Assembly (NCBI RefSeq): GCF_000688255.1
Contig: NZ_JHYS01000011.1
Coordinates: 1 to 64,000 of the forward strand
DNA: 64,000 nt
DNA from: Simplicispira psychrophila DSM 11588
GTDB taxonomy: Bacteria > Pseudomonadota > Gammaproteobacteria > Burkholderiales > Burkholderiaceae_C
Direction of reading: 5' to 3'
The notes under the pieces were generated by a model. The model saw only the letters and a program-made list of their open reading frames with translations. It did no database searches and was not told the DNA's origin. The position numbers and the translations under genes were made by a program. Every line of letters begins with the position of its first letter. Within the stretch, counting starts at the first letter, position 1. Positions 1 through 64,000 of the stretch are shown one piece after another.

Positions 1-209
1 TGCGCCAGTACCTGCCCAAGGGAGGCGACCTGAGCATTTACAGCCAAGAGCAGCTTGATGCGATTGCTGATGAAATCAACCACCGCCCCAGAAAGGGGCT
101 GGGGGTACGATCGCCGCTGGCCGTGTACCGTGAGTTACTGATCAACAGTCCGCAGCACTCCACCCTCATTCACTGAAATCCTGGGTGTTGCACTTCACTT
201 TTGAATCCG
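1..209 (+). mobile_element. Right end of an IS30-family insertion sequence (cut by window start)
   Basis: The transposase tail below is followed by a short non-coding stretch that looks like the right terminal repeat of IS30-type elements (GGGTGTTGCACTT at about 182-194). The element starts before the window, so its left end and target duplication cannot be seen. The exact right boundary (about 205-209) is an estimate. Confidence 0.6.
3..176 (+). CDS. IS30-family transposase, C-terminal fragment
   Basis: The open frame enters from the window start and gives 57 residues before the stop at 174-176. The segment RQYLPKGGDLS, then QLDAIADEINHRPRKGLG, is the conserved end of the IS30 DDE integrase core: the glutamate of the DDE triad and the following NxRPRK motif. 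It would catalyse cut/copy transposition of its own element. The missing part is due to the window edge, not visible decay. It lies in an accessory stretch with other mobile DNA, left of the tRNA-Gly integrase. Confidence 0.85.
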   Translation, partial: RQYLPKGGDLSIYSQEQLDAIADEINHRPRKGLGVRSPLAVYRELLINSPQHSTLIH

Positions 210-390
210 CCGAGTCATGATGGCTATCGAGAGCAATCGGAACAACTCACTGGGGCGAAGCGGGGAGGGCGTCAGCCAATCCACGTCTCGAAAATGGCTG
301 GAAACAGCGCAACAGAAAGATCAAGCTCTGGTCGCCAGTATTTTGGCAGCGGACTGCCTGACAGGCAGGTCTCGGCCAATGGTAGTCTAG

Positions 391-1068
391 TACTACAGCC
401 GTAGATTTTGCTCAGGTGGAATGCACCCCCGACGCCGGTAATGGCACAGCTGTGCCCGGCGCTGATGGCGCCTGCGCCAAGCAGACCAGCGCAGGATATG
501 GGCTGCCCCCTGAGATGTGCACCACAGCAGCCTTGACAGCAGGCGCCTGAGTTCGGGCACGCTCAGCGCTATCAGCTCTGGGGGCGCTTTTTTTTGGCCT
601 GTACCCGCAGCGCCACCAGCACTGCGTGTGCCAGCAGCGAGAGCGTAATGTGTCGGTACCAGCCCTGCCAGCGGCGCACCTCGTAGTGATCGAGCCCGCA
701 CTCGCCCTTGGTGGCTTCAAAGCCCACCTCGATCTCCCAGCGCCGTCCTGCAACCGGCGCAAGGTTTGTGGTGCTGGCCTTATCGCGGGGGAGGCATACA
801 CGACCTAGTACGCATGCTCGCTCTTCTCGCCCAGGGATCTGCGCACCAGCAGGTAGTGCCCCCAGCGGCGCTCCTGCTCATCAAGCTGCAAGCGCCACAG
901 CGCCACAGCGCCACAGCGGCACCAGCGCCCAGTCATACAGCCGCTCGCCCTTGGCACCCGCGCCTGCCGACAGTCGCTGCCAAGCGCTCGCCGGTTGCGC
1001 CTGTGCGATGGCCTGGGCGCTGGTGTAGTGCGGCCCTTGCCACCTGAGCAAAATCTACGGCTGTAGTA
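391..1068 (-). mobile_element. Internally deleted IS701-type element with perfect terminal inverted repeats and 4-bp target duplication
   Basis: A 29-bp sequence at 391-419 (TACTACAGCCGTAGATTTTG...) is repeated exactly in inverted orientation at 1040-1068. Both ends are flanked by CTAG (387-390 and 1069-1072), which fits the YTAR 4-bp target duplication known for the IS701 family. The body is only about 680 bp, whereas autonomous IS701 relatives carry a transposase of about 400 residues, so a large internal part (the transposase N-terminal half) is missing. It could still be mobilised in trans because both ends are intact. Confidence 0.75.
412..1038 (-). pseudogene. IS701-type DDE transposase remnant (C-terminal half, frameshifted)
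   Basis: Reading the minus strand across frames gives a recognisable transposase C-terminal half: ERLYDWALVPLWR, then [21 protein letters not shown], then the DDE glutamate region [20 protein letters not shown] and [16 protein letters not shown], then SVPELRRLL and WSAWRRRHQ near the end. The pieces lie in at least three frames and an in-frame stop interrupts after EHAY, so no full protein is made. The N-terminal half is absent. Identification is by recalled family motifs. Confidence 0.7.
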
Positions 1069-1336
1069 CTAGGCGCACTACCGCGCGGCAGCCGATGGCT
1101 TGGGCATAGCGCTGCACGCTGCGCAGTGACGGCGTGGCCTTGCCGCCTTCCAAACGGGCTACAACACTTTGCGTCGTGCCCATGCGCTGCGCCACTTCAC
1201 CTTGGGTTAAGCCGGCACGGGCGCGGGCGGACACCAGCTCATGGCCCATCTCGAATTCGTCGGCCAGCGCGTCATATTCAGCGCGTACAGCCGGGTCCGC
1301 CAGCAGGTTTTGTTTGAGCGCTTTCAGTGTTTTCAT
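1055..1336 (-). CDS. XRE-family antitoxin, HigA-like, C-terminus replaced by IS end
   Basis: This 93-residue protein has a helix-turn-helix of the Cro/C1 type at about residues 36-90 (ARAGLTQGEVAQRMGTTQSV, then ARLEGGKATPSLRSVQRYA). As in HigA-type antitoxins it probably neutralises the toxin encoded upstream and represses their shared promoter. Its start overlaps the toxin stop by 4 nt (1333-1336, ATGA), as expected for a coupled toxin-antitoxin pair. The last five codons (LVLQP) and the stop are read from the CTAG duplication and terminal repeat of the adjacent IS701-type element, so the native tail was lost. The HTH core is intact. Confidence 0.85.
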   Translation of the reverse strand: MKTLKALKQNLLADPAVRAEYDALADEFEMGHELVSARARAGLTQGEVAQRMGTTQSVVARLEGGKATPSLRSVQRYAQAIGCRAVVRLVLQP

Positions 1337-1611
1337 GTCGTGGCCTCCAATCGTTTCAGGGCGGTTGTTATCGCACTTCGGGGCGTGGTCTGCGTCTTTT
1401 TGATGAACACATGCAGCACCAGCAAGCGGCGGTCTTGCACGGCGGCATACACGGCGCGGGCGATTCCATCACGGCCCTGCATTCGCATCTCCCACAGCTT
1501 GCTCTCCAGCGGGCGGGCGTGCGGCAGTCCAACACGCTGCGGGCCGAACTCCTCCAGCATCTCCGCAATACGCAAAAAATGCGCTTGCATATCGGCTGGC
1601 AGCGCCAGCAA
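1333..1611 (-). CDS. RelE/HigB-like (Gp49-type) toxin, N-terminus probably frameshifted
   Basis: Residues such as LWEMRMQGRDGIARAVYA and LLVLHVFIKKTQTTPRSA are typical of the phage Gp49/HigB-like mRNA-cleaving toxin family. The intact frame here starts at an internal Met and gives 92 residues, short of the usual 105-115. The expected N-terminus (MQTWTVTLAPASR) can be read from an ATG at 1657, but in a different frame that ends in a stop at 1613-1615; a one-base shift near 1618 would join it to PELLALPADMQ. The gene may therefore be a pseudogene unless an internal start yields function. It is followed by its antitoxin with a 4-nt overlap. Confidence 0.7.
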   Translation of the reverse strand: MLALPADMQAHFLRIAEMLEEFGPQRVGLPHARPLESKLWEMRMQGRDGIARAVYAAVQDRRLLVLHVFIKKTQTTPRSAITTALKRLEATT

Positions 1612-1740
1612 TTCAGGCTCTGCTAGCGGGTGCTAGTGTCACTGTCCAAGTTTGCATATGATAGCTATTTTGCGATATTCAACGGACTGCATGGCTTGCT
1701 GCATTACTGACCACACGGTCAGCAGCGCCAGCAATTGCTA

Positions 1741-1801
1741 CTTATTTAATAGCTGCTAGCGCTTTCATCTAAAGGGCTATAGGCCGATTTGGCTTGTATT
1801 T
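1741..1801 (+). repeat. Dispersed AATAGCTGCTAGCGC repeat, copy at integrase 3' end
   Basis: AATAGCTGCTAGCGCTTTC is followed by AAAGGGCTATAGGCC. It is one of the best copies of a family found at least eleven times in the window. It supplies the last 14 or so codons and the stop of the integrase gene on the minus strand. A weaker piece (TGATAGCTATTTTGCG) lies nearby at 1658-1674. Confidence 0.8.
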
Positions 1802-3098
1802 GCGCCACCTTGGTGACCAACGGGATGACCTCCGCACCGACACGCAGGCGGTCGAGGTAGTCGGCCCATGTCTGCATCATGGCGCGGCGCTGCTCCATGT
1901 ATTCGGCGCGGTCGTAAGCACCACCCAGTGCGCCCTTCTTGCCGTGGCCAAGCTGCGCCTCCACCATATCGGCGTCTATGCCCGTCATTCTTTCGGCAAT
2001 CATGGTTCTGGCCATTGCCCGAAAACCGTGGCCTACATGGTCATCACTGCCAAAGTCCATACGCTTTAAGGCGGCGTTGATGGTGTTGTCGGACATAGGA
2101 CGCAAACTGGAGCGAGCACCGGGGAATACATAGCGCCCGCTGCCGGTCAGTGGTTGCAACTCTTTCAAGGCGGCAATCGCTTGCTTGGCCAGCGGAACAT
2201 GGTGCTGCCTGCCGTTGACCTTCTCATTCAAGGTGCGCTTCATGCTGGCGGGCGGTATGGTCAGCATGGCTTTGTCGAGGTCAATCCATGTCCATTCCAT
2301 CGCTCGGATATTGCCGGGACGCTGAAAGAAAAGCGCGGCCAGCCGTAGCGCTATCTTGGTGGTCGGACTGCCGTTGTAGCTATCCATGGCACGCAGCAGT
2401 GCCGCCACTTTTTCCGGCTCCAGCACAGCAGCAAAGTGTTTCGCTATATGAGGTCTCAATGCCCCTCTCAGGTCGGGCGCAGGGTTCTGTTCTATCCGAC
2501 CCGTCTGCACGGCATACCGCAATACCTGCCCCGCCATCTGCTGCAAGTCGTGCGCCGTGCTCAATGTGCCCTTGGCTTCCACCTTCTGCAAGGCTGCCAA
2601 CACGTCCTTTGTCTTGATTTCCTCCAATGGCTTGCGCCTGAGTTCGGGGAACAGATATAGCTCGTTCATGCGCAGCCATTTGCGGGCGTGACCTTCACTC
2701 CAGCCAGAGGCTTTGTTCTGATGGAACTCACGCGCCACAGCTTCGTAGGTATTGGTGGATGCCACTTTGGCGGCGTGCTTGTCATCTTGCTTGGCGGTGC
2801 TGGGGTCAACGCCTTGGGCCAGTTGCTCTTTGGCGCGCTTGCGGGCTTCGCGGGCCTGCGCCAGCGACACGGCGGGATAGACGCCGATGGATAGCGTCTT
2901 CTGCTTGTCGTGCATCCGGTAAGCCATGCGCCAATATTTACCCGCTGCCTTGATGTGCAGATACAGCCCTTGGCCATCGCTGTGCTTGTCGCCAACAGAT
3001 TTGCCGCTGTGCTTGGCGCTCTTGATAAAGGTGTCGCTCAGTGCCACGGTGCGCCCCTGGGTAGATTTGTTGGTATCTGGTTTGTTGGTATCTGCCAA
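1746..3098 (-). CDS. P4-type tyrosine recombinase (integrase)
   Basis: This 450-residue site-specific recombinase would insert and excise the island at the neighbouring tRNA-Gly gene. The N-terminal DUF4102 arm-binding domain (about 20-110) contains DGQGLYLHI, YWRMAYRMHDKQKTLSIG and the VYPAVSLAQAREARKRAKE stretch. A core-binding domain follows, then the catalytic domain with arginine in FFQRPGNIRAMEW, the HGFRAMARTM box and the tyrosine in GGAYDRAEYMEQRRAMM. Start: a stop lies directly upstream, so TTG at 3098 is the earliest start. The C-terminal residues KSAYSPLDESASSY are encoded by a dispersed repeat. The gene reads away from the tRNA, as usual for P4-like islands. Confidence 0.93.
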   Translation of the reverse strand: MADTNKPDTNKSTQGRTVALSDTFIKSAKHSGKSVGDKHSDGQGLYLHIKAAGKYWRMAYRMHDKQKTLSIGVYPAVSLAQAREARKRAKEQLAQGVDPSTAKQDDKHAAKVASTNTYEAVAREFHQNKASGWSEGHARKWLRMNELYLFPELRRKPLEEIKTKDVLAALQKVEAKGTLSTAHDLQQMAGQVLRYAVQTGRIEQNPAPDLRGALRPHIAKHFAAVLEPEKVAALLRAMDSYNGSPTTKIALRLAALFFQRPGNIRAMEWTWIDLDKAMLTIPPASMKRTLNEKVNGRQHHVPLAKQAIAALKELQPLTGSGRYVFPGARSSLRPMSDNTINAALKRMDFGSDDHVGHGFRAMARTMIAERMTGIDADMVEAQLGHGKKGALGGAYDRAEYMEQRRAMMQTWADYLDRLRVGAEVIPLVTKVAQIQAKSAYSPLDESASSY

Positions 3099-3120
3099 CT
3101 ACCAACAAAAGTACCAACAA
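3067..3120. repeat. Four copies of TTGTTGGTA, two direct and two inverted, at the integrase start
   Basis: TTGTTGGTA occurs at 3067-3075 and 3082-3090 (15-bp period) and its complement TACCAACAA at 3100-3108 and 3112-3120 (12-bp period). The position between the tRNA 3' end and the integrase start suggests arm-type integrase sites or autoregulatory sites. The first two copies are also translated as a TNKPDTNK-like repeat in the integrase N-terminus. Confidence 0.6.
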
Positions 3121-3164
3121 AATGATGGGCTTCCATGAAGCCCCGTGACATTGCGTGAGGCAAC

Positions 3165-3199
3165 AAAAAAGCCCCGCTCCTATGAAAGAGGGGGCTTTT
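3165..3199 (-). terminator. Rho-independent terminator downstream of tRNA-Gly
   Basis: On the minus strand a GC-rich stem (AAAAGCCCC pairing with GGGGCTTTT, arms at 3191-3199 and 3167-3175) runs into a T tract from 3170 to 3165. It lies 33 bp beyond the tRNA 3' end and separates tRNA transcription from the integrase. Confidence 0.75.
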
Positions 3200-3231
3200 G
3201 ATGCGGTATGACGCGGCCTGAAATGACGATT

Positions 3232-3305
3232 TGGAGCGAGTAGTGGGAATCGAACCCACGTTATTTGCTTGGGAAGCAAGAGTCCTACCATTGAACGACA
3301 CCCGC
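3232..3305 (-). tRNA. tRNA-Gly (anticodon CCC)
   Basis: The 74-nt sequence begins GCGGGTGTCGTTCAATGGTA and ends with encoded CCA. The acceptor stem GCGGGTG pairs with TACTCGC apart from wobble, the T arm contains GGTTCGATTCC, and the anticodon loop TTCCCAA gives CCC, reading GGG codons. It resembles the tRNA-Gly(CCC) family in size and loop. The 3' end is the presumed attachment site of the adjacent integrase. No second copy of the 3' end was seen in 1-3100, so the other island end is outside the window or lost. Confidence 0.93.
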
Positions 3306-3315
3306 GAAGCTCCAA

Positions 3316-3345
3316 ATTATAGGGCTGATTACTTCTGAATATCAC
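3316..3345 (-). promoter_or_regulatory. Putative promoter of tRNA-Gly
   Basis: TATAAT lies at 3321-3316 on the minus strand, 10 bp upstream of the tRNA 5' end. A weak -35 (GTGATA) is about 18 bp further upstream, inside the end of gabD. Confidence 0.5.
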
Positions 3346-4822
3346 CCAAGCACAGGTACTTGATCTCGACATAGTCGTCCATGCCGTAGTGCGAGCCTTC
3401 GCGGCCTAGGCCGGACTGTTTGACGCCGCCAAAAGGCACATGCTCGGTCGCCAGAATGCCGACGTTGATGCCAACCATGCCGTATTCCAGTGCTTCGCCA
3501 ACGCGGAAAATACGGCCAACGTCGCGGCTGTAGAAGTAGCTGGCCAAGCCAAACTCAGTGTCGTTGGCGGCGGCGACCACTTCTTGCTCGGTCTTGAACT
3601 TGAACACCGGCGCGAACGGGCCGAAAGTTTCTTCGCGCGCGCACAGCATATCGGCGGTGGCATTGGCAATCACCGTGGGCTCAAAGAACTGGCCTGATCC
3701 CAAGCTGGACAGGCGTTTGCCGCCGACCAGCACTTGACCGCCTTTGGCGATGGCGTCTTCAACGTGGCGCTGCACTTTGTCCAGCGCAGCCTCTTCGATC
3801 AGCGGGCCTTGGTTGACGCCGTCTTCAAAGCCGTTACCGACTTTGGCGGTTTTGACCTTGGCGGCAAACTTGGTGACGAACTCGTCGTACACGCCCTCTT
3901 GCACGTAAAAGCGGTTGGTGCAGACGCAGGTTTGGCCGGCGTTGCGGTACTTGCTGGCAAAGGCGCCTTCCACCGCGCTGTCGATGTCGGCATCGTCAAA
4001 GACGATAAATGGGGCGTTGCCACCGAGTTCAAGCGACATTTTTTTGATGGATGGCGCCGATTGCGCCATCAGGATGCGACCGACTTCTGTCGAGCCGGTA
4101 AAGCTGATGTGGCGCACCACTGGGCTGGTGCACAGCACCTTGCCAATGGCAATCGAGTTGTCAGCATCGGCGCTCAAGATGTTCAGTACACCGGCCGGAA
4201 TGCCAGCGCGCATCGCCAATTCGCACGCAGCCAAGGCGGTCAGCGGCGTCAGTTCGGCCGGCTTGATGACCACGGTGCAACCTGCCGCCAGCGCTGGCGC
4301 CACTTTGCGCGTGATCATCGCTAGTGGGAAATTCCAGGGTGTGATGGCGGCGCAGACGCCAATCGGCTGCTTGAGCACCATCAGGCGGCGGTTGTTGTCG
4401 AACTGTGGCAGCGTTTCGCCGTTGACGCGCTTGGCTTCTTCGGCAAACCACTCGACAAAACTGGCACCGTAGGCGACTTCGCCCTTGGCCTCGGCAAACG
4501 GCTTGCCCTGCTCGCTGGTCATGATGCGTGCCAAGTCGTCAGCGTTCGCCATCAGCAGCTCGTACCACTGGCGTAGTAGGGTGCTGCGCTCTTTGGCGGT
4601 TTTGCTGCGCCAAGCCGGCCAAGCAGCGTTGGCGGCGGCAATCGCGGCTTCTGCGTCTGATCCGCCTAGGTTGGCCACGTCGGCCAAGTGTGCGCCGGTG
4701 GCTGGGTCGTTCACGGCAAAGCGGCTGCTGCCGGGCAACCAGGCGCCATTGATCAGGGCGTCGGTCTTGAGCAGACTGGGGTCTTTGAGCTGGGTAAGGG
4801 GAGAGGAAGGAGATCTGGTCAT
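3329..4822 (-). CDS. gabD: Succinate-semialdehyde dehydrogenase, NADP-dependent
   Basis: This 497-residue aldehyde dehydrogenase oxidises succinate semialdehyde to succinate, the last step of 4-aminobutyrate breakdown, in the cytoplasm. Family signatures are the cofactor segment ITPWNFPLAMITRKVAPALA, the general base in MSLELGGNAPFIV, and the catalytic cysteine in YRNAGQTCVCTNR; the second cysteine two residues later is typical of GabD. The ending FGGVKQSGLGREGSHYG is also GabD-like. Length matches the family (about 480-500). The start is ATG 4822 with GAGGA about 10 bp upstream. No gabT or regulator is adjacent; the 67-bp gap to the AsmA gene may carry its promoter. Confidence 0.93.
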   Translation of the reverse strand: MTRSPSSPLTQLKDPSLLKTDALINGAWLPGSSRFAVNDPATGAHLADVANLGGSDAEAAIAAANAAWPAWRSKTAKERSTLLRQWYELLMANADDLARIMTSEQGKPFAEAKGEVAYGASFVEWFAEEAKRVNGETLPQFDNNRRLMVLKQPIGVCAAITPWNFPLAMITRKVAPALAAGCTVVIKPAELTPLTALAACELAMRAGIPAGVLNILSADADNSIAIGKVLCTSPVVRHISFTGSTEVGRILMAQSAPSIKKMSLELGGNAPFIVFDDADIDSAVEGAFASKYRNAGQTCVCTNRFYVQEGVYDEFVTKFAAKVKTAKVGNGFEDGVNQGPLIEEAALDKVQRHVEDAIAKGGQVLVGGKRLSSLGSGQFFEPTVIANATADMLCAREETFGPFAPVFKFKTEQEVVAAANDTEFGLASYFYSRDVGRIFRVGEALEYGMVGINVGILATEHVPFGGVKQSGLGREGSHYGMDDYVEIKYLCLGDIQK

Positions 4823-4889
4823 ATGGGGGAGTCCTCGGGGCGGATGGAACAGAGAAGCCGCTTCAGGCTGCGCCGACGGCTACTAGAGT

Positions 4890-7289
4890 TTATTGCGGGG
4901 CGTACAGCTTCGGATCCAGCTTGTCGGCCCGAGCTGGTGGTGAAGCCGGTGCGGCAGAGGCGGGCGACGGGGGCGTTTTGTGCGCTGGGGACGGCGCTGC
5001 GCGCACCTCCTCGGGTGCGGGCCGGGTTGCTGCGCCGGCGGGACCTGCCTTCACGGCGGCGGTGGCCCGTGCCATCAGCCGGGCGCAGTGCGCGTCGTCG
5101 TCAGCGGCTGGCACGGTGATGGGCACCAGCGCCAGCGCAGCCGGCGCTACCGCTGCCGCGACCACGGCGGCACCGGCGCGCAGTAGCAGCTGGCCAGGTT
5201 CGATACCCACTTGGGGGTTGGCAAAAGATCCGCGCACATACAGCGGCGTGCGCAGTGACAGAAATTTCCACTGCAGCGATTCGGGCTTGATGCGCAGGTC
5301 GATGTATTCATGGTGCATGTCGATGGTACCTACTGCTTCGACAATGGTTTCGTTGGTGCTGAGCTTGGCGCTGCGCGTTTGCGCGATACCGTTCTTGACC
5401 GACAGGTCAGCCACCGCGCAGCGCAGATGCACTTCGTGGTTTTGACCAAACAGTTTGGCAACGATGACACTGCCCAAGTTGAGTGCTGCCAAGTCCAGCA
5501 ACTGCTTGCTCAGCGTGCCGTCGCGCACATACAGCCGCGCTTCGCCGGTGGCCGTGCCCAGCATGTCGGCTACCGAAGCGCCTTGGCCGTTCAGGGCTAG
5601 GGCGCCGTCCATACGGCCCAAGCTTTTTTTCGTCAATTCCACTTTGGGAAACAGCGCTGAGAGCTTGAGCCCCTCGACCGTGCTGCGCACCTGCGTCTGC
5701 AAGGGATCGGTGCGGCTGTCGAGCAGCACCTGCGCATTGATTGCGCCCTGTGCCACGCCAAAACGCAACGGGTCCAGCTTCAGTCTGGCGTTGTCAAGCA
5801 CGGCATGCATGCTGAGGTTTTCCAGTGGCAGATTGCTGGTGTCAATGATCTTTTCGCCCTTGAAAACGATGTCGAGGTCCATGGCGTTCCAGCGCTCCGT
5901 GTCGAACTTTTGGTGGGGCAGCACTTTGCCTGGGGGCGGCGGCGGGGTGTCCTTGGCTGGTGCGCCAGCGGGTGTGCCCAACGTTGGCCCGAGGTCGGCC
6001 AGACGCAGGGTGTTGGAGTGCATCTTGCCAGTGAGCTTGGGGCGTGGTTTGCCTGAGGTATAGGTCAACTCCCCGTGTAGATCGCTTTTGCCGAGCGTGC
6101 CATGGAAGTCTTGGTAATGCCAAGTGGCATGCTGTGGTGTGAGGTCGCCCACCACTCGGCCTTTGGTGGTGTAGGGCGGAGTATGGGGTAGCACCAGACC
6201 GCTGAGCGCATACAGGTCGGCCATGCTGGCCCCCGACAGTGCCACCTGCAAGTCCATGCCTGCCAAGGCCGTGGGGTTGGCCAGTGTGCCTTGCACTTGC
6301 ACCCGCGTGTCGCCGGCATGTGCATTGAACTGCAGTGGGTAGTCCAGCACCTTGCGGCGCAAGCTCAGCAAGTGGCCGGCCTGCCCTTCTCCGGCCACAG
6401 CGGCCTTGACAAAACGCCCCTGGAATTTGAACTGCACCCCATAACGCGGGGCTGTACCTGGGTCCGCTGTGTCCGCTGGGGGGGCGGCGGCAGAGCCAGA
6501 TTGGGCTGGCGCTGTGTCATCCAGGGTGTCCACCTGGGCGCGCAGCGCCAGATCCTTGATGCCATCGGCATAGGCCGCCTGACCTTCGTGTACTTGCAGC
6601 TGATCGACGGTGACGTTCCAAGGATTGGAACTTTCAGGTGCGGCTTGGCGTGGCGTGAAAGTCCAATTGTTGCGGCCATCGGCCAGACGTGCCAGTGCTA
6701 CGTCCGGGGCGCGCAGCACCACCGTGCCCAAGGACAGCGTGCGCTTGAGCAGGGGCAGCAGATGCAGCGAAACGTTGGCTTCTGCAGCCCTGGCCATCGG
6801 TAATGCACTGTCTGTTGGCGTGTCGCTGGGGGCCGGCAGGAGGGCTGCGTTTTGATTGTCTGTTTTTTTCCTCTCGGTGGTAGCTGTGGGTGTGGCAGGA
6901 GCCAGAGCGGGCGGTGTGTCGCGTGCATCGGGGTCGTCCAGGGCGCCCTGTGCGCCAAAGTCGGCGCGGTTGCCCAGCACCAGCTGCTGCGCATGCACCG
7001 TGACGCCGGGTACCCAGCGCTGCCAGCCGGTCCCCAGGGGCTGGGGCCATTGCCAGTCGGCGCTCAGATTGCCTTCGATGGCAAAGTGGCGGCCGGTGAT
7101 GTCGCTGACTTTGGCGTTGATCCAGGGGCGCGATCGGTTCCAGTCCCATTGCGACACCACCAGCAGCACCGTGAGCAGCAGTACCAGTACGGTCACCAGC
7201 ACACCCGCTGCCCACCGTCCTGCGCGATGGGCAGCGGGTGCAGAACCGGTGTTCGGTGGCGCTGGAGTTGTCTGCAGGATGGAAGGCAT
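4890..7289 (-). CDS. AsmA-family envelope protein
   Basis: This protein of about 799 residues has an N-terminal membrane anchor (about 25-47, WAAGVLVTVLVLLLTVLLVV), a WDWNRSRPWI segment and a DITGRHFAIEGNLS motif typical of AsmA proteins. The long middle is a beta-rich repeat (AsmA/TamB-like) predicted to sit in the periplasm. Near the C-terminus is DLSVKNGIAQTRSAKL and KPESLQWKFLSLRTPLYVRG, the AsmA_2 domain. Relatives take part in lipid transport between membranes. The tail (last 90 residues) is Pro/Ala-rich and low complexity. ATG 7289 is preferred over TTG 7295. It stands alone; an exact substrate cannot be stated. Confidence 0.85.
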   Translation of the reverse strand: MPSILQTTPAPPNTGSAPAAHRAGRWAAGVLVTVLVLLLTVLLVVSQWDWNRSRPWINAKVSDITGRHFAIEGNLSADWQWPQPLGTGWQRWVPGVTVHAQQLVLGNRADFGAQGALDDPDARDTPPALAPATPTATTERKKTDNQNAALLPAPSDTPTDSALPMARAAEANVSLHLLPLLKRTLSLGTVVLRAPDVALARLADGRNNWTFTPRQAAPESSNPWNVTVDQLQVHEGQAAYADGIKDLALRAQVDTLDDTAPAQSGSAAAPPADTADPGTAPRYGVQFKFQGRFVKAAVAGEGQAGHLLSLRRKVLDYPLQFNAHAGDTRVQVQGTLANPTALAGMDLQVALSGASMADLYALSGLVLPHTPPYTTKGRVVGDLTPQHATWHYQDFHGTLGKSDLHGELTYTSGKPRPKLTGKMHSNTLRLADLGPTLGTPAGAPAKDTPPPPPGKVLPHQKFDTERWNAMDLDIVFKGEKIIDTSNLPLENLSMHAVLDNARLKLDPLRFGVAQGAINAQVLLDSRTDPLQTQVRSTVEGLKLSALFPKVELTKKSLGRMDGALALNGQGASVADMLGTATGEARLYVRDGTLSKQLLDLAALNLGSVIVAKLFGQNHEVHLRCAVADLSVKNGIAQTRSAKLSTNETIVEAVGTIDMHHEYIDLRIKPESLQWKFLSLRTPLYVRGSFANPQVGIEPGQLLLRAGAAVVAAAVAPAALALVPITVPAADDDAHCARLMARATAAVKAGPAGAATRPAPEEVRAAPSPAHKTPPSPASAAPASPPARADKLDPKLYAPQ

Positions 7290-7391
7290 AAGCAAGGCAG
7301 CGGTGACGCAGGTGGGGCAGGATGGGCCATGCTAGTCCGCGACAAGTGCTTGCAACAGGCTTGTGGCCGCAGTTGTGCTGGATTGGCGCGG

Positions 7392-7518
7392 TTGTCCTAC
7401 AGTGCCAGCGTGCTGCTCAGGGCTTTTTAGAATCGGTGATCCATGCAGGCCGCCCTGTCTTGGCCTGTTGCAGTCCTGCGCGATGGCGTATCCCAATGGC
7501 ATGGCCGTTTGTCCTACA
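7392..7518. other. Two TTGTCCTACA motifs upstream of the receiver gene
   Basis: TTGTCCTACA occurs at 7392-7401 and 7509-7518 in the 270-bp gap between the AsmA gene and the receiver protein. A related CGTCCTACA lies at 27314-27322 upstream of the BON lipoprotein. Function is unknown; it may be part of a promoter class, or chance. Confidence 0.25.
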
Positions 7519-7560
7519 AAAGAGCCGTTTTTTTAGCGTCAAGATGGCAAACTTATCGCC

Positions 7561-7977
7561 ATGCGCTGCTGCGTGGCTTGTTCAATGCACCCGAGAAATG
7601 ACACCTTGCGTATCCTGTACGTCGAAGACAACGAAGAATTGAGAGAAACCATCGCCATGCTGATGGAGGAGGAAGGGCGCTACATCACGAAATGTGCCAC
7701 GGCCGAGGCTGCTCTGCAGCTGGATGCGCAACAGCCTTTCGATGTGTTGTTCACGGATGTCAGCCTGCCCGGACTCTCAGGCACGGAGCTGGCACGTCGC
7801 GTGCTGGCCAAGAACCCGCAGCGCTGGGTGGTGCTGTGCACGGGCTACCAGTTTGGCAGTGCCATTTCTGCCCTGGGACCGCATGTGCGTTGCCTGGTCA
7901 AGCCGTTTGAACTGGAAGAGCTGGAGGACTTGCTGGTGGAAATCCAGACTGCCCTAAAAACGTCCCCGGCCCTCTGA
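7561..7977 (+). CDS. Single-domain response regulator (REC only)
   Basis: This 138-residue protein is almost entirely a CheY-like receiver: the acidic pair in LRILYVEDNEELRE, the phosphoacceptor aspartate in VLFTDVSLPGLSG, a Thr in VVLCTGYQF and the lysine in CLVKPFELEELEDL. There is no output domain, so it should act by protein contact or phosphorelay. It converges on the REC-histidine kinase gene, overlapping its 3' end by 24 bp, which suggests they belong to one signalling pathway. Start is uncertain: ATG 7561 or ATG 7585; neither has a clear ribosome binding site. Confidence 0.85.
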   Translation: MRCCVACSMHPRNDTLRILYVEDNEELRETIAMLMEEEGRYITKCATAEAALQLDAQQPFDVLFTDVSLPGLSGTELARRVLAKNPQRWVVLCTGYQFGSAISALGPHVRCLVKPFELEELEDLLVEIQTALKTSPAL

Positions 7978-9114
7978 GCGTTGCGAAATACGCGGCAGCT
8001 CTACACGAAAGGTGGTGCGTGCGTTGTCTGACAGCGCCTCAATCGTTCCCCCGTGCGCCAGTACGATCTGCTGGGCAATATACAGCCCCAGCCCCAGGCC
8101 TTGGTGGCGCCCCGGATGGTGGATGCGCTCGCGAAAGGGGTTGAAGAGATGCGTTTTGAGGCCCTCGGCCAGAGCGCCGTTGTTGGAAACACTCAGCACC
8201 ACCGATGCGGCTGCCGTGCCGTCCACCGTGACCTGCACCGTCCCGCCGGACTCGCCGTGCTGCAATGCATTGCCAATGAGGTTGGAGGCGACCTGCAACA
8301 GGCGCTCGCTGTCCCATACGCCGTCCAGATCGCCGTGTTTGCCCACATGGATACAGCGCCCACTGGCACCTTCGCGCAGTTCCTGGGTAGCGCGCTCGAC
8401 CACTCTTTCCATGGACGCAGTGTCCAAGCTGAGCGGCATGCTGCCGGCTTGGCGTATCCGGGCTACATCCAACAGGTCTTCGATCATCTTGGCCATGCGC
8501 CGACCACTGTTCTGGATCTGCTGGGCTAGCACTTGGGCCTTGGCGGGGTCGGTCAGTGGGCGTTGCAGTGCCATAGCACCGGTCAGGATGGCGGTCAAAG
8601 GGTTGCGCAGATCATGGCTGAGTACGGCCATGTACATCTCGTTCAGGCGCAGGCTTTCGGTGCGTTCCTGCAGTTCGTGCGCTAGTGCGCGCTTTTGCCG
8701 GTGCAGTTCGAAAAAAATGTGGGCCTTGTTGACCAGCGCATGCGTGTCGATGGGCTTGTAGAGAAAATCAACTGCCCCAGTCTCATAGCCCTTGAACTGC
8801 CAGTTCTGGTCGCGTGAGCCGGCGGTCATGAAGATCAGCGGCACATGGCGCGTGCGTTCACTGCCACGGATCAGCTCGGCCAATTCAAAGCCGTTCATTT
8901 CAGGCATTTGTACATCGAGCAGGGCCAATGCCACGTCGTTGTGCTGCAGCAGCAGCTCCAGTGCTTCGTGTCCCGAGCTGGCTTTGAGGATGTCGATGTC
9001 GTCGTGCTGCAGCAGGGCTTCGAGCGCAATCAGGTTTTCTTCGATGTCATCGACCACCAGGCATTTGACGCGGGTGGAAAAAGGCAGAGCGTTGGGCAGA
9101 CTGCTGTAAGTCAC
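7954..9114 (-). CDS. Histidine kinase with N-terminal receiver domain
   Basis: This 386-residue soluble kinase has a REC domain (about 15-130; VKCLVVDDIEEN, phosphoacceptor in ALALLDVQMPEMNG, lysine in FLYKPID), a short coiled coil (about 138-160), a HisKA dimerisation domain with the H-box in MAVLSHDLRNPLTAI (about 165), and an HATPase domain (GLGLGLYIAQQIV near 350). The receiver-first layout suggests an intermediate in a phosphorelay. The start is GTG 9114, overlapping the cheB-like stop (GTGA, 9111-9114), so translation is coupled to cheB. There is no membrane segment, so its signal is probably passed from the large hybrid kinase upstream. Confidence 0.9.
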   Translation of the reverse strand: MTYSSLPNALPFSTRVKCLVVDDIEENLIALEALLQHDDIDILKASSGHEALELLLQHNDVALALLDVQMPEMNGFELAELIRGSERTRHVPLIFMTAGSRDQNWQFKGYETGAVDFLYKPIDTHALVNKAHIFFELHRQKRALAHELQERTESLRLNEMYMAVLSHDLRNPLTAILTGAMALQRPLTDPAKAQVLAQQIQNSGRRMAKMIEDLLDVARIRQAGSMPLSLDTASMERVVERATQELREGASGRCIHVGKHGDLDGVWDSERLLQVASNLIGNALQHGESGGTVQVTVDGTAAASVVLSVSNNGALAEGLKTHLFNPFRERIHHPGRHQGLGLGLYIAQQIVLAHGGTIEALSDNARTTFRVELPRISQRSEGRGRF

Positions 9115-9707
9115 AAAGATCCTTGCGCATGTAAAGAAACCAACAAGGCGGCAATGCCTTGCGGGGACAGCACTTGGCTGTCTGCCGTGCGCTGCAGCGC
9201 TGCCTTGGGCATGGTGCTGACGGGTGCGCTGGCAGGGTCCTGCACGATGCTGAGGCCACCGCCCGCATGCATGGCCGCCAAGCCGCTGGCACCGTCCTGG
9301 TTGGCGCCCGACAAGACGATGCCGATGAGCTGGGCGCCATAGGCGTCGGCTGCCGACTCGAACAGCACGTCAATACAGGGACGTGAGTAGTGCACCGGGG
9401 GGTCCACCGACAGCGCCAACGTCGGACCGGCATCCACCAGCAAGTGGTAATCCGGCGGTGCAAAGTACACCGTGCCGGGCGCAATGGGCTCCTTGTCCTG
9501 TGCCTCGCGCAGAGGCAGGGCGCAGCGTTTTTGAAAAATGTGACACAACAGACTGGGTCGGTTGCGCGGCAAGTGCAGCACCACCAGCACCGAGGCGCGC
9601 AAACTGGCCGGCAGGGCGGACAGCAGCACGGCCAGTGCATCGATGCTGCCGGCCGAGCCGCCGATGACAATGGTTTGGTAGTGGGGTTTGGGTAGCTGTC
9701 GCACCAT
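9111..9707 (-). CDS. CheB-type protein-glutamate methylesterase lacking a receiver domain
   Basis: These 198 residues correspond to the CheB catalytic domain alone. Seen are the serine motif in IVIGGSAGSIDAL, the histidine in VVLHLPRNRPSLL, the VYFAPPDYHLLVD segment and the aspartate region GIVLSGANQDGASGLAAM, the standard Ser-His-Asp set. CheB removes methyl groups that CheR adds to chemoreceptor glutamates. Here the regulatory receiver is absent. The start is ATG 9707, sharing one base with the cheR stop (TGATG), so the two are translationally coupled. No chemoreceptor is nearby, so the substrate is unknown. Confidence 0.9.
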   Translation of the reverse strand: MVRQLPKPHYQTIVIGGSAGSIDALAVLLSALPASLRASVLVVLHLPRNRPSLLCHIFQKRCALPLREAQDKEPIAPGTVYFAPPDYHLLVDAGPTLALSVDPPVHYSRPCIDVLFESAADAYGAQLIGIVLSGANQDGASGLAAMHAGGGLSIVQDPASAPVSTMPKAALQRTADSQVLSPQGIAALLVSLHAQGSL

Positions 9708-10543
9708 CACAAGACAGCCTTTTTTTGATAGATACAGTCTTTCAGTACAAAGTCGTCGAAAGATGCCGCATGCGAGGAGAACAAGAGCGATTCCTTGGCG
9801 CCCAGGCCCAGAAACCCCTTGCGGCACAGCGCCTCCTTGAACAGGCCCAGCGCACGGTCTTGCAGTTCGCGGTCAAAGTAGATCAGGACATTGCGGCAGG
9901 ACACCAGTTGCACCTCCGAAAAAACGCTGTCTGTGGCCAGACTGTGGTCGGAAAAAACCATGTGCTTGCGCAGCGACTTGTCAAAGACCACCCGGCCATA
10001 GGCAGCGCTGTAATGCTCTGACAGCGAGGAGCGGGCGCCTGATTGCGCATGGTTTTCCGTGCTGGCAGGCATGCGTGCGATGTCATAGACGCCGGCTTCG
10101 CCTTTTTTGAGCGCGGCAGGATTGATGTCGGTGGCGTAGATCAGCGAACGCTCGAGCAGGCCTTCTTCGCGCAGCAGGATGGCCAGCGAATACACCTCTT
10201 CACCGGCGCTGCAACCGGCCACCCAGATCTTGAGCGAGGGGTAGGTGCGCAACAGTGGCACCACCTGCTCGCGCAGGGCGCGGAAATAACTTGGATCGCG
10301 AAACATTTCGCTGACCTGCACTGTGAGGTATTCCAGCAGCGCGGGAAAGGTTTCGCGCTCGTGCAGCACCCGGTCTTGCAGTTGGGAGATGGTCTTGCAA
10401 CCGAAATGGATCAGCGCCGCCTGCAGGCGCCTCTTGAGCGACGCCTGCGCGTAGCCGCGAAAGTCGAAGTGGTACTTGTAGTAAATCGCATCGATCAGCA
10501 GGCGCTGCTCGATGTCCAGGGTGGTATTTTTGCGATTAGGCAA
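9707..10543 (-). CDS. CheR-type protein-glutamate O-methyltransferase
   Basis: This protein of 278 residues has an N-terminal all-helical CheR domain (to about 80) followed by a Rossmann methyltransferase domain. Motifs: EMFRDPSYFRALREQVVP, the SAM-binding IWVAGCSAGEEVYSLAI, ATDINPAAL, and CRNVLIYFDRELQDRAL. In chemotaxis, CheR methylates receptor glutamates using S-adenosylmethionine. It lies 12 bp after the large hybrid kinase and overlaps cheB by one base, forming one operon hybrid kinase-cheR-cheB-REC kinase. This CheB/CheR/kinase set without receptors suggests adaptation of a two-component pathway rather than classical chemotaxis. Confidence 0.92.
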   Translation of the reverse strand: MPNRKNTTLDIEQRLLIDAIYYKYHFDFRGYAQASLKRRLQAALIHFGCKTISQLQDRVLHERETFPALLEYLTVQVSEMFRDPSYFRALREQVVPLLRTYPSLKIWVAGCSAGEEVYSLAILLREEGLLERSLIYATDINPAALKKGEAGVYDIARMPASTENHAQSGARSSLSEHYSAAYGRVVFDKSLRKHMVFSDHSLATDSVFSEVQLVSCRNVLIYFDRELQDRALGLFKEALCRKGFLGLGAKESLLFSSHAASFDDFVLKDCIYQKKAVL

Positions 10544-10555
10544 CGCAGCGTCCTG

Positions 10556-14068
<3,513 letters not shown>

Positions 14069-14140
14069 GGCAAGCGGCCGATTCTGTCAGGGTGCGTGTG
14101 CCGCCAAGCCGGGGGTGTCTTGGCATGGAACGCTACTTTT

Positions 14141-14200
14141 AATGGTATTTTAGGCCTCAAACGCATACTGCATAAGCGCTTGCAGCTATGAAAAATAACT
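14141..14200 (-). repeat. Dispersed repeat copy upstream of alaS
   Basis: Minus-strand reading gives CATAGCTGCAAGCGCTTATG, then GTTTGAGGCCTAAAATA, matching the family seen at 1741 and elsewhere. It lies in the intergenic gap between the hybrid kinase and alaS. Confidence 0.7.
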
Positions 14201-14335
14201 TTTACGCCCTGTGCCTAGGCGGGTGATGGGGCGTCTCTTGGCGCCAGGCGAGCCTCTGGGTGCCGCCCCCGCAGCGCGACCAGCCTGTTTTGGGCGCTGT
14301 GCCAGTCAGCGTGGGCAGCGCCACAGGGCAAAACC

Positions 14336-14341
14336 TATAAT
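14336..14341 (+). promoter_or_regulatory. Possible -10 box for alaS
   Basis: A perfect TATAAT lies 64 bp before the alaS start. No good -35 hexamer is visible at 17 bp, so this is tentative. Confidence 0.35.
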
Positions 14342-14404
14342 TGCCGGTTGCTTCCCGAGGGCCTGGCGCCCGTCTGCCGCCCCCTGCACACACACCTACA
14401 CACC

Positions 14405-17029
14405 ATGAGCCAACCCACCTTCACCGTCGCTGACATCCGTAAGACCTTTCTGGACTTTTTTGCCTCCAAGGGCCACACCATCGTGCCGTCCAGCCCGCTG
14501 GTGCCGGGCAACGACCCGACGCTGATGTTCGTCAACTCGGGCATGGTGCAGTTCAAGGACGTGTTTTTGGGCACCGACAAGCGTCCCTACGTGCGCGCCA
14601 CCTCGGTGCAAGCCTGCCTGCGTGCTGGCGGCAAGCACAACGACTTGGAAAACGTCGGTTACACCGCGCGCCACCACACCTTTTTTGAAATGCTGGGCAA
14701 CTGGAGCTTTGGCGACTACTTCAAGCGCGAGTCGCTGCACTGGGCCTGGGAGCTGCTGACCGAAGTCTATAAATTGCCGGCCGACCGCCTGCTGGCCACG
14801 GTGTACCAAGAGGATGATGAGGCCTATGACATCTGGACGAAAGAAATCGGCCTGCCACCCGAGCGCGTGATTCGCATTGGCGACAACAAGGGCGGGCGCT
14901 ACAAATCCGACAACTTTTGGATGATGGCCGACACCGGCCCGTGTGGCCCATGCAGTGAAATTTTCTACGACCATGGCGAGCACATCCCCGGCGGCCCGCC
15001 CGGCAGCCCGGATGAAGACGGCGACCGTTTCATCGAAATTTGGAACAACGTGTTCATGCAGTTCGACATGGCCGAAGACGGCTCGGTCACACCGCTGCCG
15101 GCGCCCTGCGTCGATACCGGCATGGGCCTGGAGCGCCTGGCTGCCATCTTGCAGCATGTGCACAGCAACTACGAAATCGACATTTTTGACCAGCTGATCC
15201 AAGCCGCCGCCCGCGAAACCGGCATGACCGACCTGAACCACAAGAGCCTGCGCGTGATTGCCGACCACATCCGCGCCACCGCTTTCTTGGTCAGCGACGG
15301 CGTCATCCCCAGCAATGAAGGCCGCGGCTATGTGCAGCGTCGCATCGTGCGCCGGGCCATCCGCCACGGTTACAAGCTGGGGCAAAAAACGCCGTTTTTC
15401 CACAAGCTGGTCGCCGATTTGGTGCGCTTGATGGGCGACGCGTACCCGCAATTGCGCGCGCAAGAGCAACGCATCACCGACATTCTGAAAGCCGAGGAAG
15501 AGCGCTTCTTTGAGACGCTGGCCAACGGCATGGAGATTTTGGACAGCGCGCTGGCCGGTGGCGCCAAGCTGCTGCCGGGCGATGTCGCTTTCAAACTGCA
15601 CGACACCTACGGCTTTCCGCTGGATTTGACCAATGACGTCTGCCGCGAAAACGGCATCGAAGTGGATGAGGCCGGCTTCAGGGTGGCGATGGAAAAGCAG
15701 AAGGCCCAGGCGCGTGCGGCGGGCAAGTTCAAGATGGACAAGGCGCTGGATTACAGCGGCGATGGCAACGAATTTGTCGGCTATGAACTGCTTGAATCCA
15801 CTGCAAAAATCGTAGCTATTTACGCAGATGGTGTCAGCGTTGCAGCCCTGAAACAGGGTCAAAACGGCATCGTGGTGCTGGACAGCACGCCGTTCTATGC
15901 CGAAAGCGGCGGCCAGGTCGGCGACGAAGGGACTATCACCAGCGGCTCGGCCCGTTTTGCGGTGGACGACACGCTAAAGATCAAGGCCGACGTGTTTGGC
16001 CACCACGGCACGCTGGCCGAGGGCACTTTGAATGTCGGCGACACGGTGCAGGCGCAGGTGAACACGGCTGTGCGCGCTGCCACGGTGCGCAATCACTCGG
16101 CCACGCACCTGATGCACAAGGCGCTGCGTGAGGTGCTGGGTGAACATGTGCAGCAAAAGGGCAGCCTAGTCAACGCCGAGCGCACGCGCTTTGACTTTGC
16201 GCATGGCGCGCCGGTCAGCGCTACTGAGATCCGCGAGATTGAGCGCCGCGTAAACGAAGAAGTGTTAGCCAACCGCGCCACACAAGCGCGCGTGATGGAC
16301 ATCGAGTCAGCCCAAAAAACTGGCGCCATGATGCTGTTTGGCGAGAAATACGGCGAAACCGTGCGCGTGCTCGACATTGGCAGCAGCCGCGAGCTGTGCG
16401 GCGGCACGCACGTACAGCGGACGGGCGACATTGGTTTGTTCAAGGTGGTGGGCGAGGGTGGCGTGGCCGCCGGCGTGCGCCGCATCGAGGCTGTCACTGG
16501 CCTGAACGCGCTGGCCTATTTGCAGTCGCTCGAAGGCACCGTGTCGCAAGTTGCGGGTGTGCTGAAAGCACCGGCAGCCGAGATCACTGGCCGCGTCGGC
16601 CAAGTGCTGGAGCAAGTCAAAGCGCTGGAAAAAGACGTGGCCGCGCTCAAGGGCAAGCTGGCCTCATCGCAAGGCGATGGGCTGCTGGATCAGGCGGTGG
16701 ATGTGAACGGCCTGAAGGTGCTGGCGGTGCGCCTGGACGGGGCCGATGCCAAGACTTTGCGCGACACCATGGACAAGCTGAAAGACAAGCTGAAAAGCGC
16801 CGCCATCGTGCTGGCCACGGTCGATGGCGATAAGGTGCAAATTGCAGCCGGTGTGACGGCTGACGCGATGGGCAAGATCAAGGCCGGTGAGCTGGTCAAC
16901 TTTGTCGCGCAACAAGTCGGCGGCAAGGGCGGCGGCAAGGCCGATATGGCGATGGCTGGCGGTACCAATCCGGCAGGCCTGCCGGCCGCGTTGGCTTCGG
17001 TTGCTGGCTGGGTCGCGCAGAAAATGTGA
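14405..17029 (+). CDS. alaS: Alanyl-tRNA synthetase
   Basis: This 874-residue class II synthetase charges tRNA-Ala in the cytoplasm. From the N-terminus: the catalytic domain ([20 protein letters not shown], motif 1 region; [20 protein letters not shown], motif 2), tRNA-recognition region, editing domain with the zinc-site [12 protein letters not shown] and [13 protein letters not shown], and the C-terminal DHHA1 domain ending [19 protein letters not shown] with [14 protein letters not shown]. Length equals the E. coli enzyme. ATG 14405 is chosen because [15 protein letters not shown] is the conserved start; longer in-frame extension is not family-like. A stretch around codons 465-487 resembles the dispersed repeat. 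A strong terminator follows. Confidence 0.97.
15798..15865 (+). repeat. Possible dispersed-repeat-like stretch inside alaS
   Basis: TAGCTATTTACGCAGAT, then AGCGTTGCAGCCCTGAAA and TCAAAA, aligns by eye with the copy in ygiQ at conserved spacing (TAGCT..CGC..AGCG.T..G.CC..AA). However, the encoded residues align in length with other AlaRS proteins, so this may be native sequence with chance likeness. Confidence 0.3.
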
Positions 17030-17050
17030 TGTAGGGCATCGCTGAAGAAA

Positions 17051-17081
17051 CAAAAGGCGCTGGATGCGCCTTTTGTTTTTT
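17051..17081 (+). terminator. Rho-independent terminator of alaS
   Basis: A perfect 10-bp stem (CAAAAGGCGC / GCGCCTTTTG) with loop TGGAT is followed by six T. It lies 22 bp after the alaS stop, between convergent alaS and the GGDEF gene. Confidence 0.9.
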
Positions 17082-17126
17082 CTAGCCTTGTAGGTCGGGT
17101 TGGTACAGCTACCCGAGGGCCCCGTC

Positions 17127-18155
17127 CTAAAACAGCTCGATATCTTCGTTGCTGATGCGTGCCTGCAAGTCGCCGCTGGCGACCAGTTCATCGTAGAAGC
17201 GCACTTGATTGCGGCCGTTTTCTTTAGCGAAATACAGCGCTTGGTCGGCCTGGCCGAGGATTTCGACGGGTGTGTTGGAGGCGGAGGAAACAAAGCCCAC
17301 GCTCACCGTGATGCGGCCGACCTGCGGGAAGCTGTACTCTTCGACCGCCTGGCGAAAACGGTTGAAGACTTTGTGCGCCGTGGCCAACGAGGTGGAGCGC
17401 AGCAGCACCACGAATTCTTCGCCACCAAAACGAAAAATCCGGTCGTGGCTGCGAAAGGAGCTGCGCAAGACGTTGGCCATCAGGATCAGCACTTCATCGC
17501 CGTAGAGGTGGCCAAAGCGGTCGTTGACCTGTTTGAAGTGGTCGATGTCGATGACGGCCAGCCATTGCTGCAATTCTCCGCCGGGAAGGCGGGCGTCGTT
17601 GGGCGCTGTGGCTGCGCGATTTTCAGTGCCTGAGTGGCGGGCAAACTGTTCGTCAAAGGTCTTGCGGTTGAACAAGCCGGTGAGGGCGTCGCGCTCGCTG
17701 TAGTCAAGCAGACTTTGGTAGTTCTGGTAGACATTGAAAATGGCGGTGAGCACTTCGAGGCGGTGCACTGAAAACGGGCGCGATTGGGTCACTTCCAGGC
17801 AGGTGCTGACTTGGTCGTGCATCCACACCGGTAGCCACAGCGTATGGCGGCCTTTGCCCAGGTTGGCACGGGCATGGCTGCCGCGTTCCTGGATGCAGGT
17901 CTGCAACGCGGGCAGTTGATCCAGGGGGCGGCGCTGGGGATCGGTGCCAGCCTCGGACTCGGTCGATGTCCATTGTCCGCTGAGCATCCAAGTACGGGGC
18001 CGTATGTAGCGCACGCCGTTGAGTAAAAACACCTCCAGGGCGCGCACTTCCAAAATACCCGAGAGCTGCTGCAGCGTGGACAGTACGGAGACTTCAAGCC
18101 GCAAATAATCGCGGTGACCGGTCATTTCGACCAGGTTTTGCAGAAGGGGTTTCAT
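17127..18155 (-). CDS. Diguanylate cyclase with N-terminal GAF-like sensor
   Basis: This 342-residue protein has an N-terminal region (about 1-155) resembling a GAF sensor, without membrane helices. The C-terminal GGDEF domain (about 160-330) has DALTGLFNRKTFDEQ, IDIDHFKQVNDRFGHLYGDE and the intact active site FRFGGEEFVVLL, so it should make cyclic di-GMP from two GTP. An Ala/Asn-rich insert interrupts the domain after FDEQFARH. No RxxD inhibitory site is obvious in front of GGEEF (RSHDRIFRFGGEEF has RSHD, which may act as one). It is a single gene read toward alaS. Confidence 0.9.
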   Translation of the reverse strand: MKPLLQNLVEMTGHRDYLRLEVSVLSTLQQLSGILEVRALEVFLLNGVRYIRPRTWMLSGQWTSTESEAGTDPQRRPLDQLPALQTCIQERGSHARANLGKGRHTLWLPVWMHDQVSTCLEVTQSRPFSVHRLEVLTAIFNVYQNYQSLLDYSERDALTGLFNRKTFDEQFARHSGTENRAATAPNDARLPGGELQQWLAVIDIDHFKQVNDRFGHLYGDEVLILMANVLRSSFRSHDRIFRFGGEEFVVLLRSTSLATAHKVFNRFRQAVEEYSFPQVGRITVSVGFVSSASNTPVEILGQADQALYFAKENGRNQVRFYDELVASGDLQARISNEDIELF

Positions 18156-18194
18156 GGCAGTGTGGCTTGGCGTCCGGTGCGGGTGTGCTGCGTG

Positions 18195-18953
18195 TCAGGC
18201 CACGCGTACAAATACGACATCCCAGACGCCGTGGCCCAAACGCAGACCTCGGTTTTCAAACTTGGTCAGGGGGCGGTAGTCGGGCTGCGGGGCATAGCCG
18301 CTGGCGCTGTCAGTGCTGTTGCGCAGCAGGGGCTGCTCAGACAGCACTTGCAAAATTTGTTCGGCGTAGGGCTGCCAGTCGGTAGCGCAGTGCAGGTAGC
18401 CGCCGGGCTTGAGACGGGTGGCCAGCTTGGCAATCAAAGGCGCCTGGATCAGGCGGCGTTTGTTGTGCTTTTTCTTGTGCCAGGGGTCGGGAAAGAAGAT
18501 GTGTACGCCATCCAGGCTGGTCGGCGTGAGCATGTGGTCTATCACTTCAACCGCATCGTGGGCCAGGATGCGTACATTGGTCTGGCCTTGTTCGCCCAGG
18601 CGCTTGAGCAGGGCGCCAACGCCGGGTTCATGCACTTCGCAGCACAAAAAATTGTCTTCGGGGCGCACGCGCGCAATGTGCGCCGTGGCCTCGCCCATGC
18701 CAAAGCCAATTTCCAGCACCAGGGGTGCTGTGCGGCCAAAGGCGGCCGGAGCGTCGAGTCGTTGGCCGGTGTAGGGCAGGATGAAGCGCGGCCCCAGTTC
18801 TTCAAAGGCCTTGGCTTGGCCGCTGGTGGTGCGGCCGGTGCGGCGGACAAAGCTTTTGATGGTTTTGGGATAAGCGACGCCAGCCGGCGCCGTGCCGACC
18901 ACGGGAGCGGCAGGGGATTCGGGGGGGGAAGGGGGGAGGGCGGATTCAGTCAC
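18195..18953 (-). CDS. trmB: tRNA (guanine-N7-)-methyltransferase
   Basis: This SAM-dependent enzyme methylates G46 in the variable loop of tRNA. Motifs: [16 protein letters not shown] (SAM site), [19 protein letters not shown], and the signature [20 protein letters not shown]. The C-terminal [14 protein letters not shown] is also typical. The GTG at 18953 overlaps the gluQ stop (GTGA), a coupling seen elsewhere in this region, and gives 252 residues; an ATG at 18992 would give 265 residues but overlaps gluQ by 43 bp. The N-terminal 25 residues are Pro/Ala-rich and not conserved. Confidence 0.93.
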
Positions 18954-19954
18954 AGTGCGCGATTGTAGAGATGCCTCCAGGCGTTGACCCACAGTGCCAG
19001 GGCATCAGACAGCGAATTGTTCGCTATCGATAGTAAAGGTGGCAGGCCCAATGTGGTGGCCGCATCGTTCAAACTGACGAGGGGTTGTTGTAGATCAAGG
19101 GCCGGTGCGCCATGCTGTTTGGACAGCTTCTCGCCATCGGTGCCGCGCACCAAAGGGGTGTGCAAATAGTACGGTGGGGCTACGCCCAGTGCGTGCTGCA
19201 GCAGGATCTGGCGCGGCGTGTTGTCGGCCAGGTCGGCACCGCGCACTACATGCGTGATGCCCTGCGCGGCGTCGTCCACCACCACGGCCAATTGGTAGGC
19301 CCACAGGCCATCGGCGCGGCGCAGCACAAAGTCGCCGACGGTATGCAGTACGTCTTGCTGCTGCGCTCCCAGGCGCCGGTCGTACCAGTGCAGTACCTGC
19401 GATGCTCCTTTATTAATAGCTAGTTGCGCTTGCTGCGCAAGCGCTTGAGCCTGTTTTGACTCAAATTGAGGCCAAAAATCAGTGGTGTTGAAACGCCAGG
19501 CGCGTGCACTGCGTCCTTGCAGTCCGCTGCGACAGGTGCCGGGGTAGGGTTGCTCGATATGGCGCTGGTGCGCATGGCCCTGCACGGCGTGGGCCGCGGC
19601 GATGTCTTTGCGCGAGCAGGCGCAGGGGTAGGCCAGTCCCGCGGCCTGCAATTGCGCTAACGCAGTTTGGTAGGTGGGGCTGCGGGTGGATTGCCACAGC
19701 GGTGTGTCGTCGGGCCGCAGGCCGCAACTGGCCAGCTGCGCCAAGATGTGCTCGCCCGCGCCGGGCATGCAACGCGGGGTATCGACATCTTCGATGCGTA
19801 CCAGCCAGCGACCGCCCTGGCCGCCTGGGTTGCAGGCGCGGGCGTCGAGCCAGCTGGCCAGTGCTGCCACCAGCGAGCCGGCGTGCAGCGGCCCGGTGGG
19901 GGAGGGAGCAAAACGGCCGACGTAGCCGGCGCTTGCGCCCTTCACGTTCGTCAT
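18950..19954 (-). CDS. gluQ: Glutamyl-Q tRNA(Asp) synthetase
   Basis: These 334 residues form a GluRS-like catalytic domain that attaches glutamate to queuosine in tRNA-Asp. It shows the HIGH-like [16 protein letters not shown], cysteines for zinc ([10 protein letters not shown] and YPGTCRSG), [20 protein letters not shown] and the KMSKS-like [11 protein letters not shown]; no anticodon-binding domain, as expected. ATG 19954 overlaps the upstream oxidoreductase stop (ATGA). Between [11 protein letters not shown] and [10 protein letters not shown] about 25 residues are encoded by a dispersed repeat in frame, in a loop region. It precedes trmB, so two tRNA modification genes are coupled. Confidence 0.94.
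19407..19480 (+). repeat. Dispersed repeat copy inside gluQ
   Basis: TTAATAGCTAGTTGCGCTTG, CAAGCGCTTGAGCCTGTTTT and TGAGGCCAAAAAT match the family, with the internal GCGCTTG/CAAGCGC inverted repeat well preserved. On the minus strand it is read through in gluQ without a stop, as the residues [20 protein letters not shown]. Confidence 0.8.
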
Positions 19955-21081
19955 GCCACGGCGAGTGCCATTTCCAGTCCGGAGAGGAAGGCGTCTTCCA
20001 GTCGGTGACCCAGGCACCAGTCGCCGCAGGCGCCCAGGTTGGCGTCGCCATCCCACAGGTGGCTTTGACCCAGCGGCTGCAAGGTTTGCGCATAGCGCCA
20101 GCGGCGCACCTGGGCATAGCTGGGCGTGGCGCGGATGCCGGTGACTTCAGCGAAGGCCTTGAGTAGCTTGTCCTGCACGCGCGTGGGGTTGTCTTCCAGG
20201 TGCTCTTCCGACCAGGCGGGGCTAGCTTGCACCGTCCAGCGCTCCAGGCTGTTGCGCTGGGGCTTGGACGACTCGCGTGCCAGCCAGGCAATGCGGTGGT
20301 GCGTGCTGCGCGCGGCATTCCACTGTGGGCCCAGCGTCGTCAGGCCCGGGCCGATGGCCTGTGGAAAGGCCAGCATCAGCGACCAGCAGGCCGCCATGGT
20401 GGCGCTGGCCATGGTGTCGATGATGGGGGTGTGCAGGTCGGACGACACCAGCAGGGCGCGCGCGGCCGGGCCGGGCAGGGCGAGCAGCACGGCATCAAAG
20501 CCGGCGTGTACTTGTTGCTCGCCGTTGGTGTTTTCAATGCTCAGCTGCCAGCCGCTGGGCTGCAACCGGTCGCGCTCGATGCAGACCACGCGGGCGTCGG
20601 TGTGCAGTTGCCCCGCTTGTTGCAGCGGCTGTGCCCAAGCTTGGGCCAGGGCGTCCATACCGGGGCAGGCGACCCAGTGCGCTTCATGCGGTGGCTGGCT
20701 GGCCGAGGCGACGCGGCCGGCGGCATCGAGCACGCGCACGGCGTTGGCGCTCCAGGGGCGGCACACGCCGGGCACGGTGGCCAGGGCCAGCGCGAAACGG
20801 TCGTCGCGCACCGTGAAGTATTGGGTGCCGGCATCAAAGCTGCCGTGCGGGGTGTCGCAAGTGGCAGTGCGGCCGCCGACCTGATCGGCTTTTTCAAAGA
20901 CGGTGACCTGGTGGCCGGCTTGCACCAGCGTGCGGGCGCAGGCAATGCCGGCCACGCCGGCACCGATGATGGCAAAGTGGCGCGGTGCACGAGAGGTGCT
21001 GGAAGTACTGGGAGCGATGGAGGCGCTGGAAGTGCGGGCGCTTCGGGGACGGGGTGCTGGAGCAGGTGAGCGCGGGGGCAT
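19951..21081 (-). CDS. FAD-dependent amine-oxidase/renalase-like oxidoreductase
   Basis: This protein of about 376 residues has an FAD-binding Rossmann motif after a Ser/Pro-rich leader: [20 protein letters not shown], then [17 protein letters not shown], and a [14 protein letters not shown] segment. The end [20 protein letters not shown] is the typical flavin-contact region of the NAD(P)/FAD-dependent oxidoreductase group that includes renalase. Substrate unknown. The ATG at 21081 has AAAGG upstream and is preferred over GTG 21129. The first 35 residues (low-complexity Pro/Ser/Ala) may be unstructured. Its stop overlaps the gluQ start. Confidence 0.85.
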
Positions 21082-21205
21082 GGGAGGCCTTTCGGGGATG
21101 TCTCTGTGTAGGAAAGTAAACAGGGCCACTCTACACGCCTGGCGCTGGGCGCCAGGAAGAAATTGCCCCGTTATCTGGCACTGCCTGCCAAGGGGAGCCG
21201 TGGTG

Positions 21206-22150
21206 CTAAAAATGGTGGTTGCTCAGCAGAGCGGCGCGGGTGCTGGGGCTGTGCAACTGTGCCAGCCACCACTGCAGGGCGCGGCCGCCCTGGGCCAGAG
21301 GGGTGGCGTTCCAGGCGTAGTGCAGGCGAAAGCTGCGCGTCGGACGGGCCAGTTGGCGACTGACCAAGTGACCCGCTGCAAGGTAAGGACGTGCCATCGG
21401 TTCGGGCAGGAAGCCGCAGCCCAGCCCGCGCAACTGCGCCTGCAGCTTGGCCTGCATGGAGCCTACCGTGAAGACATCCTGGCCTGGGAGCAGGCCCATG
21501 CTGACGCCTTGTCCTTGGGCGGAATCGGCCACGGCAATGGCGCGGTGCAGCAGCAAGGTGGCGTCGGAGAGAGGTTCGGGCACGTGGGCCAGCGGGTGGT
21601 GCGGTGCCACGGCAAAGACAAAAGAGGTCTCGCCGAGCACGTCCTGCTGCAGGCCGGCCACGCGGGAGGTGTTGACCACCACACCGATGGCCAGATCGGC
21701 TTGCCCGCTGGTCAGCGCCTCCAGCGTTCCGGTCAAGATTTCGTCGCGCAATTTGAGCTGGGTGGGCGGTGCTTGGCTATAGAACGCTTCCACCAGTTCC
21801 AGCATGGTGTGCGGCGAAACGGCGCCATCCACGGCAATGGTGAACTGCGGCTCCCAGCCCGTAGCGACGCGCTGGATGCGGTGCGCCACCGCGCTGATGT
21901 CGGTCAGCAATCGCGCGCCCTCGCGCAGCAATTCGGCTCCGGCCTGCGTCGCCCGGGCTTGGCGCGCGCTGCGGTCAAACAGCAGCACATCCAGCGCATC
22001 TTCGATCTGGCGCACGCGGTAAGTCAGGGCACTGGGCACCAAGCCCAGGTGGCGTGCCGCGGCGGCAAAACTGCCCTTATCAGCAATGCATTGCAGCAGA
22101 GCCAGATTGTCAGGCGTCAGACAGTTGCGCGAATTTTGTATGGTTGTCAT
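21206..22150 (-). CDS. LysR-family transcriptional regulator
   Basis: This 314-residue protein has a winged HTH at about 15-75 (DNLALLQCIADKGSFAAAAR, then SALTYRVRQIEDALDVLLFD) and a LysR substrate-binding domain. It is divergent from the pirin gene with 94 bp between start codons, a common layout for a LysR protein controlling its neighbour and itself. A dyad of the T-N11-A kind lies just before its start. The inducer cannot be told from sequence. Confidence 0.92.
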   Translation of the reverse strand: MTTIQNSRNCLTPDNLALLQCIADKGSFAAAARHLGLVPSALTYRVRQIEDALDVLLFDRSARQARATQAGAELLREGARLLTDISAVAHRIQRVATGWEPQFTIAVDGAVSPHTMLELVEAFYSQAPPTQLKLRDEILTGTLEALTSGQADLAIGVVVNTSRVAGLQQDVLGETSFVFAVAPHHPLAHVPEPLSDATLLLHRAIAVADSAQGQGVSMGLLPGQDVFTVGSMQAKLQAQLRGLGCGFLPEPMARPYLAAGHLVSRQLARPTRSFRLHYAWNATPLAQGGRALQWWLAQLHSPSTRAALLSNHHF

Positions 22151-22154
22151 TATT

Positions 22155-22171
22155 TCATTGAAATTATTTGA
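22155..22171. promoter_or_regulatory. Putative LysR binding site (TCA-N11-TGA)
   Basis: TCATTGAAATTATTTGA lies in the AT-rich gap between the divergent LysR and pirin genes and fits the T-N11-A consensus with an extended TCA/TGA dyad. It starts 5 bp from the LysR gene's start codon, consistent with autoregulation. Confidence 0.5.
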
Positions 22172-22244
22172 ATTATTCCGTCAAGATGGCTGTATCTTTT
22201 TTAAAATTGCCGGACATAAAGTCAAGCCATTACAGGAGATTTTT

Positions 22245-22946
22245 ATGTTGACCCTTCGCAAATCGCAAGACCGAGGCCATGCCGACCATGGCTGGCTGAA
22301 TTCGTTTCACAGCTTTTCTTTTGCCGGCTATCACGATCCTCTGCACATGGGGTTTGGCAATCTGCGCGTTATTAATGAAGACCGCATTGCCCCGGGTACC
22401 GGATTTGGCGCACACCGCCACCAGGACATGGAAATCATCAGTTACGTGCTCTCGGGCGAATTGGCACACCAGGACAGTCTGGGCAACATCAAGGGCATCC
22501 CGCCAGGCGATGTGCAGCGCATGAGTGCCGGAAGCGGCGTGGTGCACAGTGAGTTCAACCATGCGGCCGGCCAGACCACGCATTTTCTGCAGATCTGGAT
22601 CGAGCCCCAGGTGAAGGGCATCGCGCCGAGCTATGAGCAAAAAAGTTTTACACAGGCTGAAAAACGTGGTGTCCTGCGTTTGGTCGCGTCGCCCGACGGC
22701 GCACAAGGCTCTGTGCGCGTGCACGCGGATGCGTCCATGTACGCCGGTCTGTTTGACGGCGCCGAGGCCACTGCCCTGGTGCTTCACCCCGCGCGCAAAG
22801 CCTATGTGCATCTGATACGTGGAGCACTGGAGGTCAACGGCCAGGCGCTGGTGGGTGGCGATGCCGCGCTGCTGCAGGGTGAGTCCCTTTTGCGCTTGGG
22901 CAGTGCCAAAGACGCCGAAGTGCTAGTGTTTGACTTGGCAGCCTGA
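22245..22946 (+). CDS. Pirin family protein (bicupin)
   Basis: This 233-residue bicupin starts at ATG 22245 with AGGAG 8 bp upstream. The N-terminal cupin has the metal motif GFGAHRHQDMEIISYVLSGE and HSEFNH, as in YhhW-type quercetinase pirins: histidines and a glutamate that bind an iron or similar ion. The start MLTLRKSQDRGHADHGWLNS is family-like. Relatives include quercetin dioxygenases and redox-responsive regulators; the substrate here is unknown. The stop codon is at the edge of a dispersed repeat. Confidence 0.92.
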   Translation: MLTLRKSQDRGHADHGWLNSFHSFSFAGYHDPLHMGFGNLRVINEDRIAPGTGFGAHRHQDMEIISYVLSGELAHQDSLGNIKGIPPGDVQRMSAGSGVVHSEFNHAAGQTTHFLQIWIEPQVKGIAPSYEQKSFTQAEKRGVLRLVASPDGAQGSVRVHADASMYAGLFDGAEATALVLHPARKAYVHLIRGALEVNGQALVGGDAALLQGESLLRLGSAKDAEVLVFDLAA

Positions 22947-23022
22947 TAGCACCGATTTGAAGGGAAATTGGCCTGAAGCCCTTGCCAGAAAAGCGCTGTT
23001 AGCTCATTTATTGATAGTGTTT
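22945..23022 (-). repeat. Dispersed repeat copy between pirin and trhO
   Basis: The minus-strand reading ATGAGCTAACAGCGCTTTTC, CAAGGGCTTCAGGCCAATT fits the family. It provides the last codons and stop of trhO (TINK and TGA) and touches the pirin stop. Confidence 0.7.
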
Positions 23023-23756
23023 GACGGGCTGACAGACAAGCTGGGCTCCAGCACCCGGCGCGCATCAAAGACAAAACAGCCGTTGTGGTAGTAGTTGCCG
23101 TCGGTCTGCTCGAAGTATTTGAGGATGCCGCCTTCCAGCTGGTAGACGTGCTCGACACCTTCTTCACGCATCAGGAGGGCGGCTTTTTCGCAGCGGATGC
23201 CGCCGGTGCAAAAGCTCACTACGGTCTTGCCGGCCAGTTCGGTCTTGTGCGCGCGCAGGGCCGGCGGAAATTCGGTGAACTTGCTGATGCGCCAGTCGAT
23301 GGCGCCATCAAACGTGCCGGCATCGACCTCGAAGTCGTTGCGCGTGTCCAGCATCGCCACTGCACGGCCGGTATCGTCGTGGCCCTGGGCCAGCCAGCGG
23401 CGCAGCGTCGGCGCATCGACCGAGGGCGCGCGCCCTTGGCTGGGCACGATGGCCGGGTGGTCCATGCGGATGATCTCGCGCTTGACCTTGACCAGCATTT
23501 TGCGAAATGGCACCTGCGCCGACCAGCTCTCCTTGGGCTGCAGATCGGCAAAGCGTGCGTCTTGCCGCAAGGTGTCGATAAAAGCGCGCACAGGTTCGGC
23601 ATGTCCGGCGAGAAAGAAGTTGATGCCTTCCTCGGCCAGCAAGATGGTGCCCAGCAGTTGCGCTGCGCTGGCGCGCGCTTGCAGCGTGTTGCGCAGTACT
23701 GCCGCATCGGGCAGGGGCACAAACTTGTAGCAGGAAATATTCAGGATGGGGAGCAT
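23004..23756 (-). CDS. trhO: tRNA uridine(34) hydroxylase (rhodanese-domain, TrhO/YceA family)
   Basis: This 250-residue member of the YceA/TrhO family forms 5-hydroxyuridine at tRNA position 34, an oxygen-dependent route. The N-terminal part has LNISCYKFVPLPD and GTILLAEEGINFFLAG; the rhodanese domain (about 125-220) carries the active-site loop VSFCTGGIRCEKAALLM. The second cysteine in the loop is a family mark. The usual C-terminal cysteine-containing tail is short here: the protein ends SVSPSNTINK, where the last residues come from a dispersed repeat, so the native tail may have been lost. Confidence 0.88.
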   Translation of the reverse strand: MLPILNISCYKFVPLPDAAVLRNTLQARASAAQLLGTILLAEEGINFFLAGHAEPVRAFIDTLRQDARFADLQPKESWSAQVPFRKMLVKVKREIIRMDHPAIVPSQGRAPSVDAPTLRRWLAQGHDDTGRAVAMLDTRNDFEVDAGTFDGAIDWRISKFTEFPPALRAHKTELAGKTVVSFCTGGIRCEKAALLMREEGVEHVYQLEGGILKYFEQTDGNYYHNGCFVFDARRVLEPSLSVSPSNTINK

Positions 23757-23791
23757 GGTTGCAATGCTATGCGCAGGCGGTACTGCGCGTC

Positions 23792-23825
23792 AGGAAGGCA
23801 CCAAGAAGGCACCAGGAAGGCACCA
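23792..23825 (+). repeat. Tandem repeat, about three 11-12 bp units
   Basis: AGGAAGGCACCA, AGAAGGCACCA and GGAAGGCACCA follow each other at 23792-23825, directly upstream of trhO (minus strand) and next to the MinD-like stop. No function is evident. Confidence 0.6.
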
Positions 23826-23829
23826 ATGC

Positions 23830-24711
23830 TCAGGGGGCGCGCACCAGTAGCGATTCTTCGATCTTGTTGGCCAGTTGTGAAATCGCCAGCGCTGCAGGGC
23901 AGCCGGGGGTGTGCAGCAGCAGCAGTTGGCGGCGCATGATGGCGTCGCGCACGGCCGGATCGGCAGGGATGTCGCCCATGTGGATCAGGCGCATCGGCCG
24001 ACCCGATTCGGTGGCGACAAAGCGGTCGAGCACCTGCTGCAACTGGCCAGTGATGGCCCGGCCATCGCCCGGGCGTACCGCCTGGTTGACCACCATGCGC
24101 ACATGTTGTCGTTTTTGTTGCACCGTGAGCACCTTGATGGCGGCGTAGGCGTCGGTCAGCGAGGTCGGCTCGGGGGTGGCAACGATCAGCACTTCAGAGG
24201 CCAGCGAGATGGAGAACAGCACCACATCCGAGATGCCGGCGCCGGTGTCCAGCAAGATGACGTCGTAGCGCGGTGTCAGCAGCTGGATGATGTTCAGGAA
24301 TTCGTTGCGTACTTCCGGCGTCAGGCGAGAATATTCGACCATGCCCGAGCCGGCCAGTAGTACGGAGAAGCCACCGGGTGCGGCCACGATGGCGTCGTTG
24401 AGTTTGGCTTTACCGGTAAAGACATCGTGCAGCGTGATCTTGGGGTGCAAGTTCAGGATCACGTCGAGGTTGGCCAGCCCCAGATCGGCGTCCAGCACCA
24501 GTACGCGCTGGCCACGGCGTGTCAATGCGGCTGCCAGATTGGCAGAGATAAAGGTCTTGCCGACGCCGCCTTTGCCGCTGGTGACGGCAATGATGCGGGC
24601 GCTGCGGCCTGTGGGGGCAGGCGCTGTCGGGACCACCGGGGCCACCGGGGTCGCCGCAGTAGCTGCCGTAGTGGCAGGGAGGGTAATCGGCAGGGACGAC
24701 GCGTCGCTCAT
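23830..24711 (-). CDS. MinD/ParA-family ATPase, FlhG-like
   Basis: This 293-residue P-loop ATPase has the deviant Walker A motif in IIAVTSGKGGVGKTFISANL, VLVLDADLGLANLDVILNL (Walker A' region) and the DVILLDTGAGISDVVLF Walker B region. Sequence flavour (TPEPTSLTDAYAAIKVL) is that of FlhG/FleN-type MinD proteins that set flagellar number or place, but no flagellar gene is in the window. The first 35 residues are low-complexity Ala/Thr/Pro. ATG 24711 is 10 bp after the GGDEF gene; ATG 24735 is possible and would overlap it. The tight coupling suggests a c-di-GMP-linked operon. Confidence 0.88.
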   Translation of the reverse strand: MSDASSLPITLPATTAATAATPVAPVVPTAPAPTGRSARIIAVTSGKGGVGKTFISANLAAALTRRGQRVLVLDADLGLANLDVILNLHPKITLHDVFTGKAKLNDAIVAAPGGFSVLLAGSGMVEYSRLTPEVRNEFLNIIQLLTPRYDVILLDTGAGISDVVLFSISLASEVLIVATPEPTSLTDAYAAIKVLTVQQKRQHVRMVVNQAVRPGDGRAITGQLQQVLDRFVATESGRPMRLIHMGDIPADPAVRDAIMRRQLLLLHTPGCPAALAISQLANKIEESLLVRAP

Positions 24712-24721
24712 GTCATCGCTT

Positions 24722-25489
24722 TCAGTAGGCGCCATCGGGGCTAGGTAAAGGCGGCAAGTCGCCCCAGTCTGAGGGGGAGTAGAGCGGACCAAACAGCAGG
24801 CTCTTTTCTTCGGCACTGACGGTGCTGTTGGGCTGCGCCTCAATGCACACACGGTTGCGGCCGGTGGTCTTTGCTTGGTAGAGCTGGTGGTCGGCGCGGT
24901 CCGTCCAGAGCGTGGTGGTCGAGCGCACCCATTGCAGCGCAAACGCGCCGCCAATGCTGACAGTGACGCACAATTTTTTGTGGGGGGCCACTTGCACTAC
25001 GGTGGTTTCGATGGCGCGCCGGATACGTTCCGCCACGGCTTGGCCAAAAGGTCCTTGGCAGGCGGGCAGGACGACGGCAAATTCTTCGCCGCCGTAGCGC
25101 GCCAGGGTGTCCATGGGGCGCACGCAGGCGTTCAGGGTTTGTGCCACGGCCTGCAAGACGAGGTCGCCGGCGGGATGGCCGTAGGTGTCGTTGACGTGCT
25201 TGAAATGGTCAATGTCCAACATCAATAGCAGTGCTGCTTCGCCGGAGCGTGTGACGCGATCGATTTCGCGTTCCAGCACCGAGCGAAAGTGGCGCCGGTT
25301 GGCCAACCCCGTCAGGGGATCACGCAACGACAACTCGCACAAGCCATCGATCAGGCTTTGCAGATAGACCGTGGGTGAAGCCTGCGCAGGAGGGGCAGCA
25401 ATGCCGTCGGCCTGCTCTACCAACGCGATAGCTGTTTCCAGACGCAAATCGTGCAGATAAAGGGGTTTGGAGGACGCAGAGTTGGACAC
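24722..25489 (-). CDS. Diguanylate cyclase (GGDEF)
   Basis: This 255-residue cytoplasmic protein has a short N-terminal region (about 1-50) and a GGDEF domain (about 52-225): DPLTGLANRRHFRSVLERE, MLDIDHFKHVNDTYGHPAGD and YGGEEFAVVL, all key residues present, so c-di-GMP synthesis is expected. An inhibitory site may be RPMD in CVRPMDTLARYGGEEF. The start is GTG 25489 and has no clear ribosome binding site. It precedes the MinD/FlhG-like gene by 10 bp. Confidence 0.9.
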   Translation of the reverse strand: MSNSASSKPLYLHDLRLETAIALVEQADGIAAPPAQASPTVYLQSLIDGLCELSLRDPLTGLANRRHFRSVLEREIDRVTRSGEAALLLMLDIDHFKHVNDTYGHPAGDLVLQAVAQTLNACVRPMDTLARYGGEEFAVVLPACQGPFGQAVAERIRRAIETTVVQVAPHKKLCVTVSIGGAFALQWVRSTTTLWTDRADHQLYQAKTTGRNRVCIEAQPNSTVSAEEKSLLFGPLYSPSDWGDLPPLPSPDGAY

Positions 25490-25557
25490 AGATAAAGCAA
25501 AAGAAGTTGGAGTAAGTGTAACCTTGCGGTTGGCTTTTATTTGTCCCTGGGCAGGCT

Positions 25558-27267
25558 TTACGTCTTCGGTACAACGCCTATTTCACCGCTCTTTTCGGGG
25601 GATGGTTGTTGCAGTGCGTGTATAGCTGCAGCGTCAGAGCGATAGATGCGCAAATGCTGATCTGGCCGTAGAACCTGGGCACGCAGCAATACTTCTTCTA
25701 CAGGCAGCTTCAAGCCGCTGACATGCAGTGTGCTGCCATGGAATCGCACTAGCGCTTCGATGCGGACAAAGCTTTCCACCCCAGTGACGTCAATGCGGTT
25801 GATGGACTGGGCAAACAGGCAGACATGGCGTACTTGCGGCTGTGCATCCAGGCGCTCGGCCAGAGCGCGCTCCAGTGCACTGGCCGAGGCAAAGTCCAGT
25901 GCTGCGTCCATGCGCAGCGCCAGCACGTCGGGTGCCAGCGCCGGTAGGTGCCACAAGTGGCGATCGCGCAGGCTGCCATCGGGATGCAGCCCGACTTCAA
26001 TGATGCGCGGATGCAGGCGTTGGTACAAAAAATGGCTCAAGTTGATCAGCAAACCCACCAACACGCCCCAATACAGGCGCGGCGCCGTGGCCAAGGTCAC
26101 GGCGAAGGTGGTGGCGCTGATGGACGCCTCGATGCGCGAGATGCGCCACAGCTGGGCAAACATGCTGGGTTTGATGAGTCCGGTGATGGCCGTGACCACC
26201 ACGGCGGCCAGCACCGCCTGCGGTACGTGGTAGAGCGCCGGCATCAGCCACAGCAGCGCCACCAGCACCAGCGCCGTGGCAAAAATGCTGGCCCAGCCGG
26301 TGCGTGCACCGGCATACAGGTTGATAGCCGAGCGGGAGAACGAAGCGCTGGTAGCAAAACTGCCGCACAAGCCCGAGCTGATTTTGGCCATACCGTGGGC
26401 GATCAAATCCTGGTTTTCATTCCAGCGCGTGCCCCCGCTTTGGTGATCGACCTTGGCGCTGGACGCCGTCTCCAGAAAACTCACCAGCGTGACCACCAGC
26501 ACCGGCATGATGAGCGCGCTCAGGTGGTCCCAGGACAGAATGCCGGGCCAGTAAAAATGCGGTAAACCGGCTGGCAGGGTGCCCACCACTTTGCCACCTC
26601 CCTCGGCATAGCCCAGCGCCCAACTTAAGGCGCCGGCGGCCCCCATGATGACAATCACCGCTGGAAACTGTGGCCACTGGCGCTTGGACAGGACCAGCGC
26701 CGCCACGCTGCCCAGGCCAAAGCCGGCGGCGCCCGCATCAAAGTGGGACCATTGCGGTGTGGTGAGTAAGCTTTCCAGCGGCACGTTCAGGCCGGTCAGG
26801 GCGGGCAATTGCGATGCCAGGATCAGCCAGGCTGCTGCCTGGGTGAAGCCGCCCAGCACCGGCGAGGTGACCAGCTGCAGCAGCCAGCCAAAGCGCACCA
26901 CGCCCAGCACGAGTTGCAATGCGCCCGACAGCAGAGCCATCCAAACCGCCAAGGCCACCCACTGCGCACTGCCGGGTTCGGCTAGACCGGTAAGCGAGGT
27001 GCCGATGAGCAGACTGGTCAGAGCCGTCGGGCCGACGCCCAGCCGGGTCGAAGAACTCCACAGCACGGCCACGATAGCCGGCAGCAGCGAGGCATAAATG
27101 CCGGTCACCAAAGGCATTCCGGCCAGGGCGGCATAAGCCACGCCTTGCGGTACCAGCATCAGCCCCACCGTCATGCCGGCCCAGAATTCGCCACGCAGTA
27201 AGGGGCCGTTAGGCCGGGGCCAAATCAGAAAAGGAAACCAGCGTTGAAAATGGGACGGGGTGGACAT
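25558..27267 (-). CDS. SulP-family anion transporter with STAS domain
   Basis: This 569-residue protein has about ten to twelve membrane segments in the first 410 residues, including the SulP segment VGLMLVPQGVAYAALAGMPL and TASFSRSAINLYAGARTGWAS. The C-terminal STAS domain (about 440-550) holds INRIDVTGVESF. SulP proteins carry sulfate, bicarbonate or other anions across the inner membrane, often with sodium or protons. Neighbours do not indicate which anion; no carbonic anhydrase or sulfate assimilation gene is adjacent. ATG 27267. Confidence 0.92.
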   Translation of the reverse strand: MSTPSHFQRWFPFLIWPRPNGPLLRGEFWAGMTVGLMLVPQGVAYAALAGMPLVTGIYASLLPAIVAVLWSSSTRLGVGPTALTSLLIGTSLTGLAEPGSAQWVALAVWMALLSGALQLVLGVVRFGWLLQLVTSPVLGGFTQAAAWLILASQLPALTGLNVPLESLLTTPQWSHFDAGAAGFGLGSVAALVLSKRQWPQFPAVIVIMGAAGALSWALGYAEGGGKVVGTLPAGLPHFYWPGILSWDHLSALIMPVLVVTLVSFLETASSAKVDHQSGGTRWNENQDLIAHGMAKISSGLCGSFATSASFSRSAINLYAGARTGWASIFATALVLVALLWLMPALYHVPQAVLAAVVVTAITGLIKPSMFAQLWRISRIEASISATTFAVTLATAPRLYWGVLVGLLINLSHFLYQRLHPRIIEVGLHPDGSLRDRHLWHLPALAPDVLALRMDAALDFASASALERALAERLDAQPQVRHVCLFAQSINRIDVTGVESFVRIEALVRFHGSTLHVSGLKLPVEEVLLRAQVLRPDQHLRIYRSDAAAIHALQQPSPEKSGEIGVVPKT

Positions 27268-27349
27268 ACAAGGGATGGTCGTATCGGACGCAAAGCGGGC
27301 AGGTTGTCGTTACCGTCCTACAAGGGGTTGGGTGGTTTCTGACCCGTCA

Positions 27350-27367
27350 TGGGGGTACCAGCCCCCT
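27350..27367. other. Short G-rich hairpin upstream of the BON lipoprotein
   Basis: GGGGG TACCAG CCCCC at 27351-27366 can form a five-bp stem 35 bp before the start. It may lie in the 5' leader; no other support. Confidence 0.3.
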
Positions 27368-27401
27368 AGAGTGCAGTGTATTCACACGTTCAAGGAGCTG
27401 C

Positions 27402-27896
27402 ATGATGCTAAAAAAAACCGTTCTCCATCGTCCCAATGTCCGTATCGTCGGTTGGCTGGCCGTCAGCGCCCTGGCTTTGGGGCTGGCCGCTTGCGACAAG
27501 ATGAAAGAGCCTACGGCAGGCGAAAGGCTTGATTCCGCAGTCGATAAAACGCAACGTGCCGCAGAAAATGCCAAAGTGGATGCGGAAAGAGCCCTGTCGT
27601 CGGCACAGACCAAAACCGAGGCAGTAGCGCACGATGCGGCGCAAGCTGCACGCGAGGCCGGCAACTCGAGTATGGAGCTGATGGACGATGTATCGATCAC
27701 GGCACGCGTCTCGGCTGGACTGGCGCAAGACTCGGCCCTCAGCGCCTTAAGGATTGATGTTGATACCAGCAACGGCGTTGTGACACTGAAAGGTCCCGCT
27801 CCTACGCAAGAAGCCAAAGACCGCGCCAGCAGCATTGCCCAAGGCGTCAAGGGCGTCAGTTCGGTCGTCAACCAACTTACCGTGCAAGCGAGCTGA
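27402..27896 (+). CDS. BON-domain lipoprotein
   Basis: This 164-residue envelope protein has a lipoprotein signal (lipobox ALGLAACDK, cysteine at about 31). A charged coiled-coil stretch (about 35-90) is followed by a BON domain (about 95-160; VSITARVSAGLAQDSALSAL, VTLKGPAPTQEAKDRA). BON proteins bind phospholipid and are often stress induced (OsmY-like). The start is ATG 27402 or 27405, with AAGGAG upstream. The 134-bp gap from the divergent SulP gene holds a CGTCCTACA motif and a hairpin that could belong to its regulation. Confidence 0.9.
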   Translation: MMLKKTVLHRPNVRIVGWLAVSALALGLAACDKMKEPTAGERLDSAVDKTQRAAENAKVDAERALSSAQTKTEAVAHDAAQAAREAGNSSMELMDDVSITARVSAGLAQDSALSALRIDVDTSNGVVTLKGPAPTQEAKDRASSIAQGVKGVSSVVNQLTVQAS

Positions 27897-27947
27897 GCGG
27901 GCAGTGTGGTGGCTGTTGTCAGTGTCTGCTGACGCTACCATCACGGC

Positions 27948-29183
27948 ATGAAAGATCTTGCCCAGCACCTGTCCACCCGTATCATTCACCACGATTACGT
28001 CGCCCCCGAAGGCTTTGTGGCACCGGCCATCGCCGTGCACAAAGCCTCAACGGTGATTTTTCCGAGCATTGCCGCTCTGCGCTCGCGCCAGTGGAAAGAC
28101 AAAAGCGGCTACACCTACGGCTTGCATGGCACGCCCACCACCTTCACCTTGGAAGAGCGCTTGTGTGCGCTGGAAGGCGGTTTGCAATGCGTGCTGGTAC
28201 CCAGCGGTCTGGCGGCCATTGCCAATGTGTCGCTGGCGCTGCTCAAAACCGGTGACGAGGTGCTCATCCCCGACAACGCCTACGGCCCGAACAAGTCGAT
28301 GGCCGAGGCGACCCTGGCGCAGTTTGGCATTCGCCATGTGTTGTACGACGCGCTCGATGTGGCTGATCTGGCTGCCAAAATCACGCCAGCCACGCGCCTG
28401 GTGTGGCTTGAATCGCCTGGCTCTGTCACGCTTGAATTCCCTGATCTGCCCGAAATGGTGCGCCTGTGCCGCGCGCGCGGCGTCATTACGGCGCTGGACA
28501 ACACCTGGGGGGCCGGGCTGGCATTTGCACCCTTTGACCTGAGCGGCGATGGCAGCCACGATCTGGGCGTAGATATTTCCATCCATGCCTTGACCAAATA
28601 CCCCAGCGGTGGCGGTGATGTGCTGATGGGCAGTGTCATGACGCGCAGCGCTGCACTGCACTGCCGCATTCAGGAGTTGCATATGCATCTGGGCTTGGGA
28701 GTAGGCGCCAACGATGCCGAGGCGGTGCTGCGCTCCCTGCCCACCATTGAACTGCGTTACCGCGCCCATGACGCAGCGGCGCGCACGCTGGCGCGTTGGC
28801 TGCAGCAGCAAAGACCGGTGGTGCAGGTGCTGCATCCTGCCCTGCTCGGGTCGCCCGGCCATGCCCATTGGCAGGCACTGTGCGGCGCAGCGCAGGGCGG
28901 TGAGGGCGCGGCGGCGGGTTTGTTCAGTGTGGTGATCGATACGCGCTACAGCCAGGCGCAGGTCGATGCGTTTTGCGATGCATTGCAACTGTTCAAAATT
29001 GGCTACAGCTGGGGTGGGCCCATCAGTCTGGTGGTACCGTACGCGCTTGATTCCATGCGCCAGCGGCCTTCGCCGCAGCTGCAACCGGGCACCGTGGTGC
29101 GCTTTTCCATTGGTCTGGAGGCGGTGCAGGATCTGCAGCGTGACTTGACGCAGGCACTCGAACAGGCGTTTGGGCCGCTTTGA
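27948..29183 (+). CDS. metC: Cystathionine beta-lyase
   Basis: This 411-residue PLP enzyme of the Cys/Met metabolism family cleaves cystathionine to homocysteine, pyruvate and ammonia in methionine synthesis. The PLP-lysine is in SIHALTKYPSGGGDVLMGS; upstream are YGLHGTPTTFTLEERLCALE and CVLVPSGLAAIANVSLALL. The end KIGYSWGGPISLVVPY is like MetC rather than the gamma-lyases. ATG 27948; 51 bp after the BON gene. Confidence 0.92.
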   Translation: MKDLAQHLSTRIIHHDYVAPEGFVAPAIAVHKASTVIFPSIAALRSRQWKDKSGYTYGLHGTPTTFTLEERLCALEGGLQCVLVPSGLAAIANVSLALLKTGDEVLIPDNAYGPNKSMAEATLAQFGIRHVLYDALDVADLAAKITPATRLVWLESPGSVTLEFPDLPEMVRLCRARGVITALDNTWGAGLAFAPFDLSGDGSHDLGVDISIHALTKYPSGGGDVLMGSVMTRSAALHCRIQELHMHLGLGVGANDAEAVLRSLPTIELRYRAHDAAARTLARWLQQQRPVVQVLHPALLGSPGHAHWQALCGAAQGGEGAAAGLFSVVIDTRYSQAQVDAFCDALQLFKIGYSWGGPISLVVPYALDSMRQRPSPQLQPGTVVRFSIGLEAVQDLQRDLTQALEQAFGPL

Positions 29184-29300
29184 ACTTTACCCCCGGTTCT
29201 GACTGCGCAGCGGGAGGCAGGATAAGGTGGATACGCTTTTTGCGGCGACACCTGCAGACCAAGCTGTTACAGTGCCCGATAACTTTGGAGACCTTACACC

Positions 29301-29495
29301 TTGGCTACACCTAATTACGGCTACGAAAAGCGCCAGCGCGAGCTGGCCAAAAAGAAGAAAAAAGAAGAAAAAGTGCGGGCTAAAACTGCTCCGCAGCGGC
29401 CTGATGGCTATTCTCCCCAGCCACAAGATGGCGATTTCCAGAGCGCGGAAATCGTCCCGTCTGCTCCAGACGGTGAAGGCAGTCAACCCGGCTGA
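29301..29495 (+). CDS. Small lysine-rich conserved protein of unknown function
   Basis: These 64 residues begin ATPNYGYEKRQRELAKK after the initiator, with a long Lys/Glu run, and end acidic/polar. The start is TTG 29301, with GGAG 10 bp upstream. Very basic N-terminus suggests nucleic acid or ribosome contact, but nothing proves it. I believe similar small proteins are common in related Burkholderiales; that is recollection, not a search. It sits between metC and the convergent tesA. Confidence 0.7.
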   Translation: MATPNYGYEKRQRELAKKKKKEEKVRAKTAPQRPDGYSPQPQDGDFQSAEIVPSAPDGEGSQPG

Positions 29496-29511
29496 TCAGC
29501 CCTGGTTTTGC

Positions 29512-30243
29512 TTAGCGCAATAGCTTGCGCAGCGCTGGCCATACGTTATCCAGCATTTGCGGATGTGCTTGTGCCAAGGGGTGGATCCGGTCGGGCTGAA
29601 ACAGCGCCATAGCGTCGATCTTGTCCGCAATCCCCTTGAGCAAGAACGGCACTAGTGCCGTTTTGTTTTTTTGCGCGACCGAGTCAAAAATATGCACGAA
29701 CCGGCTGGCGTAATCGCTGCCGTAGTTGGGAGGCAATTGCATGCCGATCAGCAACACTTTGGCGCCCGTTTTTTGTGCTGCTTGCACCATTGCCGATAAA
29801 TTTTCTTCTGTATTTTTTAGCGGCAGACCGCGCAAGGCGTCGTTGCCGCCCAGTTCGATGACCACGACGCTTGGCTGGTGCAGCGCCAGTAGGGCGCCCA
29901 GGCGCGAACGTCCCCCTGAAGTGGTGTCGCCGCTCACACTGGCGTTGACCACGGTGGCGGCGATTTTTTCTGCCTGCAGGCGTTTTTCCAGCAAAGCCAC
30001 CCAGCCTGCGCCGCGTGCCAAGCCATATTCGGCGCTCAGCGAATCGCCCAGCACCAAAATGGTTTGCGTAGTGGCCGCTGGCTTGCTGCCTGTCTTGGCC
30101 GTGGGGGCCGTCTGCGATTTTTGGGCCCAAGCTGGCATAGGGCACACCACAGCGGCGGCACTGGACAGCCAAACGATAAAGTCACGTCGATATACGTTTT
30201 CGGCGCTTTCGGCGCTTTGAGCGTTTTGAGTGTTTTGATTCAA
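29512..30243 (-). CDS. tesA: GDSL-type arylesterase / thioesterase I, exported
   Basis: This 243-residue SGNH hydrolase has block I ILVLGDSLSAEYGL (nucleophile serine), the glycine and asparagine blocks with VVVIELGGNDALRGLP, and block V in PDRIHPLAQAHP. The N-terminus has a twin-arginine-like YRRDFIVWLSSAAAVV ending AWAQ, so export to the periplasm is likely. TTG 30243 is chosen because no ATG exists before the signal peptide. Its neighbour on the other strand is a YbbA-like ATPase, as in E. coli (tesA-ybbA). The two genes share a palindromic ribosome binding site. Confidence 0.88.
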   Translation of the reverse strand: MNQNTQNAQSAESAENVYRRDFIVWLSSAAAVVCPMPAWAQKSQTAPTAKTGSKPAATTQTILVLGDSLSAEYGLARGAGWVALLEKRLQAEKIAATVVNASVSGDTTSGGRSRLGALLALHQPSVVVIELGGNDALRGLPLKNTEENLSAMVQAAQKTGAKVLLIGMQLPPNYGSDYASRFVHIFDSVAQKNKTALVPFLLKGIADKIDAMALFQPDRIHPLAQAHPQMLDNVWPALRKLLR

Positions 30244-30248
30244 AGTAC

Positions 30249-30256
30249 AAGGCCTT
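30249..30256. promoter_or_regulatory. Palindromic AAGGCCTT serving as ribosome binding site for both divergent genes
   Basis: On the plus strand AAGG is 6 nt before ATG 30259 (ybbA-like); on the minus strand AAGG is 9 nt before TTG 30243 (tesA). The two start codons are only 15 bp apart, so each promoter must lie inside the other's coding region or leader. Confidence 0.5.
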
Positions 30257-30258
30257 TC

Positions 30259-30951
30259 ATGAGCGAATCCTCTGCGATACCTGCCACGCCCCTGATCGCG
30301 GTAGAGCATGTGTACAAATCCGTCACCGATTCCACCGGTACGCTCGATATTTTGCGGGATATCGACTTCCAGCTGGCGCCCAGGGAGACTGTCGCTATTG
30401 TGGGCGCGTCCGGCTCGGGCAAAAGCACCTTGCTGTCGATCATTGCCGGGCTGGACACGCCTACGCGCGGCACGGTGCGGTTGGCGGGCCAAGACCTGTT
30501 TGTGCTGGACGAAGACGGTCGGGCGGCGCTGCGGGCACAAAAAATCGGTTTTGTGTTTCAGAGCTTCCAGCTCATGGGCAACCTGACAGCGTTAGAGAAC
30601 GTCATGCTGCCGCTGGAACTGGCCGACCGGCGCGATGCGCGTAAAGCCGCGACTGAGATGCTGACCCATGTTGGTCTCAGTCAGCGCCTGGGCCATTACC
30701 CCAAGGTGCTCAGCGGCGGCGAGCAGCAGCGCGTGGCGCTGGCGCGGGCCTTTGTCATGCAGCCGGCGGTACTGCTGGCCGATGAACCTACCGGTAGTTT
30801 GGACTTCGCCACCGGTGAAACCATCATGCAGCTGATGTTTGATCTGAACCGCGAGCAGGGCACTACGCTGGTACTGGTGACCCACGACCGCGCCATTGCG
30901 CAGCGCTGCGAGCGTGTCATCACTATCGAGGCCGGCCAGGCCACGGGCTGA
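30259..30951 (+). CDS. ybbA: ABC transporter ATP-binding protein (YbbA/LolD-like)
   Basis: This 230-residue ATPase has Walker A VGASGSGKSTLLSI, Q-loop FVFQSFQLMG, the signature LSGGEQQRVALARA, and Walker B AVLLADEPTGSLD with the H-loop VLVTHDRA. It is of the MacB/LolD/YbbA type that works with a FtsX-like permease in moving lipids or peptides. In E. coli the permease ybbP follows; here the next gene is the convergent sstT, so the permease is missing locally. Frame and start are supported by AAGG 6 bp upstream. Confidence 0.92.
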   Translation: MSESSAIPATPLIAVEHVYKSVTDSTGTLDILRDIDFQLAPRETVAIVGASGSGKSTLLSIIAGLDTPTRGTVRLAGQDLFVLDEDGRAALRAQKIGFVFQSFQLMGNLTALENVMLPLELADRRDARKAATEMLTHVGLSQRLGHYPKVLSGGEQQRVALARAFVMQPAVLLADEPTGSLDFATGETIMQLMFDLNREQGTTLVLVTHDRAIAQRCERVITIEAGQATG

Positions 30952-30987
30952 CAAGAGCTGACCGCAGCTCAGCGGCCAGCGTGGCTG

Positions 30988-32208
30988 TCAGCGCGCCAGT
31001 GGGCGCTCTGCCGCGCGGCAGGCCACGGCGGTGAACAGCACATCAGTGGATGAATTGAGCGCCGTCTCGGCTGAATCTTGCAAGATGCCGATGATGAAAC
31101 CAATTGCCACGACCTGCATGGCGACATCGTTGGAAATGCCAAACAGGCTGCACGCCAAGGGAATCAGCAGCAGCGAGCCACCGGCCACGCCTGATGCGCC
31201 GCAGGCGCACACCGCTGCCACCACGCACAGCAGCAGCGCCGTCGGCACATCCACGGCAATGCCCAGGGTGTGCACGGCGGCCAGCGACAGCACGCTGATG
31301 GTGATGGCGGCGCCGGCCATATTGATGGTGGCACCCAGCGGAATGGCGATGCTGTAGGTGTCCTCGTTCAGATTTAGGCGCTTGGCCAGTGCCAGGTTGA
31401 TGGGAATATTGGCGGCCGAACTGCGCGTGAAGAACGCCGTCACGCCGCTCTCGCGCAGGCAGGTGAACACCAGCGGATAGGGGTTGTTGCGCAGCACGGC
31501 AAAGACAATCAGGGGATTGACCACCAGGGCGACAAACACCATGCAGCCCATCAGCACACCCAGCAGGTGCGCGTAGCCCCATAGCGCCTGCTCGCCAGCT
31601 TCGGAAAAAGTGCTGGCCACCAGACCCAGAATACCCAGCGGGGCAAAGCGGATCACCAATTGAATGATGAGCGTGATGCCAGCCGACAGATCGGCCATGA
31701 CAGCGCGGGTGCCGGCGCTGGCGTGGCGCAGGGCCATGCCAAACGCTACGGCCCAGGCCAGAATGCCGATGTAGTTGGCATTCATCAGGGCGCGCACCGG
31801 GTTGTCCACCACATTCATCAGCAAGGTCAGCATGACGTCTTGGATGCGCGTCGGGCCATTGGCTGCCTCGGCGGCGCCTTGCAGTACCAGCGTGGACGGA
31901 AACCACATGCTGGCCGTGACGCCGACGATGGCCGCTGACAGCGTGCCCACCAGATACAGCGCCAGCACCGGCCGCAGATGCGTGGCCTGGCCGGGTCTGT
32001 GGTTGCTGATGGCCGCAACCACCAGAATGAACACCAGTACCGGTGCCACTGCCTTGAGTGCCGATATGAACAGCGTGCCCAGAATGGCCACTTTGGGCGT
32101 GGCATTTGGAAATAGCACGGCCAGGGCGACGCCGGCCAATAGGGCGATCACAATTTGTGTGACCAGACTGGTGCGCTGGGCCCAGCGCAGCAGAGGATTG
32201 GAAGTCAT
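30988..32208 (-). CDS. sstT: Serine/threonine:Na+ symporter
   Basis: This 406-residue member of the dicarboxylate/amino acid:cation symporter family takes up serine and threonine with sodium. Visible are eight or so hydrophobic segments, the helical hairpin region with [36 protein letters not shown], and the SstT ending [20 protein letters not shown]. Length matches E. coli SstT (414). Divergent from rlmB with a 315-bp gap. Confidence 0.94.
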
Positions 32209-32523
32209 GGGGTGAAAACTCAGGTAAGGCCGGCGTATGGCAGGGCCACGCTGTGCACCCCACCGCCGCCGGCAGCCATGGAAAAAGCCGACGAATCATT
32301 CGCCAAGCCCCACAAACCACGCGTCACGGCGCTGTCAGCGGCGCCCCGCAAGGCGCAGCAAAAGGCGTAAAAAAAGGCGTAGGCAAAGCGCCGTGTCAAC
32401 GCGGGATTCGTGAAAGAGCGCGATTCTAGGCGGTGTTTGCACCCTGCCAAGCGCAAACCCTTGTACCCCCAAGGGCGGGTGTATGGCGGGGACAGTAGGA
32501 CAATGCCCGGATAATCGCGCCCC
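32209..32523. other. Intergenic gap between sstT and rlmB
   Basis: No supportable gene is seen in these 315 bp. There is a short direct repeat AAAAGGCGTA / AAAAGGCGTA (about 32360-32382), and GATAAT (32510-32515) could be an rlmB -10 box with a very short leader. The rest looks ordinary. Confidence 0.5.
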
Positions 32524-33273
32524 ATGTCCTCCCCCAAAGTCCTTTTCGGCTTCCATGCCGTGGGCGTGCGTCTCAAGACCGCCCCCAAATCCATCATCGA
32601 GATCTACTACGAAGTGACGCGCCGCGATGCGCGGATGCGCCAGTTTCTCGACCGTGCCAACGAAGCCGGTGCCCGCCTGATCGAAGCCGACAGCGTGCGC
32701 ATTGCCAAACTGGCTGGCAGCCACGGCCACCAGGGTGTGGCGGCACGCGTTGAAGCGGTAGCGCAGGTCACCTCGCTGGACGAACTGCTTGAAGACCTCG
32801 AAGCCGCTGGCATTGATCAGCCACTGTTGCTGGTGCTGGATGGCGTGACCGATCCGCACAATCTGGGCGCCTGCCTGCGCGTGGCCGACGGTGCCGGTGC
32901 CCATGCTGTGATTGCCCCTAAAGACCACGCCGTGGGCGTCAACGCCACCGTGGCCAAGGTGGCCAGCGGTGCAGCTGAAACCGTGCCGTATTTCATGGTG
33001 ACCAATTTGGCGCGCACGCTGAAAGAACTCAAGGAGCGCAACATCTGGATCATTGGTACCAGCGACGATGCGCCACAAACCATCTACCAGGCTGACCTGA
33101 AAGGCCCGGTGGCGCTGGTGCTGGGTGCCGAAGGCGACGGTATGCGCCAGCTGACGCGCAAAACCTGCGACGCGTTGGTCAGCATCCCGATGAAGGGCGC
33201 TGTCGAGAGCCTGAACGTCTCGGTCGCCAGCGGCGTGTGTTTGTATGAAGCACTGCGCCAGCGCGGCGGATAA
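32524..33273 (+). CDS. rlmB: 23S rRNA (guanosine-2'-O-)-methyltransferase
   Basis: This 249-residue SpoU/TrmH-type methyltransferase modifies G2251 in 23S rRNA. The N-terminal substrate-binding domain ([18 protein letters not shown]) is followed by the trefoil-knot domain with motif 1 [20 protein letters not shown], motif 2 [20 protein letters not shown] and motif 3 [20 protein letters not shown]. Length is family-like (E. coli 243). It ends 9 bp from the convergent cytochrome gene. Confidence 0.96.
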
Positions 33274-33282
33274 AGCGCAACC

Positions 33283-33873
33283 TCAGGGCAGTTGCCCCAA
33301 GTAGCTCGTTACGGCCTGGGTTTCCATTTCCGTCAGGCGCGAGGCCACCAGATGCATGGCCTCGTTGTCGTTGGTGCGGGTGCGCTGGTTGAAGTCTTTC
33401 AGCTGCGACAGCAGATAGCGCGTGTTTTGCCCAGCCAGACGCGGCAAGGTGGCAGTGCCATAGGCGTTCTCGCCATGGCAACTGGTGCACGCGGGTACGC
33501 CAGACCAGGTATTGCCCTTGGTGTAGATGTAACGTCCCACCGCCACCAAGTCGGTGTCTGACACCCGCTGGATTTTGGCCGGCTGGTTGGCAAAAAATGC
33601 CGCCAAGCCGGCAATGTTCTTGTCCGACAAGTCTGCCGCCTGGGGTGCCATGGTTTCGCTGACACGCTTTTTCGAGCGGAAGTCTTGCAATTGCTTGACC
33701 AGGTATTCCTGGTTCTGCCCGGCCAGCGAGGGAAAGATGGGTGAGGTTGAATGTCCTTTGGCGCCATGGCAGGTGGAGCAGCGCCCGCTGACGAGCGCCT
33801 CCACCTCCGCGTCAGCCGCCATGGCTGAGGTGGCAAACAGGGCGCCAAGGAGGGCTACATACAGTTTTGTCAT
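33283..33873 (-). CDS. Cytochrome c4-like diheme cytochrome
   Basis: This 196-residue protein has a signal peptide (LYVALLGALFATSAMAADA) and two heme c sites, CSTCH and CTSCH, in two similar halves. Distal Met ligands are likely in KRVSETMAPQAADLSD and NDNEAMHLVASRL. Cytochromes of this type carry electrons in the periplasm, often to cbb3 oxidase. It depends on the Ccm system encoded at 58-64 kb for heme attachment. ATG 33873. Confidence 0.92.
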   Translation of the reverse strand: MTKLYVALLGALFATSAMAADAEVEALVSGRCSTCHGAKGHSTSPIFPSLAGQNQEYLVKQLQDFRSKKRVSETMAPQAADLSDKNIAGLAAFFANQPAKIQRVSDTDLVAVGRYIYTKGNTWSGVPACTSCHGENAYGTATLPRLAGQNTRYLLSQLKDFNQRTRTNDNEAMHLVASRLTEMETQAVTSYLGQLP

Positions 33874-33952
33874 GGGGAAAGCCCAGGTGAGGTGAAATGG
33901 AGCAGCAGATTAGCGGATCAGCCAGCGAAGCGCCATTGTCCCGTTTTTACCG

Positions 33953-34540
33953 TTACACCCAGCCCAGGGCGCCCAACAGGGCGCCCGCGCCCAGCAGCCA
34001 CAGGATGTGCAGCCGGGTGCGCCACACCAGCAGCATCACGCCGACCGTCAGCAGCCACAGCGGCCAGTCGGTAGTCGGTGCGCCCTGGGCGCGGCCTAGG
34101 ACCCAGGCGGTGGACAGGACCAGCCCGATGACGATCGGCGCCATGCCTTGCTTGAAGGCGCGTACGCTGCGCCGGTCACGGTGGCGGTGTGCCCAGCGCG
34201 TGGCCATCCAGGTCAGGGTAGAACTGGGTAGCATGATGCCGACCATGGTCAGCGCCGCGCCCAGCAACCCATAGGCCCAGCCGCTGACGCCGGGGCCGCC
34301 GGCGTTCAGGCCGACGTTCCAGCCCAGCAGTGCGATGAACAGCACATTCGGCCCGGGTGCGGCCTGTGCCAGGGCAATGCTGGCGTTGAACTGCACATCG
34401 GTTATCCAGTCTTGTTGGCTGACCAGAAAACGGTGCATATCAGGCGCTGTGGCAATGGCACCGCCGACGGCCAGCAGCGACAGCGACAGATAGTAAAAAA
34501 ATAGCTGAACCCAGTCCGCCGTGTGCAGTGACAGGTTCAT
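33953..34540 (-). CDS. Short-chain chromate (CHR) transporter, second subunit
   Basis: This 195-residue membrane protein belongs to the CHR family. It has about five hydrophobic segments and the family motif VGGAIATAPDMHRFLVSQQD and AQAAPGPNVLFIALLG. ATG 34540 overlaps the stop of the first subunit (ATGA, 34537-34540). Short CHR proteins come as pairs and together equal one ChrA; they may export chromate, though activity is not certain. No chrB regulator is nearby. Confidence 0.88.
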   Translation of the reverse strand: MNLSLHTADWVQLFFYYLSLSLLAVGGAIATAPDMHRFLVSQQDWITDVQFNASIALAQAAPGPNVLFIALLGWNVGLNAGGPGVSGWAYGLLGAALTMVGIMLPSSTLTWMATRWAHRHRDRRSVRAFKQGMAPIVIGLVLSTAWVLGRAQGAPTTDWPLWLLTVGVMLLVWRTRLHILWLLGAGALLGALGWV

Positions 34541-35130
34541 GGCGCGATCTTTCGCCACGTCAGCACGCAGGCCGAGCCGCCCAGCACCAGCAGCATCCAT
34601 GGCAGCGGCACACGCAGCCAAGCCATGGCGACAAAGGTGGCGAGGGCAAATGCTGCACTGGACAGCCGCCCCAGCGGGTGCTTTTGCAGTGCCATCGCCA
34701 GCTTCAGACCGGTGCCACCAATCAAACCCGCCGCCACCGCGCCCATGCCGCGCAGCGCGCCGGCCACGGCGGGGTGCGCCGCCCAATGCGCATACACCAG
34801 TGCTAAGCCCAGCACCAGTACCAGCGGCAGCGTCAGCATCCCCGCCAATGCGGCAAAAGCGCCGCGCCAGCCAAAATAGCGATCGCCGATCATGATCGAC
34901 AGATTGACCACATTCGGCCCCGGCATCACCTGGGCTACAGCCCAGTCCTCGACGAATGCCTCATTTGTCATCCAGCGCTTTTTCTCGACCAGTTCGCGCT
35001 GCACCACGGCCAAAACCCCGCCAAAACCCTGCAGTGCCAGCCAGGTGAAAGACCAGAACAGATCTGAAGGATTGGCCGGACGGGGTGCAGCCAGGGTGTC
35101 GGTGAGGGAGGCGGACTGGGGGGAAAGCAT
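34537..35130 (-). CDS. Short-chain chromate (CHR) transporter, first subunit
   Basis: This 197-residue partner has FWSFTWLALQGFGGVLAVVQ, VEDWAVAQVMPGPNVVNLSI and further hydrophobic segments. ATG 35130 is preferred (the in-frame region above comes from a dispersed repeat). It is translated just before the second subunit with a 4-nt overlap. Together they form a heterodimer of half-transporters. Confidence 0.88.
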   Translation of the reverse strand: MLSPQSASLTDTLAAPRPANPSDLFWSFTWLALQGFGGVLAVVQRELVEKKRWMTNEAFVEDWAVAQVMPGPNVVNLSIMIGDRYFGWRGAFAALAGMLTLPLVLVLGLALVYAHWAAHPAVAGALRGMGAVAAGLIGGTGLKLAMALQKHPLGRLSSAAFALATFVAMAWLRVPLPWMLLVLGGSACVLTWRKIAP

Positions 35131-35137
35131 GGTGAAT

Positions 35138-35199
35138 TTAAATGAAATCGGCTCACAGCCCATATACATCAAGCGCTTTAAGCTATCAAAATTAAAGCA
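35138..35199 (-). repeat. Dispersed repeat copy upstream of the chromate pair
   Basis: Minus strand reading: TTTTGATAGCTTAAAGCGCT, TGATGTATATGGGCTGTGAG, CCGATTTCATTTA. A moderately diverged copy, directly upstream of the first chr gene and 120 bp before the FAH gene. Confidence 0.6.
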
Positions 35200-35321
35200 A
35201 TTCGGTGGACTGCAGCAGGCGGAAAAAGCGCTTGATGGTACGCCTGCATCGGACGATTTTCAGTGCGTCAGCGCAAAATCCAAACCCCAAGCAAAATTCC
35301 AAAAAACCCAAGGAGACACCC

Positions 35322-36167
35322 ATGAAACTGGTTCGTTATGGCCCCGCTGGCGCAGAGCGCGCGGGACTGGTGGATACGCAAGGCGTGCTACGTGATCTGT
35401 CGATGTTGTTGCCCGATATTGGTCCGGCCCAACTCAGCCCGCGCACCCTGGCCGCGCTGACCACCATCGATGCCAGTCGCCTGCCTGCGGTCGATGGCCA
35501 GCCGCGTCTGGGCTGCCCGGTGGGCAGCGTCGGCAAGATCGTTTGCGTCGGCCTGAACTACGCCGACCACGCGCTCGAAGCCGGTTTGCAAGCGCCCACC
35601 GAGCCGGTGCTGTTCATGAAGGCGACCACTGCACTGAACGGCCCGAATGACTCGGTGCGCCTTCCCCCCGGCGCACAAAAGACCGACTGGGAGGTGGAAT
35701 TGGGCATCGTCATTGGCACCCGTGCCAGCCACATCACCGAGGCCGACGCCTTGCAGCATGTCGCTGGCTATGTGCTGGCCAACGATGTTTCCGAGCGCAG
35801 CTACCAGACCGAGCGCGGTGGCCAATGGGACAAGGGCAAGGGATGCGACACCTTCGCCCCGATCGGCCCGTGGCTGGTGACAGCCGACGAAGTGCCCGAC
35901 CCTCACGCCATCGCTCTGTGGTTGGAAGTCAACGGCCAGCGCGTACAGGACGGCCATACGCGCAACTTCATTTTTGGCGTGCCCACGGTGCTGGCCTACA
36001 TCAGCCAGTTCATGACGCTGGAGCCCGGCGACATCGTGCTGACTGGCACCCCTGCCGGCGTCGGCCTGGGCCAGAAGCCCGTGCCATGGTTCTTGAAGCC
36101 TGGTGACGTGGTGCGGCTGGGTGCCAGCGGCCTGGGTGAGCAGGTGCAAACCTGCACCGGCAGTTAG
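35322..36167 (+). CDS. Fumarylacetoacetate hydrolase (FAH)-family protein
   Basis: This 281-residue enzyme has the FAH fold with GKIVCVGLNYADHALEAG, the metal-binding acids in DWEVELGIVIG, VAGYVLANDVSERSYQ and DIVLTGTPAGVGLG. Members cleave or hydrate C-C bonds of 2-oxo acids and include ureidoglycolate lyase-like and acylpyruvase enzymes; the ending YISQFMTLEPGDIVLTGTPA is like 2-hydroxyhepta-type isomerases. Substrate cannot be decided. ATG 35322 has AAGGAG 9 bp upstream. Confidence 0.9.
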   Translation: MKLVRYGPAGAERAGLVDTQGVLRDLSMLLPDIGPAQLSPRTLAALTTIDASRLPAVDGQPRLGCPVGSVGKIVCVGLNYADHALEAGLQAPTEPVLFMKATTALNGPNDSVRLPPGAQKTDWEVELGIVIGTRASHITEADALQHVAGYVLANDVSERSYQTERGGQWDKGKGCDTFAPIGPWLVTADEVPDPHAIALWLEVNGQRVQDGHTRNFIFGVPTVLAYISQFMTLEPGDIVLTGTPAGVGLGQKPVPWFLKPGDVVRLGASGLGEQVQTCTGS

Positions 36168-36201
36168 GCGATCCAAGCCCACTAGGGCGCCACGGCCACG
36201 A

Positions 36202-36234
36202 AAAAGCGCACAGGACATCATGTCCTGTGCGCTG
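36202..36234 (-). terminator. Strong terminator on the minus strand after a micro-gene
   Basis: A perfect 14-bp inverted repeat (AGCGCACAGGACAT / ATGTCCTGTGCGCT, 36206-36234, center C) runs on the minus strand into five T (36206-36202). It terminates the small gene at 36256-36330. The hairpin may also help stop transcripts from the FAH gene on the other strand, though no T tract follows there. Confidence 0.8.
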
Positions 36235-36255
36235 TTGGTCTTGAAACGTGCAGCG

Positions 36256-36330
36256 TTAAAAAACGCCAAAAAGCATCAGCAAAATAATGACGGTAATTGG
36301 AACACCGAGAAGCCAGGCAATGACAGGCAT
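36256..36330 (-). CDS. 24-residue predicted membrane peptide
   Basis: ATG 36330 is preceded by AGGAG with 6-nt spacing; the frame MPVIAWLLGVPITVIILL then MLFGVF ends at TAA 36256. Almost all residues are hydrophobic, so it should span the inner membrane once. A strong terminator follows 22 bp later, so it is a self-contained transcription unit. Function unknown; similar mini membrane proteins exist in related bacteria by recollection. Too short for standard gene callers. Confidence 0.7.
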   Translation of the reverse strand: MPVIAWLLGVPITVIILLMLFGVF

Positions 36331-36552
36331 GTGAATCTCCTAAAAAAGTTATGTCAGTGCCTTCACTGTAAGAGCGGCACCGACGCGTCTGCGTGAGTAC
36401 AGGTCACGTCTTGGCGTAGCCCGCTGCCTACACACAAAGGCCGGCCTTAGCGCAGCGCGCCGACAGCAACACAGCTTGCTAGCTGACACCCCACAGCGCC
36501 AAGCTGCTGCACCATCGCGCAAAGGTGTATTCCCTATTTTCATGAGGCTCCT

Positions 36553-37914
36553 ATGACCTGTTTGCCTATTTTTTTGCGTTGCAGTGCACTCGCTGCCGCC
36601 GTGTTTTCTTTCGGTTGTTCCATGGCAGGCCCGGCACAGGCGCCTGGGGTCCCGGTCGGCGTCGGCCCTGCGCCCGTGCTGCCAGCGCCAGAAAAAAACC
36701 TCATTCCCACGGTCAACATTGCCCCGGCGGTGGGCTGGTCCCAAAGCCAGGGTCCGCGCGCCATGGCGGGGCTGACAGTCACCGCCTTTGCCAGCGGCCT
36801 GGACCACCCGCGCTGGGTGTATGTGTTGCCCAACGGGGATGTGCTGGTGGCCGAGAGCAACAAACCCGATAAGCAAGGCCAAGACGCCGACAAGGACAAC
36901 AAAGGCATCAAGGGCTGGGTGATGGGCAAAGTGATGCAGCGCGCTGGTGCTGGTGTGGCCTCGGCGGACCGTATCACGCTGCTGCGCGACACCAACGGCG
37001 ACGGCGTGGCCGATGTGCGCAGCGTCTTTGTGCAAAACCTGCACTCGCCCTTTGGCATGGTGCTGGTGGGTAATGATTTTTACGTCGCCAACACCGATGG
37101 TGTGCTGCGCTTTGCGTACACCGAGGGTCAGACGACCCTCACCGGCGCGCCTACCCCACTGACCGACCTGCCTGCTGGCAACATCAATCACCACTGGACT
37201 AAAAGTCTGATCGCCAGCCCCGATGGCAAAAAACTCTATGCCACCGTCGGCTCGAACAGCAACATTGCCGAAAACGGCATCGCCGCCGAAGCAGGGCGCG
37301 CCGCCATTTGGGAGATCGACCGCGCCAGCGGGAAAAAACGCCTGTTTGCCAGCGGCCTGCGCAACCCCAACGGCATGGGCTGGGCACCCGGCACCGGCGC
37401 CCTGTGGACGGTGGTCAACGAGCGCGATGAGCTGGGCAACGACCTGGTGCCCGACTACCTCACTTCAGTGCAGGACGGCGCCTTTTACGGCTGGCCTTAC
37501 AGCTATTACGGTCAGCATGTAGATGTACGCGTCCAGCCCCAGCGTCCCGACTTGGTGGCCAAGGCAATAGCACCTGACTACGCTCTGGGTAGCCATGTGG
37601 CACCGCTGGGTATGGCGTTTGCACAGGGCCAGGCGCTGGCACCCCAGCTCGCCAATGGTGCCTTTGTGGGCGAGCATGGCTCTTGGAATCGCAAGGAATT
37701 GAATGGCTACAAGGTGGTGTTCGTGCCGTTCGACAAGGGTCAGCCCGTCGGCCTGCCGTTGGACGTGCTGACCGGCTTTTTGAGCGAAGACGGCAAAGCC
37801 TTTGGCCGTCCAGTGGGCGTGGCCATCGACCCGCGCGGTGCGCTGCTCGTGGCGGATGACGTAGGCAACGGGGTGTGGCGTGTCACGGGGCCAGGTGTCG
37901 CTTCCGCCCGGTGA
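36553..37914 (+). CDS. PQQ-type sugar/sorbosone dehydrogenase-like protein, exported
   Basis: This 453-residue protein has an N-terminal export signal with a possible lipobox (VFSFGCSM, cysteine about 22). The rest is a six-bladed propeller of the soluble glucose/L-sorbosone dehydrogenase group: [74 protein letters not shown] and [16 protein letters not shown]. Such proteins may use PQQ and calcium in the periplasm to oxidise sugars; many homologues lack proven activity. No PQQ genes are nearby. ATG 36553. Confidence 0.88.
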
Positions 37915-37940
37915 GTTGAAAATCTTCTTTCAGTACCTCA

Positions 37941-38058
37941 AAAGGCGTTCAAAAGCCCTATGGCTGGAACTGGGGTGCTGTGCGCAATCCTCCTCATGAG
38001 CTATCAAAAAAATAGCTTCTACCGCTTAATTGATAAGCGTTTCGGGGTGATTTGACAT
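37941..38058. repeat. Inverted pair of dispersed repeats
   Basis: Plus-strand copy at 38008-38058 (AAATAGCTTCTACCGCTTAA, TGATAAGCGTTTCGGGG) faces a minus-strand copy at 37941-38010 (TGATAGCTCATGAGGAGGAT, CCATAGGGCTTTTGAA). They meet at GAGCTATCAAAAAAATAGCT. This lies in the 250-bp gap between the sugar dehydrogenase and VIT genes. Confidence 0.6.
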
Positions 38059-38167
38059 GAGAAATGAAAGTCTGACCTCTCTTGATTTCAGTGTCCATTT
38101 GGTGATTGACGAATAGCTGTTCTGGCCTGTACCCTGACAGCCTTCAAGACGCTGACCCAAACCCGCC

Positions 38168-38878
38168 ATGACCTCTGCCACGCGCCGTCTGCACCAGGAA
38201 CACCACCGCAGCGCCCGCATCGGCTGGCTGCGCGCCGCCGTGCTGGGTGCCAATGACGGCATTGTCTCCACTGCCAGCTTGGTGGTGGGCGTGGCGGCAG
38301 CGCAGGCCACTCCCTCTGCCATCGTCATGACAGCGGTGGCCGGGCTGGTGGCTGGTGCCATGTCGATGGCGGCAGGTGAATATGTGTCAGTGCATTCGCA
38401 GGCCGACACTGAAAAAGCCGACCTTGACCGGGAGCGCCGCGAATTGGCCACCGACCCGCAGGCCGAACAGCGTGAGCTGGCCACCATCTACGAGCGCCGG
38501 GGTCTGGCCCCTGCGCTGGCGCAGCAGGTGGCCCAGCAGCTCATGGCGCACGACGCGCTGGCTGCGCACGCGCGCGACGAGCTCGAAGTCTCGGAAACCA
38601 TGGCTGCACGCCCGGTGCAGGCCGCGCTCACATCCGCCGCCAGTTTTGCTGCCGGCGCTGCCTTGCCGCTGCTGGTGGTGGTCGTGGCGCCAGCAGGTGG
38701 CCTGCTGGCCTGGGTATCGGGCACGGCACTGGTCTTTCTGGCCCTGTTGGGTGCCCTGGCTGCGCACACCGGCGGTGCGGGCATCTGGCTGGGCGCCGGG
38801 CGCGTTACCTTCTGGGGCGCGCTGGCCATGGCCACTACGGCAGGTGTGGGGGCGTTGTTTGGGGCGCCGGTGGGCTGA
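38168..38878 (+). CDS. VIT1/CCC1-family iron/manganese transporter
   Basis: This 236-residue membrane protein has the family start HQEHHRSARIGWLRAAVLGA, NDGIVSTASLVVGVAAA, and AGLVAGAMSMAAGEYVSVHS with further hydrophobic segments at the C-terminus. The middle (about 80-150) is a charged Glu/Ala-rich soluble region (ERRGLAPALAQQVAQQLMAH, DALAAHARDELE), as in bacterial VIT proteins with metal-binding helices. It probably exports Fe or Mn. ATG 38168. Confidence 0.92.
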   Translation: MTSATRRLHQEHHRSARIGWLRAAVLGANDGIVSTASLVVGVAAAQATPSAIVMTAVAGLVAGAMSMAAGEYVSVHSQADTEKADLDRERRELATDPQAEQRELATIYERRGLAPALAQQVAQQLMAHDALAAHARDELEVSETMAARPVQAALTSAASFAAGAALPLLVVVVAPAGGLLAWVSGTALVFLALLGALAAHTGGAGIWLGAGRVTFWGALAMATTAGVGALFGAPVG

Positions 38879-39055
38879 TCTGCCCACTTCAGTTCGCTGG
38901 CAGCGTTGTGTTCCCAGCGCCAGATGAGGGCGTGTGCCGCTGGTGCGGTGCGGTCGGTGTCTGCAGTGCTGAGACTGCGGAAAGCGCGGCAGCAACAAGC
39001 CCTCTTCTGTGCGGAAGAGGGCTACAGGGCGCAGCGCGTTCAGCGCAAGGAAGGT

Positions 39056-39310
39056 TTAGGCGGACAGGCCCAGGCTGTCCATGGCCGGGACCGCTGTGCT
39101 GTGGTCAGGCTGCACGACCAGCACGGCGTGCAGCTCCATGTCCAGCACGCGGGCCAGTTCCTGCAGGGTAGACAGGCGCGGGTCGAGATTGCCGCCTTCG
39201 AGGCGCTGCACCGTCATGCGGCTCAGGCCCGCGCGCTCGGCCAGTTCGGCTTGCGTTAGACGGGCTGTTTTGCGGGCCTGGGTAAGGCGGGCGACGAGAT
39301 CGTGGCCCAT
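39056..39310 (-). CDS. Small XRE/HipB-type transcriptional regulator
   Basis: This 84-residue DNA-binding protein has a Cro/C1 HTH covering most of its length (ARKTARLTQAELAERAGLSR, MTVQRLEGGNLDPRLST, LARVLDMELHAVLV). It resembles HipB-type antitoxins, but no HipA or other toxin gene is adjacent. It is 4 bp after the YjfB-like peptide gene, so they form a small operon. Confidence 0.88.
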   Translation of the reverse strand: MGHDLVARLTQARKTARLTQAELAERAGLSRMTVQRLEGGNLDPRLSTLQELARVLDMELHAVLVVQPDHSTAVPAMDSLGLSA

Positions 39311-39314
39311 GGTG

Positions 39315-39521
39315 TCAGGCGAAGGTATTGAGTTTCGTACCCACGCTGCCGGAGCTGGCCAGCGCAGGGGGCTGGGGCAGGGCTTGCAGCAGGGTGGCGG
39401 CCGCGTTAGCCTGGATATCGAGGGCTTTTTTCAGCACACGGACGTTGAGGGCGTCGGAATTGGTTTGGCTCGCCATGGCGGTGGCGGTGCTGACGATGCT
39501 GTTGGTGAGGGCGATGTCCAT
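39315..39521 (-). CDS. YjfB-family small protein (putative motility protein)
   Basis: This 68-residue helical protein starts MDIALTNSIVSTATAMASQT and has LKKALDIQANAAATLLQALP, like the YjfB_motility family, which often is found near flagellar genes. No flagellar gene is in the window. It is cotranscribed with the small XRE regulator. Function unknown. Confidence 0.85.
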   Translation of the reverse strand: MDIALTNSIVSTATAMASQTNSDALNVRVLKKALDIQANAAATLLQALPQPPALASSGSVGTKLNTFA

Positions 39522-39605
39522 GGTGCTTCCTTGGTGGTTATTTTTTTGGGTATGCCAGTGTTATCGGCATTTTGAGGGGGGAGCTGAATGGCTCTGTCGA
39601 GTGCG

Positions 39606-41072
39606 TCAATCCAGGGCTTCGGCGCCAATGGCGTCGCAGGTGGCGAGGTCGGAGGCTTGGACAGAGGTGCGGGCAGGGTCGAGTTGGCGTGCCGCATCAC
39701 GCAGGGCGGTGCGCAGGCCTTCTTCGAGGACCGGGTGATAGAACGGCATGCCCAGCAGTTGCCCGACGGTGAGTTGTTGGTCGATGGCCAGGGCCAGCAG
39801 GTGGGCCAAGTGTTCGCCGGCGGGGGCGCACAGTTCGGCGCCCAGCAGGCGGCCACTGGTCTGGTCGGCGTAGACGTTCAGGCGTCCGTGGTGGTGCTGG
39901 CTGGCGCGTGCGCGGCCTTGGCGGGCAAAGTCGATGCTGCCGGTGACCAGCACGAGATCGCTTTGCGCTTGCAGGGCGCGCAGGCTTTGGCCGATGACGG
40001 CGGCGTTGGGGTCAGAAAACACGATGGCCAGCGGCGTGCGGCGCTGGTAGCAGCGCGTTGCGGGCGCCAGGGCATTCATGCCGGCAATGTGGCCTTCGTC
40101 GGCGGCTTCGTGCAGCAGCGGACGGTGGTTGTGTGCGTCGCCTGCCAAGTACACCGGCAGGTTGGCAATTTGCATGGTTTGCGGGTTGACCGGCGGCATG
40201 CCTTTATCGTCCAGCGCTACACCCAGGGTGTCCAGCCCGAGGCAGGCCAGCTGTGGGCGGCGGCCGATGGCGACCAGTACGTGGTCCACCACGCTGCGGT
40301 GTTCGCCGCTGCGCACTTCAATGCCGCTGATGCCGCCGCTGCCATCGGGAATGGTGTGCAGCGTGGCAGCAGGTCCGGTGTGCAGGCTGAAATCGCGTGC
40401 CAGTGCCTCGTGCAGGCTGGTGTTGACGGCGGGGTCGCTGAGGCCGCCGAGCCATTCGCTGGTGGCGTAGCCGGTGACTTGCAGGCCCAGACGGGCCAGC
40501 GCTTGTGCCAGTTCGACGCCGACCGGCCCCAGGCCGATGACGGCGATGCGTGGGCCCAAAGTGGCTTGTTCAAACAGGGTGTCGGTGGTGAGGATGCGAT
40601 CGCCCAGGGCCCGCCATTCGGGTGGCAGCACCGGCTTGGAGCCGGGAGCCAAGATGATGCTTTTGGCGTGGTAGATGGTGCCGCTGGTACCGTTGACCTG
40701 CACTTGCTGCGGCCCGAGCAGGCGCGCGCGCCCGGCGATGCTGCGTGCGCCCAGGGCGTCGGTGATCTGGCGTGCGCCGGCGACAAAGTCGTCACGCAGG
40801 CGGCGCAGGCGGCGCAGCACGGCGGGCAGATCGGCCGCCAGGCCGTCGGCGCCGGTGATGCCGAATTCGCCCAGGGTGTGGCGTTGGTGGTAGGCGTTGG
40901 CGGCCTCGATCAGCAGTTTGGAGGGCATGCAGCCAACGCGCGCGCAGGTGGTGCCGTAGGGTCCGTCGTTGATGAGGACAAAGCGCTCGGTGCGCTTGCG
41001 TACTTCACGCAGCGCGGCGAGACCGGCCGAGCCGGCGCCAATGATCAGGGTGTCAAGAGAAGGGGTGTCCAT
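39606..41072 (-). CDS. Dihydrolipoyl dehydrogenase-like flavoprotein
   Basis: This 488-residue enzyme is of the class I pyridine nucleotide-disulfide oxidoreductase family. FAD-binding TLIIGAGSAGLAALREVR, redox disulfide in GTTCARVGCMPSKLLIEAA (C-x4-C), NAD(P) binding IAVIGLGPVGVELAQALARL, FAD site NLPVYLAGDAH, and a C-terminal dimer domain with GMPFYHPVLEEGLRTAL. That ending lacks the classical HPT-type HxxxxE of lipoamide dehydrogenases except HPVLEE, so the general acid pair is kept. No 2-oxo acid dehydrogenase genes are beside it; the substrate may differ. ATG 41072 with GGAG upstream. Confidence 0.88.
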   Translation of the reverse strand: MDTPSLDTLIIGAGSAGLAALREVRKRTERFVLINDGPYGTTCARVGCMPSKLLIEAANAYHQRHTLGEFGITGADGLAADLPAVLRRLRRLRDDFVAGARQITDALGARSIAGRARLLGPQQVQVNGTSGTIYHAKSIILAPGSKPVLPPEWRALGDRILTTDTLFEQATLGPRIAVIGLGPVGVELAQALARLGLQVTGYATSEWLGGLSDPAVNTSLHEALARDFSLHTGPAATLHTIPDGSGGISGIEVRSGEHRSVVDHVLVAIGRRPQLACLGLDTLGVALDDKGMPPVNPQTMQIANLPVYLAGDAHNHRPLLHEAADEGHIAGMNALAPATRCYQRRTPLAIVFSDPNAAVIGQSLRALQAQSDLVLVTGSIDFARQGRARASQHHHGRLNVYADQTSGRLLGAELCAPAGEHLAHLLALAIDQQLTVGQLLGMPFYHPVLEEGLRTALRDAARQLDPARTSVQASDLATCDAIGAEALD

Positions 41073-41140
41073 GGGCGATCTCCAGGTCAAGGTTTTTCAA
41101 TGGCCGCTCTTGGCACCATAGCATGTCATCCTGGGTTCTT

Positions 41141-41212
41141 GTTTTTGCATTGAAATGCCTTGTATCGCTGGCTGGTTAAGCGGTATTAGCTATCTTTTGA
41201 ATAGTAAATTCA
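41141..41212 (-). repeat. Dispersed repeat copy at the EAL gene 3' end
   Basis: Minus strand: AAAAGATAGCTAATACCGCT, TAACCAGCCAGCGATACAAG, GCATTTCAATG. The last residues (IQKIANTA) and the stop of the EAL protein are encoded by it. Confidence 0.65.
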
Positions 41213-44112
41213 TCGGCCATGGGGTGGGAAGAGAAGGTCTGCTCGGGGTCGCCTTGTTCGGCGTGGGCACTCAGGTTGTCGCGGAAAAATTGCTCGAACA
41301 CTTGGGGTAGCAGGGGGCGGCTGAAGTGGTAGCCCTGTATCTGATCGCAACCGCGTGCGCGCAAAAATTCAAGTTGTTCGATGGTTTCGACGCCTTCGGC
41401 GATGGTGCTCATGCCCAGGCTGTGTGCCATCTGGACGATGGCCGTGGCGATGGCCTGGTCGTCGTGGTCGGTACTGATGTCGCGCACAAAGGATTGGTCG
41501 ATTTTGAGCTTGTGGATGTTGAAGCGCTTCAGGTAGCTCAGGGACGAGTAGCCGGTACCAAAGTCGTCAATCGACAGGCGGATGCCTTGCTGGCCCAGCT
41601 CCTTCATGGTCTGGGCAGCGATTTCCGGGGCTTTCATGGCAACGGCTTCGGTCAGTTCCAGTTCCAGGCATTCGGGGGCGATGCCGGTGTGTTGCAGCAT
41701 CTGGCGTACCAGGTCGGCTAGTCCGGCCTGGCTGAATTGCACGGCCGAGATGTTCACTGCCATGGTCATTCTGGGCAGGCCTTGGTCGAGCCAGTTGCGC
41801 AGTTGGCGCAGGGCGGTTTCCAGTACCCATTCACCGATCGGCACGATGAGGCCGTTGGCTTCCGCCAGGGGGATGAATTCGCCCGGCGAGATGAAGCCTA
41901 GTTGCGGATGGGTCCAGCGCAGGAGCGCTTCGGCGCCGATGATGCGGCCATCGGCCAGCGCCATTTGTGGCTGGTACACCAGGTGCAGTTCGTTGCGGTG
42001 CAGGGCTTGCTTGAGGGCGTTGCCCAACTCCAGCGCGCGCGCCGAGTGCGCTTGCATCTCGGCGGTGAAAAAGCGGTAGCTGTTGCGCCCTTCGTCCTTG
42101 ACGCGGTACATGGCGTTTTCGGCGTTTTTTAGCAGGGTTTCGAGATCGTCGCCGTCGCCGGGGGTGATGGCAATTCCGATGGACGCAGTCAGAAAGACTT
42201 CCTGTCCTGCCACCATGATGGGCTGGGCCAGGTTCTCCAGCAGGCTGATGCAGCGCTGCGCGGCTTCGCTTTGGCTGGTATGGGCCAGCAGGGCGACAAA
42301 GTCGTCGCCGGAATGGCGTGACAGGGTATCTTCGTCGTGCAGATGCGTGCGCAGGCGCAGCGAGACTTCCAGCAGCAGCAGGTCACCAGCGCTGTGGCCG
42401 AGCGAGTCGTTGACGTCCTTGAAGCGGTCCAGGTCGATCCACAGCACGGCCAGGGTCTGGCTCTGGCTGATGGCGTATTGGAAACGCTCGCGCAGCAGAG
42501 CGCGGTTAGGCAGGTTGGTGAGTTGGTCGTAGTGCGAGAGCTGGCGGATGTGCGCGGCGGCCTGTTTGCGCTCGGTCATGTCCTCTTTGTGGGCCAAGTA
42601 GCTGGTGACCACGCCTTCGGTGTTGCGCACCGGATAGATCAGTACCGATTCGATGTATTCACGGCCGCTTTTGCTGCGGTTGATCAGTTCGCCCTGCCAG
42701 GATTTGCCTTGTTGCAGGTGCTCCCACATGTTGCGGTAGGTCGCTGCTGGGGTTTTGCCGGACTGCAGCATGCGCGGGTTTTGTCCCAGCAATTCGGCCA
42801 AGGTGTATTCGCTGGCAAGGAGGAAGGCATCGTTGACAAATTCGATGTGTGCCTGCAGATCGGTAATGACCAGGGGATGTGGGCTCTGTGACACGGCCTG
42901 GGAGAGTTTGCGCATGGACTCTTCCTGGCGGCGACGCTGGGTGATGTCGCGTGAAATGACGACAAAGCGCTGGCGCTTCCCCGGTGGCGGTGGCGCCTGG
43001 CGCGTGATCGACAGTTCAAACCAGTGTTCGTTATGGCGTGTTTTTACCGAGATAGTGTGCCCGCGGGAGAAGCCTTTTTCTTGGGCTTCAGCCAATGCTG
43101 CGTAGGCCGTCTGGGCGCTTTGCGGGGAGAGCATCTGGCGCATGGTTTTGCCCAGCAATTTTTCTGGCGGGGCAGCCGGGCTGCCGGAGTGGCCGACGTG
43201 GGCTTGCAGATAGCGTCCCTCATCGTCCATTTCCAGCAAGACGTCGGGCAGTGCATCCAGCATCGCCTGCAGTTGCATTTTGGAGGTGCGCAACTGCGCA
43301 TAGGGCGATTGGACCGTGGCAACGAAGGCGGCGCGGTACAAAAAGCAGTAGGCCAGTATTTTGTAGACATGCCCCGCTAGGTTGTAGGTGTCGGTGACGT
43401 TGCCGTAGCGTGTGAAGAAAAATTCACCCAGGCCCATGATGGCGGCGGCTGCAAACAGACCGCTGGCGTTAAAGCTGTGCGGTTGGTACATCTGCCGTAG
43501 CAGCAGGACGGCAGCCACCAGGTTGAGCGCGATCAGGATGTATTCAAAGGCGATCTTGAAGGGGGGCAGTCCCTGGCCTGCAATAAAGGTGGTCGGCAGG
43601 AACTGTGGATAAAACAGCAGCAGCGCGTACAGGGCTGCCACTGTTGCCAATACCAGTAGCAGCATGGGCAGTGGACGCAGGCGAGCGCTGTCGTTGCTGG
43701 TGCTCCAAGGCAGGATGGCGACGGCGAGCAAGGCCAGTGCGCTCAGCAGCCGCGCCGCTAGCCAGAAGTTGATGGCCTTGGACGGGGAGCTGGGGGTGAT
43801 GAAGTCCGGCATTCCCTGGTAGGAAAGCATGTGGCCAAAATCGAGCAGACTGACGCCCAGAAAGGCACAGGCCAATAGCAGGGCGTTGCGCGGTAACTGC
43901 TCATGCCGCGCGCTCCAGACGACGCTAAAAATGAATCCGGCGACAACAATGGCCAGCGTTTCCAGTGCTAAGTGCAGGGGCAAAAAATGCGTTGCGCCCC
44001 CGCCCTTCGCAGGCGAGAGCGGCCACCAGAGCAGCAGCAGCACTACCGATAGTGCCCCTACGGTGCGAATGGCTCGACGGGCTTCAGGCTGGTGGCTGGG
44101 GTGAATCGGCAT
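41176..44112 (-). CDS. MASE3-like sensor with PAS, degenerate GGDEF and EAL domains
   Basis: This 978-residue membrane signalling protein has eight or so N-terminal membrane helices (about 17-270; GHMLSYQGMPDFITPS and MGLGEFFFTRYGNVTD are MASE3-like), PAS (about 285-410), PAS/PAC (about 420-540), GGDEF (about 545-710) and EAL (about 725-960). The GGDEF site is SRHSGDDFVAL, so SGDDF rather than GGDEF, probably weak or inactive. The EAL domain keeps EALLRW, LELELTEA, IDDFGTGYSS, KIDQSFVRD and AEGVET, all needed for c-di-GMP hydrolysis. ATG 44112 is chosen; sequence upstream is not protein-like. The C-terminus comes from a dispersed repeat. Confidence 0.92.
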   Translation of the reverse strand: MPIHPSHQPEARRAIRTVGALSVVLLLLWWPLSPAKGGGATHFLPLHLALETLAIVVAGFIFSVVWSARHEQLPRNALLLACAFLGVSLLDFGHMLSYQGMPDFITPSSPSKAINFWLAARLLSALALLAVAILPWSTSNDSARLRPLPMLLLVLATVAALYALLLFYPQFLPTTFIAGQGLPPFKIAFEYILIALNLVAAVLLLRQMYQPHSFNASGLFAAAAIMGLGEFFFTRYGNVTDTYNLAGHVYKILAYCFLYRAAFVATVQSPYAQLRTSKMQLQAMLDALPDVLLEMDDEGRYLQAHVGHSGSPAAPPEKLLGKTMRQMLSPQSAQTAYAALAEAQEKGFSRGHTISVKTRHNEHWFELSITRQAPPPPGKRQRFVVISRDITQRRRQEESMRKLSQAVSQSPHPLVITDLQAHIEFVNDAFLLASEYTLAELLGQNPRMLQSGKTPAATYRNMWEHLQQGKSWQGELINRSKSGREYIESVLIYPVRNTEGVVTSYLAHKEDMTERKQAAAHIRQLSHYDQLTNLPNRALLRERFQYAISQSQTLAVLWIDLDRFKDVNDSLGHSAGDLLLLEVSLRLRTHLHDEDTLSRHSGDDFVALLAHTSQSEAAQRCISLLENLAQPIMVAGQEVFLTASIGIAITPGDGDDLETLLKNAENAMYRVKDEGRNSYRFFTAEMQAHSARALELGNALKQALHRNELHLVYQPQMALADGRIIGAEALLRWTHPQLGFISPGEFIPLAEANGLIVPIGEWVLETALRQLRNWLDQGLPRMTMAVNISAVQFSQAGLADLVRQMLQHTGIAPECLELELTEAVAMKAPEIAAQTMKELGQQGIRLSIDDFGTGYSSLSYLKRFNIHKLKIDQSFVRDISTDHDDQAIATAIVQMAHSLGMSTIAEGVETIEQLEFLRARGCDQIQGYHFSRPLLPQVFEQFFRDNLSAHAEQGDPEQTFSSHPMADEFTIQKIANTA

Positions 44113-44198
44113 GGCAGACTGTTTCGGTATCCGTACCGTGGAAAAGGAAGAATGTACGCAAGTGTAGTGTGTGTAAAGACACGCTACGAGCAGCGATA

Positions 44199-44792
44199 TC
44201 AGTCTGCTGGTTCTGTCCAGCCCACACGGCCTTGGCCGTGGTCGTTGATGCGCTGTACAAAGGTACTGGACTGGGTTTCTGGCAGGCGCAGTTGCAGCGT
44301 GACCAGGGAACCGTGCTGCACGGCCAGCAGCTGTGCGCCAGCAGCGTCGATTTCGCGGCGCAGCAGGCCTTCGAGGGCATAGGGCACGATGCATTGCAGG
44401 GTGGTCATGCGCAGTAACGGCACTTTGATCGCTGTCAGCAAGGCCTGGGCGATGCAGTCGGTGTAGGCGCGCAACAGGCCGCCGGCGCCGAGCTTGACGC
44501 CACCAAAATAGCGCACCACGGTGGCCTGCACGCCTTCCAAGGCTTGGTGGCGCAGCACGTCGAGCATCGGTCGCCCAGCGGTGCCGCCGGGCTCGCCATC
44601 GTCCACCGCCGCCGATTGGCCACCGGCCAGCAGCGCCCAGCAGATGTGCGCGGCGCCGGGGTGCTGTTGCCACAGCGTATCCACATGTGCCTGTGCGCTG
44701 GCGCGGTCAGGCATGGGTTGCACGCAGCCGATAAAACGGCTTTTTTTAATGGTGAGGTCGCTGTGCGCGGGTTCGGACAAGGTGAATGGCAT
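44199..44792 (-). CDS. yigZ: YigZ/IMPACT-family protein
   Basis: This 197-residue protein has the UPF0029/IMPACT N-terminal domain with IKKSRFIGCVQPMPDRA, DDGEPGGTAGRPMLDVL and VVRYFGGVKLGAGGLLRAY, plus a C-terminal ferredoxin-like DUF1949 domain. Role unclear; relatives link to translation control or ribosome function. ATG 44792 is the family-like start (MPFTLSEPAHSDLTIKKSRF). Divergent from azurin. Confidence 0.93.
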   Translation of the reverse strand: MPFTLSEPAHSDLTIKKSRFIGCVQPMPDRASAQAHVDTLWQQHPGAAHICWALLAGGQSAAVDDGEPGGTAGRPMLDVLRHQALEGVQATVVRYFGGVKLGAGGLLRAYTDCIAQALLTAIKVPLLRMTTLQCIVPYALEGLLRREIDAAGAQLLAVQHGSLVTLQLRLPETQSSTFVQRINDHGQGRVGWTEPAD

Positions 44793-44922
44793 ATGGGCGC
44801 ATGAGCTTACTGCAGGGGGCGGCCACAAAAGATGGCAATGCTTGTGCAGTTCTTACAACCTGCAAAAACCTTGTCAGTGAGGGGGCGCAGTATGTGTAGT
44901 TCTTGATTTTTACAAGGAGGTC

Positions 44923-45381
44923 ATGATGACCCAGTATTTGAAACCGCTCGCCCTGGCCCTGGTATTGGTGGCATCGTCGTCCGTCTGGGCAGCAGAGTGC
45001 AAGACCGAGATCGACGGCAACGATGCCATGCAGTTCAATAAAGCCACCCTGACGGTGCCTCAGAGCTGCAAGCAATTCACGGTGACGCTCAAGCACGTGG
45101 GCAAATTGCCCAAGGCGCAAATGGGGCACAACTGGGTGCTGACCAAGCCGGCTGCCATGGCCGGTGTGGTCACCGATGGAGCAGCTGCGGGTCTAGACAA
45201 AAATTATCTGAAAACCGGTGACACCCGTGTGATGGCACATACCAAGGTGGTGGGCGGCGGCGAGTCCGACTCGGTCACCTTTGCCACCAGCGCACTCAAG
45301 ATGGGAGAGACCTATGACTATTTTTGTTCGTTCCCGGGCCACTCCGCCATCATGAAGGGCACGCTGATGCTGACTAAATAG
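44923..45381 (+). CDS. azu: Azurin
   Basis: This 152-residue precursor has a signal peptide (to about AWAAEC) and then a type I copper protein. Ligands: histidine in [12 protein letters not shown], and cysteine, histidine and methionine in [20 protein letters not shown]. The paired cysteine (AECKTEID with QSCKQF) forms the standard disulfide. It is a periplasmic one-electron carrier between cytochromes and reductases or oxidases. ATG at 44923 or 44926 after AAGGAGG. Confidence 0.96.
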
Positions 45382-45403
45382 GCAGCACTGTAGGGCGCTG
45401 CCT
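45380..45403 (+). terminator. Stem-loop between azu and livF
   Basis: AGGCAGC and GCTGCCT form a seven-bp stem just after the azurin stop in the 27-bp gap to convergent livF. There is no T tract, so it may act on both strands weakly. Confidence 0.4.
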
Positions 45404-45408
45404 CTGAC

Positions 45409-46127
45409 TCAGGCGCCCAGGTAGGCCTTGCGCACATCCGGGTTGACCAGCAGGTTGGCGCCACTGTCTTCCAGCACCACGCGGCCGTTTTCTAGCACGT
45501 AGCCGCGGTCGGCAATCGCCAGCGCCTTGTTGGCGTTTTGTTCCACCAGAAACACCGTCACGCCGGCGCTGCGGATGGTTTTGATGATCTCAAAAATCTG
45601 CGCAATGATCAGCGGTGCCAAGCCCAGCGTGGGTTCGTCCAGCAACAGCAGGCGCGGCTTGCTCATCAGAGCGCGACCAATGGCCAGCATTTGCTGTTCG
45701 CCGCCCGACATCAGGCCGGCGCGCTGACTGGCGCGCTCCCGCAGGCGCGGAAACAGGCCAAAGACATGCTCCATGCCGGCCTCGATCTCGGCCTTGTCGA
45801 GAAAGAAGCCGCCCATCTTGAGGTTTTCCGCTACCGTGAGATCGGGAAACACGCGCCGCCCTTCGGGCGAGATGGCAATGCCTTTGCGCATGATCAGGTG
45901 CGAGGGCAAGTTGGTGATGTTCTCACCCTCAAACCACACCGAGCCGTTGCTGGCGCGCGGGTTGCCGCACACCGTCATCAGCAGGGTGGTCTTGCCGGCG
46001 CCGTTGGAGCCGATGAGCGAGACGATTTCGCCAGGGTTGACGTGCAGGCTGACGTCGTTGACGGCGCAGATGGCGCCGTAATTGGTGGTGATTTTGCGCA
46101 GTTCCAGCATCGGTTGTGTGGTGGGCA

Positions 46128-46128
<1 letters not shown>
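45409..46128 (-). CDS. livF: Branched-chain amino acid ABC transporter, ATP-binding LivF
   Basis: This 239-residue ATPase has Walker A LIGSNGAGKTTLLMTVCG, signature LMSGGEQQMLAIGRALMS and Walker B LLLLDEPTLGLAP; the family mark GIAISPEGRRVFPDLTVAEN and VFLVEQNANKALAIADRGYV are LivF-like. ATG 46128 shares one base with the livG stop. It is the last gene of a livK-H-M-G-F operon, giving energy for leucine, isoleucine and valine import. Confidence 0.95.
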
Positions 46129-46891
<763 letters not shown>

Positions 46892-46895
<4 letters not shown>

Positions 46896-48120
46896 GGCTT
46901 GACCTCCACATGGTGGCGCTGCATCGGCAGCAGGCCTTGCGGGCGCCAGACCATCATCAAAATCATCACCAGGCCAAACATCAGCATTCGGTACTCAGAG
47001 AATTCGCGCGCCAGCTCGGGCAGCACGGTGATTAAGATGGCGGCGACGATGACGCCGATCTGCGAGCCCATGCCACCGAGCACGACGATGGCCAAAATCA
47101 GTGCGGATTCGATGAAAGTGAACGATTCGGGGTTGACGATACCCTGGCGTGCAGCAAAAAACGCTCCGCCTAGCCCGGCGAACATGGCGCCCAGCGTGAA
47201 CGCCGAGAGCTTGATCTTCATCGGGTTCAGGCCGAGCGAGCGGCAGGCAATTTCATCTTCACGCAGTGCTTCCCAGGCCCGCCCGATGGGCATCCGGATC
47301 AGCCGGTTGGAAATGGTGAGGGTGACCACCGCCAGCATCAGCGCCATCAGGTACAGAAAGATCACCAGATGCAGCGAGTTGAACTCGAGGCCCAGCACCT
47401 GGTGCAAGGTCTGCGCGCCTTCGACGCTGGCGCTGCGCGTCATCTCAAAACCGAACAGTGTTGGTTTAGGGATGCCCGAGATGCCATCCGGGCCGCCGGT
47501 CCAGTCGGTCAGGTTGACCAGCAGCAGGCGGATAATTTCACCAAAACCCAGCGTGACGATAGCCAGATAGTCACCGCGCAGGCGCAGCACCGGGAAGCCC
47601 AGCACAAAACCAAACAGCGCGGCAAAGGCCCCCGCCAGCGGCAGCGCTTCCCAGAAGCTCCAGCCCAGCCAGTGGAACAGCAGGCCGTAGGTGTAGGCGC
47701 CGACAGCGTAGAAGCCGACAAAACCCAGGTCCAGCAGGCCAGCAAAGCCGACAACGATGTTCAAGCCTAAGCCAAGCATGACGTAAATCATCGCCAGTGT
47801 GGCGATATCGACGGCATTGCGTCCGGCAAAGAAGGGCCAGCTGATGGCGACCATCAGGGCGATCAGCATCAGCACATTGCGCTGGCGCCCTGAGGTGGCG
47901 GGCAATTGCGGCCAGGGCAGGCGCGGCATCAGCTTGCCCAGCCAGGGGCGCAGCATCTGCACCACAAACACCAGGGCGCAGGCCCACAGCACGGTGGTCC
48001 ATTGCGGCACGATGACGGTGCGCATGCCGGAGCGCTCCAGGTGCAGGCTGAAAATGGGAATGACCACCAGCGCGGTCAGCACGGTGGAGATCAGAGCATG
48101 GCGTATGGTTTGGCGCAGCA

Positions 48121-48121
<1 letters not shown>
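46892..48121 (-). CDS. livM: Branched-chain amino acid ABC transporter, permease LivM
   Basis: This 409-residue inner-membrane permease has many hydrophobic helices; [20 protein letters not shown] and [20 protein letters not shown] (EAA-like coupling loop) are LivM marks. The N-terminal part includes extra helices as in LivM, longer than LivH. ATG 48121 shares a base with the livH stop; GTG 48124 is possible too. Confidence 0.94.
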
Positions 48122-49047
<926 letters not shown>

Positions 49048-49148
49048 TGGGTTATCCGAAAAAAGACGAGAGCGGTGCGTGCCGCCGCGCTTTCAGGATC
49101 TGACTGGTGCGCGGGCCGGAACGCCCCACCCCCGACGGGGTGAAACGA

Positions 49149-49185
49149 CAAGGCATGGCCACCGCCAGTGCAGTGCCATGCCTTG
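49149..49185. other. Intercistronic stem-loop between livK and livH
   Basis: CAAGGCATGGC and GCCATGCCTTG form a perfect 11-bp stem with a 15-nt loop. No T tract follows on the minus strand, so it is more likely a mRNA-stabilising or partial stop structure, which would favour more binding protein than permease. Confidence 0.55.
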
Positions 49186-49212
49186 CAATAAAAAGTGCGA
49201 GATTTTATTGGT

Positions 49213-50337
49213 TTATTTGTTGGCGATAGATTTGGTGCCGTCCTTGTGCCACTGGAAGATCTGGAAGTCGAACGACTTCAGGTCGCCCTTTTTGTCCCAG
49301 CCGATATTGCCGATGGCGGTATCAAAGCTGGTCTTGTGCATGTGGTCGGCGACTTTGGCTGGGTTGTCGCCCACGGCCTTGATGCTGTCGAGCAGCACTT
49401 GCGTGGCAGCGTACGAGGACAACTGGAAGGCGCCGGAGGGGTCACGCTTGTTGTCCTTGAAGGCCTTGACGATGGCAGCGTTCTTGGGGTTAGAGGCAAA
49501 ATCGGCTGGCAGCGTCAGCAACATACCTTCGACGGCGGGGCCGGCAATGGCGTTGACTTCAGGATTGCCCACGCCCTCGGGGCCCATGAAGCGGGCCTTG
49601 AAGCCTTGCTCGGCTGCCTGGCGCAGCAGCAGACCCATTTCAGGGTGGTAGCCACCGTAATAGACAAAATCGATACCGGCGCTTTTCAGCTTGGTGATAA
49701 CGGCGGAGTAGTCGCTGTCACCGGCATTGATGCCTTCAAACAGTGCGACGTTGACGTTGGATTTTTTCAGGTCATCGCGCACCGACGAGGCAATGCCCTG
49801 GCCATACGACTGCTTGTCGTGCAGCACGGCCACTTTCTTGGGCTTGATTTTTTCGGCGATGAACTTGGCTGCGGCAGGGCCTTGCTGGTCATCACGGCCA
49901 ATGGTGCGGAAGATGAAATGGTAATTTTTGCCTTCGGTCAGGCCGGGTGAAGTGGCTGATGGCGTCACTACCACCACGCCTTCATTGTTGTAGATGGGGG
50001 CAGCGGCAATGGCGGCGCCTGAGCACACTGGGCCGATGACGTAACCGATTTTCGAGTTCACCACCCGATTGGCCGCAACCGGGCCTTGTTTGGGTTCGCA
50101 GGCATCATCGACGGCGACCAGTTCGATCTTCTTGCCGTTCACGCCGCCAGCGGCGTTGGCCATTTCGACGGCGGTGGTGGCGCCTTCCTTGACCATGTCA
50201 CCGTATTGGGTGAGGGCGCCGGTGGTCGGGATCACCATGGCGATCTTGATGTTCTGCGCGTGTGCGGTCGAGAAAAGGAGGGTGCCGGCCAGGCCCAATG
50301 CGGTAACCACGGTGTGCATACGAAATGGAGTGTTCAC
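49213..50337 (-). CDS. livK: Branched-chain amino acid ABC transporter, substrate-binding protein
   Basis: This 374-residue periplasmic binding protein has a signal peptide ending FSTAHAQ, then IKIAMVIPTTGALTQYGDMV, ELVAVDDACEPKQGPVAANR and IGPVCSGAAIAAAPIYNNEG, typical of LivJ/LivK. GTG 50337 is chosen because AAGGA precedes it (about 7 nt) and it gives a normal signal peptide; ATG 50319 is possible. It opens the liv operon. It binds leucine-type amino acids, with exact range unknown. Confidence 0.94.
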   Translation of the reverse strand: MNTPFRMHTVVTALGLAGTLLFSTAHAQNIKIAMVIPTTGALTQYGDMVKEGATTAVEMANAAGGVNGKKIELVAVDDACEPKQGPVAANRVVNSKIGYVIGPVCSGAAIAAAPIYNNEGVVVVTPSATSPGLTEGKNYHFIFRTIGRDDQQGPAAAKFIAEKIKPKKVAVLHDKQSYGQGIASSVRDDLKKSNVNVALFEGINAGDSDYSAVITKLKSAGIDFVYYGGYHPEMGLLLRQAAEQGFKARFMGPEGVGNPEVNAIAGPAVEGMLLTLPADFASNPKNAAIVKAFKDNKRDPSGAFQLSSYAATQVLLDSIKAVGDNPAKVADHMHKTSFDTAIGNIGWDKKGDLKSFDFQIFQWHKDGTKSIANK

Positions 50338-50574
50338 AAGAATTCCTTCAAGGAAAGGGGTCTGTCTGAAAGCCAGGACGCACCCGCAGGCCGCGTGCTG
50401 GACGAAGCATTGCAGTTTAGAGCGATTTTTTGTGACTTTTCCCAAGGGATTGCCGGCTGGCGACAAGGCTTGATTTTTGTTAAAGAGGGCATCTGCTAGC
50501 GCATAAACCGGGTGTGGCTCTAAGGGCAAGCGAAAAACGTACACTGCAATGTTGCCCCCCGGATAGACCAGACC

Positions 50575-52968
50575 ATGAACGCCCCTGTTGACGTTTCTTT
50601 CTTTGCGCGCGCCGCAAAACCCATCACCAGCTACCGCCCTTACTGGGCCAAGCGCTTTGGTACGGCACCGTTTTTGCCGATGAGCCGCGCCGAGATGGAG
50701 CAGCTGGGCTGGGACAGTTGCGACATCGTGCTGGTCACCGGCGATGCCTACATTGACCACCCGAGCTTTGGCATGGCCATCATTGGCCGGGTGTTAGAGG
50801 CGCAAGGCTTTCGCGTCGGCATCATTGCCCAGCCGGATTGGCAGAGCGCCGAGGCGTTCAAGGCGCTGGGCAAGCCCAATTTGTTTTGGGGCGTGACGGC
50901 GGGGAACATGGATTCGATGATCAACCGCTATACGGCAGATCGCAAAATTCGCTCGGACGACGCTTACACCGCCGGTGACATTGCCGGCAAGCGCCCCGAC
51001 CGCGCGGCCATCGTCTATAGCCAGCGCTGCCGCGAAGCCTACAAAGAGGTGCCGATCATTCTGGGCGGCATCGAAGGCAGCCTGCGCCGCATTGCCCACT
51101 ACGACTACTGGAGCGACAAAGTGCGCCGCTCCATCGTCGTCGATAGCAAGTGCGATTTGCTGCTGTACGGCAACGCCGAGCGGGCGTTGGTCGAGGTGGC
51201 GCACCGCATCGCCGCGCGCGAGCCCTTGGAGAGCATCACCGATGTGCGCGGCACCGCTTTTGTGCGCCGCACCACGCCCGAGGGATGGTTTGAGATTGAC
51301 TCGTCCAGCGTCGATCAGCCGGGCCGGGTCGAAGACCACATCAATCCCTACCAAACCACCAGCGAGCAAGCGGCGGCGCAGGGCAGCAGTTGCAGTAAAG
51401 AAGATGGCGCGGCAGCCGCCGCTGCGGGCACGTCAAATACTACTGATTTAATAGCTGGTAGCGCAGGCGCAGTAAGCGCTACAGGCCAAAAAGACCAAAA
51501 AATTGGCGCTACCACGCACGCGCTGAACTTTGTGCCCAATCCGGCCCTGCAAGGCAAGCAAAAAGGCCCACCGCGCGACCGCACGGTGATCCGCCTGCCC
51601 AGCTACGAGCAGGTCAAAAGCGACCCAGTGCTGTATGCCCACGCCAGCCGCGTGCTGCACTTGGAGACCAACCCCGGTAACGCCCGCGCACTGGTGCAGG
51701 CGCATGGTGAAGGCACCACGGCGCGCGATGTCTGGCTGAATGCGTCGCCGATTCCGCTGACCACGGCGGAGATGGACGCCATCTTTGACCTGCCGTATGC
51801 GCGCAATCCGCACCCGCGCTATGCCGATGAGCATGGCCGTTTTGACGGTGCCACCAAGATTCCGGCGTGGGAGGTGATTCGCTTTTCGATCAACATCATG
51901 CGCGGCTGTTTTGGCGGCTGCACCTTTTGCTCGATCACCGAGCACGAGGGCCGCATCATCCAGAGCCGCTCTGAAGACTCCATCGTGCGCGAGATGGAAG
52001 ACGTGCGCGACAAGGTGCAGGGCTTTACCGGCACCATTTCTGACTTGGGTGGCCCGACGGCGAATATGTACCGCCTGGGTTGCCGCACGCCGGAGATTGA
52101 AGCCGCTTGCCGCAAACCCAGCTGCGTTTACCCCGGCATTTGCCAAAACCTGACCACCAACCACGACCCGCTGATCAAAATCTATAAGCGCGGCCGGGAG
52201 TTGAAAGGCATCAAAAAAATCTTGATCAGCTCGGGCGTGCGCTACGATCTGGCGCTGGAGTCGCCCGAGTACGTCAAAGAGCTGGTGCAGCACCACGTCG
52301 GCGGCTACTTGAAGATTGCTCCCGAGCACACCGAGTCCGGCCCGCTGACCAAGATGATGAAGCCGACCATCGGCAACTACGACAAGTTCAAGGCGCTGTT
52401 TGAAAAGTACACGCTAGAGGCCGGCAAAAAGCAGTTTTTGATTCCGTACTTCATCGCGGCCCACCCTGGCACCAGCGACGAAGACATGATGAATCTGGCC
52501 ATCTGGCTGAAGAAAAACGCCTTCCGCGCCGACCAGGTGCAGGCCTTCTACCCCAGCCCGATGGCGACGGCGACGGCGATGTACCACACCGGCAAAAACC
52601 CGCTGCGCAAGATCACCCGCGACAGCGAAGAAGTCGCCATCGTGCGCGGCGAGAAACGCCGGCGTCTGCACAAAGCCTTTTTGCGCTACCACGACCCGAA
52701 CAACTGGCCGCTGCTGCGCGAGGCGCTCAAAGCCATGGGGCGCGCCGATTTGATTGGCAACGGCAAGCACCACCTGATTCCGACCTTCCAGCCGGCAGTG
52801 ACCGCCTGCGGTGCGCCGCGCAAGCCGATGACGCAGGCCGAGGCTAAAGCCGCCCCGCGCGTGCCACGGGCGCAGCCGCAAAAGGGCAATCTGCAAACCC
52901 AGCACACCGGTCTGCCGCCGCGTGTGACGGGCTCAGGCAAACCGCCTGCCGCGCGCAAAGGGCGTTAA
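50575..52968 (+). CDS. ygiQ: YgiQ-family radical SAM protein
   Basis: This 797-residue protein has a N-terminal YgiQ domain ([39 protein letters not shown]), a radical SAM core with [19 protein letters not shown] (three cysteines at about 443-450), [16 protein letters not shown] and a C-terminal DUF3362-type end with Lys/Arg-rich tail. The reaction is unknown. An Ala/Ser-rich insert of about 60 residues (about 263-325) is present at a variable loop; its middle is encoded by a dispersed repeat in frame ([20 protein letters not shown]). ATG 50575. Confidence 0.94.
51441..51510 (+). repeat. Dispersed repeat copy inside ygiQ, in frame
   Basis: TTTAATAGCTGGTAGCGCAG, AGTAAGCGCTACAGGCCAAA matches the family. 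It is read through without a stop and falls in the variable insert of YgiQ, so it looks like a tolerated insertion. Confidence 0.8.
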
Positions 52969-52983
52969 ACGGTCAATTTGCTA

Positions 52984-53046
52984 TTGAATAAATAGCTGCT
53001 AGCGCACGTGTTTAAAGGGCTAGATGCTGTTTTGACTGATATTTAG
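52984..53046 (+). repeat. Dispersed repeat copy between ygiQ and the SpmAB-like gene
   Basis: AATAGCTGCTAGCGCACGTG, TTTAAAGGGCTAGATGCTGT, TTTGACTGATA is one of the clearest copies, matching the one at 1741 closely. It fills most of the 86-bp gap between convergent genes. Confidence 0.8.
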
Positions 53047-53054
53047 TTGCTGCA

Positions 53055-54284
53055 TCAGCCAAAAAAGTGGTAGCAGACGGCAATCGCTGCCACCACGCCG
53101 GCCAGTTCCGCCAGCAGCGCGCAAGCCACGGCGTGGCGGGCGCGCTGGATGCCCACCGCGCCAAAGTACACCGCCAGCACGTAAAACGTCGTCTCGGTAC
53201 TGCCCTGCACGGTGGCGGCGACCAGTGCGGCAAAACTGTCTACGCCTTGGGATTGCATGGTTTCAATCAGCATGGCGCGCGCCGCGCTGCCCGAGAACGG
53301 TTTGACCAGCGCGGTCGGCAGCGCATCAACAAAGCGCGCGTCCATGCCCGTCCACTCGACGCACCAGCGGATAGCGTCCAGCACATAGCCCAGCGCGCCC
53401 GACGCCCGGAACACGCCGACGGCGCACAACATCGCCACCAAATACGGCAGCAGACCCTTGGCGACGTCAAAGCCTTCTTTGGCCCCTTCGACAAACGCCT
53501 CGTACACCGGCACGCGCCGCCACGCGCCAACGCTGACAAACAGCAGCACCAGCGCAAATAGCGTCAAATTGCCCAGCAGCGACGACAACTGCGCCAGCGC
53601 TGCCGCGCTGAAGGTGGTCAGCAGCGCCATAAAACCGGCCAGCAGCAAGCCGACTGGCAGCAGATAGGCCAGCACCACCGGGCTGAACAGCGGCAGCCGC
53701 TGCACCACGGCGACACTCAGCAGCCCGACCAGCGTGGAAGCCGACGTGGCCAGCAGAATCGGCAAAAACACCAGCGTCGGGTCGGGCGCGCCTTGTTGCA
53801 GGCGGTACATGAAGATGGTCACCGGCAGCAGCGTCAGCGACGAGGCGTTGAGCACCAGAAACAAAATCTGCGCGTTGCTGGCGCTGTCGGGCTCGGGGTT
53901 GAGCGTTTGCAGTGCGCGCATGGCTTTTAGGCCCATCGGCGTGGCGGCGTTGTCCAGCCCCAGCGCGTTGGCGGCAAAGTTCAGCGTCATCAGGCCGAGC
54001 GCCGCGTGACCGCGCGGCACGCCGGGCATCAGTTGGGCAAACAGCGGTGCCAGCCAGCGCGCCAGCGTATCGACAATGCCGGCGCGCTCGGCAATGCGCA
54101 AAAAGCCCAGCCACAGCGTTAGCGTGCCAAACAGCAGCACCATTACCTCGACCGACAGCCGCGCCATGGCAAACAGCGCTTCGACCATCGCGGCAAACAC
54201 CTGCGGCTGACCGCCAACGAGCCATTGCGCCAGCGCGGCGACAGCGGCAGACAGGAAAAATCCCAGCCAGAGGGTGTTGAGCAT
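53055..54284 (-). CDS. Fused SpmA/SpmB-like nucleoside-recognition membrane protein
   Basis: This 409-residue membrane protein joins two nucleoside-recognition (Gate) domains: an SpmA-like half (about 1-200; [40 protein letters not shown]) and an SpmB-like half (about 230-409; [40 protein letters not shown]). In spore formers these are separate proteins of spore maturation; here the organism is unlikely to form spores, so it likely moves some small molecule. ATG 54284. Divergent from the YebC-like gene (196 bp gap). Confidence 0.9.
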
Positions 54285-54480
54285 GGAGAGCGATAGCGTA
54301 GTGAAGGAGGGACGCGCGCAAAGCCATTGCGGCGGCGGTGAGATTACCGCAGCCGGGCGGTGTATAACCTACACCCCCTTGGATAGAGTCGCGCGCGTTG
54401 TTATCGACGTGCGCGCTGTGTCCACACCTCCCCAAACTTCAGGCGCGCCAGTCGCGCCGCAACACCAAGGAAAACTCCCC

Positions 54481-55194
54481 ATGGGCGCGCAGTGGAAAGC
54501 AAAAGGCAAGGCACAGGCAGCAGACGCCAGAGGCAAGCTGTTTGGCAAGCTGGCCAAAGAAATCATGGTCGCGGCGCGCGGTGGCGCTGACCCGGCGGGA
54601 AATTCCAAGCTGCGGCTGGTGGTGGAGCAGGCGCGCAAAGTCTCGATGCCCAAAGAGACGCTCGACCGCGCCATTAAAAAAGGCGCTGGTATTGGCACCG
54701 AGGCCGTGAACTTTGAGCACGTCATCTATGAAGGCTTTGCGCCGCACCAAGTGGCGGTGATGGTCGAGTGCCTGACCGACAACGTCAAACGCACCGCGCC
54801 CGAGATGCGCGTGCTGTTTCGCAAAGGCCAGATGGGCACTTCCGGCTCGGTGGCGTGGGACTTTGACCATGTCGGCATGATTGAAGCCGAGCCGGCCGTG
54901 GCCGGTGTGGACCCGGAAGAAGCCGCCATCGAAGCCGGCGCGCAAGACTGCGAGCCGGGCGATGAAGACGGTCACACCACTTTTTGGACCGACCCGGCGG
55001 AACTCGACTTGGTCAGCCGCGCGTTGCCAGCGCATGGCTTTACGGTGCTGTCGGCCAAGCTGGGCTACAAGCCAAAGAACCCGGTCAATCCTGCCAACTT
55101 GACCGCCGAGCAGTTGGAAGAAGTCGAAGCCTTCTTAGCGGCGATTGACGGCAACGACGACGTGCAAAACGTCTACGTCAGCTTGGGCGGCTAA
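54481..55194 (+). CDS. YebC/PmpR-family protein (YeeN-like paralogue)
   Basis: This 237-residue protein has the YebC fold ([55 protein letters not shown], and the acidic end [18 protein letters not shown]). The start [20 protein letters not shown] differs from canonical AGHSKW, so it may be a YeeN-type paralogue. YebC proteins bind DNA or act on ribosomes stalled at proline runs. It heads the cluster with the J-domain protein and three unknown genes. Confidence 0.9.
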
Positions 55195-55212
55195 ACCGCC
55201 ACGCGCCGCTGA

Positions 55213-55503
55213 ATGTCTGACCACTACACCGCTCTAGGCCTCGGGGCGCACGCCTCACTGGCCGAGATTAAAAAAGCCTTTCGCCAAAAGGCCGCTTTTT
55301 ATCACCCCGACCGCAACCCGGCGGCTGACGCTACCGAGCGCTTTCGTGCGGTCCAAAAGGCCTACGAGGTGCTGTCGGACTTTGACGCGCGCCAAGCCTA
55401 CGACGACAACCGCCGCCGCAATCTGCTGGACGACCCGCTGGAGACAGCGCAGGAAATCTGGCGCGCTTATTTCAAGAATTTGAAGGATGTATCTCTCGCA
55501 TGA
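55213..55503 (+). CDS. Stand-alone J-domain protein
   Basis: This 96-residue protein is a J domain alone: DHYTALGLGAHASLAEIKKA, HPD in FYHPDRNPAADATERF, and VQKAYEVLSDFDARQAYDDN. A short tail (TAQEIWRAYFKNLKDVSLA) follows. Without Gly/Phe or zinc region, it should stimulate a DnaK-type ATPase for a particular client rather than bind general unfolded protein. Gap after yebC is 18 bp and its stop overlaps the next start (ATGA, 55500-55503). Confidence 0.92.
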   Translation: MSDHYTALGLGAHASLAEIKKAFRQKAAFYHPDRNPAADATERFRAVQKAYEVLSDFDARQAYDDNRRRNLLDDPLETAQEIWRAYFKNLKDVSLA

Positions 55504-56081
55504 AAATTTCCCGCTACTTCCGTGACCTGCGCAAAGCCTACGAGGCTGAGTTGGACGACCTGACCTCCGACTCAGGCGGCAAAGACGTGCTGCGCAAGCG
55601 CTTGGACGCCAAGCGCAAAGAGATGGGCTTTTTGGTGCAGATGATGGAAGCCGCGCCCGAAATGGTCGCCGTGGTGTTTCACCGAGCGTTTCGCTTTGTG
55701 AAGCACGCACCGCTGCAAGCGCTGGTTGGCCAAGGCGAAGAGCAGTTGCCCGAATGGGACAGCTTGACCAGCGCCGGCGCCGTCACGCTGGAGCCGTGGG
55801 CGGAGAATCTGGTGGACCAAGTGTTGCAAGACCCGTTTGGCGCGCGCTTTTTATCGTTGGCAGCGGGTTTGGAATACCTGCAACACCACGCCAACGCCGC
55901 GCCGGTGCAGTCCAGTAGCGCTGATTCGGATGACGAAGAAGTTGAAGATGATTACGGCCATGAGATGAACGATGGCGAGCACCTCAGCGCCGACGACGCA
56001 CGCGGCCCGGTGACAGACCGCTCGCGCGAAGAAGCCAGCGACCACTGGTTGTCGGACATCGGTTTTGAACCCAAGAAATAA
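55500..56081 (+). CDS. Unknown protein, acidic C-terminal tail, coupled to the J-domain gene
   Basis: This 193-residue protein is not recognised. It starts MKISRYFRDLRKAYEAELDD, with helical charged segments; the middle (MMEAAPEMVAVVFHRAFRFV, WDSLTSAGAVTLEPWAENLV) is more hydrophobic but not membrane-like; the end has an acidic run (DSDDEEVEDDYGHEMNDGEH) and a basic final tail. Overlap with the J-domain gene suggests that the two work together, perhaps as client adaptor. Confidence 0.85.
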   Translation: MKISRYFRDLRKAYEAELDDLTSDSGGKDVLRKRLDAKRKEMGFLVQMMEAAPEMVAVVFHRAFRFVKHAPLQALVGQGEEQLPEWDSLTSAGAVTLEPWAENLVDQVLQDPFGARFLSLAAGLEYLQHHANAAPVQSSSADSDDEEVEDDYGHEMNDGEHLSADDARGPVTDRSREEASDHWLSDIGFEPKK

Positions 56082-56099
56082 AAGAAAGCACACGCATCC

Positions 56100-56861
56100 A
56101 TGACCCAGCACTTGGCCCTGATTACCAAAACCACCGCCCTGATTGAAGCCGGCGACATCGTCGGCGCTGACGCCGCCTTGACCGAATTGGCCGATGCCGA
56201 GGGCGATGGCGCGTTGATGGTGGTGCTTGAGCAATTGCAGCCCAAAGACATCTTGGCGGTGATGCGCGAATACGATGATTCCAAAGCTTCGGTGGTGAAC
56301 TTGCTGGTGACGCCCGAGCAGTTTGCCCGGGCGATGGTGCTGGAGAAAAAATACAAAGACCTGGCCCACACCCACCTGCGCAGCATGGTGAACTCGGTGA
56401 TTTTTCGCGACGACGGCGACCCGCTGGCGTTTTTGACCGCCATTGGCGACCTCGAAGGCGGCAGCGAAGCGCTGGCCAATTACTTTGAAGAAAAGTGGAG
56501 CCGCATCGAGGCCTTTGCCCGCACCGGGCACTTTGACACCTCGGAAGACGACGGTGCGCTGCTGTCGGACGACGCGCTGCTGGCCTCGTTGCACGTACGT
56601 CCGCACATCGACCAAGACGAAGTGGCCGACCGCGACTGGATGCAATTAGCGTGGCTGCTGCGCTACGAATGCCGTGATTTGTTTGTTGAAATGCTGCTGG
56701 TGCTGCGTGCCAAAGCCCGGGCGCATGACTTGGGTCAGACCGAGAGTGACGAGCTGGACGATGGCGAGAGCGACGAGGACGTGAAGTTTGACCTGCGCGA
56801 CACCGATCGGGGCAAAGCCACGCCCGTGGCGCGCGACTCGGACGAAGAATCTGCCATTTAA
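56100..56861 (+). CDS. Unknown protein, acidic C-terminal tail
   Basis: This 253-residue protein is not recognised. Mostly helical, with ALITKTTALIEAGDIVGADA, EQLQPKDILAVMREYDDSKA and SMVNSVIFRDDGDPLAFLTA in the first half, and WLLRYECRDLFVEMLLVLRA later. The tail is very acidic (SDELDDGESDEDVKFDLRD). No signal peptide or membrane helix. 18 bp after the preceding gene; same operon. The repeated acidic tail in both unknown proteins suggests similar use, such as binding a basic partner or keeping the protein soluble. Confidence 0.85.
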   Translation: MTQHLALITKTTALIEAGDIVGADAALTELADAEGDGALMVVLEQLQPKDILAVMREYDDSKASVVNLLVTPEQFARAMVLEKKYKDLAHTHLRSMVNSVIFRDDGDPLAFLTAIGDLEGGSEALANYFEEKWSRIEAFARTGHFDTSEDDGALLSDDALLASLHVRPHIDQDEVADRDWMQLAWLLRYECRDLFVEMLLVLRAKARAHDLGQTESDELDDGESDEDVKFDLRDTDRGKATPVARDSDEESAI

Positions 56862-56874
56862 GGGTTGGGACACC

Positions 56875-58164
56875 ATGCCAAAACAGGCTCCAAAGAGCGC
56901 AGAGATTGCAGCCACTGCGCTGGCGCTGCACGACACACGGGTATTTTTTGAGAAGGCGCTGGCCTACGGCGTGCAGCACGGCATCATCGACACTGCCACG
57001 CTGGATGCCATCCATGCCGAGGCGCCCAAGGGCATGGTGCAAATTGCGCGCTACTTTGGGAACGAGTTTTTGCGCCCCGAGCTAGAAAAAGCGCGCGAGC
57101 GCATGGTCAATCTCATCAGCCTGTATTTGCAGGAAAGCTGCGACAACGACTTGCGGGCGGCTGCGCAGTCATTACGCCAAAACTCGCTGCTGTCGCGCTC
57201 CAAAGGCGGCTCCGATATGCTGCGCCGTCTGATTGGCCTGCCCGAAAGCAGTCACTTCGGCATGGCCGGCAGCGACGAGGCGCAAACGCCGCTGCTGGCG
57301 CTGTGGGCGCTGCGCAGCCACGCTGAATACCGCAGCGAGCTGGCGCGGCGCAGCCATATCGCCGAAGCGATTAAAGCGGCGCTGTGGCTGGTGGCGCCGT
57401 ACCACCTTGACATCGATGATTTGGAGGAGGCTGGCACCGACGCCGAAGCCGTCATCCGCGCCGCCCTGCTGTGGCGCGCGCTGGTGCCGCGCGCGCGCGC
57501 ATGGCCGACGACGCCGGCACTACAGAAGGTGCTGACCGAACTGCGCAAAAATCGTGGCACTGGCCCGCTGCCGGCGCTGGAGCTGCACTTGCCCAACAGC
57601 CTGCCGACGCACTTGCACGCGGTGGTGCACACTGAATTTGCCGCCGTCCAGGCCGACTGGCCGCGCTGGATGGACAGAGCCCAGCCACTGAGCGCGCTGC
57701 TGAGTCCCTTGGGACGAATGCGGGCGCGCTATTTTTTATCGGATGACCCGCTGGCCGAAATGGAAGAGTACGAGCAGCAGCTGTCGGTGCTCACCGTGCT
57801 GGACGCCGGCGAGGCCGCGCCGCAACCGGCCAGCAAAACTTGGCTGCGCCTGACGCAAGGCCAGACTGACGAGCACGCGCTGCTGACTTTGTTCTTGTGC
57901 GTCGCAGTCGGCACGCCGAAGAAAACACTGCTGACCGAGAAAACCGCCGCCAGTCTGGTGCGCAAAATTCGCAAACACAGCTGGCAGCCAGCGTTGGCCA
58001 CGGCGTTCATCAGCGAACACGCGCCGGGTGCATTCCAGCAGGACTACGTCGCGCTATGGGACAGTTTTGTGCAGGAGTCGCAGCGCACGCTGTTCGATGA
58101 CCACGACATCACCCTGAGTGACGCGCTGGCGCTGCTGCGCCGCGAGTGCCATGTGCAAGGCTGA
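56875..58164 (+). CDS. Unknown 429-residue protein at the end of the J-domain cluster
   Basis: This protein is not recognised. It starts MPKQAPKSAEIAATALALHD, then helical repeats rich in Ala/Leu (IAEAIKAALWLVAPYHLDID, DAEAVIRAALLWRALVPRAR), and ends HDITLSDALALLRRECHVQG. No signal peptide, membrane helix or known catalytic motif is seen. 13 bp after the previous gene, so the same transcript. The shape suggests an alpha-helical scaffold. Confidence 0.85.
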   Translation: MPKQAPKSAEIAATALALHDTRVFFEKALAYGVQHGIIDTATLDAIHAEAPKGMVQIARYFGNEFLRPELEKARERMVNLISLYLQESCDNDLRAAAQSLRQNSLLSRSKGGSDMLRRLIGLPESSHFGMAGSDEAQTPLLALWALRSHAEYRSELARRSHIAEAIKAALWLVAPYHLDIDDLEEAGTDAEAVIRAALLWRALVPRARAWPTTPALQKVLTELRKNRGTGPLPALELHLPNSLPTHLHAVVHTEFAAVQADWPRWMDRAQPLSALLSPLGRMRARYFLSDDPLAEMEEYEQQLSVLTVLDAGEAAPQPASKTWLRLTQGQTDEHALLTLFLCVAVGTPKKTLLTEKTAASLVRKIRKHSWQPALATAFISEHAPGAFQQDYVALWDSFVQESQRTLFDDHDITLSDALALLRRECHVQG

Positions 58165-58237
58165 CTGAAATGTAGATCGGGTTAGCCCAAAGGGCGTAAC
58201 CCGACAGGTGTTAGACAGGGGTTAACAAGATGGCAGC

Positions 58238-58352
58238 GCCAATTAAAAAGTGAGCTGGTAGCGCACGTATTGCTTAAGTTTCAGATGCTTTTATGCCTGA
58301 ATCTCTTTAGATAAGTGCGCTAGCAGCTATCATTTTTAAATCAATAGGCGCA
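58238..58352. repeat. Inverted pair of dispersed repeats forming a large imperfect hairpin
   Basis: A plus copy (GAGCTGGTAGCGCACGTATT, from 58251) and a minus copy (TGATAGCTGCTAGCGCACTT, from 58332 downward) face each other with TTTTATGC near the middle. The transcript would fold into a long stem, and could end both the J-domain cluster and the ccm operon. Confidence 0.7.
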
Positions 58353-58421
58353 TTAGAAATCTATCACCAGCGACACATGGGCGCTGCGGCCCGGTTTGCG
58401 GGTCGCAGACGCCGTAGCGCT
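58353..58421 (-). pseudogene. In-frame remnant after ccmI stop
   Basis: Directly after the ccmI stop the frame continues for 22 codons (ending KPGRSAHVSLVIDF) to a TAA. The alternating hydrophobic residues and terminal Phe look like an outer membrane barrel end, or alternatively the last residues of a longer CcmI. No start of its own. It may be the scar of a deletion. Confidence 0.3.
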
Positions 58422-59282
58422 TCAAGGCTGGACGCGCGCAGGGACGGCGTTTTTGGCTTGGGTCCGGGCCTCGTCAATGTTGGCTTGGGTGGTTTCGGCA
58501 TCGGCTGAGCCGGGCTCCAGCACGGTCAACAGCTTTTCCCATTGCTCTGCGGCGCCGGCAAAGTCTGAGCGCTGGTAAGCCTCAACGCCGGACATCATCA
58601 GGGCGCTGGGGTGGAGCGGATCGATGGCCAGCGCCTGTTCGATCAGCTGCATCGGCCGGCCGGCCATGCGGTTGTCAGCACGTTGCGCCAGCACTTCGGC
58701 AAAGTCGGTCAGCAGATCGGGATTCTGGTTGATCACGTCGCCGGCTTTGTTGAAGGCGTCTGCGGCTTCTTCCAAGCGCCCCATCACGCTGTAGGAGCGC
58801 GCCAGCATGGCCCAGCCTTCGCGGTTTTCTGGGTTGGCCTGCAAACGCGCAGCCAGTGCCTTGACCATTTCTTCGACCTTTTGCTGGTTTACGGTCTGGG
58901 CCTTGACCGGGTCCAGGGCCGCCGGGTTGCCCAGCGCCCAGTAGGTGGCGGCGGACAGCAGCGGCAGCAGGACGATCAGTGCACCGGCGGTGCGTCGCGG
59001 GCTCCACAGAGATGCAGGGCTGGCAGAAACAGCCGCCTGCGGCTCGGCGGTGTCGTCGAGCAGGCGCAGCTGCAATTCGTCGCGCGTCGCTTCATGGTCG
59101 GCCGGGCTGATGGCACCGTGCGCCAAGTCTTTGTCCAGGGCCTCGAGTTGTTCGCGGTAAATGGCAGCATTCAGGCGCTGGCTGGAGACACCCTGGCGGG
59201 TGTGGCTACGCAACAGCGGACGCACCACCCAGGCGGTGACAAGCAGCGTCAGAAGGGCGGCAAGGGCAATGAAAACGCTCAT
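58422..59282 (-). CDS. ccmI: Cytochrome c biogenesis protein CcmI (TPR)
   Basis: This 286-residue protein has two N-terminal membrane helices (about 3-22 and 96-115; SVFIALAALLTLLVTAWVV and GALIVLLPLLSAATYWAL) and a TPR part (NREGWAMLARSYSVMGRLEE, NPDLLTDFAEVLAQRADN). CcmI holds apocytochrome for heme ligation by CcmF/H. It lacks the extra C-terminal domain that many betaproteobacterial CcmI proteins have. ATG 59282 overlaps ccmH stop (ATGA). Last gene of the operon. Confidence 0.9.
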   Translation of the reverse strand: MSVFIALAALLTLLVTAWVVRPLLRSHTRQGVSSQRLNAAIYREQLEALDKDLAHGAISPADHEATRDELQLRLLDDTAEPQAAVSASPASLWSPRRTAGALIVLLPLLSAATYWALGNPAALDPVKAQTVNQQKVEEMVKALAARLQANPENREGWAMLARSYSVMGRLEEAADAFNKAGDVINQNPDLLTDFAEVLAQRADNRMAGRPMQLIEQALAIDPLHPSALMMSGVEAYQRSDFAGAAEQWEKLLTVLEPGSADAETTQANIDEARTQAKNAVPARVQP

Positions 59283-59743
59283 AAGGGCTCTTCCGGGTCA
59301 TCAAGAAGGGAGCGCGCCTTGGCGCGCTGGGCGTCGTTCAGCACCGGTGCTGCGGTGTTGCGGCTGTGGCGGGCCATGCGTACTAGCGTCACCAGAGCGC
59401 CAATCAGCAAGACGAACGGGCCCAGCCAGAGCAGCCAGGTGACGGGGTTGAAGGGCGGTCGGTAGCGCACATAGTCGCCATAGCGGCTGACCATGAAGTC
59501 CATGATTTCGGCGTCGGTCTTGTCGGCTTTGATCAGGGTACGGATTTCGCGGCGCAAGTCCAGTGCCAAGTCGGCGCGCGAGGCGGCCAAAGATTCGTTC
59601 TGGCAAACCAGACAACGCAGTTCTTCGGAGATGCCGATCAGGCGTTTTTCAACCACCGGGTCTTCGGCCAGAAGCGGTGCTTCGGCCGCGTAGGCGGTCA
59701 GGGCGCATTGCAGCGCCAGCAGCAGTGCCAGCCAGAATTTCAT
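59279..59743 (-). CDS. ccmH: Cytochrome c maturation protein CcmH
   Basis: This 154-residue protein has a signal peptide (WLALLLALQCALTAYAAEA), the redox motif in LRCLVCQNESLAASRADLA and a C-terminal membrane helix (LLWLGPFVLLIGALVTLV). It keeps apocytochrome cysteines reduced for heme attachment. Start overlaps ccmG stop (ATGA). Confidence 0.95.
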   Translation of the reverse strand: MKFWLALLLALQCALTAYAAEAPLLAEDPVVEKRLIGISEELRCLVCQNESLAASRADLALDLRREIRTLIKADKTDAEIMDFMVSRYGDYVRYRPPFNPVTWLLWLGPFVLLIGALVTLVRMARHSRNTAAPVLNDAQRAKARSLLDDPEEPL

Positions 59744-60264
59744 TTTTGCAGCTCTTTGATCAAGGGCAGGATGTGATCGCGCAGGGCTTCTTCGGTAATG
59801 GGGCCGATCTGCTTGAAGCGGATCTTTCCTGCCTTGTCGATGAGGAAGGTTTCAGGGACGCCATAGACGCCAAAATCAATGCCGATGCGCCCATCGCGGT
59901 CGATAACGGCCAGTTGGTAGGGGTTGCCGTGGCGTGCCAGCCACTTCAGACCGTCTTCGGGGACGTCTTTGTAGTCCAGGCCGATGAGGGGTACGGCGTT
60001 GGTCTTGGCCAAGTCCATCAGTACCGGGTGTTCCTGGCGGCAGGCGGTGCACCATGAAGCCCAGACGTTCAGCAGCCAGACTTGGCCCAGCATGTCTTTG
60101 CCAGAAAACTGTTTATCGGGTTGGGCCAAAACGGGACCAGAAAAGGTGGGCGCCGGTTTGTCGATCAAGGGCGATGGCACGACACGGGGGTCGCGCGTCA
60201 GGCCAATCGCCAAAAACACCACCAGCACCAAAAACAGGCCGAGTGGAATCAGCGCTTTCTTCAT
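59740..60264 (-). CDS. ccmG: Thiol:disulfide interchange protein CcmG/DsbE
   Basis: This 174-residue membrane-anchored thioredoxin has an N-terminal helix (LIPLGLFLVLVVFLAIGL), and the active site in NVWASWCTACRQEHPVLMD, with YGVPETFLIDKAGKIRFKQI after it. It reduces CcmH and apocytochrome in the periplasm. ATG 60264 overlaps the ccmF stop (ATGA); the longer frame is not protein-like. Confidence 0.95.
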   Translation of the reverse strand: MKKALIPLGLFLVLVVFLAIGLTRDPRVVPSPLIDKPAPTFSGPVLAQPDKQFSGKDMLGQVWLLNVWASWCTACRQEHPVLMDLAKTNAVPLIGLDYKDVPEDGLKWLARHGNPYQLAVIDRDGRIGIDFGVYGVPETFLIDKAGKIRFKQIGPITEEALRDHILPLIKELQK

Positions 60265-62252
60265 GCGGTCACTCCCTCCGCCAACGGTGTCAAGGGTGCT
60301 TGGTGGGCAGTCGCGGCAGCGATAGCCGTGCGTTTTTTGCGATAGCGGCGATCCAGTGCCGCCATGCCGCCGCCCAAGGCCATCATCAGCGCGCCGCCCC
60401 AAATCCAATTGATAAACGGCTTGTGGTAGACGCGCATCGCCCAGGCCGGGTTGTCGCCACCTTCCAAGCGCTCGCCCAGCGAGACGTAGACGTCGCGCGT
60501 CAGGCCGCTGTCGATGGCGGCTTCGGTCATCGGCATGGTCGAGGAGAAGTAGGTGCGCTTTTCGGGGCGCAGCACTTTGAGTACCTTGTCGCCTTGGATC
60601 AGCTCGACGTCACCAATATCGGCTTGGTAGTTGGGGCCTGGCGCTTGGCGAATGCCGGTCAGGCGGAAGGTGTAGCCACCGACTTCGACGGTATCGCCGA
60701 TCACCATGCGCACGTCTTTTTCCGTCTGGTAGCCGGTCACCATGGTGATGCCAACGGCGGTCACGGCAATGCCGATATGCGCCAAGTGCATGCCCCAGAA
60801 TGACACTGGGGTGGATTGCCAGCGCACGGTGTCACGCACTTGCTGGTATATCTGCAAGAAGGACGAGAGCACGATCCACAAGCCCAAGCTCAGGCCCATG
60901 GCGGTCAGGGCCGACCAGCTGCCGGCCAGCAACGGCAGGCAGCAACCCAGCAGCACCGACAAGGCGGCGACAAAACGCAATTTCTTTAGAAGCTCCGGTA
61001 TGCTGTCGTTCTTCCAGCGGGCAAAAGAGCCCACCACCATGAACACCAGCACCGGCACCATGATGGGCACGAAGACCGCGTTGAAGTAGGGCGGCCCGAC
61101 GGACAGCTTGCCTAGGTTGAGCGCATCGATCAGCAGCGGATACACCGTACCCAACAGCACGGTGGCCGCAGCAGTGGCCAGCAGGACGTTGTTGGCCAGC
61201 AAAAATGATTCACGCGAAACCAGGGCAAAGGCGCCGCTAGAGCGCACTTTGCTGGCGCGCAGGGCAAACAGCGTCAGCGAGCCACCCACCACGGCGAACA
61301 AGAACAACAAGATGAAAATGCCGCGCTTGGGATCAACCGCAAAGGCGTGCACCGAGGTCAGGACGCCTGAGCGCACCAGGAAGGTGCCCAGCAGGCTGAG
61401 CGAAAACGCGGTGATCGCCAGCACGATGGTCCAGTTGCGAAATAACCCGCGTTTTTCGGTCACCGCCAGCGAGTGGATCAGCGCCGTGCCCACCAGCCAG
61501 GGCAGGAAGGACGCATTTTCGACTGGATCCCAAAACCACCAGCCGCCCCAGCCCAGTTCGTAGTAAGCCCACCAGGAGCCCAGGGCAATGCCAAGGGTCA
61601 AAAATATCCAGGCGGCGGTCGCCCAGGGACGCGACCAGCGTGCCCACGCGGCATCCAGCCGGCCATTGAGCAAGGCGGCAATGGCAAAGGCAAAAGGCAC
61701 GGCAAAACCGACATAGCCCATATAGAGCATGGGCGGGTGAAACACCAGCCCCGGATCTTGCAGCAGAGGGTTCAAGTCTTTGCCGTCGGCCGGGATGTCG
61801 CCCAGGCGCAGGAACGGGTTGGAGGTAACCAGCATGAACAGCAAAAAGCCGGCGGCGATCAGGCTCAGAATGCCGAGCACGCGCGACACCATGGCGTCGG
61901 GCAGCTGGCGCGAGAAGAACGACACGCCCACCATCCAGCAAGTCAGCATGAAATGCCACAGCAACAGCGAGCCTTCGTGTCCGCCCCAGACGCCGGCAAT
62001 GCGGTAGATACCGGGCAGCTTGGAATTGGAGTGCTGCGCGACGTAAGCGACAGAAAAATCGTTGGTATAGAAAGCGTAGGTCAGGCACCCAAAGGCCAGC
62101 GCCGTGAGCAACCACAGCGCCTGGGTGCCAGGCCGGGTGAAGGCCATCCAGTCGCTGCGCCCGGTTTGGCCGCCAATGATGCTCAGGGTGCCCAGCGCCA
62201 GCGCGACGAAGAGCGACAGGATCAGGGAGAAATGTCCAATTTCGGGAATCAT
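60261..62252 (-). CDS. ccmF: Heme lyase CcmF
   Basis: This 663-residue polytopic membrane protein has the heme-handling WWD motif in LGWGGWWFWDPVENASFLPW with conserved histidines, AGVWGGHEGSLLLWHFML and a periplasmic domain near 540-620 (GDTVEVGGYTFRLTGI). It makes the covalent bond of heme to apocytochrome with CcmH/I. Length matches family (about 650). Gap to ccmE is 2 bp. Confidence 0.97.
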   Translation of the reverse strand: MIPEIGHFSLILSLFVALALGTLSIIGGQTGRSDWMAFTRPGTQALWLLTALAFGCLTYAFYTNDFSVAYVAQHSNSKLPGIYRIAGVWGGHEGSLLLWHFMLTCWMVGVSFFSRQLPDAMVSRVLGILSLIAAGFLLFMLVTSNPFLRLGDIPADGKDLNPLLQDPGLVFHPPMLYMGYVGFAVPFAFAIAALLNGRLDAAWARWSRPWATAAWIFLTLGIALGSWWAYYELGWGGWWFWDPVENASFLPWLVGTALIHSLAVTEKRGLFRNWTIVLAITAFSLSLLGTFLVRSGVLTSVHAFAVDPKRGIFILLFLFAVVGGSLTLFALRASKVRSSGAFALVSRESFLLANNVLLATAAATVLLGTVYPLLIDALNLGKLSVGPPYFNAVFVPIMVPVLVFMVVGSFARWKNDSIPELLKKLRFVAALSVLLGCCLPLLAGSWSALTAMGLSLGLWIVLSSFLQIYQQVRDTVRWQSTPVSFWGMHLAHIGIAVTAVGITMVTGYQTEKDVRMVIGDTVEVGGYTFRLTGIRQAPGPNYQADIGDVELIQGDKVLKVLRPEKRTYFSSTMPMTEAAIDSGLTRDVYVSLGERLEGGDNPAWAMRVYHKPFINWIWGGALMMALGGGMAALDRRYRKKRTAIAAATAHQAPLTPLAEGVTA

Positions 62253-62254
62253 GG

Positions 62255-62692
62255 CTACTTCAAGGTTTTGATGGTCTGTTGGGCCTGATCGACCGCATGT
62301 TGCGCTTCGGGCGGCATGTAGTTTTCATCGTGTTTGGCCAGCACTTCAGTGGCCATGAAGTGGCCGTCGTCCCCCAGCTTGCCCTGGGCCACCACACCTT
62401 TGCCTTCGCGAAACAGGTCGGGCAAGATGCCGGTGTAGCTCACGCGCACGTCTTGCGCGGTATCGGTCACCAGAAAGGTGACGGTCAGGTCCTTGCGCTG
62501 CACCGAGCCGTCTTTGACCATGCCGCCAACCCGGAAGGTACGGTTTTTCGGCGCTTCCCCTGAAGTGACCTGGCTTGGGCTAAAGAAAAAAACCAGGTTG
62601 CTCTGAAAGGCGTTGAGCACTAGGTAGGCAGACAAGGACACGGCGGCAATGCCACCCAAAATGATGGCGGCGCGTTTGTGGCGGGGTTTCAT
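62255..62692 (-). CDS. ccmE: Heme chaperone CcmE
   Basis: This 145-residue periplasmic heme carrier has an N-terminal membrane anchor ([19 protein letters not shown]), OB-fold barrel ([40 protein letters not shown]) and the heme-binding histidine in [13 protein letters not shown] (HxxxY). ATG 62692 is chosen over TTG 62698. Confidence 0.96.
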
Positions 62693-62704
62693 GTGCAAAG
62701 ACCT

Positions 62705-62878
62705 TTAAAGACTGCGCGGGGGAAGTTCGCTGCGCAACTCACTCAGCACTTCCTTGCGGCGGCTGCGGATCAGCAGTGACTCGACCAGCATCACAAGGGC
62801 GGTGGCGCCAAAGCTGCCCCAGACATACAGGGCGTAGCCGCCCATGGCAAAAAACTCGGAAGCACTATTCCACTGCAT
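62705..62878 (-). CDS. ccmD: Heme exporter protein CcmD
   Basis: This 57-residue small membrane protein has one helix (ALYVWGSFGATALVMLVESL) with the family start SEFFAMGGYALYVW and a basic end (IRSRRKEVLSELRSELPP). It links CcmC, CcmE and CcmAB. ATG 62878 overlaps the ccmC end by 14 bp. Confidence 0.9.
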   Translation of the reverse strand: MQWNSASEFFAMGGYALYVWGSFGATALVMLVESLLIRSRRKEVLSELRSELPPRSL

Positions 62879-63605
62879 TTTTGACCCACTCGGTATGGCG
62901 TTCACGGTCCAGGATGATGTTGCGCACCCGTGCCAGCACGGCAGCGATGGCGTACATCCAGAAAGCGGCCACCATGAGCAACATGCCCCACAACATGGGC
63001 GCCGCCATCGAGGGTGCGCTGTTCAAAGAGACAGAGGCGCCTTGGTGCAAAGTGTTCCACCAGATCACAGAAAAATAGATGATGGGGACGTTCACCACAC
63101 CGACCAGCGCCAGCACGGCACCGGCTTTGTCGGCGCGGCGCGGATCGTCAATGCTCGATTGCAGCGCAAGAAAACCCAGGTAGAGGAACAGCAAGATCAG
63201 TTCAGAGGTGAGCCGTGCATCCCACACCCACCAGGTGCCCCACATCGGCTTGCCCCATAAGGCGCCGGTGATCAACGATAAAAAAGCAAACAGGGCGCCG
63301 GTTGGCGCCAGTGCCGAGGCCAACATGCCCGACAAGCGGGTATTGAAAGCCAGCCCGATGCCGGCCCAGGCGGCCATCACGATATAGATGAACATCGATA
63401 TCTGTGATGCCGGAACATGCACAAAAATGATGCGATAGCCTTGGCCCTGCTGCGCATCCACTGGAGCGACAAAGAAGGAAATCCACAATCCGATGGCCAT
63501 CAGCAAAGCTGCGAGGGCGGCAAACCAGGGCCACAAGCGCCCCGCCAGAAAGTAGAAGTTTTGCGGAGACGAGTATTTGAACCAGTGAACGGCGCGCGTT
63601 TTCAT
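62865..63605 (-). CDS. ccmC: Heme transporter CcmC
   Basis: This 246-residue membrane protein has six helices and the WWD motif in GKPMWGTWWVWDARLTSELI, with histidines in VHVPASQISMFIYIVMAAWA and WWNTLHQGASVS. It loads heme on CcmE. ATG 63605 overlaps the ccmB stop (ATGA). Confidence 0.96.
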   Translation of the reverse strand: MKTRAVHWFKYSSPQNFYFLAGRLWPWFAALAALLMAIGLWISFFVAPVDAQQGQGYRIIFVHVPASQISMFIYIVMAAWAGIGLAFNTRLSGMLASALAPTGALFAFLSLITGALWGKPMWGTWWVWDARLTSELILLFLYLGFLALQSSIDDPRRADKAGAVLALVGVVNVPIIYFSVIWWNTLHQGASVSLNSAPSMAAPMLWGMLLMVAAFWMYAIAAVLARVRNIILDRERHTEWVKNAVE

Positions 63606-64000
63606 TCCAGGGAGATTTTCAAGGCTGCCGTGGTGGCAAAGGGAGCAAAAAACAAGGAGAGTACGAGCAGTGCCGCCAGCAGGGAGAGGTGTCCGCCAGC
63701 GCCGAGACCGGCGGCATCGGCTTCCACCGCGCCAGCACCAAAAATGAGTACCGGAATGTAGAGCGGCAATATTAGCAACGATAGCAATACCCCCGCTCCA
63801 CGCACGCCTAGGGTCAGGGCCGCGCCGATGCCGCCAATCAGGCTCAGTGTCGGCGTGCCCAGAAGCAAGGACAGCATTAAAATGCCGAGCGCGCGAGCAT
63901 CCAAGCCAAATTGCAATCCTAAAATCGGTGCCATCAGCACCAGCGGCAGACCCGACAAGAGGAAATGGGACAGCGCCTTGGCGGCGGCCAGTATCGGTAA
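63602..64000 (-). CDS. ccmB: Heme exporter permease CcmB, partial
   Basis: The frame runs out of the window at 64000 (about 132 residues of the C-terminal part). Membrane segments such as LLSLLILPLYIPVLIFGAGA and LAALLVLSLFFAPFATTAAL and the upstream LAAAKALSHFL are CcmB-like (about 220 residues when complete). It partners with CcmA, which should lie just outside the window. Confidence 0.92.
   Translation of the reverse strand, partial: LPILAAAKALSHFLLSGLPLVLMAPILGLQFGLDARALGILMLSLLLGTPTLSLIGGIGAALTLGVRGAGVLLSLLILPLYIPVLIFGAGAVEADAAGLGAGGHLSLLAALLVLSLFFAPFATTAALKISLE

What the first reader, a model, noticed from the sequence alone, without database searches (positions are those of the whole stretch)
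1741..58352. A dispersed repeat of about 60 bp with at least eleven copies in the window
Seen directly: copies at 1741, 14141, 19407, 22945, 35138, 37941 (pair), 41141, 51441, 52984 and 58238 (pair) share AATAGCTgcTAGCGCtt, a 5-12 bp spacer, then AAGsGCTa, aGGCC and a T-rich end. Internal GCGCTTG/CAAGCGC can pair. Both orientations occur, and no transposase is linked, so it resembles REP/MITE-type elements. I recall similar sequences in Comamonadaceae genomes, but I know of no description of their mechanism.
Basis: partly seen in the sequence, partly recalled or inferred. Interest (0 to 1): 0.75.

Follow-up and report, generated by a model that had tools for sequence, protein, structure and literature searches.

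The report
Dispersed DNA signal with genus dialects
A short DNA element scattered by the hundreds through these bacterial chromosomes is not simply junk left by a jumping repeat: it is largely kept in place across related species, even inside genes, and its centre differs between two genera as a dialect does, at sites they share, so something in the cell is probably reading it.

Summary
The repeat is real: ten elements in the window, a 68-bp imperfect dyad with sharp edges, one of them an exactly 108-bp palindromic form that recurs. Density suggests roughly 550-700 copies in this 3.6-Mb genome (extrapolated). The genus is that of Simplicispira hankyongi (contig-length match). It is not a REP by definition: no GT(A/G)G head, little RAYT linkage, no compensatory pairing. 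It is not recently mobile: 105 of 118 mapped comparisons keep it at the orthologous site, none shows a clean empty site. It is under in-situ constraint: on the G513 lineage, columns conserved among paralogues change about 3.5 times less than variable ones (11 sites). At 11 sites shared with Simplicispira the arms keep site-specific history (p=0.0008) and the centre does not (p=0.22). The GluQ site agrees; a test with G015 did not. I infer a double-stranded DNA recognition site with a co-evolving, unidentified reader, working like uptake-sequence dialects. Fragments of the motif stand uncharacterised in PMC5217627.

The parts
1735..1802 (+). 68-bp element; overlaps the 3' end of a phage-type integrase gene (1746-3047 -), whose last residues it encodes
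   Evidence: (65 bits)
14136..14203 (-). 68-bp element in a divergent spacer
   Evidence: (48.8 bits)
19402..19469 (+). 68-bp element inside, in frame with, a glutamyl-Q-type tRNA synthetase-like gene; an element at the same site in 20 of 22 element-rich or genus genomes examined (15 of 17 genera)
18950..19954 (-). host gene (PF00749 tRNA-synt_1c; the name GluQ is recalled)
22953..23020 (-). 68-bp element overlapping the 3' end of the gene 23004-23756 -; copy at the same place in G498
35133..35200 (-). 68-bp element, 5' of gene 35322-36167 +; copies at the same place in G497 and G498
37998..38065 (+). 68-bp element between co-directional genes, with a weak scrap of a second copy on the other strand at about 37985-38018
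41140..41207 (-). 68-bp element overlapping the 3' end of a GGDEF/EAL gene (41176-44043 -); copy at the same place in G498
51437..51504 (+). 68-bp element inside, in frame with, a radical SAM gene (YgiQ-type by recall); at the same place in 12 other genus members (weak in G498), absent in G490, G503, G510, not judged in the rest
50575..52968 (+). host gene (PF08497, PF04055, PF11842)
52978..53045 (+). 68-bp element just after the stop codon of the radical SAM gene, convergent spacer; not seen in the spacers of four relatives printed
58237..58344 (.). 108-bp palindromic form (two inverted left halves around a shared centre), convergent spacer
15798..15865 (+). possible degenerate copy (weak, E 0.35)
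   Evidence: 21.7 bits

Best explanation
It is a dispersed double-stranded DNA recognition site: a 68-bp imperfect dyad with a left arm (idx 0-25, ending ATAGCTGCTAGC), a 22-bp centre (idx 26-47) and a right arm (idx 48-67, GCC.ATTT.AC..AAA), about one per 5-6 kb in this genus, read on DNA rather than RNA by an unidentified sequence-specific factor of a subset of genera of the family. Shown: sharp edges, nearly fixed length, even orientation relative to upstream genes, conservation at orthologous sites in the genus, slower evolution of motif columns, in-frame copies in genes, a genus-specific centre in G113, and a different centre at sites the two genera share.
For: Edges: information falls to background outside about 68 columns. 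Dyad real (59% of opposed cells pairable at i+j=66, 30-44% at ten other offsets) but no covariation (z=1.0, n=193). Orientation versus upstream gene 58 same, 55 opposite. Orthologous places: 86 of 134 element-by-genome tests in eight genomes, against 4.7% for random gene ends (one in-gene site recurs in many of the tests, and the random set leaves in-gene places out); 105 of 118 flank-mapped comparisons among three sister species. Constraint: G513-lineage changes 17/242 at high-information columns, 21/85 at low ones; noncoding only 8/118 and 12/38, p=0.0003 (11 sites kept of 12 mapped in all three, 5 noncoding, one dropped for orientation; information was measured in another genome). Dialect: found by arms only, 227 of 239 G113 copies have the G113 centre, 0 of 229 in the Simplicispira genus. 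At 11 shared sites (5 in genes, 4 at 3' ends, 2 at 5' ends), arm identity 0.607 against 0.537 permuted (p=0.0008), centre 0.376 against 0.363 (p=0.22) (one partner per site, 11 of the 18 pairs). GluQ site, outside the stretches used for the G113 profile: centre score difference +41.3 for G113, -1.5 or less for the other 19.
Against: No reader is identified. Slow columns and shared centres could also come from short-tract gene conversion among copies. Mean mismatch of noncoding elements is not clearly below that of aligned noncoding flanks: 0.218 against 0.250 for G492-G513, but 0.235 against 0.165 and 0.233 against 0.161 for the pairs with G497 (the flank alignments are full of gaps). The eleven shared sites were found with the full G113 profile, centre included, so that all eleven carry the G113 centre is partly by construction; the arms-only count is the fair one, and it leaves 6 G113 copies with a Simplicispira-like centre and 6 undecided. 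The GluQ rank test for G015 failed (13th of 20; 10 copies, a centre much like Simplicispira's). The synonymous-codon signal in YgiQ is modest (59 of 74 against 0.66 for the gene, 0.53 for loop flanks; species not independent). Convergent-spacer copies lean to the tract arrangement of a two-way terminator (left A 26, T 11 of 41). Gene calls are from my own simple caller.
Confidence: 0.57

Rival explanations
1. Centre-overwriting: the arms are homology or recombinase targets, and the 22-bp centre is copied from one element to another (short-tract gene conversion, or an unknown template-directed exchange), so new dialects spread by replacement at existing sites with no new insertions.
For: Centre differs while arm idiosyncrasies remain; nearly constant 68-bp length; no clean empty sites among 118 comparisons; hundreds of sites times many substitutions is hard to reach by point mutation and selection alone (inference).
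Against: No enzyme or template found; nearest copies within a genome are only 0.71 and 0.75 identical at the median, so whole-element homogenisation is weak; arm columns too are among the slow ones.
Confidence: 0.22
2. DNA uptake or recombination signal like DUS/USS, kept near consensus by biased uptake of self DNA, with genus dialects.
For: Dialects, dyad pairs, intragenic as well as intergenic copies and inverted pairs at terminators are described for DUS (passages of PMC3630211). Here 110 of 243 G113 copies lie in predicted genes, 85 of them in two frames.
Against: 68 bp and one per 3-6 kb is far longer and sparser than the 10-12-base DUS (DUS length and density recalled); no uptake assay, no receptor sought; no paper held pairs 'DNA uptake sequence' with Comamonadaceae.
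Confidence: 0.25
3. REP/BIME or MITE-type mobile repeat still spreading by a transposase such as a RAYT.
For: Copy number, palindromy, 108-bp inverted units, 3'-of-gene placement. The one Y1_Tnp match of this genome that spans most of the profile has a copy on each side. Two of 19 genus loci have copies on both sides against 1.9% of 966 background genes, and in one of them (G493) the two are inverted.
Against: RAYT-like homologues in 142 of 150 family genomes whatever the copy number. One-sided neighbourhood near background: 5' 2 of 19 (background 12.6%), 3' 7 of 19 (18.6%), the 3' ones at much the same place and so in part one inherited site (4 of 23 loci not parsed). No head, no TSD, no clean empty site.
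Confidence: 0.08
4. Intrinsic (two-way) terminator or mRNA 3'-end hairpin.
For: Enriched in convergent spacers (51 of 184 intergenic copies; 17.8% of spacer bases), depleted in divergent ones (16; 24.9%), p=2e-7; median 8 bp from gene 3' ends in the own genome; tract bias in convergent copies.
Against: No covariation; fold z about -1.3 and -1.15 on the two strands; tract polarity does not follow reading direction in one-sided copies; 48 of 232 copies inside predicted genes; a terminator-like hairpin already stands directly before two copies (by eye).
Confidence: 0.12

Closest known systems
Spaced motif pairs GCTTAT(N)5AAGCG (Acidovorax ebreus, 114 copies) and ATAGCT(N)22CAAAAG (Polaromonas naphthalenivorans, 125 copies), Tong et al. 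2017, PMC5217627 (abstract, passages, sections 13 and 14 seen)
   Same: The first fits idx 26-31 and 37-41 of this element, and 10 of 232 of my copies hold it there; ATAGCT stands at idx 14 in 171 of 232; similar placement near gene ends, many in convergent spacers
   Different: Listed there as uncharacterised pairs; no 68-bp element, dialects or orthologous-site analysis in what I saw. CAAAAG at that spacing was in none of my 232 copies, so the Polaromonas identity is tentative. Supplements not read
DNA uptake sequences of Neisseriaceae, dialects (PMC3630211, passages and listing)
   Same: Dialects, dyad arrangements, intragenic and terminator-side copies
   Different: Much longer element, lower density, no receptor or uptake shown
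REP/BIME with RAYT (PMC2817692, passages, abstract among them)
   Same: Hundreds of imperfect palindromes, inverted units, 3'-of-gene placement
   Different: No GT(A/G)G head, no firm RAYT linkage, no compensated pairing; in predicted genes 8 of 103 copies here, 40 of 129 in three sister genomes, 110 of 243 in G113
BRE of Bordetella and other Betaproteobacteria (PMC3110155, abstract and passages)
   Same: Betaproteobacterial repeat of similar size, sometimes in genes
   Different: GC-rich (69% in Bordetella), tandem arrays, at most 29 copies per genome in its table; sequences not compared here
Rickettsia palindromic elements (recalled)
   Same: Palindromic repeats accommodated in frame in genes
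   Different: Not compared by any search

Membership tests
REP/BIME (RAYT-associated) | GT(A/G)G head before the palindrome | tested here: not met
   absent from the consensus on both strands; at most 23 of 232 copies share such a tetramer at one place (definition from passages)
REP/BIME (RAYT-associated) | rayt gene flanked by two inverted copies | tested here: not met
   2 of 19 genus loci have copies on both sides, one of them (G493) inverted, the own genome's in the same orientation (4 of 23 loci not parsed)
REP/BIME (RAYT-associated) | palindrome kept by complementary mutations | tested here: not met
   i+j=66 z=1.0 over 193 copies, best single pair z 2.3; earlier scan
REP/BIME (RAYT-associated) | high copy number and inverted composite units | tested here: met
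MITE / IS-derived element | target-site duplication | tested here: not met
   best z 3.6 among 960 boundary choices, 77 copies
MITE / IS-derived element | clean filled/empty site pairs between close relatives | tested here: not met
   none in 118 comparisons; an in-frame absence in YgiQ of three species without exact breakpoints
Intrinsic terminator | conserved RNA stem followed by U tract in the reading direction | tested here: not met
   partial support in convergent copies
DNA uptake sequence / USS | dialects, copies in genes and spacers, near-consensus | tested here: met
DNA uptake sequence / USS | short core recognised by a pilus receptor, preferential uptake | not testable with these tools
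   needs an uptake assay
Known RNA family | match to an Rfam model | tested here: not met
   only a tRNA in the window at gathering thresholds
BRE | sequence similarity to the Bordetella element | not tested
   sequence not at hand; composition and arrangement differ by description

The most novel reading that the evidence does not exclude
A chromosome-wide set of up to about a thousand fixed addresses (conserved arms) whose central 'word' is overwritten in concert when a lineage changes dialect, inside genes included, by an unknown template-directed or recombination-driven rewriting system, or by drive from a co-evolving reader.
Probability: 0.25. Interest if true: 0.95.

Novelty: new variant of a known kind. 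Interest (0 to 1): 0.76.

Why it matters
Dispersed bacterial repeats are usually read as selfish relics. Here the same site can be followed between genera, inside housekeeping genes (MutS, GluQ), and its centre is found to differ in step with the rest of the genome.

Tried and rejected
REP/RAYT membership, MITE with TSD, intrinsic terminator and BRE were considered and set aside as above. Replichore polarity: the place list looked polar for some genomes, but such capped lists seem to give forward places first; the 150 scored hits in the complete G497 genome, looked over by eye, show no polarity. Regular spacing along the chromosome: dispersion 0.46, 0.86, 1.06 against 0.87-0.90 simulated in three genomes, not consistent. 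Global alignment of flanks: indels per 100 bp in noncoding elements against noncoding flanks 1.5/6.2, 2.8/4.6 and 5.2/5.4 in three genome pairs, and mean mismatch lower than in flanks in only one of the three; the column-wise tests carry the argument. G015 dialect test failed. Plasmid search: one weak hit (Comamonas testosteroni, E 0.04) in 72,556 records, low sensitivity. Whether RAYT type follows dialect: three genus members with RAYT at 55-56% identity show a Simplicispira-like centre in YgiQ, too few to judge. Literature: ten searches; the statement that I found no description of the 68-bp element rests on these only.

Caveats on counts: score only 150 candidates per genome; one search uses one dialect's core and undercounts others (G113 has 243 copies in 800 kb but 109 core matches in its whole genome). 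In one search, 16 convergent half pairs were found: 8 at 108 bp, 5 at 67 (the two sides of one single element), 2 at 43, 1 at 166. In one search, of the 13 comparisons that do not keep the element at 20 bits in the same orientation, 5 have a match of 12 bits or more in the other orientation, 1 scores 12-20 and 7 less; three of the 7 still have the length of an element. In one search four of 23 RAYT loci were not parsed, 9 of 17 loci were alignable, 2 of 22 genomes (G095, G009, gene matched in pieces) gave no element by my position rule, and G071 and G113 score only 11.7 and 12.0 bits with the Simplicispira profile. The 22 genomes were chosen mostly for high element counts; among the 80 named loci many GluQ genes lack the insert.
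Full report
What is there. The window lies in a 3.6-Mb draft genome, G000. In 464 kb of this genome a covariance model gives 92 matches at E below 0.01 (some stretches were chosen for earlier hits), 83 of them exactly 68 bases long. Stacked with flanks, conservation begins and ends abruptly: outside about 68 columns the composition is that of the genome. The consensus is TTACTATTAAATTAATAGCTGCTAGCGCATGTATCTAAAGGGCTAGAGGCCGATTTGACTTAAAATTT, an imperfect dyad centred on position 33. A second form joins two left halves head to head: of 16 convergent half pairs, 8 measure exactly 108 bp, and the others are mostly the two sides of one single element. The window's 58237-58344 is one of the 8.

Placement. 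Of 88 merged elements of the own genome, 20 lie in convergent, 49 in co-directional and 11 in divergent spacers, 7 inside predicted genes, 1 unclear; the median distance to a gene 3' end is 8 bp. Over four genomes of the genus (1,304 kb, 232 elements at 25 bits or more) the split is 51, 117, 16 and 48. Orientation relative to the upstream gene is even, 58 to 55. In-gene copies (8 of 103 in the own genome, 40 of 129 in the other three) keep to few frames: 22 opposite frame 2, 13 same frame 1, 8 same frame 0, 5 others. Hosts in this genome include MutS, a SpoU-type methylase, the ribonucleotide reductase small chain, PRA isomerase, a HI0933-like protein, a tRNA-synt_1c protein (GluQ by recall) and a radical SAM protein (YgiQ-type by recall).

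Distribution. By my reading, 24 of 150 genomes of the family have at least 30 core matches and at least twice the control. In one search, 349 genomes of the order of which 10 are of the family, no genome outside the family passes 13. Among the 80 named loci, copies at 12 bits or more appear in Comamonas, Brachymonas, Simplicispira, Giesbergeria, Curvibacter, Rhodoferax and Polaromonas, and in none of 5 Limnohabitans, 8 Hydrogenophaga, 4 Rubrivivax or 1 Acidovorax stretches.

Not a recently mobile repeat. In 280 kb each of G492, G513 and G497 (blastn identity 80-84%), 118 comparisons from 84 source elements could be mapped by both flanks; 105 keep the element in the same orientation at 20 bits or more, and none of the 7 that score under 12 bits has the spacing of a clean empty site. 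No target-site duplication is seen. Nearest copies in the own sample are 0.71 identical at the median; one pair reaches 0.93, 790 bp apart, both copies following a terminator-like hairpin, so it looks like a local duplication. Presence does vary: YgiQ lacks the element in G490, G503 and G510 while 12 other genus members besides this genome show it, G498 weakly, so gain or loss has occurred.

Under constraint where it stands. Column information was measured in the own genome. Between G492 and G513, mismatch is 0.105 at columns of at least 1 bit and 0.328 below 0.4 bit; between G492 and G497, 0.169 and 0.438. On the G513 lineage, whose copies were found by flanks and not by profile, changes are 17/242 against 21/85, and for noncoding sites 8/118 against 12/38 (11 of 12 sites mapped in all three genomes, 5 of them noncoding). 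A neutral relic would not know which columns its paralogues conserve. Averaged over all columns the element is not clearly slower than aligned noncoding flanks. In YgiQ the element's amino acids are poorly conserved (0.43 against 0.84 for the gene) while shared residues keep the same codon more often (0.80 against 0.66, loop flanks 0.53).

DNA, not RNA. The dyad is real, but pairing across it is no better than column composition predicts (z=1.0). Fold energies are only slightly below shuffles. Against this, convergent-spacer copies favour an A tract on the left and a T tract on the right, so some copies may double as terminators.

Dialects. In three genomes of other genera with high core counts but few or no full-length model hits (G015, G113, G009), the arms are kept and the centre differs to varying degree. 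G113 was followed up: 243 elements in 800 kb, 0 in shuffles, centre GCAGatTcTATGCCGGC. Found with arms only, 227 of 239 G113 copies carry the G113 centre, 6 the Simplicispira centre and 6 are undecided; in the Simplicispira genus 0, 218 and 11 of 229. Eleven G113 sites lie at the same place and orientation in orthologous genes or gene ends as Simplicispira copies (18 pairs; two pairs, at one site, rest on a 48%-identical gene). All eleven carry the G113 centre, in part by construction, since they were found with the full G113 profile. The arms of orthologous copies resemble each other more than permuted partners do (0.607 against 0.537, p=0.0008), the centres do not (0.376 against 0.363, p=0.22, one partner per site). 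In GluQ, where 20 of 22 genomes (15 of 17 genera) have an element at one site, only G113 has the G113 centre: +41.3 against -1.5 or less for 19 others; the G113 profile did not include that region, and this copy was located with the Simplicispira profile. A weaker test for G015 failed. Independent re-insertion at the same place in each lineage would not keep arm history; so I conclude that the centre was rewritten in place in one lineage or the other.

How it works. I commit to a double-stranded DNA recognition site read by an unknown factor, with dialect shifts by co-evolution or drive (0.57, set a little lower on rechecking because average mismatch does not beat the flanks). Centre-overwriting by conversion is the nearest rival and the boldest reading. 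It works like uptake-sequence dialects but is not filed there: no receptor or uptake was tested. REP membership fails on head, RAYT flanking and compensation.

Literature. Tong et al. 2017 list two spaced pairs as uncharacterised motifs, one of which fits this element and the other only in half, and name Rhodoferax ferrireducens as the genome with most pairs. I found no other description in ten searches.

Noticed in passing
window 1746-3305: A phage-type integrase gene lies next to a tRNA gene (3235-3305 -), so the left end of the window is probably the edge of an integrated island.
   Followed up: partly
window 387-419 and 1040-1072: A perfect 33-bp inverted repeat, 620 bp apart, in the same region.
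   Followed up: no
L291-L302: Eleven IMG/VR contigs (12 stretches) hold a strict match to the element, some with two or more copies; whether these are phage DNA or host flanks was not settled.
   Followed up: partly
L104:12437-12504 and 13226-13293: Two nearly identical elements each stand directly after a terminator-like hairpin.
   Followed up: no
G113 stretches L392-L431: 110 of 243 elements lie in predicted genes, 85 of them in two reading frames: many proteins would carry an element-encoded peptide.
   Followed up: partly
L031-L034 (G000 C5, C16, C22): Partial Y1_Tnp (IS200-like) reading frames, three of the four at contig ends, perhaps a multi-copy insertion sequence that broke the assembly.
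   Followed up: no
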